Made by a program: the position numbers and the translations under genes. Positions 1 through 30,975 of a stretch of DNA of 30,975 nucleotides are shown piece after piece. Below the pieces are notes generated by a model that was given only the letters and a program-made list of their open reading frames with translations, had not been told where the DNA came from and searched no databases. Source of the stretch: Chrysochromulina tobinii (Eukaryota > Haptophyta > Prymnesiales > Chrysochromulinaceae); NCBI GenBank assembly GCA_001275005.1, contig JWZX01001418.1, positions 1-30,975 on the forward strand, read 5' to 3'. Numbering within the stretch: position 1 is the stretch's first letter; every line of letters begins with the position of its first letter.

Positions 1-968
1 TGGGCTCGCGCGAAAAGATCGAAGGCGCCAAAGTCGACTCGCAGCCGCACAATATCCCCTTCGTCGCGCTCGGCACGGCGCTCCTTTGGTTCGGCTGGTT
101 CGGCTTCAACGGCGGCTCGGCCCTCGCGTCGACAGGCAGCGCCGCCATTGCCGCGGTCAACTCGGAGATCACCGCCTCGACTGCTCTCACCGTTTGGGTC
201 GCGATCGAGTGGCTGCGTAACGGCAAGCCCTCGCTCGTCGGCCTGTGCATTGGCGCGGTCGCCGGCCTCGCCACGATCACGCCGTGTGCGGGCTTTGTGC
301 GCCCGTGGGCAGCCTTTGTCATCGGCATCCTTGCCTCCGTCTTCTGTTACGGCTGTTGCATGCTCAAGAACCACGCAGGCTGGGACGACGCGCTCGACGT
401 CTGGGGTGTGCATGGGATGGGCGGCGCGCTGGGTTCGGTGCTTACCGGCGTATTCGCCGACTCCACAATCAGCGGCAGCCCTGCGCGGAGTGGTCTGCTC
501 TTCGGCAAACAGCTTGCCGCAACGTCACTCGCAGCATTGTACAGCTACGTTGTCTCGATCGTCCTTCTCCGCCTGATTGGCTTGTTCCTGCGGCTCAAGC
601 CCACCAAGGAAGAGATGGCTAACATCGACAAATCGTTCCATAACGAGCTTGCCTACACCGTGACCCCGGGCAACTCCTTTTACCAGGGTAACAACTTCTC
701 CGGCACTAACACCGGGCAACTCTTTCACCTGGGCAACAACTTCTCCGGCGCCGTAATCCCGGGCAACTCCTTTTCCCAGGGCACCAACTTCTCCGCCGAC
801 TCCGACATGAGCTGGGTGGCAGACCCGGGCAAGAGATCTCCCGAGCCCACGACGATTGATTGGGTTGCAGACCCGGGCAAGAGATCTCCCGAGCCCACGA
901 CGCAGCCAAGTAAGGAGAAGGACAAGTCCGCCCGGCACGTACAGATCGAAATCCACTCGGCGTCGTGA
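1..968 (+). CDS. Ammonium transporter (Amt family), C-terminal part, 5' end outside window
   Basis: Frame 3 is open from the left edge to the TGA at 966-968. The protein shows the Amt/Mep/Rh signature in its second half: the segment HNIPFVALGTALLWFGWFGF, then FNGGSAL, then an ITPCAGFV helix, and VWGVHGMGGALGS with the second pore histidine. The family moves ammonium across a membrane, here probably the plasma membrane for nitrogen uptake. About five membrane helices are inside the window and the N-terminal helices are missing. After the last helix (near codon LRLKPTKEEM, about 600) the cytosolic tail is long and repetitive: PGNSF/NNFSG units, then a 48-nt direct repeat (813-908) giving two copies of WVADPGKRSPEPTT. 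The tail carries Ser/Thr-Pro sites and could be a regulatory region (inference). No intron is visible in this part. Family call very sure; subtype not determined. Confidence 0.95.
   Translation, partial: GSREKIEGAKVDSQPHNIPFVALGTALLWFGWFGFNGGSALASTGSAAIAAVNSEITASTALTVWVAIEWLRNGKPSLVGLCIGAVAGLATITPCAGFVRPWAAFVIGILASVFCYGCCMLKNHAGWDDALDVWGVHGMGGALGSVLTGVFADSTISGSPARSGLLFGKQLAATSLAALYSYVVSIVLLRLIGLFLRLKPTKEEMANIDKSFHNELAYTVTPGNSFYQGNNFSGTNTGQLFHLGNNFSGAVIPGNSFSQGTNFSADSDMSWVADPGKRSPEPTTIDWVADPGKRSPEPTTQPSKEKDKSARHVQIEIHSAS
813..908 (+). repeat. 48-bp tandem repeat in the transporter tail
   Basis: Two copies with period 48 begin at 813 and 861. The shared core of about 42 nt encodes the same peptide twice (ADPGKRSPEPTT). 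The period is a multiple of three, so frame is kept. Confidence 0.9.
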
Positions 969-1111
969 GACGTGACGAGCAAAGTGACAAGCACCCGGCA
1001 GGAGTGGTGGCAAGGACGGAAGACTGTCGTGTATCTCTCTCCGCGACAAAGACCGTTGAGTACTTGGGTAACCAGTGGCCGCGGGCGGGGTCGCGGGGAC
1101 TGCTAAATCGG

Positions 1112-2434
1112 CTACACATTCGCGACCGTACGGTACATGTAAGATGTATGCGCATGGGTTGACGCTGTGTGACAGAGGCGGTCCGATATCCACCTCGCGC
1201 GTGCATGCGACGCGCTGGTTGGTGTCCATTGTCCGCGTTCATCGTGGGGGTCCCGGATATCGACCTCGCACTGTGAGGGAGTGGAAGACCCCATCAATGC
1301 ACAATGGCCCATGACAATGGCCACGCATTGAATTAGAACTTTAGACGCGCCACGCAACATATGATCAGATTGCGCATACTCCTCGTACTTCGCATCGAAG
1401 TCAGCGCGCTTCGGTAGCTTTTCAATTTTCAAGGAGCTCTTCGACTCGCGCAGCAGCCGCGCAGCATGCAGCGGGCCCCGGGCGTCTTGGCCCTGCACTG
1501 ACATGATACGCTCACCGACAAACAGCTTGCCGACGGCCGGGCCAGTGGCGCCGAGCCGGCTGATGATGGCCGGCCGCTTCCGGCGCGCCGCCCTCCTGCG
1601 GATCGCGTCGGTAGAATGTCACGCCCAGCTTACTGTCCTTGGACTCCTTGTACAGGATGACCTCCTGGGCCTGCGGGCGGCGGCCCCAAGCGGCGGCCGC
1701 GCGCTCCGTCGACGCAAGCCAAGCCTCGAAGTACCTCCTTAGGAAATGAGGCAATTAGAGCAGCAAATTGTTGCCGTCCACCCACGTTGCAAGCCGAGAT
1801 CCCGCGGCGGCGTGCTGAGATGTCGCTGCTGTAGCAGCTGCTCCTGCTGAAGCTGCTCCTGCTCCTGCTCGTGCATCGAGAGGGAGAGGGCGAGCGCGAG
1901 CTGCAGCTCGGGATCATAGTCCGCGCGGCTCGAGTCTTGACTGTCTTCGAAGTTAGTCCAGATAAAACTGAACACGCGACTCGAAGCCATGCCGCTGGCA
2001 AGCTGCCGCATCAGAAGGTCCGGCCGTGCCATGTCGCTGCCCGTGATGATGGCGAGCCAGACAGCCTCCTGCGGATACAGAAAAAATTGTCGGTAGAATG
2101 TCGTGCGCTGCTTTCTGCTGGACTCCTTGTACAGAATGACGCAACGATGTTTCAGCTGCCAGTCCTTGCTGTTGATGACCCTTGGCACATCTCGCATGAA
2201 CGTGGAGCAGAGCTGCCGCATGACGGCGAGCGATTCCACTTCGCAGTTGTGCAGCAGGCACCAGCGCAAATCAGGGCTCTGCACGAAGATGTCACCAAAG
2301 GCCAAGTGGTGCACCACCTCGGCGGAGCTCATGTGGGGCATCGAGACATCTTGGTGGAGCTCATGTTGGGTTTTGAGATAAGTTCTACAGAGGTGACCGG
2401 GCTGTCTTCTTGGAGCACGCATTGAAGTCTTCAT
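1112..2434 (-). CDS. UIM and PDZ domain protein, two exons, one-base frameshift in the PDZ domain
   Basis: Exon 1 (2434-1782) has an unrecognised N-terminal part, then a clear ubiquitin-interacting motif, DPELQLALALSLSMHE, close to the proteasome Rpn10 UIM, followed by a Gln/Glu tail. A 44-nt intron (1781-1738; GTGGAC donor, branch-like CTAAT, CCTAAG acceptor) joins it in frame to exon 2 (1737-1112). Exon 2 encodes a PDZ domain, starting VILYKESKDSKLGVTFYR. At about 1577-1570 the frame changes by one extra base (in GCCGGCC). The PDZ fold then continues as AIISRLGATGPAVGKLFVGE and SVQGQDARGPLHAARLL, and runs to a stop at 1112. The VILYKES...TFYR motif also occurs in exon 1 (near 2110), so a PDZ-like unit was duplicated. 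The start is uncertain: ATGs at 2434 and 2422 are in frame and an upstream exon is possible. The frameshift may be an assembly error or a real lesion. Confidence 0.6.
1738..1781 (-). other. 44-nt spliceosomal intron
   Basis: This is the shortest intron in the window. It has a GTGGAC donor, a CTCTAATTGCC branch-site-like segment and a TTTCCTAAG acceptor. It joins CGT GG to G AGG in frame. Confidence 0.5.
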
Positions 2435-2644
2435 ACGCGGGCTTCTCTCTGGCCAGGCTCGAGGCAAAGTGGTCGCATTTGGTTCGAGATTCGTCAAAAC
2501 TCTTCAACTTCTTCGCTGAAGGGTTGCGTTAAGGGGGTATAGGAGGTCACACATCGCCCTAAGCGGCGGCGGTTGCCGTTACCGTTTCACAACTTCATCC
2601 AAACCCCACGGGTTTTCGATGCGCATCGAGGGTCCTTCGTGGTC

Positions 2645-3956
2645 ATGCGCGTTGTCAGCTTTCACCACGACGGTGATTGGTCAACGCCATTGACGTTGAC
2701 CGTGAGCATTACGCCGCACGCCCTCGTGCTGCTGCTGTTGGCAACCAGCGTCGCACTCAACTTGTGGCTACTTTGCAGACGACCTGTGTCGAGGCGACCT
2801 CCATCCAAGGCGCGGTTCCACGGCAGCAGCAACCAACGAATCACCACCGCCTCCTCCTGTTCCATTACCGGCTCCCCGAAGATCTCTTCACTTATGGGCG
2901 CGGTCGAGCAGCTGCGGTGTCTCAAAGACGATCGTCGCTTTCTCGAGGCGGGCGTGCTGCTCGATGCACTGCGCGCTGAACTCTCGAAGCGAAGCGGCTC
3001 GGCCGTCTCGTTGTGGGACGCTTGGGACGCTCCGGGCGAGGCGCAGGCGGCGCTCAGTCGACTGCTCTCCGATGGGGGCGAGCTCGAAGCTCGCATCCAT
3101 CAGTTCCGGCGGGCGCAGGCCGATCTCAGAAGCGAGGAGGGCGAGTGCGCGGAGAGCAGCGACTGGGAGGTGATTCGGGACGAGGCAGGCCTCTCCGTCC
3201 TGCTGCGTCGCCAGAGCGCCACCCACTCGCGCACTGCCGGCAAGGTCGTGGCGACGCTCGACGGCGTGCGCGCGGCCGACTGCATGCTCATGTGGCGAGA
3301 GGCGTCGCTGTACCCCAACTGGTTCCCCTTCGTCTCGGGCGGCAAGATGCTGGGTGAGGTGGACCCGGGCGAGGTGTACCTGATGGCCGCTGATGGCCGC
3401 TGATGACCGCTGATTGCCCCCCTCATCAGGTGAGGTGGACCCTGGCGAGGTGTACCTTCAGCTCTTCATTGAGACGTCGTTTATCAACGTCGACATGCCT
3501 CTGCGGGGGGTGGCATGCGACGACATGGCGCGTGCCGGCGACGACGGACAGCGTTCGGGCTGCATGCTGCTCTCGTGCCGCCCGCCGCCCGACTGGCCTC
3601 ACCCGCTGCCCACCGGCGTGTTACCGCCGACCAATACCAGCGAGTCTGGCGCCTTCAAGTTGCTAGGGTCATGGAGCTCCGCTACACACATCGACGTAAT
3701 GATCCAACCTGTCGGTGAGGGCAGCGTGCGCATGGTCTTCCAAATGGCGGACGCCATCCCCGCCGCCACTCCATCATGGGTGCTCAAGCAGATCGTGGAG
3801 AATGCGCTCGGGTCCGTCTTTGGTCAAATGGAGAAGGTGGCCAGGCGCATGGCCGTCAACGACCCCGCGTGCGCACATACGGTGCATGTCAACTCCAAGG
3901 AAATGGTCACCACGAAGCGCTGGTATGAAAAGGCCATGCAGGATCCACTACGCTAG
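2645..3956 (+). CDS. START-like lipid-binding protein with N-terminal membrane anchor
   Basis: Two exons (2645-3353 and 3430-3956) encode about 411 residues. The first in-frame ATG is 2645. Residues about 25-45 form a hydrophobic segment (HALVLLLLATSVALNLWLLC) followed by arginines, a signal anchor. A helical middle region precedes a START-like fold beginning at SSDWEVIRDEAGLSVLLRR, with WREASLYPNWFPFVSGGKML, EVYLQLFIETSF and a C-terminal helix after IPAATPSWVLKQIVENALG. START proteins bind a single lipid or sterol in a pocket and often shuttle it between membranes; the ligand here cannot be told. The 76-nt intron joins CTG G to GT GAG and restores one continuous domain. It starts divergently from the UIM/PDZ gene with about 200 bp between them. 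Confidence 0.75.
3354..3429 (+). other. 76-nt intron flanked by a 29-bp exon duplication
   Basis: Donor GTGAGG, body made of CTGATGGCC/CTGATGACC/CTGATTGC words, acceptor CCTCATCAG. The 29 nt at 3353-3381 recur at 3429-3457 with one mismatch, so the start of the intron is a copy of the start of exon 2. The repeat offset equals the intron length (76). Confidence 0.85.
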
Positions 3957-4097
3957 TCTCACAAAATTCCATATGTTTGCGATCACGCCCCCGAGTGTGT
4001 CTTGTGAGTGTGCCTCCAGCTAGGTCCTCTTTTTACATGACGGACACGATCTCGCCCGGGAGAACGCGGTCTAAACTTTGTGAACGCGGCTTCGTAT

Positions 4098-5769
4098 ATG
4101 AAAACGCGGCCGAAGGCAATGCATAAAGTGACGGCCGTCCTCCTTCTTCTGTCTGCCGATCCGAGTCGCTCGGCGTTTGGTCCAGCGTTGATCTCGTCGC
4201 GCATCCTCGCCAATGCACGACGGACGTCGCCGCCGAGCATGGCTGTGACGTCGCCTCGTCGCGTCGCCGTCGTGGGCGCCGGCATCGGCGGGCTGGCGCT
4301 CGCGCGGGCTCTGGGCGAGCTCGATACGGGCGTGGAGGAGATTGTGGTCTTCGACCGCCGTGCCGAGCTCAAGCCTGGGACTGGCGGCGGCATCCAGATC
4401 AACGGCGGTGCCGCCGTGCTGGCGAGGCTGGGGCTTGGCGAGCAGGTGAAGCGCGCAGCGCTGCCTGTGCGCAGGATCCTGAGCCGAAAGAGCGGCGGCT
4501 TCGAGCTGCTGGACATTGACGTCGCATCGCTGGTGAGTGCCGAGCCCGCCCTCGTCGCAGCCGACGGCACGCCGCAGGCCTTCTCCATCATGCGAGACGC
4601 GCTTCAGCGCATGCTTGTCGATGCGCTCCCGGAGTCGGCGTCGTTGCAGCTGGGACGCCGGCTGGAGTCGATGAGCGAGGATGCCTCGGGCGTCGAGCTG
4701 GTCTTCGAGGACGGCACGGCCGAGCGGTTCGACCTCGTCGTTGGGGCGGACGGCCTCTCGTCGCGTGTGCGGCAGCACGTCGAAGCAAGCCATGCGGATG
4801 CGGACGGTCGAGCGGGAGCGTCGCCACCGACATACAGCGGCATTCGCGTGCAGTTCGGTGTCGTGCCGGGCGGCGGCTCGCGGCCACGAGGCTCTGAAGG
4901 CGAGTTCCATCAGTGGTTTGGTGAGGGGGTGTACGCGCTCACCGGCTCCTATGGCACCGGCTCGGCCGACGGCACGACCTCTGACATGCTCGCCGTCGTG
5001 TTCGCAGGTGACGAAGCATGATGACGCGTGCTTGCACCCGATGGCCTCTGATTGCATCATCGGACCTGTGATTACCACCTGACCGTCCAACACGCTCGCC
5101 GTCGCGTTTGCAGACCCGGCCGCTGCTGCTGGCACTGGCCGCCCAGGCGGCGGGCGCGCCCCTGATGAGAACTCCAACTGGGATGTGAGCGACGTGCGGG
5201 AGGAGTGCTTGCGCCGGCTCGAGCGCGCGGGGCTGCCCGAGGAGGTGCGCTCCGTCGCGCGCCGTTGTGAGCGCTGCTTCGAGCTCGGCGTGTACGAGCA
5301 CGACGCCACGGCGCCATGGGTCTCGCGCGGAGGGCGCGCAGTGCTCATAGGGGACGCGGCCCACGCGATGGCACCGTTTTTGGGCCAGGGCGCCAACCAG
5401 GCGATCCAAGACGGGTACTGCCTCGCCGCGCGCCTCGCCGCCGCCCGCGGGAGGAGCGACCGAGGTTCGTCAGCTTCGTCAGCTTCGTCAGCTTCGTCGG
5501 CTTCGTCGGCTTCGTCGGGCTCGTCGGGTTCGTCAGGGATCGTCGACTGGCTCGCGAGGTTCGTCAGCCCGCTCCAGAGCTACGCGCTGCTACGGCGCGC
5601 GCCCGTCGTGGCGCTCCAGATCGAGTCGAGATTGCTGGGGGCGATGGAGACGGCGGGCGGCGGCGCGGGCACGCTTCCACAGCTCGTGAGAGACGCCTTC
5701 TTCCTGATCAACGGCAAGCTGGGCGTCGCGGCGCAGGTGTTCGTCAAGGGCGCGCGCCCGTGGGTCTGA
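4098..5769 (+). CDS. FAD-dependent monooxygenase, zeaxanthin epoxidase/salicylate hydroxylase-like, plastid-type leader
   Basis: Two exons (4098-5007 and 5114-5769) give about 521 residues, or about 514 from the ATG at 4119. The leader MHKVTAVLLLLSADPSRSAF is a signal peptide followed by an A-F junction and a basic stretch. This is the pattern of red-type secondary plastid targeting. The enzyme part has the Rossmann FAD motif VVGAGIGGLALARAL, the middle DLVVGADGLSSRVR motif, and the second FAD motif VLIGDAAHAMAPFLGQGANQ. These three mark class A flavoprotein hydroxylases, which use NAD(P)H and O2. A carotenoid or aromatic substrate is possible but not shown. A Ser/Ala/Gly run (about 5464-5535) interrupts the C-terminal part. 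The 106-nt intron joins GCA G to AC CCG in frame. The end of the intron copies the end of exon 1. Confidence 0.85.
5008..5113 (+). other. 106-nt intron whose 3' end copies the upstream exon end
   Basis: Donor GTGACG, inner words CTCTGATTGC and TGTGATTACC, acceptor TTTGCAG. The 21 nt before the donor (4987-5007) and the 21 nt before the acceptor (5093-5113) match at 18 positions. Confidence 0.8.
5464..5535 (+). repeat. Ser/Ala/Gly-coding 9-bp tandem repeat
   Basis: About eight 9-nt units (TCGTCAGCT and variants) encode a SAS/SGS-rich linker inside the monooxygenase. The period keeps frame. Confidence 0.85.
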
Positions 5770-6281
5770 CCGCTCCGCGCAAGCACCCCGTGGATGCGTT
5801 CAGCTGGAACCTGGATGCTGGTCGGTGGTTGGTCGGCACGTTGATCGTAGTCGAGTATACTAGAGTACTCCTTCGTCCTTGTGCCGGCAGCGAGAGTAAG
5901 CGCGTGTGACATCGGTGGCTCAGGTGTGAGGCGCATGACGCATGTGTGAGTATATACGTTTACCGCGCCGCGACGGTCGGTGCGGACGGATAGAGGAGGT
6001 AAGAGGCCAGAGGAACGAGAATTTTTTTTACAGACTGCTTCGTGCGGGCTGTACCGGTATACCGTCGATTCCGCGATAGCGTCTATGGCGTCCGATCGGG
6101 TCGGGGTCGTGTCGACGAGCTCATCTAATGCCCTAAATCGACGCTCCTGTGTGCTGTGATGTGTGAACCGACAACCTTCCTCGCAACGCTTCCGACGTCG
6201 TGGTGACTGGACATTCCGTTCATGACAATCATAAGCATGGATAACGAGATACATTTGAGATCAGCTCAGCTGTACACAAGA
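5770..6281. other. Gene-free stretch between two convergent 3' ends
   Basis: It lies between the ends of the monooxygenase (+) and the ankyrin/RING gene (-). It presumably holds both 3' untranslated regions. I see no domain, RNA gene or repeat array in it. Confidence 0.5.
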
Positions 6282-9077
6282 TTACACCAATCGTGCCATC
6301 AGCCAAAACTGGACGGGCGTGCGACAGTACGGGCAAATCTTCATGTTGGTCGTGCAGCGCTCGCACGCGAGCTGATGGCCGCACGGCACCGCAAGGTGCG
6401 ACTTGGGCCCCACCATGCACACGATGCACGTGGTCTGCCCACCGATGGTCGATTCGGGTGCCTCGTCGTGCACACGGCCGGTGAAGTTGCCCACGTCGGC
6501 GAGCGTCAGAGGCCTCTCCGCTGGCATACAACCTTCAGCCGGTGCTGGGGCCGATGGTGGCGCAGGGGCAGGGGGCGAGGAATGGGCGATCATCGGAACG
6601 CGCCCTTCACGCCCCGCTTGCCGGCCGCGGCCAGCGCTCTCTGCCGTCGCCCTCTCCACCTCCGCCCACTCCACATCCGCCGCCTCCACCCTCTCCGCCT
6701 CCGCCCTCTCTGCCTCCGCTGCTTGCCTGATCGCCTCAGCCTCCTTGGCCTCCGCCTGAGCCCTGGCTGCCCGCGTGGCCTCCGCCTTGGCGGCCTTGAG
6801 CGCTGCTACCGGTACCGCCGCTTCCTTGGCCTCCTTTGACGTCTGCACAGCCGCCGCGGCTGCGGCCGCCGCGGCCATCTCCGCCTCCGCCGCCTCCGCT
6901 ACGGCCGCCTCTGCCGCAGCGATCGCCTCCACGCCCTCCTCAGCCTCAACGGCCTCCGATGCTGACGCCGCTTCTGCGGATGCTGAGCCTGCGTTCGTTG
7001 TCTGCGCCCCCTGGCCGCAAATTTCGCACTCGGTGAGCGCGCCGTTGTTGAGAAAGGTGCACCGGCGGCATTCCCACTTGTGTGTGAATCGCCGGTGTGG
7101 ATCGCCGGTGGCGGGGCCCTGACTCACCTGGGACGTGCCCGCGCCGCTCGACCTGTGCAGGGCCATCGGAACACTGCGCAGCGTGTGCGCAGATGGTGGC
7201 AGTTGCGCAAGGATGGCCGGCGGCGGCTGTGTGACCTCGAGCAATGACAGCTTCGACAGGCTGGCTTGCATCTCCATCTCCGCCGCGTGCTTGCCACGCA
7301 GCTTCTGGCTCTCCTGCTTGCGCATCGTGTGCAAGCGCTCGCACATCGCCCTTGCCTCCGCCAACACACCCTCGCTCGCTAGCGCGTGGTGCTCCTCGAT
7401 CGCACCGACCAGGCCCTCGTACTGCGCGGCCGCCATGGCCACACGTAGCGCCTCGTCGGCGGCGGCAGAAGGAGCGGGACCCACGCCGTCCTCGTCGCCA
7501 GCCGCCGCCAAAACCTCGTTGTCCGCCTCGGCGCGGACACTCGCGGCCGCTGACGCGTTCGCTACCGGCACTCTCGCCTCGCCCGCCCCTGCCTGCTTGG
7601 CTCTGGCTTTCTTGCTCGCTTTCTTCTTCTGCGCCTGCTGCTTGTGCGCCGCCTCCGCCTCCTCCTCAGCCAGCAGAGCCGCAGCGGCAAGCTCGGCTGC
7701 CCGCTCGGCTGCCGCACGCTCCGCAATCGACACCGGAGCGACCGCAGCAGGTGCGCGGCGCCTGCTGCGAAGGAATCTTGCCAAGGCGGTGTGGCCCTTT
7801 GACTCTGCAACATCGAGGAGTGTGCCCCCTTTGGTTCGCACGTCGGTGCGTGCGCCAGCATGCACGAGCAGCTTGACAATGTCGATCGAGCCCGCGAGAC
7901 AAGCGGCGTACAGAGGCGTGATACCGTCGATGCTTTGCTGATCGACGGCGGCGTGGGCGGTGAGCAGCAGCCGCACGCAGTCGCTGTGGCCTTCGATGCA
8001 GGCGGCGAACAGAGCCGTGATGTTGTCGTTGGATCCGTGGTCGACGGCGGCGTTGGCGGCGAGCAGCTGCCGCACGCAGTCACTGTCGCCTCTGGTGCAG
8101 GCGGCGATCAGAGGCGTTTGGCTGGTGTTGGCTGCGTGGTCGACGGCGGCGTGGGCCGCGAGCAGCAGCTGCACGCAGCCGCCGTCGCCTTTGTTGCAGG
8201 CGGCGATCAGAGGCGTGGCGCCGTTGCTGCCTGCGTGGTCGACGGCGGCGTGGGCGGCGAGCATCAGCCGCACGCAGTCACCGTGGCCTTCGATGCAGGC
8301 GGCGTACAGAGGCGTGGCGCCGTCGCTGTCTGGATGGTCGACGGCAGCGTGTGCGGCGAGCAGCTGCTGCACGCAGTCGACGTGGCCCTTGTAGCAGGCG
8401 GCGTGCAGAGGTGTGCGGCCGTCGCTGGCTACCGGGCTGACGACGGCGTGGGCGGCGAGCAGCAGCTGCACGCAGCCGCCGTCGCCTTTGCAGCAGGCGG
8501 CGTGCAGAGGCGTTGCGCCGTTGCAGGCTGCGTGGTTGATGGCGGCGAGGGCCGCGAGCAGCAGCTGCGCGCTGTCGCCGTGGCCTGTGCCGCAGGCGGC
8601 GATCAGAGGCGTGAAGCCGTCGCTGCCTGCCTGGTCAACGACGGCGTGGGCGGCGAGCAGCAGCTGCACGCAGTTCAAGTTGCCCTTGTTGCAGGCGGCG
8701 TGCAGAGGCGTGGTACCCTTGCTGTCTCCCTTGTCGATGGAGGCGTGGGCGGCGATCAGCAGCCGCGCGCAGCCGCCGTGGCCTTCGATGCAGGCGCAGA
8801 AGAGAGGCGAGTAGCCGTAGCTGTCTGCCTCGTCGACGGCGGCGTGGGCGGCGAGAAGCAGCTGCACGCAGTCGTCGTCGCCTTTGTAGCACGCGGCGTG
8901 CAGAGGCGCGGCGCCGTGGCCGCTTGCCTTGTCGACGGCGGCGTGGGCGGCGAGCAGCTCAATCCTGCACTCAGGGTGCTCGCTGTCGATGAGGACCACA
9001 GACTTGTCGCCGCGACGGAACGCTTCGACGATCGCGGCGTCGGCCGCAACAAAGCTGCAACCACTCGACGCGGCCAT
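6282..9077 (-). CDS. Ankyrin-repeat, RanBP2-type zinc finger and RING finger protein (putative E3 ubiquitin ligase)
   Basis: A single uninterrupted exon encodes 931 residues from the ATG at 9077. Residues about 15-430 hold some 12-13 ankyrin repeats of 33 residues with the core PLHAAC.KG...CVQLLLAAHA. An Ala/Glu-rich coiled-coil follows. A RanBP2-type zinc finger (WECRRCTFLNNGALTECEIC) sits near 668-690; this finger type often binds ubiquitin or RNA. A second Ala/Glu-rich helical stretch leads to a C-terminal C3HC4 RING (CIVC, PCGH, CERC, CPYC; about 884-918). Ankyrin plus RING suggests an E3 ligase that holds its substrate through the repeats (inference). It is intron-free, unlike most neighbours. 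The ankyrin repeats are very alike at the DNA level (99-bp period), which suggests recent expansion or conversion. Confidence 0.92.
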   Translation of the reverse strand: MAASSGCSFVAADAAIVEAFRRGDKSVVLIDSEHPECRIELLAAHAAVDKASGHGAAPLHAACYKGDDDCVQLLLAAHAAVDEADSYGYSPLFCACIEGHGGCARLLIAAHASIDKGDSKGTTPLHAACNKGNLNCVQLLLAAHAVVDQAGSDGFTPLIAACGTGHGDSAQLLLAALAAINHAACNGATPLHAACCKGDGGCVQLLLAAHAVVSPVASDGRTPLHAACYKGHVDCVQQLLAAHAAVDHPDSDGATPLYAACIEGHGDCVRLMLAAHAAVDHAGSNGATPLIAACNKGDGGCVQLLLAAHAAVDHAANTSQTPLIAACTRGDSDCVRQLLAANAAVDHGSNDNITALFAACIEGHSDCVRLLLTAHAAVDQQSIDGITPLYAACLAGSIDIVKLLVHAGARTDVRTKGGTLLDVAESKGHTALARFLRSRRRAPAAVAPVSIAERAAAERAAELAAAALLAEEEAEAAHKQQAQKKKASKKARAKQAGAGEARVPVANASAAASVRAEADNEVLAAAGDEDGVGPAPSAAADEALRVAMAAAQYEGLVGAIEEHHALASEGVLAEARAMCERLHTMRKQESQKLRGKHAAEMEMQASLSKLSLLEVTQPPPAILAQLPPSAHTLRSVPMALHRSSGAGTSQVSQGPATGDPHRRFTHKWECRRCTFLNNGALTECEICGQGAQTTNAGSASAEAASASEAVEAEEGVEAIAAAEAAVAEAAEAEMAAAAAAAAAVQTSKEAKEAAVPVAALKAAKAEATRAARAQAEAKEAEAIRQAAEAERAEAERVEAADVEWAEVERATAESAGRGRQAGREGRVPMIAHSSPPAPAPPSAPAPAEGCMPAERPLTLADVGNFTGRVHDEAPESTIGGQTTCIVCMVGPKSHLAVPCGHQLACERCTTNMKICPYCRTPVQFWLMARLV
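7840..8960 (-). repeat. 99-bp coding repeat array (ankyrin units)
   Basis: About eleven highly similar 99-nt units each encode one 33-residue ankyrin repeat. The similarity is strong enough to leave a long open frame on the opposite strand. Confidence 0.85.
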
Positions 9078-9399
9078 GGCTTCCGATTACCCCCCGTGAA
9101 TTCACAAGTACATTTAGTCAGTTTCGTCGCGGTCCACCCGCCCTCACCACAAAGTCTCAAAGGACGGTCAGGGTCAGTAACAATTAATTCACATACCGTA
9201 CGCACCGCCTCGGCCACATCCACACGAAACACTGCCACGCAGCGGTCGAGTCGCAAGGTGCTGGACTAGCACGGACCTTGACCCCACAAAATTCGCCCCC
9301 GCACAGAGAGTGAGAGAACCGTACGACTCTTGGTCAACTTCCCGCCACTTCAGCTGATCAGGGGCGCCGTTGGTGAGCACTTGCATGCTACCTGCCTCT
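9078..9399. other. Spacer holding the ankyrin/RING promoter
   Basis: It lies upstream of the ankyrin/RING start and downstream of the phosphatase stop, both minus strand. A short direct repeat, CTTCAGCTGATC, occurs at about 9350 and 9401, the second copy spanning the phosphatase stop. No TATA box or other site is recognisable. Confidence 0.4.
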
Positions 9400-10128
9400 T
9401 CAGCTGATCTGGAGCGGCTCATCGACGGTGGACGCCTTGGCAGGCGCATTGGCGGGCGGAAGTGCACCGGCCGCTGCCGCCTGATCGAGGAGTGCGGTCA
9501 ACTCGGCCTGCGAGAAGCGATTCGGCTTCGCGAGCTCCGCCTCGTACTCGATCAGCTGGAACGTGAACCGGTCGCAGGGCCAGACGGCGTCCCATTTGGG
9601 CTTCATCACGTGCGCCGCCTCGAGGAGCGTCAGGTTACGGGTGCGCATGATGTGGGAGAGGACGAAGGCGGGGGAGCGCGAGAGCGAGGCCATGCAGTGG
9701 ATGAGGACGTGTCCACCCGATGCAAGCACCGCTTCGATCGCCACGGATACCGGTGTGAAGTCTTTCTTTGCATCACCCGCGCAGCGGAGCTTGAGCGGCA
9801 CCGACTTGTCCGCGACCGTGCTCGTCGACGGTTTGCCTTGGTCGAAGTATTTGCGCTCGTTCGGATCGTCCTCCAAATCGACCTCCATGACAATCACGTC
9901 CGGCCCGTAGAAGCCAGTGCGGCATGCGCACTGGGACAAAGCGGAGTTCACCACCATCTTGATGGGTGCACCTTTCGTTGCGGCGAAGAGCTTCTCCTGC
10001 GTGTCGATGTCGTGATAGTGCGCCGTCCACACGCCGGGCACGACCTCCACTGGAGGGCAGCCGTGGTCGTGTCCCGGGCGTTGCCAGCCAGTGTACTCCC
10101 GGAATGCCTCAAAAGTTGTGGGAGCCAT
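9400..10128 (-). CDS. Dual-specificity protein phosphatase-like
   Basis: A single exon of 242 residues from the ATG at 10128 (MAPTTFEAFREYTGW). The signature HCMASLSRS provides the CX5R catalytic loop (Cys nucleophile, Arg phosphate binder), and MEVDLEDDP upstream fits the general-acid aspartate loop of the family. The following helix (AFVLSHIMRTRNLTLLEAAH) and the WP..RF..QL motif are typical of cysteine-dependent dual-specificity phosphatases. These remove phosphate from Ser/Thr/Tyr residues or other phospho-substrates. There is no leader or membrane segment, so it is probably cytosolic or nuclear. The frame stays open upstream to 10365, and an ATG at 10311 would lengthen the N-terminus. 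I prefer 10128 because the upstream part reads like untranslated sequence. Confidence 0.85.
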   Translation of the reverse strand: MAPTTFEAFREYTGWQRPGHDHGCPPVEVVPGVWTAHYHDIDTQEKLFAATKGAPIKMVVNSALSQCACRTGFYGPDVIVMEVDLEDDPNERKYFDQGKPSTSTVADKSVPLKLRCAGDAKKDFTPVSVAIEAVLASGGHVLIHCMASLSRSPAFVLSHIMRTRNLTLLEAAHVMKPKWDAVWPCDRFTFQLIEYEAELAKPNRFSQAELTALLDQAAAAGALPPANAPAKASTVDEPLQIS

Positions 10129-10361
10129 GACAAACACGGGACGTGCGTATGAATACCAAAATTGGGGGAAAATTCCGAAATGGGAAATTTTTGTTAAATA
10201 GGGCAGGCACCCACTGCACACCCCAACCCACTCTCCTATTGCGCTCTGCCTCCGCCGCTGCCCCTGCTCACCGCGACGCGATGGTCCCGGGCGCAGCGTC
10301 GAGGCTGCCATCGAGGGCCAGCCGCCACGTTCGTAAACGTATTTGTCGTCGCAAGGCCGTC

Positions 10362-10850
10362 TCACTCATTCTCAAACTCGTTCCTTAGATCCCCAATGGT
10401 GTCCTTCAGTTTGTCCAGCTTCGTTGCCAGGTCTCTGTATATGCATCGGTAACAGGATTTGTCCAGCTTTTCTGCCCGTGTTTCGAGAAAGCCCTCGAAA
10501 TCAGTCGCTGCATCTATTAGGCTCTTCCGGAGAATAGCCGCGAGGCATTTCACCTCTTCTGGCAAAATCTCGCCGTTCTTCAGTGCTGTGCACTTGTCGA
10601 ACGCATCCTGCAGGTCGACCCGGACGTTGTGAGGGAGAGGCTTGCCCTCGCTCCACTTTTGGCGGGACTCGATCCACCTAGTTATGGCTTTCCCCTTGGT
10701 GATGTTCAGAGATTTGGACATCAGCCTCAAGTTGAAGCAATTATACTCGTCGCCGTCGCAGTTCTGGATCTCCTTGATGGGCCTCAGCGCGTTCTGCACG
10801 ACGACGGCACTGTTCCCGTCGATATGCTTGCATCTTGAGGAGTCGTCCAT
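10362..10850 (-). CDS. Unrecognised protein, helical, possibly the last exon of a longer gene
   Basis: An open frame of 162 residues from the ATG at 10850 (MDDSSRCKHIDG) to TGA. The frame stays open to 10919 without another ATG. Composition is ordinary for a folded protein (mixed charged and hydrophobic residues, Cys/Tyr/Trp present) and unlike the Ala/Arg-rich shadow frames around it. The C-terminal third looks alpha-helical and may be a coiled coil (KLDKLKDTIGDLRNEFE). Base composition is less GC-rich than in the neighbours. No family is recognised. It could be the 3' exon of a gene whose earlier exon is the segment at 10913-11062, but the frames do not join directly. Confidence 0.45.
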   Translation of the reverse strand: MDDSSRCKHIDGNSAVVVQNALRPIKEIQNCDGDEYNCFNLRLMSKSLNITKGKAITRWIESRQKWSEGKPLPHNVRVDLQDAFDKCTALKNGEILPEEVKCLAAILRKSLIDAATDFEGFLETRAEKLDKSCYRCIYRDLATKLDKLKDTIGDLRNEFENE

Positions 10851-11198
10851 ATATTGAGCTGTTTCAACACATCGTGAAACTCTTGTGTCTGAAGGATCGC
10901 GTGCCCCACTAGCTAGCACTCGATGAAGTCGACTTCAGGGACGTACACGTGCCCCTTGGCGTTCGCGACAGCGGGCTTCAGGTTGTTTCCACTGCCGGTG
11001 TCGTCGCATCCGATGCCGGTACATGTATCCACATTCGGGACGCGAAGAACAATCACAAATCCTCAAATTTCCCGATTTTGGAAACTAGATCTCAAGTCAA
11101 GGCAAGTCAAGTCAGATCTCGCCAGTCCTGCAGCTCCGTCCAAAATCTTTTATTGTCACCGTTATGCATGGGTTTGCTGGATGAGCCGGCAACGGCAC
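10851..11198. other. Spacer with one possible short coding segment
   Basis: Apart from the 10913-11062 segment it is non-coding as far as I can see. It includes an A/T-rich part near 11040-11110 with AAGTCAAG repeats (about 11093-11112). Confidence 0.35.
10913..11062 (-). CDS. Short unrecognised coding segment, 49 residues to a TAG
   Basis: The minus frame reads a peptide of ordinary composition ending YVPEVDFIEC-stop, with CTGIGCDDTGSGNN in the middle. It has no ATG of its own, so it would be a terminal exon or a remnant. No family is recognised. It lies between the vWA gene end (11199) and the open frame at 10362-10850. Confidence 0.25.
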   Translation of the reverse strand, partial: GFVIVLRVPNVDTCTGIGCDDTGSGNNLKPAVANAKGHVYVPEVDFIEC

Positions 11199-13334
11199 TC
11201 AGCCGTCTCGTCCATTTTTGGGAGGCTCAAGCTGCCGAAACCACTCAAAAGTGGCCGAGGTGCCGCGCCGCACCTCGAGCTCGTACTGCTTCTGTCGACG
11301 GCGGCGCTCCTGATGAGCCTCGCCATCAGGGCGGCCCGAGTTGTGAATCGCGTCCAGGAATGCAGATGCGGCGCGGCTGTGCTCGTCAAAGCGGCCCTCG
11401 ACGGCGAGATACGATCCTCCGGTGGCCGCAGCGAGGGCCGCGTACCTGTGATGAGGGGTGCAATCAGAGGTCATTAGTGGCCATTAGAGATACGATCCTC
11501 CGGTGGCCGCAGCGAGGGCCGCGTACCTGTGATGAGGGGTGCAATCAGAGGTCATTAGTAGCCATTAGAGATACGATCCTCCGGTGGCCGCAGCGAGGGC
11601 CGCGTACCTGTGATGAGGGGTGCAATCAGAGGTCATTAGTAGCCATTAGAGATACGATCCTCCGGTGGCCGCAGCGAGGGCCGCGTACCGCTCGCGCTGC
11701 GAGACCTATGTGGGGAGAGGCGCAGGTGGTGAGCGGTTGCATGCAGAGGGCCGCGTGGCGCTCGCGTGGCTCGACCTAGGGCCATCAGAGGGCCATTAGA
11801 GGGCCATTAGGGGGTACTCAGAGGGTCCTCATGGGGACATCAGAGGGCCATCAGGGGTCTGCGCACTTGGCCGAGGACGACAACGTGCCACTCGACATCA
11901 TACCCAGCGGCGTGCAGGTCGTTCATCAGAGGATCCATCCCACGCAACCCAGCGTACTGTGCAGGCGAGAGGGTATCGTGTCCGTCGGTGATGACGATGC
12001 AATCAAGTCGCACTCAAGTCGCATTCAAGTCGCAATCAGTACTTGTGCAGGCGAGAGGGTATCGTGTCCGTCGGTGATGACGATGAGACGGAGCTTGCCG
12101 CCCGCTGGCCGGTAGCGGCCAAGCACGTCCTGCTGAATCATGTGCCATAGGTACGTGCCACCTGATGAGCCATCCCATCCGAGCGAGATGAGTTCCGTCA
12201 TCATCGGAGGTGACTCCTCTCTCGGAGCGAGAACCTGATGAGGGATGCAATCAGAGGCCATTAGAGCGCCATCGGGTGCGCCTCGAAGAGAAATTTACCG
12301 ATGAGGGATGCAATCAGAGGCCATTAGAGCGCCATCGGATGCGCCTCGAAGAGAAATTTACCGATGAGGGATGCAATCAGAGGTCATTAGAGCGCCATCG
12401 GGTGCGCCTCGAAGAGAAATGTACCGTAGGCGCGGCGCCAAACTTGAGTACGGTATGCAATCAGATGCAATCAGAGGTCATGCAATCAGAGGTCATTAGA
12501 GCAATGTACCGTAGGCGTGGCGCCAAATTTGAGTACGCGCGTAGGGCCGCGCAGCAACGGTCCCATCGTAGAGAGCACGCGCTTGCCTTCGTCGAGCAGC
12601 GTGCTGCCCCAGCTGCCGCCCCATCCACTGCCACCGCCGTCGCCGTCGCCGCCGCTGCCGCTGCCGCTGCCGCTGCCGCTGCCGCTGCTGCTGATGCTGA
12701 TGCTGCCGCGCATGGAGCCGGAGTCGTCGAGGTAGAGGACCGTCTCGATGCCGCACACGTCCACCGGCGACGCCACCGCATCGAGCACCGATGGTACCGA
12801 CTGGAGCAAATGGCCGGCGAGCATGAAGCCCGGGTGGCGAGCCTTGGCGAGAGCGCTGCCGGCGACCGGCGCGACGGTCTTGGCGACGCCCCACGCTGCG
12901 CGTGCAAACGCTCCGACCACGCTCGCACCGCCGCCGCTCGGCAGTTGGGCGGGAGGCATGGCGTCGTCGGATGGCGAGGTGAGGACGATGGCCGAGGCGT
13001 CGCGCTGGGCATTCCACAGCTCCTCAGTGTAGCCGAGGCCGTGCTGCGCGGCACCCCGCTGCGAGGCCGTCAGCTCATCCCAATTCTGCAATGTCGACAT
13101 CGGCGCGTGGCGCGAGCCATCCCAGCTCTCGGCCGACCAGCCGAGCGCTGACCAAGCTGCGCGCTCGTCGGTTGGCAGAGCGCCCCAGGATGTGCGCCGG
13201 CTGACTTCGAGGTGTGGATGACGTACGAGGCTGGAGAGCGTTTGGCGGTGGGCGTATAAATAATTGTGACGAGGAAGGCGATGCCCGAGCCGTGGGCGTG
13301 CGAGAAGGCCGAGGCGTGCGAGCAAAGCGGCCAT
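11199..13334 (-). CDS. von Willebrand factor A domain protein, six exons
   Basis: Exons: 13334-12510, 12234-12043, 11956-11867, 11705-11689 (17 nt) and 11445-11199, about 456 residues, all in phase. The heading counts a sixth exon only if an upstream one exists; five are visible. The N-terminal part has two copies of a W..L...R.A...LG(W/Y)...W module (from about residue 50), then the vWA fold. YLDDSGSM gives the DxSxS metal site, TYLWHMIQQDVLGRY the next helix, and LRLIVITDGHDTL the TDG loop. WHVVVLGQ and the TGGSY strand follow, then a charged C-terminal tail. vWA domains bind partners through a metal ion. A Ser/Gly run (12640-12710) sits just after the metal motif. Introns: 12509-12235, 12042-11957, 11866-11706, 11688-11446. 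Three of the four show copied exon sequence. The start is the first in-frame ATG; a later start at 13100 would lose one W-module. Confidence 0.8.
11407..11689 (-). repeat. 81-bp tandem array forming an intron out of exon copies
   Basis: Units start at 11407, 11488, 11569 and 11650. Each holds about 40 nt of exon (coding YAALAAATGGSYL) plus about 41 nt of intron core (CTAATGACC, CTGATTGC, CCTCATCACAG). The predicted intron 11446-11688 is exactly three units (243 nt). Every unit begins with a usable GTACGC donor and ends with a usable CACAG acceptor. Confidence 0.9.
11957..12042 (-). other. 86-nt intron flanked by a 45-bp exon duplication
   Basis: Plus positions 12040-12085 (exon) recur at 11955-11999 with a single one-base indel. 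Between them lie only 40 nt made of GCGACTTGA words. Splicing CAA to TAC keeps the vWA frame. Confidence 0.85.
12235..12509 (-). other. 275-nt repeat-filled intron with a copied exon end
   Basis: A 35-nt exon segment (12503-12537) recurs inside the intron at 12418-12452 with two mismatches. The rest is a 63-bp tandem array. Donor GTACAT, acceptor CCTCATCAG; it joins ACG to GTT in phase. Confidence 0.85.
12237..12425 (-). repeat. 63-bp tandem repeat, three copies, inside an intron
   Basis: Units start at 12237, 12300 and 12363. Each carries the CTAATGRCC-CTCTGATTGC-CCTCATC core on the minus strand and a GGTAAATTT or GGTACATTT donor-like start. Confidence 0.9.
12632..12712 (-). repeat. Ser/Gly-coding low-complexity repeat
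   Basis: CCGCTG/CTGATG hexamers encode a Gly-Ser and Gly-Asp linker directly after the vWA metal-site motif. Confidence 0.8.
13255..13263 (+). promoter_or_regulatory. Possible TATA box
   Basis: TATAAATAA on the plus strand, 241 nt before the ATG of the four-helix/PDZ gene. It overlaps the 5' end of the vWA reading frame, so it may be chance, or the vWA gene may start further in. Confidence 0.2.
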
Positions 13335-13503
13335 TTCACGGCGTCCCTCGGAAAAACTGTTCCTTGGTTTCTTACCGGTATTTTGGGAATGTGTTCTTCG
13401 CCCACCTGTTTACGACGGTGGGGGTATTTGCAGTTTTTTGTCTTCGTGTTCCGATTACCGGGTAGAAGTGAGTCCGGAGAGGCCGCTGCCCAACGCAGCA
13501 CCG

Positions 13504-14735
13504 ATGGCGGACATCCGACGCGAGCGATCGGTGCGTGAGCCTCAGGAGACCCAATTCGTCGGGCTGACAGGCGCCATACTCCGCGCGGTCGAGATCTGCG
13601 GCGCAGTCCTTGTGCGAGCTTGGGACGCAATCCTGCGCCTCGGGACCAAGTTTCCGTCAGCAATGTGGGCTGGAACTGATGCAATCCTGCGCTTCGGGTT
13701 CGAGTTCGAGGTCGGCTTTATCGCGCTGTTCGCGCTCGTGATCTTCATCGGATCTCGCTACGAGACGGTTTTTCTCCTCTTCAAATCGAAGCCTGGAGAG
13801 GCGATCGAGTGGGAGCTCGTCCTGTGCGTCACGCTGCTCATCGTCTTCATCGGCCTTCCGCTGCTGCCGCTGGAGACGCACATACGTGAGCAGAAGTTGC
13901 CCGCATATCTCCTGTACGCGATGGTGCTCGTCCTCATCTTCTCGTTCATCATCTTCGACACGTCCGTGGGCCTCGTCGATCTGCTCGACGACGGCAACTT
14001 CACCAAGTACGACATCGAAGAGCGCAAGGAGAACTTGCTCGTAAGCGTCCTCAATATCGTCCTCATCATGAGCATCGCCCAGATCTTCTACCTTCGCACC
14101 CGCCTCCAGTGCGTCACAGCGCCCGTCACAGCGCCCTCTCTTCAACCCAGCCACACCCACAGCATGGGGGCACCTCTAGTCCCTGCCTTCTCAGCACTGC
14201 CTCTAGACCCTACCCTCTCAGCACCGCCTCCGCACCCACACTTCCCACGAAGCCCCTTCCCCCCACCACACGTGGCAGGATCACTCCTCAGATGGACCTT
14301 GCCATAGAACAGGCCTTCGGCCTCAAACGCATCGAGGAGCTCCACGCGAGGTGGTCCGGCAAATCGAGTAGCATCGAGGAGAAAGAGGTGCTCATCGAAC
14401 GTGAGGCGTCCAGCCGTCGGCTCGGCTTCGGTCTGGACCAGACGAGCAACTCGCTCGACCACAACCCAAATATGGTCGTCGAGGTGGACCCCACAGGACC
14501 GGCCGCCTCCGAGCTGCAGGCGGGTGACATCATCATCGCTGTCGACGGCGAACTGCTCAACGGCCGCAAGTTCATCGAGCACTCGTCCATCAAACCCGTC
14601 CAGTTTTCCATCCCGAACCCTTCCATTCGGCTGCAAATCAAGCGGCTGCGTGCGGCAAGCGGGCCTGCCTCAGGCACGACTCCTCAGGCACCAAGCGTCA
14701 GGCGATCTCAGAGCCCGAAGGTGAAGCGGCTATGA
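13504..14735 (+). CDS. Four-helix membrane protein with C-terminal PDZ domain
   Basis: Exons 13504-14108 and 14279-14735 give 353 residues. After a charged N-terminus come four hydrophobic segments: VGFIALFALVIFIG, ELVLCVTLLIVFIGLPLLPL, YLLYAMVLVLIFSFIIF and LLVSVLNIVLIMSIAQIFYL. The second exon has a helix (IEQAFGLKRIEELHARW) and a PDZ domain starting RRLGFGLDQ, with VVEVDPTGPAASELQAGDI and IIAVDGELLNG. The four-helix layout recalls one channel sensor module or a small tetraspan protein, but no family motif is certain. PDZ domains bind protein C-termini and anchor membrane proteins. The 170-nt intron (14109-14278) has GTGCGT and GTGGCAG sites, joins CA to G ATC, is pyrimidine-rich, and lacks the CTGATTGC words found elsewhere. 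Confidence 0.7.
14109..14278 (+). other. 170-nt intron of ordinary type
   Basis: C/T-rich, without the CTGAT/CTAAT tandem words and without a visible exon copy. It serves as an internal contrast to the other introns. Confidence 0.65.
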
Positions 14736-15114
14736 TCACCCATGTGTGGGAGAATCGGCATGAGCCCGCGTGTGGGAACATGGGGGCAGAGCCACAGAGG
14801 GCAGCCAACTTGCTGATTCGCCGTTCGAGTTTGCGCGCATGGTGCTTGCACGGAGCAGCGTTGGCGGCCTTGAAGCGGCCTTATGGCGTTTGAAGGAGTT
14901 GCAGTTGCGATGTGGGCTCGCGGCTGGAGGCCTGGCATAAGGCCACTCTGAAACCTGTCTCTTTTACGACGAATTCGATCTGTTCCAAAAACTGTTGACG
15001 TCCCCGCCCTTAATTTGTTTGTTCCGAGTTGCGTCGGTGTCAGCGGTGCGAGTTAGTGTGCCGCAATTCACATGAACAATCTCCCCCGCGTGTGACAATC
15101 GTGAGACGCGCTTC
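14736..15114. other. Gene-free spacer
   Basis: It lies between two plus-strand genes and should hold the promoter of the TIM-barrel-like gene. I see no recognisable site, repeat or RNA. Confidence 0.4.
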
Positions 15115-16111
15115 ATGAAGGCCACCTCGTGCCTCGTGCTTCTCCTTCATTGTGCGGCTGCTGCGGCGCTGGCCAGCACATCGGTCTTGGCAAAGGCTCT
15201 GTCGAAGCCCCGACCTGTGATCGTGCACGTGTACGATGCGCGCCCTTCCGAGCTCCTGCCGTATGCCATCGAGGACGTTTCGATGGCCTGCCGAGAGTCG
15301 GGCGCGACCGCCGTGCTGGTCGGGCCGGAGCTCGTGGAGTGCTTTGCAAAGGAGCAGGAGTCCGCGCGCGGCAATTTCCCCGGGCCCCTACCGGTGATTG
15401 TCGACACCGCTCTCCGAGACATGGGCACCTCTCCCGAGGAGCTCTGCGAGGGTGCCAAGACCCTCGGTGCGTCCGCCATCGGCCTCCGGTACTACACGGG
15501 CGACTACCCGGACGCGACTGAGCTGGAGGCGGCGCTCCAGAGGGCCGTCGCCGCCGCCGAGGCGTCCAGCCTCACCACCATCCTGCTCGGAGAGTTTGGG
15601 GCCGATGGCGACGAGGGCGTGGCGGGTGCATCTGCGATGGCCTCGAGTGTCGGCGCGGCAGCGGCGCTGACTAAAGGGAACGAGCAGGGCGGCGCGCCGG
15701 CGTTCGGCTGCTGGCGCGGGAGCGAGGACGAGCTGCAGCGCCTACGTGCCTGCGGCGTGGACGGCCTCATCATCAAGAATGCGTGCCGCGGCGATGTGGG
15801 GCGTGGAGCTCACCTGAAGCTCCCCTCACCCGCAGCTGTCCTGGTGACGAAACAGGTGATTGCGATTGATGACGATGGACGTTCGCGATGGATGAGTGAG
15901 TGTGATTGAGGAATGTGTCTGATCACGGCTGAGTCTGACTGAAGGCACGCCCCTGTGGCGCGCTTCACACCTGGCTTCACAGGTCAAGGCAGCCCTTAGC
16001 AAGGGTAGCAAGAGTGTCTGGGCAGGCGCGGGTGGCGTCGGCTTGGCGAGCGACGGCGGTGATGTGACGCGCCGAGCCGATGACTATTTCAATAAGCGTG
16101 GACCGAAGTAA
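15115..16111 (+). CDS. TIM-barrel-like protein with secretory or plastid leader, distantly IGPS-like
   Basis: Exons 15115-15855 and 15983-16111 give 289 residues. The ATG at 15115 starts a signal peptide (CLVLLLHCAAAAALASTSVL) and a short basic segment. This would suit the endomembrane route or a secondary plastid. The body alternates strands and helices: PVIVHVYDARP, SGATAVLVGPELVE, PLPVIVDTAL, LGASAIGLRYY, LTTILLGEFG, FGCWRGSEDELQRLRACGVD and GLIIKNACRGD. The last two blocks resemble the end of indole-3-glycerol-phosphate synthase barrels, but the catalytic lysines of that family cannot be placed, so another function is likely. The 127-nt intron (15856-15982) joins CAG to GTC. The C-terminus ends DDYFNKRGPK. 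Confidence 0.65.
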
Positions 16112-16218
16112 AACGCGTAGCGCGCCTATTTACGTTGTGGGGGACTTAGTGGACGAGAACCGCCCAACGACACCGTTAAGAATATAAGATATATTAAGAC
16201 ACCAATCTTCCAAACCTG

Positions 16219-19136
16219 TTAAGTACTAGGGGGCGTTGCGGGCTTCGGCTTGCCTGACTTGGGTTTGCTCGGCGGCGGCGCACCCTTCGGCTTCGCCGGC
16301 CGTTGGCTGACCTTGCGACGTGCGCCGCCGCTGCGGCTGTTGCGGCCGTTGCGGCCGTTACTTGAGCCTCGGCCCGCCTGCGCGTCAGCCGTGTTCGTCA
16401 GCGCCCGCCACCACCCCCACCAACGGCCGCTCTCCTCCCCTGAGCTTGGTGCCCCGCGCCTGCCACCGGTGGGCTGCTTCGGCCGCTTGGGTTTGCCTAA
16501 TTTGGGTTTGCTCGGCGGCGGCGCACCCTTCGGCGTCAACGGCCGTAGGCTGACCTTGCGACGTGCGCCGCCGCCGCGGCTGTTGCGGCCATTGCGGCCG
16601 TTACTTGAGCCTCGGCTCGCTTTCGCAGCCTGCGCGTCAGCCGTGTTCGTCAGCGCCCGCGCCTGCGCGAGCCGGGTCGTTCCACCAGAGGCCATCAGAG
16701 GTCATCAGAGGTCATCAGAGGCCATCATAGGTCATCAGAGGCAATCAGAGGTCATCAGGGGCCATAAGGCAGCACCTGAGCGAGCCGGAGCGTTTGCACC
16801 AAAAGAAGGACGAGGGCCACAGGAGGCGCGAGCTCAATCGAGATGCGCCCGAGCTCATTCGAGATGCGCCCCAAGCTTGCGCCAAAGCCCTGCAGCGGCG
16901 CGCCGAGTTGGGCGGCGGCCTCGGCTCCCCCGGCGGCCATCACGTCCGAGAGCAACACCCTATTATGGTAATATGGACGGAGAAAAGACCGGAGGAGGTC
17001 AGAAGGCACTCAGAAGGCACTCAGAAGGCACTCAGAAGGCACTCAATATGCAATGAACACCTTGAGAACGCGAAGACGAAGAGAAGGCCAGCGAGGGCGT
17101 CGGCGATCTCCTTCGCGCCAGAAGGCAGCGGGCGACGCAGCAGCCCCTCAGCGCCCAGCAGCAGCATCTGCCATCCGTCGAGGCCGGGTACCGGTAGGCT
17201 GGGCACCAAACAGCGAGGGAGAGAGAGGGTGAGAAGCGACCCGACCCAAACTCGAGTTTAGTCAGTGTGGTCGATGAGAAAGGAGGGCAATCAGCATGCA
17301 CTCCGAGAGCACTCCGAGAGCAATCAGCCGCAATCAGAGCGCAATCAGCATGCACTCCGAGAGCACTCCGAGAGCAATCAGCCGCAATCAGAGCGCAATC
17401 AGCATGCACTCCGAGAGCACTCCGCACCTATTGACCACAGCGAGGTTGAGGGAGAGGATGGCGCCGAATTCGAGTAAGTTGAGGACGTCGAGCGTCGCGA
17501 GGTCTGCGCCTGATGAGGGAGGCCCTCGGATGCAATCAGCATGCACTCCGTATGCAATTCGAGGCAATCAGCATGCACTCCGAGGCGCACGCACCCATCC
17601 GAGCGATGCCCAACGGACCCTTAATGAGGGAGGCAATCAGCATGCAATCAGAGCGCAATCAGCACGCAATCAGAGCGCAATCAGCACGCACCCATCCGAG
17701 CGATGCCCAACGGACCCTGCAGCTGCGCCGGCGGAGATGCAGATCTCGCGCCGGGAGATCTCGTGCCGGGGCGCATACCGCTCAGAAGGCTCTCGAAGGC
17801 GGAGCTCAGCCCAGATAGAATCTCGCGCGCATCTCGCCAGACGGCGCGCGCCGCCCTGCTGCACCGCAGGTAGCGGCGCGAGTGGTACGCGACGCACGGA
17901 GATGCCGTTACGCGACGACAACTCGACTCCAAGCGTCCTCTGTGGGGAAGCAGAGGGTGGCAGCCTCACTGTCATCAGCGGCAATCAGAGGTCATCAAGC
18001 AGCACCTGAGCGAGGCCGAGGGTTGGCACCCTCAATGTCATCTCCCGTCCGTCTCGCTCGATGAGGGTGTCAAAGGGGGCGCGAGCGCCCACTGCGGCGC
18101 GAATGGCTTCGACCGACGCCTCAATTGACGAAATCGGGGCCACCTCGAGTGACGAAACCGGAGCCGCTTCGAGTGACGAAATCGGAGCCGCCGCTGCCGC
18201 CGCCGTGCCGCCGCGAGCGCTCACGGGAGAGCCTGCCGTACCGGTACGTGTGCGCGCTGTCGTGGGCGGCGCTGTCGTGATCGGCGCTGTCGTGGGCGGC
18301 AAGGCGCCTGCCGTACCGGTACCCGCCACCGTACCCGCCATAGCGCGCCTGACGGTGGGCGCTGCGGGACTGTGCGCTGGGATGGGCACCGCGGGAGCGC
18401 TGTTTCGGGCACCGAGGGGCATGCCGGGCCGTTGGAGCTTCACATTCACATTCACAGACCCGATGCTCAGAAGACGATCGCCTGGATGGAATCCGGCAGC
18501 CTCGGCTGCGGAGGAGGGGAGCACGCGGCTCACCACGACCGGCTGCTCGACGGGTAGGGGCACCCCGAGTGTCCCGGCCGCGGCCACGAGCAGTGTGAAC
18601 GAGAGGATGACGTTCGCAACCACGCCTGCGCCGACGACGAGAGCTCGCTCGCGCAGCGGTCGGTTCTCTAGCAGATCGGGCCCGTCCTCGACCTGTAGCG
18701 CCGGATCGAGTGGCTCGCCCGGCTCGAGCAGCTTGCGCTCCTCGAGCTGCGTGCGGTTCAGCAGCCGCGGGAAGCTCACGTAGCCGCCAATGGGCAGCGC
18801 GCGCAGGGTGTACGAGATGCCGTTGGCCGCGGTCTTCTTGAGCAGCGGCGGGCCGAAGCCGATGGAGAACTCGGACACGCGGATGCCCTGCCAGCGTGCG
18901 GCCGCAAAGTGCCCTAGCTCGTGGATCACCACGACGGCCGTCAGCGTGGCCAGCCCGGCGATGGGCGCGAACTGAGCGGGCAGGCCGATGGCGAGTGGAG
19001 GGCGGCTGCGCCGCGGCAGCCGCGAGGGTGGGCGGTGGTGCGGCAGCGGCGGCTGGAGCGATTGTCTCAACAACGGCTGAAGTGGAGAGTGAAAGGAAAG
19101 AACGGCGATGAGGACTGCGGAACTGGCTGCCGACAT
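16219..19136 (-). CDS. Site-2 metalloprotease (RseP/plastid S2P type), six exons, frameshift in exon 2
   Basis: Exons: 19136-18006, 17939-17692, 17509-17428, 17198-17061, 16959-16776, 16662-16219; about 740 residues. The leader MSAASSAVLIAVLSF plus a Pro/Arg-rich stretch suits plastid import. The catalytic helix VVVIHELGHFAAARW has HExxH. IGGYVSFPR and a PDZ domain (SRVLPSSAAEAAGFHPGDRL) follow. Exon 2 ends in QGPLGIARMG, the GPxGI motif. Exons 3-4 give ILSLNLAVVNSLPVPGLDGW, the LDG motif with the metal-binding Asp. Helices in exons 4-5 close the core. This family cuts membrane proteins within the bilayer. Oddities: a long Thr/Pro/Ser insert within the PDZ domain, a basic repeat tail in exon 6, and a two-base deficit (or one extra base) in a GC run at about 17843-17853, where the frame of RTLGVELSS must shift to reach VWRDAREIL. 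Introns: 18005-17940, 17691-17510, 17427-17199, 17060-16960, 16775-16663. Confidence 0.85.
16250..16661 (-). repeat. 243-bp coding duplication in the protease tail
   Basis: About 169 nt at 16250-16418 recur at 16493-16661 (offset 243, in frame). Each copy encodes ALTNTADAQA, a Gly/Asn/Arg-rich run, and KGAPPPSKPK. Confidence 0.85.
16663..16775 (-). other. 113-nt intron of CTGATGACC-type words with copied exon end
   Basis: It is nearly all CTGATGACCT/CTGATGGCCT/CTGATTGCCT. The exon end CGGCTCGCTCAG is mirrored by the acceptor block CGGCTCGCGCAG. The first intron of the same gene (17940-18005) shares the exon-end and donor sequence CTCGCTCAG-GTGCTGC. Confidence 0.85.
16960..17060 (-). other. 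101-nt intron with an 11-bp tandem repeat
   Basis: Four GAGTGCCTTCT units follow the GTGTTC donor; the acceptor is ATAATAG. It joins TCA AG to G GTG in frame within the last part of the protease core. Confidence 0.75.
17287..17427 (-). repeat. 54-bp tandem repeat inside an intron
   Basis: Units start at 17287, 17341 and 17395 (third partial). Each is built of CTGATTGC and CGGAGTGC words on the minus strand and lies in the 229-nt intron 17199-17427. Confidence 0.9.
17510..17691 (-). other. 182-nt intron containing an exact 34-bp exon copy
   Basis: Plus 17685-17718 (exon end plus donor, coding GPLGIARM) recurs without mismatch at 17588-17621. The inner copy is bounded by an AG and a GT and could act as a 25-nt cryptic exon, which would shift frame. 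Confidence 0.85.
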
Positions 19137-19322
19137 GATCGTGAATGGGTGGTTACGCATCTGAAACTTGATCAGGTAAATTATCTGATCGTGGAAGAAG
19201 CCATGTGCTAGAAATCGCAGCGAGAGCAGGTTTTGATCGCCGCTGACGTGTCGACGAGTGGGGATTCTCTTGCCCAGAATGGAGACCATCTTTTCCTCTC
19301 TCCTCCCCTCTCTGAGAGCAGT
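19137..19322. promoter_or_regulatory. Shared spacer between divergent protease and channel genes
   Basis: The ATGs of two divergent genes are only 186 bp apart, so their promoters must overlap or be shared. No TATA box is seen. Confidence 0.35.
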
Positions 19323-21722
19323 ATGTGCAGGCGGAGCTCAAGACGACCTCGAGACCCTTCGCCGGTCGCTCGTACCGGAGTCGTCTTGAGCAAGACGCCC
19401 TCGATGGGGACGCACGTTCTGGTAGGTCGCACACAGAGCACGGTGAACCCCGCCGACCCCAAGGTGCTTCAGGACGGCGAGCAGTTTGGCAGCCCATCTG
19501 GCTCCCCTCCATCGGTGAGGGTGCGCGTGTGCGTGCTGAATATCTACGAGGTCAACGCGCAAGAACGTACGTGGCAAGGCAAGATTCATCTGGAAGCGTC
19601 CTGGCACGACCCGACACTGTGGCGTGACAAGCGAGAGCACGAGGAGTGGCCGGACCCGGACGCGGATCTCTGGCCGCAGCAGTGCCCGTTTGTTGCGGGC
19701 CAAAATAAGCGCTGGACGCCGCGGCTGGAGATTGAGAACTGTCGTCGGGATTTTTCACGAGAGACGTGGTTTAAGGTTTACTACAAGGGCAAGCAAGTCG
19801 ACGAGGAGGGTCGCGAGAGGATCATTCATCTCGACTGGCCGGTGGTCGAATACAATCTGGTGATCCGCGGCATGTTCACGTTCGAGTTCCAGCCCCACAG
19901 ATTCCCCTTTGATGTGCAAGAGCTGCCCGTGAGGGTCCGTAGCAATCGAAGTATCCCCTCGAAAGACGCATCGAGCACGAGCGAGTCGGTCCGGCACTTT
20001 GCTCACATTTGCCTCGACGAGCGCAAAGGTCATCCTTCCAAGGTTCTGAGCCACTGATGGCACTGCTGGCCATTGATGGGCATTTCCCCTTGTTTGCCTC
20101 CTTCATGCCCTCTCTCTCTCTCTCTCTCTCTTGAAGCACGGCAACCTGCTCGCGGGCGCATGGGATCGAATGGCACCTTATGTCGCCTGATTGCACTCCC
20201 TCATTAGGTACTGAAGCACGGCAACCTGCTCGCGGACGAATGGGATCTCGACGGTACACTTTGGCTGAGTGAGGGGAGGACGTTGCAGCGCTCGCACTTC
20301 GAGTACCCAGTCGTTGAGTTCAAGGTGAACTCGAAGGCAACGAATTGCCGCTAGTGCAACGGATTGCCATTGACGAATTGCCGCTAGTGCAACGGATTGC
20401 CATTGACGAATTGCCGCCAGTGCAACGGATGGCCATTGACGAATTGCCGCTAGTGCAACGGATTGCCATTGACGAATTGCCGCTAGTGCAACGAATTGTC
20501 GCGAGTGCAACGGATTGCCGCTGAGCAGGCGTCCAGTTTGATTGCCGCTGATAGTAACGCCTCCCTCCTCAGGTTCGGCTCCACTGAAGATGATTGGCAC
20601 TGATGAGCTTCTGATGAGCCTCTGATGACGTCTGATGGCCTCCCTCCTCAGGTTCGGCTCCACCGGCGCGCCGGCTTCTACGTGTACTCAATCTGGCTGC
20701 CCAACTTTCTGCTCGTGACGCTCGCCTTCCTTGTGCTCAAGCTCGAGCCTGAGGAAGTTCAAGATTACGACCGTGAGATGATCGATCATCCTAACTTCCG
20801 CTTTGATCGTCAACCGCTCGTCAATGAGCGCGTGACGCTCGTCACCACGCTGCTCCTCGCGTCGGCCGGTTACCGTGCCAACATCGATCTCCCGCGCACC
20901 CCGACGTTCTCCTGGCTCGAAGCCTACCTGCTCGTGTGCATCGGCGCACTCTTCTTGCTAGCCCTCTTCTCCTATGGTCCGCTGATGACCTCTGATGACC
21001 TCTGATGGCCTCTGATGGCCTCTGATGACCTCTGATGACTTCTTACGAGTACAACCTGTGATGACCTCTGATGAGCAGAAATCTTCGGCAAAGCCAAGCT
21101 CGAAACCGACAACATCCTGAAAATTTCGGCGCCCTTCCTCGTCGTTCTGGGTATCTGGGGCATCTGCAGAGATCAGCTTGTGTACCAATGCAGACTCTCC
21201 TTTGCCGGCACGAATACTCTCTTATTTACGTGCGTCTTCTGGCTGATCGCTATCATCGGTCTTGCGCTCTGGCACCAAACAACCGACACCATCCTGAGCA
21301 TGGCGGGGCCCTTTCTCGTCGTCCAGGGTATCTGGTGCATCTGCCGGGCTCAGCTTGTGTCGAAAAGGTTTACTGCGATCTTCTGGTCGATCGCTCTCTT
21401 CGGTCTTTGGGCCTGGCACCGTCAGTCCGATTTCTTGGTCTCGACGGTGCGGAAGAGTATCGACAGCCCGGCCGAATTCTGCTTCTTTCTTTGGATCGTG
21501 CTCAACATCGTCTTCTTCCTCCTCTACTGCGAGCGCTGCAGCTGGCTGCAGCCGCAGCCTCACAGCACACCCGAGGATGGGTGTTTCCTCGAGCCGCCGA
21601 GGCCGATCACGTCAGCCCTCGAGATCGCAAACGGGCCGATGGTAGCCGGGGCGCTCGCACTGTCGCCAGCCCCGCAAGCACGAGCGGCGACCTCGCCAGC
21701 GCGCGGGGGGGTCAGCCGGTGA
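19323..21722 (+). CDS. Pentameric ligand-gated ion channel (pro-loop type, no Cys-loop cysteines)
   Basis: Exons 19323-20042, 20208-20324, 20652-20976 and 21079-21722 give 601 residues, all in phase. The extracellular beta-sandwich has RWTPRLEIEN and the loop FTFEFQPHRFPFDVQELPVR. Its FPFDxQ core matches the Cys-loop, but Phe and Leu replace both cysteines, as in prokaryotic channels. M1 is YVYSIWLPNFLLVTLAFLVL, M2 is VTLVTTLLLASAGYRANIDL (ending before the LP), M3 is WLEAYLLVCIGALFLLALFS, and M4 is CFFLWIVLNIVFFLLYC. Between M3 and M4 two copies of a FLVV.GIW.ICR.QLV module (about 21130 and 21310) add unusual hydrophobic segments. Ligand and ion selectivity cannot be told. The start is the first in-frame ATG; the ATG at 19404 is an alternative. 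No cleavable leader is evident. Confidence 0.85.
20043..20207 (+). other. 165-nt intron with a 36-bp copy of the next exon
   Basis: 20132-20167 matches exon sequence 20212-20247 at 34 of 36 positions. A CT dinucleotide run (about 20110-20131) precedes the inner copy. A CTGATTGCACTCCCTCATTAG block precedes the true acceptor. Confidence 0.85.
20325..20651 (+). other. 327-nt intron with minisatellite and a copied acceptor
   Basis: Donor GTGAAC. It holds about 4.5 units of a 33-bp repeat (20338-20500). The 25-nt block spanning the acceptor and the exon start occurs at 20560-20584 and again at 20639-20663, so two equal acceptors exist 79 nt apart. Confidence 0.85.
20338..20500 (+). repeat. 33-bp intronic minisatellite
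   Basis: About 4.5 copies of a unit with GAATTGCCGCTAGTGCAACG followed by GATTGCCATTGAC-like sequence, with few mismatches. Confidence 0.9.
20977..21078 (+). other. 102-nt intron of CTGATGACC/CTGATGGCC words
   Basis: Donor GTCCGC, at least eight CTGATG words, acceptor GATGAGCAG. It joins TAT G to AA ATC just after M3. Confidence 0.8.
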
Positions 21723-22436
21723 CACGCCCAACGGGGACACGCCCATTACGGCGCCACGTGTGCCCAAGACGGCGCCATCTGTGTCGCCGGTGACACGTCC
21801 AACGCCACGTGCGCCGCGAGATCCGTGCGGTCCACCAAGGGAACACCAACACGATGGCATGTGCACACGTGCTTCTCTTACACTGTAGTGTACCATGCAC
21901 GTCGCGCTTCGGGGGTCTGTCATGTTTTGCTTCGTGGGCTGACGGCGGTGTGCGCCTATCGGCGAATCGGCCGGCGCGGGGTTCTTCTTCTTGCGATTGG
22001 GGACTCGGCGTCGGGTGTGGACTGAGTGAGCGGGCAGAACAGTCCGGCGCAGCGCTCGGTGCGGGTCGGAAGTTCCGTCTTCCGAGCTTCCGTGTTCCGA
22101 CCGTCGGAGGTCCCGTTCGGTTCGCATATCCGCTTTATTTAACATCGTATCGTATTTAATTTTGTTATCCGGATACGACCCAACACCTTCACGAACATGA
22201 GTGGCTGAGAAGCGAGCTGCCTGTCCCGTCTGGAAACGGCTTCAAACGTTAACGTGTAAACTGAGTCGCAGGTCGTTCTTGGTGGCGTACTTGGTGGCGC
22301 CTTTAACGACTCGACATGTATTGTGGAATCTGCCGTGGCGGGCTTGGATGACTGGATGCCGCGGCTGCGCATAGTATTCACACAACAGTCTTGTTCTCAG
22401 CTCGGCGCCAGTCCGAGCCCTCCTCCTCCCACGTGC
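21723..22436. other. Gene-free stretch between convergent 3' ends
   Basis: The first 120 bp are GC-rich with GACACGYCCAACG and GCGCCACGTG repeats. The later part (22130-22160) is A/T-rich. No gene or RNA recognised. Confidence 0.4.
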
Positions 22437-22515
22437 TCAGCTCGGCGCCAGTCCGAGCCCTCCTCCTCCCACGTGCTCAGCTCGGCGCCAGTCCGAGCCC
22501 TCCTCCTCCCACGTG
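22396..22515 (-). repeat. 40-bp tandem repeat, three copies, across a stop codon
   Basis: Units start at 22396, 22436 and 22476 and are near identical. The period is not a multiple of three. The copy nearest the gene body encodes TWEEEGSDWRRAE, the next is read in a shifted frame and supplies the stop at 22437. Confidence 0.9.
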
Positions 22516-24692
22516 AACCAGTCAAGCCACTCGTCGGAGCCATCAGGGAGCACGATGCGTGCCTGGAACATGCCGTCGACGAGCATCACGACCACCTGCG
22601 ACGCGATCCAGCTTGGAGGACTCTCCTCCTTGACAGCCACCTCCACTTCGATCCAGTCGCCCTCTCGAGGCCAGACCCACCCCGCGGGCGGCCGAGGCCG
22701 TGCAGGCGGCTGCGGCTCGGCAGCCTTCTGCTTCTTGGCTGTCGTTGTCTCTCCCGTGATCGCCCCTCCTGCCGCCCTCGCCACATCGCGCCCCTCGGCG
22801 GTCAGGCTGTACTTTGCGCCCTCCTGAGTCCAGAGCGGCACCGCAAAGTTCTTCTCCTTACCGAGAACGGTCACCACGTCAGAGCGCTTCCACTCTCGCA
22901 CCCTAGCAACCCGTGTGAAAAGATCGTCGCGATCTTCCACCCCAGCGCACAGCGCGCTGAAGATGTCACGCCGCAGAGAGCCTTCCCGTGGAAGGGCCGC
23001 CGCGTCGTCGTCCCCCCGCGTCCGCTTGGCCGCCTTGGACTCCTTGGCCTTCTCGGCCTCTCTCGCGGTGGCAGCTGCGACCTTTGCGGCCTTCTCGGCC
23101 GCCTTGGCCGCCTTAGCCTCCGCCTTGGCCGCCGCCTCCGCCGCCGCCAGCTCGGCCGCCGCAAGGAGCTCCTCCTCGTCCACCGCGAGCTCCTCCTCGT
23201 CCCCCTCTCCGCCCAATTGATAGGACGTCTCGCCTACCTTGCACTTGAACCCGAAGGGCGCGAGCGCGAGCCAGTTCGTATTGTCGACGAGCACGAGCTT
23301 CGGGCGCAGCTTCGCGGCGCCCACTCGCACCGCGATCTCGCTGTAGATCTCGCTGTAGACCTCGTACGTGACGATCGGCATCGTCTTGCTCTTGGCATGC
23401 CGATCAAGGACGGTCACATCCCACCAGCCGTCATTGTGCCACAGCTCGCAGGCGACGCCGCGCCTGAGCCGGTTCGCGAAGCCAGTGACCTTGGGAGGCA
23501 CAGGGCGCACCCACGTGGCCGCGAGGCCTTCTTCGACCAGCGGCTGCCCAGCGTCGTCAAGGAGCTCATCGTAGCGCACGCTCAGTTTCGTCAAGGAGCT
23601 CGCACGCTCGCGAGCTGCGACGGAGATCTCGCGAGCTGCGGCGGAGATCGCTTCGGACGCCTTCGCGGCCGCGGGGGACTCTTGTGACGCGGGCGCATCG
23701 GCGCTCGGCCGACTGGATGGGATCACAGGCTCGAGCGTCGTATCGGGCACTGGCTCGGCCTCCGCGAGCGTCGTATCGAGCACTGGCTCGGCCTCCGCGA
23801 GCGTTGTATCGGGCGCCCTCACGGTCGCCGTGTCGGTCGAGGGGGCCGAGGCGGAGGCCGCCCCACCGCTCACGCGCCGCGAGCGTTTCGAGGGAGAGAG
23901 CGACTCGCAGTGCGGTGCCTCGGCCATCGCCGCCTCGCTCCCCAATCCAGCTTTGCTACCGGTAACAGTGCCCCCCTCTTCCCCCTCGTCCCCCTCCACA
24001 GTGTCGACCGAGACGACGGTCGCCGTGTAGCGCGATCCGTGCAGGCCGTCATCGTGCATGAGGACCTCGACGCGGGCGCCCTGGTGGAGCCACGCAGGCC
24101 TCGCCGACGGTGCGTCGGGGCTCTCGAGACTCGCGAGACCCCCATCCGAGACCCCCACCGACGACGAGAACAAGTACTGCTGAAAGAGGATGAGCTTGCC
24201 GATGGGGTGGTTGAGGTGCCAGCCGCCCTTGTCGGCGCCATTGCCGCGGGACACGCCAAACTTCGAGGCCGCCTCGTCTTTGAGCGCGACGAGATCGTCC
24301 GCGATCGATACGGCGCGGCCCTCAAACGCCAGGCCGTAGCCATGCAAGTACACGCCTCGGCCGCTTGCAAGCTCCTCAACGCGCTTCATGGTCGTGTCGG
24401 CGTTCAGCTGGGAGACCTGGCCACGCAGCCACACCTCGAACCGCTCCATCCACTGGTGCGCACGCGACAGCGCCGCGCGCTGCGCTTCGGTGAGCCGCTC
24501 GGGCTCTGCCTTTTGCTTCTTTGCTGCATTCTGCTTCATTGAGGCCGCTGAAGCGCTTGCCTGCTTGGTGCTCTTCGGGGCAAACCGCATCTGCTCCGCC
24601 TCGGTTTCCAAGCCCAACGCGACGAGCATGCGCTTGTTCTCGGCGATTTTCTTCAGGCGCTCCAGCTCATAATCTGACAAGTCCATAAGCAT
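22437..24692 (-). CDS. Agenet/Tudor-like chromatin-associated protein
   Basis: A single exon of 751 residues from the ATG at 24692. The frame is open to 24764 and the added residues (KKLRSPSNGKRKR) look like a nuclear signal, so an upstream exon or another start is possible. The N-terminal SDYELERLKKIAENKRMLVA resembles the short YE..R...I..N...L..LGL motif of nuclear proteins such as WDR76. Three Tudor/Agenet-like barrels can be seen: GARVEVLMHDDGLHGSRYTA, RRGVACELWHNDGWWDVTVL and REGDWIEVEVAVKEESPPSW. In between are a Glu/Ala/Lys coiled-coil and a helical RRDIFSALCAGVEDRDDLF segment. Such barrels usually bind methylated histone tails or DNA. A nuclear role is inferred. The C-terminus is altered by a 40-bp repeat. 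Confidence 0.7.
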   Translation of the reverse strand: MLMDLSDYELERLKKIAENKRMLVALGLETEAEQMRFAPKSTKQASASAASMKQNAAKKQKAEPERLTEAQRAALSRAHQWMERFEVWLRGQVSQLNADTTMKRVEELASGRGVYLHGYGLAFEGRAVSIADDLVALKDEAASKFGVSRGNGADKGGWHLNHPIGKLILFQQYLFSSSVGVSDGGLASLESPDAPSARPAWLHQGARVEVLMHDDGLHGSRYTATVVSVDTVEGDEGEEGGTVTGSKAGLGSEAAMAEAPHCESLSPSKRSRRVSGGAASASAPSTDTATVRAPDTTLAEAEPVLDTTLAEAEPVPDTTLEPVIPSSRPSADAPASQESPAAAKASEAISAAAREISVAARERASSLTKLSVRYDELLDDAGQPLVEEGLAATWVRPVPPKVTGFANRLRRGVACELWHNDGWWDVTVLDRHAKSKTMPIVTYEVYSEIYSEIAVRVGAAKLRPKLVLVDNTNWLALAPFGFKCKVGETSYQLGGEGDEEELAVDEEELLAAAELAAAEAAAKAEAKAAKAAEKAAKVAAATAREAEKAKESKAAKRTRGDDDAAALPREGSLRRDIFSALCAGVEDRDDLFTRVARVREWKRSDVVTVLGKEKNFAVPLWTQEGAKYSLTAEGRDVARAAGGAITGETTTAKKQKAAEPQPPARPRPPAGWVWPREGDWIEVEVAVKEESPPSWIASQVVVMLVDGMFQARIVLPDGSDEWLDWFTWEEEGSDWRRAEHVGGGGLGLAPS

Positions 24693-24965
24693 TCCGGAAG
24701 GTGTGGCCCGCTTTCTTTTGCCGTTGGAGGGCGATCGAAGCTTTTTCGCGGGCCTCTCTTTCACATCTCTAAAGTCAGCTCAAAGATGTTTTTTTAACGG
24801 TGCTTATCCAGAGCTTAAAGGTAGTTTCTAAACTACCCATAAACTACGGTCGGTACCTTGTGTGTCGATTCAACTGACCCTTTCTCAAACTACCTAAGAT
24901 GAGCCTGCACGTTCAGTCTAATCTTCCTTCTCAAAAGAAGAAGCTAGGAAATAGTGATAGAGGTC

Positions 24966-27900
24966 TCAGCTGATCTGCCCGAGCGCGCCCAGGAGCACGC
25001 GCGTGAACTCGCCGTAGCTCACGCGCTCATGCGTGAGCCGGCCGAGGGAGGCAAGCAGCGCGTTCACCTCCGCGTCGCTCCGATGCAAGCCGAGGCTCAG
25101 GAGTACCAGCTCGATCTCGGCACTCGAGATCGAGTCGGTCGAACTATCCGCGAAGAGCTCAAAGGCGGCGCGCGCCTCGCCCGAGAGATTCGCCGAGATA
25201 TTGCCCGGGATCAGAGCCCCCGTTCCGGCGAGGTTCGTCACTGCGGCGTGCGCGGTCGCGGGGACGCCATCAGTGCTGGCGAGGACGCCATCGGTGCTGG
25301 CGAGGACGCCATCAGTGCTGGCGAGGACGCCATCGGTGCTGGCGAGGACGCCATCGGTGCTGGCGAGGACGCCATCGGTGCTGGCGAGGACGCCATCAGT
25401 GCTGGCGAGGACGCCATCAGTGCTGGCGAGGACGCCATCGGTGCTGGCGAGGACGCCATCGGTGCTGGCGAGGACGCCATCAGTGCTGGCGAGGACGCCA
25501 TCAGTGCTGGCGAGGACGCCATCGGTGCTGGCGAGGACGGCACAGAGGCGGCTGAGTGTCTCCGAGCTCACGATGACCTCCGCCAAGGGCTCTGCTTCGG
25601 AACTTGAGGCGCCGCCGATTGTACCAGCAGCGGGGAAACCACCAGTGGGGAAACCACCAGTGGGGAAACCACCAGTGGGGAAACCACCAGTGGGGAAACC
25701 ACCAGTGGGGAAACCACCAGTGGGGAAACCACCAGTGGGATAGCCGTCTGTGGGGAAACCGTTTGGAGGGCGAGCAGCGAGGCCGAGGGCGGCCAGCAGG
25801 GGCTTCAGCTGGCTAATGGGGGGGCTCATTAGGCCGAGAGTGGCCTGGATGACGTGTGGAACGTCCGCCACTGGGACACCGGCGCAGCTGAAGCCGCCAC
25901 CGAAGCCCCTGTTCACACCGAAGCCCCTGTTCACACCGAAGCCCCTGTTCACACCGAAGCCCCTGGCGCCGCTGCCGCCATTGGACACCAGATTCGCCAG
26001 AGCGACGGCTGCGTAAGCCTTGGCTTGAGCGTCGCCGTCGCGAGCCAGCGCCGCGAGCGCCTCGATGCCACCCGCCGCCGCGATGGCCTCCAGGTGAGTA
26101 GACTTGCCGTGTGAAAGGTACGCGAGCGCCGCGGCTGCGTACGCCCTCCCTTGCGCGTCGCCCTCGCCAGACAGCGCCGTGGTGAGCGTCTCTATGCCGC
26201 CTGCCGCCACAATCGCCGGATGGTGGGCCTGCGCGCACGCCAGGCTCGCCAGCGCGCCGGCCGCGTTGACCCTCCCTTGAGCATCGCCATTTCGAGCGAG
26301 CACCACCAGCGTCTCGATGCCGCCTGCCGCCGCGATCGCCTCCCGAAAGGCATCATCGGTCGCCAGGTTGATCAACGCTCCAGCGGCGTACGCTTGCCCT
26401 TGGGGCTCACCGTGGCGAGCCAGCGCTACCAGCGCCTCAATCCCGCCCGCCGCTGCAATCGCCGTCCGGTTCGCCTCGTCGAGCGCGAGGTTCGTCAAAG
26501 CCCCACCGCTGTTCGAGGCGCCCTGCGCGTTGGCGCCGTCGCACGCGAGCGTGACGAGCGCCTCGATGGCGCCTGCCGCCACGATGACCTGACGGTTCGC
26601 CTGCACGCACGCCAGGCTGCCCAGCGCGCCAGCCGCGTTGGATTTGCCTTCCGCGTCGCCGTCACGAGCGAGCTCGACGAGCGCCTCGATGCCGCCCGCC
26701 GCACCGATCGCTTCCCGAAGGGCATCCTCCTGTGCCAAGTTGAGCAGCGCCCCAGCGGCATTCGTCTTGCAGAGGGTGTCGCCTTCCAAATTGGGGAGAT
26801 CCGGTTGCCTAATTAGGAGCGCCACGAGTGCCTCGATGCCGCCCGCCGACGCGATCGCGGAGCGACCCTCACCTGATGAAGGAGGCAATCAGCACGCACT
26901 CAGAGAGGCACGCAGCATGCAATCAGGCCGCCGCAATTGCGGAGCGACCCTCACCATCGAGGGCCTGATGAAAGAGGCAATCAGCATGCAATCGCGGGAG
27001 CGACCCTCACCATCGAGGGCCTGATGAAAGAGGCAATCAGCATGCACTCGCGGGAGCGACCCTCACCATCAAGGGCCTGATGAAAGAGGCAATCAGCATG
27101 CAATCGCGGGAGCGACCCTCACCATCGAGGGCCAGAGTCGCCAATGCGTGCGCCGCCCTCGCCTGACCCTCCACGTCGCCCCCTCGAGTGAGCGCGACGA
27201 GGCCAGAGGCCACCGCAGAGGCCGTGCCGGCGTCGAGGCCGTCGGCGGAGGCCAGGGCTGAGGGGGAGAGCGCTCGGGACGGCGCTGAGGTGGGGAGCGA
27301 CGGCCATTCAAAGCGCCGTCCCGAGCGCTGGCCTCTGGCAGAGGTGGAGGTGGAGGTGGAGAGCGACCTCTGCCAGCCCTGCCGCGCCAGATTAGGATTG
27401 TCAGACAGAGTTTCCATATTAGGATTGTCAGAATTAGTTGCCAGATTAGGATCGGTAAGCCTTCGCCTCGATCGAACCAACAACATGCTTGTCATCGCCT
27501 CAAGCTCTTCGCTGGCGCGTTGGGCGCCGTCAGGACTAGCTCTGCCGTCACCTCCGGCGCCATCGGAAGGAGAGCTCGCCTCAAAGGCGCGCATGGCGAG
27601 CTCCAATCGAGCCACAGCCGCGGGCGGAAGCGGACGCGCACACGCGAGCGCCGTGCGCGCCGTAATGAGCGCATCGATCTCCGAGTCGGCATGCGGGGGC
27701 GGTGGCAGCGGCGGCGCGGCGCACAGCTGCAAGAAGTGCGAAAAGGAGAGCAGCGCGGCGGGAGGAGCGGTTGCGGCGGCGCTAGCGCTGCTGCCGACAA
27801 CCACGGCGGCGGTCTCTAAGGGGCTCGCGTCGTGATGGGCGGTCTCAAAGGGGCCCGCGTCGTGATGGGCGGTCTCAAAGGGGCCCGCGTCGTGATGGGC

Positions 27901-30900
27901 GGTCTCAAAGGGGCTCGCGTCGTGATGGGCGAGGGCCGCCGCATGCCGCTGCGCGTGGGCGAGCACGCGGCTCCACTCTGCATGCGGCAGGTGACGAATC
28001 TCTAAAGCTCCGAAGACGAGATCGAGCTCCGAAGGCCGCACGTACCCCTCGCGCGCGCCGTCGTGGGCGCCGTCGAAGAGGGCGAACGCGGTGTGCAGCG
28101 CCGCGAGCGGCGCCGTGCCGAGCGGCGCACACAGCGTTTCGGCGAGGACCGCGAGGGGCGCGCCGTCGTGGCGCTTCGTCACTCGCTTCGTCACTCGCGT
28201 CGTCGTGGCGGCAAGGCCGAGGAAGTCAGGCGAAGGCACGGGCGCTGTGGTGGCGCTCGGGGCGGCGCTCGGGGCGGCGCTCGAGGCGGCGCTCGGGGCG
28301 GCGCTCGGAGCGGCGCTGTGAATGGAGGGGGCAAGCACGTCCGCCGCCTCGGCTGCCGCGGCGGACATCTCATCCCATAGCAGCGCCGTCCCGAGCGCCA
28401 TCTCATCCCATCGCGGCGCACCCTTGCCTGCGTCTGCGCCTGTGCCTGTGCCTGTGCCTGTGCCTTTGCCGCCTCCTTCGCCGCCGCCAGAGGCCACCTC
28501 GGCGCCCAACTCGGCGCCCAACTCGGCGCCCACCTCGGCGCCCACCTCGGCGCCCATCCCTGCGCCCACCTCGGCGCCCATCCCGGCGCCCAGCGTCTCG
28601 GCGCGCTTGGCTGCAGCGTACGGGCGCACCATGTGATAGAGGAGGAGCCCGACCAAATTAGGAAAGGGCACGCACTCGTACGCGCGCAGCGCCGTCTCGA
28701 GCGCCGCGCGGCTCGCCGCCGTCAGGTAGCCCGCCCCGAAGGCGCCTAGGAAGAGCTCGAGCGCCGTCGTGGGCATCACGCCCCCGCCGCGGAGCTCGCC
28801 AGTGACGACATCGAGGCTGTACAAAGGGGGGGGCGCGTGCGGCGCCGTCCCGAGCGCCACAACCGGCGCGTGCAGCGCCTGCGCGGAGGCGGCGCCGAAG
28901 AGGGCGAAGGCATCGTGGATGAGGGCGACGAGGGTGAGGAGAGCGGGTGGCGGCGGAGCAGGCAGCAAGAGGATCACCGCCTCAAGAGGCAGCGCTGGTC
29001 TGCTCGGGTGGAGCGGGGGAACGCCGGCGTCGGTGGCGACGGGCGGCGGGAGGCGCGATGCCGTCGAGATCGCAATCTGGGCCAATGAGGTGCCGAGCTC
29101 GCGATCTCGACGCGAGCTCGCAATCTGGGCCAATGGGATGCGATGGATCGCGAGAGCGACGCCGGCGCTCCCCCCGCCCGGTGACGTGGACGGCACTCGA
29201 AACGGACGGAGATTGAGCGAGATCGTGCAGCTCCGACGCTCCTTTGACGACACTGGCGGTTCGCCCATCTCGGCGCGCGCGCGCGCGCGCGCCGTGCTGA
29301 GCAGCGCGCGCTGCGCCGCCGCCTCCTCTTGCGCCTTGGCCGCGAGGTACCTGATGAGGGAGGCAATCGGACTGATGAGGGAGGCAATCGGAGGGGTCTG
29401 TCGAGGGACTGCTCAGAGGGCAATCTCGCTGATCTCGCTGAGTAGAGGGTTCATCAAGGGTTCATCAAGAGGTCATCAATTGCTCATCAAGGAGTCATCA
29501 ATGGGTCATCAATGAGTCAGTAAGGGGCCATCAAGGCGTCAATAAGGGGTCATCAACGGGGCATCAAGGGTGCATAAAGGGTGCATCAGACGTACTTTGC
29601 ATTCTCGCGCCGGAGCGAGTCTTCGCGCGCGAGGAGCTCTCGCAGCCACACCTGATGAGGCCAGCAATCAGTCGCAATCAGCATGCACTCAGTCGCAATC
29701 AGCATGCAATCGCGCGCGAGGAGCTCTCGCAGCCACACCTGATGAGGCAAGCAATCAGTCGCAATCAGCATGCACTCAGTCGCACTCAGCATGCAATCGC
29801 GCGCGAGGAGCTCTCGCAGCCACACCTCGCGGCGGAAGTGTTCGTGACGGCCTGATGAGGCTCGCAATCAGTCGCAATCAGTCGCAATCAGCCACACCTC
29901 GCGCCGGAAGTGTTCGTGACGGACCACCTCGGCCTCGTGCTCGGCACGGCGCGCCGCCGCCTTCGCCTCCTCCTCCGCATCGCGCAAGGCGGCTGGTTGG
30001 ACGGCTTGGTCGGCGCTCGGGGCGGCGCTGTGAATGGAGGGGGCGAGCACGGCTGGTTGGAGGGCTTGGTCGGCGTCCTGTGCCGCCCACGCGCGCGCGC
30101 AGGCGTAACGTGCCATCGAGGCCGCGCGTCGCTCCTGATGAGGGACGCAATCACGCGGATGAGAAACGCAATCACGCTGATGAGGATCGCAATCACGCGG
30201 ATGAGGAACGCAATCAAGCTGATGAGGAACGCAATCAGTGCATGCAATTCGACGCACCTCTTCTTGTCGTTCCCGCTCGGCACGCGCCGTGGCGGCGGCC
30301 TCCTCCACCTGATGAGGCAAGCAATCAGTCGCAATCAGCATGCAATCAGCATGCACTCCGCATGCACTCCGCATGCAATCAGCGCTCATCCACCTGCCGG
30401 CGCATCTCGCGACTCGACGCCTGATGAGGCCAGCAGTCATTCGCAATCAGTCGCAATCAGTCGCAATCAGCGCTCATCACCTGCCGGCGCATCTCGCGAC
30501 TCGACGCCTCTGCCGCAGCCGCCGCCTCGTGCCGCGCGCTGTCTTGGGCGGGCGAGGCGGCCGTTACGCTTCGTTGGGTTTCGAGGACGAGCACGCTGGC
30601 GCCGTCGCGGGCGGCCGGTCTCGTACCGCCCACGACGGCGCCTGCGCCCGCGAAGGAGGTGGCCGCTTCGTCCACGTATGACGAGGCCGGTGGCGGTGGC
30701 GCCCGCGACGGCGCGGGCTCGTGGTGCACCAGCAGCTGTGCAAAGGGGACCATCGCTGCGAGCGCCGCCTCGGTCGCCTCCTTGGCGAGCGCGTGCCCGA
30801 GACGGCGCTCGAGCGCCGCGGCACGCTCGACGGTGGCGACGGGTAGTTGGGCGGAGTCGACGGGTAGCGAGACGAAGCCACGCCGCTGGCCGCCCGTGGG

Positions 30901-30975
30901 GGAAAGGGGGGAGAAAGGGGGAGGAGGCGGGGGAAGCGGGGGAGGCGGGGGAGGCGGGAGAGGTGCGAGCGTCGC
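24966..30975 (-). CDS. Very long coiled-coil, EF-hand and armadillo repeat protein, N-terminus outside window
   Basis: Exons: 30975-30481, 30308-30258, 30134-29898, 29651-29596, 29350-27123, 26872-24966; 1,657 residues in frame. The start is beyond the right edge. In order: a proline run, Ala/Glu/Arg-rich coiled-coil (exons 1-4), a large exon with an EF-hand-like pair (AFALFDGAHDGAREGYVRPS), then seven or so armadillo repeats (GGIEALVALAR.GD.QG...AAGALANLA). Low-complexity inserts follow (GFGVNR x3, GFPTGG x7, LASTDGV x13). The C-terminus is an EF-hand-like pair (AFELFADSSTDSISSAEIEL), ending LGQIS. Armadillo repeats form a protein-binding solenoid. EF-hands suggest calcium control, though the loops look degenerate. 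A cytoskeletal or flagellar scaffold is a guess. Introns: 30480-30309, 30257-30135, 29897-29652, 29595-29351, 27122-26873. Confidence 0.8.
25260..25541 (-). repeat. 21-bp coding minisatellite (LASTDGV), about 13 copies
   Basis: Period 21. Units differ mostly at one synonymous position (CATCGG or CATCAG), so the peptide is constant while the DNA varies. It lies between the armadillo part and the C-terminal EF-hands. Confidence 0.95.
25631..25745 (-). repeat. 18-bp coding minisatellite (GFPTGG), about 7 copies
   Basis: Nearly identical 18-nt units containing GGGAAACCACCAGTG on the plus strand. Confidence 0.95.
25904..25962 (-). repeat. 18-bp coding repeat (GFGVNR), three copies
   Basis: Three identical units of AAGCCCCTGTTCACACCG on the plus strand. 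Confidence 0.9.
26873..27122 (-). repeat. 250-nt intron made of 56-bp exon-plus-core units
   Basis: Units start at 26941, 26997, 27053 and 27109. Each carries the exon piece coding LDGEGRS and the core GCATGCTGATTGCCTCTTTCATCAG in parts. The strong donor GTGAGG is itself exon sequence, and GTGAGGGTCGCTCC follows the acceptor too. A fifth partial copy is at 26859. Confidence 0.9.
27815..27935 (-). repeat. 30-bp coding repeat (HHDAGPFETA), four copies
   Basis: Four units with period 30 inside the split EF-hand-like region of the long gene. Only a few bases differ among them. Confidence 0.9.
28498..28600 (-). repeat. 12-bp coding repeat (GAEV/GAEL/GAGM)
   Basis: Eight or nine units of TCGGCGCCCA plus two variable bases on the plus strand. 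Confidence 0.85.
29351..29595 (-). other. 245-nt intron of TTGATGACC-like words
   Basis: Strong GTACGT donor. A long series of degenerate TTGATGACC/TTGATGGCC words follows, then a doubled CCGATTGCCTCCCTCATCAG acceptor block. It joins GCA AA to G TAC in frame. Confidence 0.8.
29652..29897 (-). other. 246-nt intron containing copies of both flanking exons
   Basis: The upstream exon end (29890-29922) recurs at 29818-29850 with one mismatch. The start of the downstream exon (about 29625-29651, coding VWLRELLAR) recurs near 29711-29738 and 29799-29825. Each copy is followed by CTGATTGC words and a CCTCATCAG acceptor. Confidence 0.85.
30135..30257 (-). other. 123-nt intron made of a 21-bp array
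   Basis: Five 21-bp units between 30134 and 30238. On the minus strand each reads as a GTGATTGCG-type word followed by a CTCATCAG or CTCATCCG block; units alternate CAG, CCG, CAG, CCG, CAG. Donor GTGCGT. Confidence 0.85.
30309..30480 (-). other. 172-nt intron with an in-frame 27-nt exon copy
   Basis: Exon end 30481-30507 is copied exactly at 30394-30420, between a CCTCATCAG acceptor and a GTGGAT donor. Including it would add nine residues (ASSREMRRQ) without a frame change. Confidence 0.85.

What the first reader, a model, noticed from the sequence alone, without database searches (positions are those of the whole stretch)
3354..30480. A window-wide family of introns built from CTRAT tandem words and flanked by copies of exon sequence
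About 18 of the 21 or so introns I can place carry tandem CTGATTGC/CTGATGACC/CTGATGGCC/CTAATGACC words and an acceptor close to CCTCATCAG. At least nine also contain 20-45 nt of the adjoining exon (3354-3429, 5008-5113, 11446-11688, 11957-12042, 12235-12509, 17510-17691, 20043-20207, 20325-20651, 26873-27122, 29652-29897, 30309-30480). Introner elements are known from Micromonas and Aureococcus, and intron gain by duplicating an exon piece with a latent splice site is a known model. Here both signs appear together: a small core of about 40 nt between long exon-derived repeats. The duplications are far longer than usual transposon target-site repeats. I infer an active intron-making process, either an unusual introner with long target duplication or a replication/repair slip that carries the core.
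Basis: partly seen in the sequence, partly recalled or inferred. Interest (0 to 1): 0.88.

Follow-up and report, generated by a model that had tools for sequence, protein, structure and literature searches.

The report
Introns seeded by copying exon ends
In this alga a set of introns consists of short repeated cassettes carrying the branch-point and acceptor signals, dropped into exons together with a long copy of the neighbouring exon that supplies the missing splice signal, so the way new introns are made can be read from the sequence.

Summary
All 11 listed introns hold an exon copy of 12-42 nt; 10 of 11 beat random intervals at p<0.05. The core 3' end occurs 1455 times in the genome, 0 in the reversed control. 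In loci fetched without regard to copies, 33 of 59 acceptors have a downstream-exon copy starting exactly at the acceptor, against 3 of 1180 mismatched pairs; 29 of 33 begin GT, the 5' splice site. Removing introns restores frame in 26 of 34 (chance 1/3). A second core family (495 copies) has the same architecture and also sits as in-frame coding inserts, in both orientations. Relatives lack inserts: a 98% identical protein reads across 3354-3429, a paralogue lacks the introns 20043-20207 and 20325-20651, a close homologue lacks a 60-nt coding insert. I read this as intron gain by inserting a short core with an 11-45 nt target duplication, most likely by template-switch or staggered-break repair; a mobile element with unusually long target duplications is the main rival. 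No RNA-seq was available; absence in a relative could be loss, or splicing if the record is a transcript.

The parts
3354..3429 (+). Intron in a START-like gene: 28-nt copy of the downstream exon + 48-nt core of CTGAT words ending CCTCATCAG
   Evidence: spliced ORF open to its terminal stop; P0027 (98% identity) reads across the site
3354..3381 (+). Upstream exon copy; its GTGAGG is the 5' splice site
   Evidence: 27 of 28 identical to 3430-3457
3382..3429 (+). Core: branch-point-like CTGAT words and acceptor
5008..5113 (+). Intron in an FAD-binding monooxygenase-like gene; 24-nt copy of the UPSTREAM exon end supplies the acceptor
   Evidence: (open spliced ORF); FAD_binding_3
11446..11688 (-). 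Intron of three 81-nt [40-nt exon copy + core] units
11957..12042 (-). Intron with 42-nt copy of the upstream exon; acceptor is exon-derived
12235..12509 (-). Compound intron: upstream-exon copy plus 63-nt tandem units
17510..17691 (-). Intron with a 35-nt duplication across the exon/intron junction, CTGATTGC words, acceptor CCTCATCAG
20043..20207 (+). Intron 1 of a gene weakly like Cys-loop receptors; 36-nt copy of the downstream exon inside it
   Evidence: no interruption at this site in paralogue L080 nor in P0002, P0004
20325..20651 (+). Intron 2 of the same gene; 33-nt tandem repeats, then a 12-nt exon copy + core
   Evidence: no interruption at this site in L080 nor in P0002, P0004
26873..27122 (-). 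Intron in an ARM-repeat gene: tandem 56-nt units plus a final 28-nt exon copy + core
   Evidence: ARM matches
29652..29897 (-). Two successive events: a 34-nt duplication around a core, and a 29-nt exon copy + core in two 87-nt units
30309..30480 (-). Duplication of the exon end AGGCGTCGAG..CGGCAGGTG around a core, followed by a second core
9365..9388 (-). Family-2 core (19 of 24 letters) 11 nt after the stop of ORF 9400-10365, flanked by a 23-nt imperfect repeat

Best explanation
These introns are gains made by inserting a short core together with a direct duplication of the target exon, about 11-45 nt long. SHOWN by sequence: the structure is exon-X | A-copy | core | A-exon, where A mostly begins with GT. 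The upstream A copy gives the 5' splice site and spacer, the core gives branch-point-like words (CTRAT, or CTCAC in family 2) and the acceptor (CATCAG or CCCCACAG), and taking the interval out leaves X-A in frame. [A+core] units also occur in tandem. The same insertion occurs in frame in coding sequence and once just after a stop codon, so the insertion step does not depend on splicing. INFERRED: the insertion is a DNA repair or replication event. A staggered break or stalled fork in an exon is filled by a strand that switches, through 2-4 nt of microhomology to CTGAT words, onto an existing core (often one nearby), copies it, and returns upstream of where it left; the back-step is the duplication. 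INFERRED: selection keeps those whose duplication begins G|GT and puts the branch point about 40 nt or more from the 5' splice site.
For: Exon copy anchored at the acceptor in 33 of 59 against 3 of 1180 mismatched pairs, 29 of 33 copies starting GT. Frame agreement across removed introns 26 of 34; unspliced sequence open in some frame in only 4 of 34. In 48 elements the duplication has median 24 nt, range 11-44 (the method admits scores from 11 and lengths to 50). Left-junction microhomology of 2 or more nt in 13 of the 24 testable elements against 4.2 expected, p=5e-5. Core similarity within contigs exceeds all 2000 label permutations. Two introns of L076, 498 nt apart, share an identical 39-nt core, and two of L078, 415 nt apart, share one of about 52 nt, with different A. 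Family 2: flanking repeat in 19 of 26 copies against 7.7% of 260 mismatched pairs; seven repeat pairs around its eight copies in L082 have periods 42, 45, 48, 51, 54, 60, 60, all multiples of 3, in a stretch open over all 320 codons. Sites without insert in relatives: P0024, P0027, L080, P0002 and P0004. 5' site to last branch-like A at least 39 nt, that A to acceptor median 17 nt.
Against: No transcript data. 26 of 59 acceptors have no copy at the strict threshold, 18 of 59 at the loose one. The same core ends recur hundreds of times genome-wide, which random repair patches would not give; this favours a mobile element. The microhomology test covers 24 of 48 elements, and 9 of these 24 show none. 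Duplication length and core length are only weakly related (rho -0.28, p=0.055), so selection on spacing is not demonstrated. The linker test of locality was weak (13 of 24 neighbour pairs alike, 8.3 expected), and gene conversion could also make cores alike locally. P0024 could have lost the insert by slippage between the two A copies, which also leaves one copy. P0027, P0002 and P0004 may come from transcript assemblies; they would then show splicing, not absence. The 17-nt branch-to-acceptor spacing is partly built into how loci were found. Most loci come from one search pattern.
Confidence: 0.5

Rival explanations
1. The cores are non-autonomous mobile elements (introners): short sequences moved by an enzyme in trans that makes unusually long, variable target duplications; introns are those insertions that can be spliced.
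For: Hundreds of dispersed copies with a conserved 3' end in family 1 and a conserved 24-nt unit in family 2; insertions in both orientations and in coding sequence; presence/absence in a close homologue.
Against: Duplications vary from element to element (11-44 nt); by inspection the 24-nt unit has no terminal inverted repeats; the left end of family-1 cores varies; no mobilising enzyme was looked for except reverse transcriptase.
Confidence: 0.27
2. RNA-templated insertion: excised intron RNA, ending exactly at CAG, is reverse-transcribed into a nick (target-primed), giving a fixed 3' end, truncated 5' ends with microhomology and variable target duplications.
For: Cores end at the acceptor while their left ends vary with microhomology; the genome has 26 RVT_1 matches, 22 over the cut-off.
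Against: Coding copies of family 2 stop at or near CGGCGC, before the acceptor; two window introns have cores whose right end is not CAG (5008-5113, 11957-12042); the exact CAG end is also what selection for splicing would leave.
Confidence: 0.13
3. Tandem duplication across an existing intron-exon boundary (as in the potato RdRp case) makes the exon copies; no insertion into intronless exon is needed.
For: Internal units of arrays have this form, core|A|core|A (L052, L076, window 11446-11688).
Against: 33 of 48 elements have no acceptor-like sequence just upstream of the A copy; relatives show no interruption at the site, with the transcript caveat; coding inserts have the same form.
Confidence: 0.06
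4. Slippage of branch-point minisatellites only; exon matches are chance or low complexity.
For: Word arrays do expand; single intervals have modest p-values.
Against: Mismatched-pair controls; exact anchoring at the acceptor.
Confidence: 0.02

Closest known systems
Introners (survey PMC9860276; passages and the whole of its section on finding similar introns seen)
   Same: Dispersed similar introns; one splice site co-opted from the target duplication, one carried by the element; insertion need not change the mRNA.
   Different: It gives 3-9 bp target duplications for earlier families and 4 bp for one Chrysochromulina sp. family; here 11-44 nt. Its search required similarity to begin within ten intronic bases of both ends, which introns whose first 11-44 nt are local exon would fail. 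The same cores are also in-frame coding inserts here.
Intron gain at staggered double-strand breaks in Daphnia (PMC4202315; passages seen)
   Different: Repeats of this kind there are 4-12 bp; here longer, and the inserted sequence belongs to recurrent core families.
Tandem genomic duplication: AGGT model and the boundary-crossing potato case (PMC4974935; abstract and outline seen)
   Same: An exon copy supplies the donor site; tandem [A+core] arrays match the boundary-crossing form.
   Different: A core lies between the copies; the base at -2 is A in only 10 of 33 sites, so AGGT is not required; most first copies lie next to exon without a previous intron.
Intron transposition / nearly identical introns in one gene (PMC3443670, PMC3879977; passages seen)
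   Same: Same-gene sharing of intron sequence.
   Different: Only the core is shared, and each copy has its own long target duplication, which reverse splicing as described there does not predict.

Membership tests
Introner elements | Many introns sharing sequence across one genome | tested here: met
   1455 and 495 pattern matches, 0 in reversed controls; not every match was shown to be an intron
Introner elements | Similarity reaching both intron ends (criterion of the 2022 survey) | tested here: not met
   In the elements with a copy, the first 11-44 nt are local exon; no all-against-all BLAST was run
Introner elements | Short target duplication (3-9 bp in earlier families) | tested here: not met
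   Median 24 nt, 5-95% 13-42, in 48 elements; duplications under about 11 nt are below the method's threshold
Introner elements | Terminal inverted repeats (in part of the families) | tested here: inconclusive
   Only the family-2 unit was inspected by eye; none seen
Introner elements | Splice site co-opted from the target duplication, mRNA unchanged | tested here: met
   P0027. Splicing itself not observed
Introner elements | Transposase or other mobilising enzyme | not tested
   Only RVT_1 was counted
AGGT tandem-duplication introns | Intron consists of the duplicated exon segment alone | tested here: not met
   A core of 37 nt or more lies between the copies (which asked for at least 25)
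Staggered-break repair introns (Daphnia type) | Direct repeat of exon flanking an insert | tested here: met
Staggered-break repair introns (Daphnia type) | Arises by break repair | not testable with these tools
   Microhomology is consistent, not proof
Spliceosomal introns | GT..AG ends, branch-like word at usable spacing, frame restored | tested here: met
Spliceosomal introns | Observed splicing | not testable with these tools
   No reads; whether P0027 is genomic or transcript is unknown

The most novel reading that the evidence does not exclude
A distinct route of intron birth: branch-point/acceptor cassettes are copied, often from a neighbouring intron of the same gene, into exons by a template-switch process that duplicates 11-45 nt of target. 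The same process writes in-frame peptide inserts into proteins. Because the 5' end of each intron is local exon, such introns escape screens that demand similarity at both ends, so the process may be common and uncounted.
Probability: 0.4. Interest if true: 0.92.

Novelty: new variant of a known kind. Interest (0 to 1): 0.82.

Why it matters
How new spliceosomal introns arise is a long-standing open question with few cases that still show how they were made. Here 48 non-redundant elements were read, and hundreds of core copies exist, in which target, duplication, inserted core and splice-site source can be read off, with relatives at hand that lack some of the inserts. It would let gain rate, donor choice and selection on splice-site spacing be measured, and it suggests one insertion process giving either an intron or new protein sequence.

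Tried and rejected
Chance or low-complexity matching: rejected by mismatched-pair controls. The first control (score>=16 in 55 of 94 against 27 of 282) was confounded by shared CTGAT words, and the shifted-anchor control (score>=10 in 51 of 93 against 91 of 558) by tandem arrays; one search replaced them. A generic search for repeat-insert-repeat in the 200 kb found 15 pairs, 2 with family-1 words and 13 with neither core: a low background. The linker test of locality used 59 of 62 typed rows out of the 100 listed and was weak. A search of the own genome with the START-like protein found only the gene itself. Pfam on the spliced receptor-like protein gave only Neur_chan_LBD below its cut-off (E 0.23), so that name is weak; START-like and phosphatase-like are recalled, from no call. 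Rfam gave nothing for window and L082. Core 1 (one 21-letter pattern) was not found in the viral or prokaryote collections, core 2 once in the viral one. Taxon: 58 chlorophyll-binding matches show a photosynthetic alga; a haptophyte is my guess, not shown.

Papers: PMC9860276: passages and one whole section. PMC7789003, PMC4202315, PMC3443670, PMC8379373, PMC3879977: passages. PMC4974935, PMC11782384, PMC8355091: abstract and outline. Others: search listings only. The listings of ten searches showed no title or abstract describing this architecture; I did not read those papers through, and the library lacks most subscription papers.
Full report
Setting. The window is positions 1-30975 of contig C559 of a 53.15-Mb, 2253-contig eukaryotic assembly. 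The assembly has 58 matches to the chlorophyll-binding family, all over the cut-off, so it is a photosynthetic alga; the species was not established.

Observation. Sense CTRAT words are about 25-fold denser there than in a 200-kb sample from 20 other contigs. Spliced models are open: the START-like gene and the FAD gene to their stops, about 1366 codons of the ARM gene, and 261 codons of its upstream part (there a second frame is open too), and a receptor-like protein across two introns.

Genome-wide. The core 3' end CTGATTGC-N(0-30)-CCTCATCAGG occurs 1455 times, with 0 in the reversed control; overlapping matches inflate this count. I fetched 48 loci (L029-L076) around the first 100 listed matches, without regard to exon copies; the match on C1 lay too near an end, and those on C101 were already held in L010 and not used. 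Of 84 distinct acceptors in these loci, 59 in 45 loci remained after dropping those followed by another CTCATCAG within 130 nt or with too little flank. Of these 33 have a downstream-exon copy anchored at the first exon base with score 11 or more, against 3 of 1180 mismatched pairs; at score 8 it is 41 of 59 against 24 of 1180. So 56-69% carry the copy, and 18 to 26 of 59 do not at these thresholds.

Are they introns? With codon usage trained on long ORFs (frame found in 71% of 90-nt test pieces), the best frames left and right of the removed interval agree in 26 of 34 outermost elements (chance about 11); 27 of 34 score better in sense; 23 of 34 are open in the best frame; the unspliced sequence is open in some frame in 4 of 34. 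Internal array units and elements with short flanks were dropped before this count.

Anatomy. Of 48 non-redundant elements (score 11 or more, copy starting with G and at most 50 nt, core of 25 nt or more with two words), 37 lie in L029-L076 and 5 in the window. The copy is 24 nt in the median (range 11-44), the intron 85, the core 62. In 33 with no acceptor-like sequence just before the copy, the base before it is G in 29, the copy starts GT in 29 and GC in 4, and the base at -2 is A in only 10. The last branch-like A lies at least 39 nt from the 5' splice site and a median 17 nt from the acceptor; the second figure is partly built into the search pattern. The duplication thus provides spacer as well as donor site. 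Where the copied exon ends in AG instead (5008-5113, 11957-12042), the copy provides the acceptor.

Junctions and donors. In the 24 elements whose core has a clear period, exon letters continue the word array backwards by two or more bases in 13, against 4.2 expected from a simulation that includes boundary ambiguity (p=5e-5); 9 show none. Cores on one contig resemble each other more than cores on different contigs: mean score 12.77 (104 pairs) against 10.53 (3442 pairs), above all 2000 permutations. Two introns of L076 share an identical 39-nt core 498 nt apart, and two of L078 one of about 52 nt 415 nt apart, with different exon copies; the L077-L079 loci were chosen for shared variants. The linker test was only suggestive.

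A second family. GCATGCAAGTGCTCACCACGGCGC, followed in introns by a pyrimidine-rich stretch and CCCCACAG, was counted 495 times by its last 20 letters, 0 in the control. In 26 held copies kept by the scan (60-70 nt of flank needed; L005, L008 and L081 left out; several are units of one array), 19 have a flanking direct repeat of score 11 or more against 7.7% of 260 mismatched pairs. L082 holds eight copies with at most one mismatch, seven in one orientation and one in the other; seven repeat pairs around them have periods 42, 45, 48, 51, 54, 60 and 60, repeats within the GCC runs and compound ones set aside. All 320 codons are open in one frame of the minus strand and also in one of the plus strand; the minus strand is taken as coding because P0024-P0026 match it. 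A copy in the window (9365-9388, minus) lies 11 nt after a stop codon with an imperfect 23-nt repeat. The insertion step thus works without splicing.

Presence and absence. P0024, 95% identical to the L082 protein in aligned columns, lacks a 20-aa unit (60 nt) and there has exactly one copy of the duplicated peptide; it also lacks a further 33 aa (two units) but keeps others. Loss by slippage between the copies would leave the same state. P0026, a more distant homologue, has its own MQVLTTAP insert between GFGRGAVG repeats. P0027 (98% identity, 328 aa, 52 member sequences) reads across intron 3354-3429, as do P0028 and P0029. The paralogue on C1818 (L080, 55-66% identity by stretch) has neither window intron and has an interruption with stop codons, taken as an intron, at a third place where the window gene has none. 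P0002 and P0004 have neither intron. Records with sources jgi, ena and ncbi may include transcript assemblies; then P0027 would be evidence of splicing.

Conclusion. Core insertion with long target duplication, making spliceable introns and also coding inserts, is well supported. The enzyme or repair route is inferred. I favour template switching or staggered-break patching from existing cores; a mobile element with long target duplications is the main rival because the same core ends recur hundreds of times. The published introner survey required similarity beginning near both intron ends, so it would probably miss these introns.

Noticed in passing
L082 (C343:2100-3060): In-frame coding copies of the family-2 core give repeated peptides (RRGEHLHA; MQVLTTAP in homologue P0026); some are missing in close homologue P0024.
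   Followed up: partly
window 20043-20207: P0003 (94%) and P0005 (84%) read into this intron with different sequences and lengths around the CT run: length variation among related records.
   Followed up: no
L081 (viral-collection contig, 4554 nt), 4499-4554: A family-2 core followed by CCACCACAG|GTGAG at the end of a contig classed as viral; a host fragment or a virus with such an intron.
   Followed up: no
L064 (C127:6802-6843): Antisense family-1 units that can be read in frame on the other strand; coding signal there is weak.
   Followed up: partly
L080 (C1818:17990-19000, minus): The paralogue's interruption starts at GACG|GTACG; the window gene has an intact exon with GACG|GTACA there, a latent donor site.
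   Followed up: partly
window 25258-25539 and 25623-25760: Coding 21-nt (13.4 copies) and 15-nt tandem repeats in the ARM gene.
   Followed up: no
window 6282-9086 minus: Ankyrin-repeat plus RING-finger ORF of 934 aa with 99-nt repeats.
   Followed up: no
window against L009-L028: Word density is very uneven between contigs; reason unknown (gene class, age, or mixed assembly).
   Followed up: no
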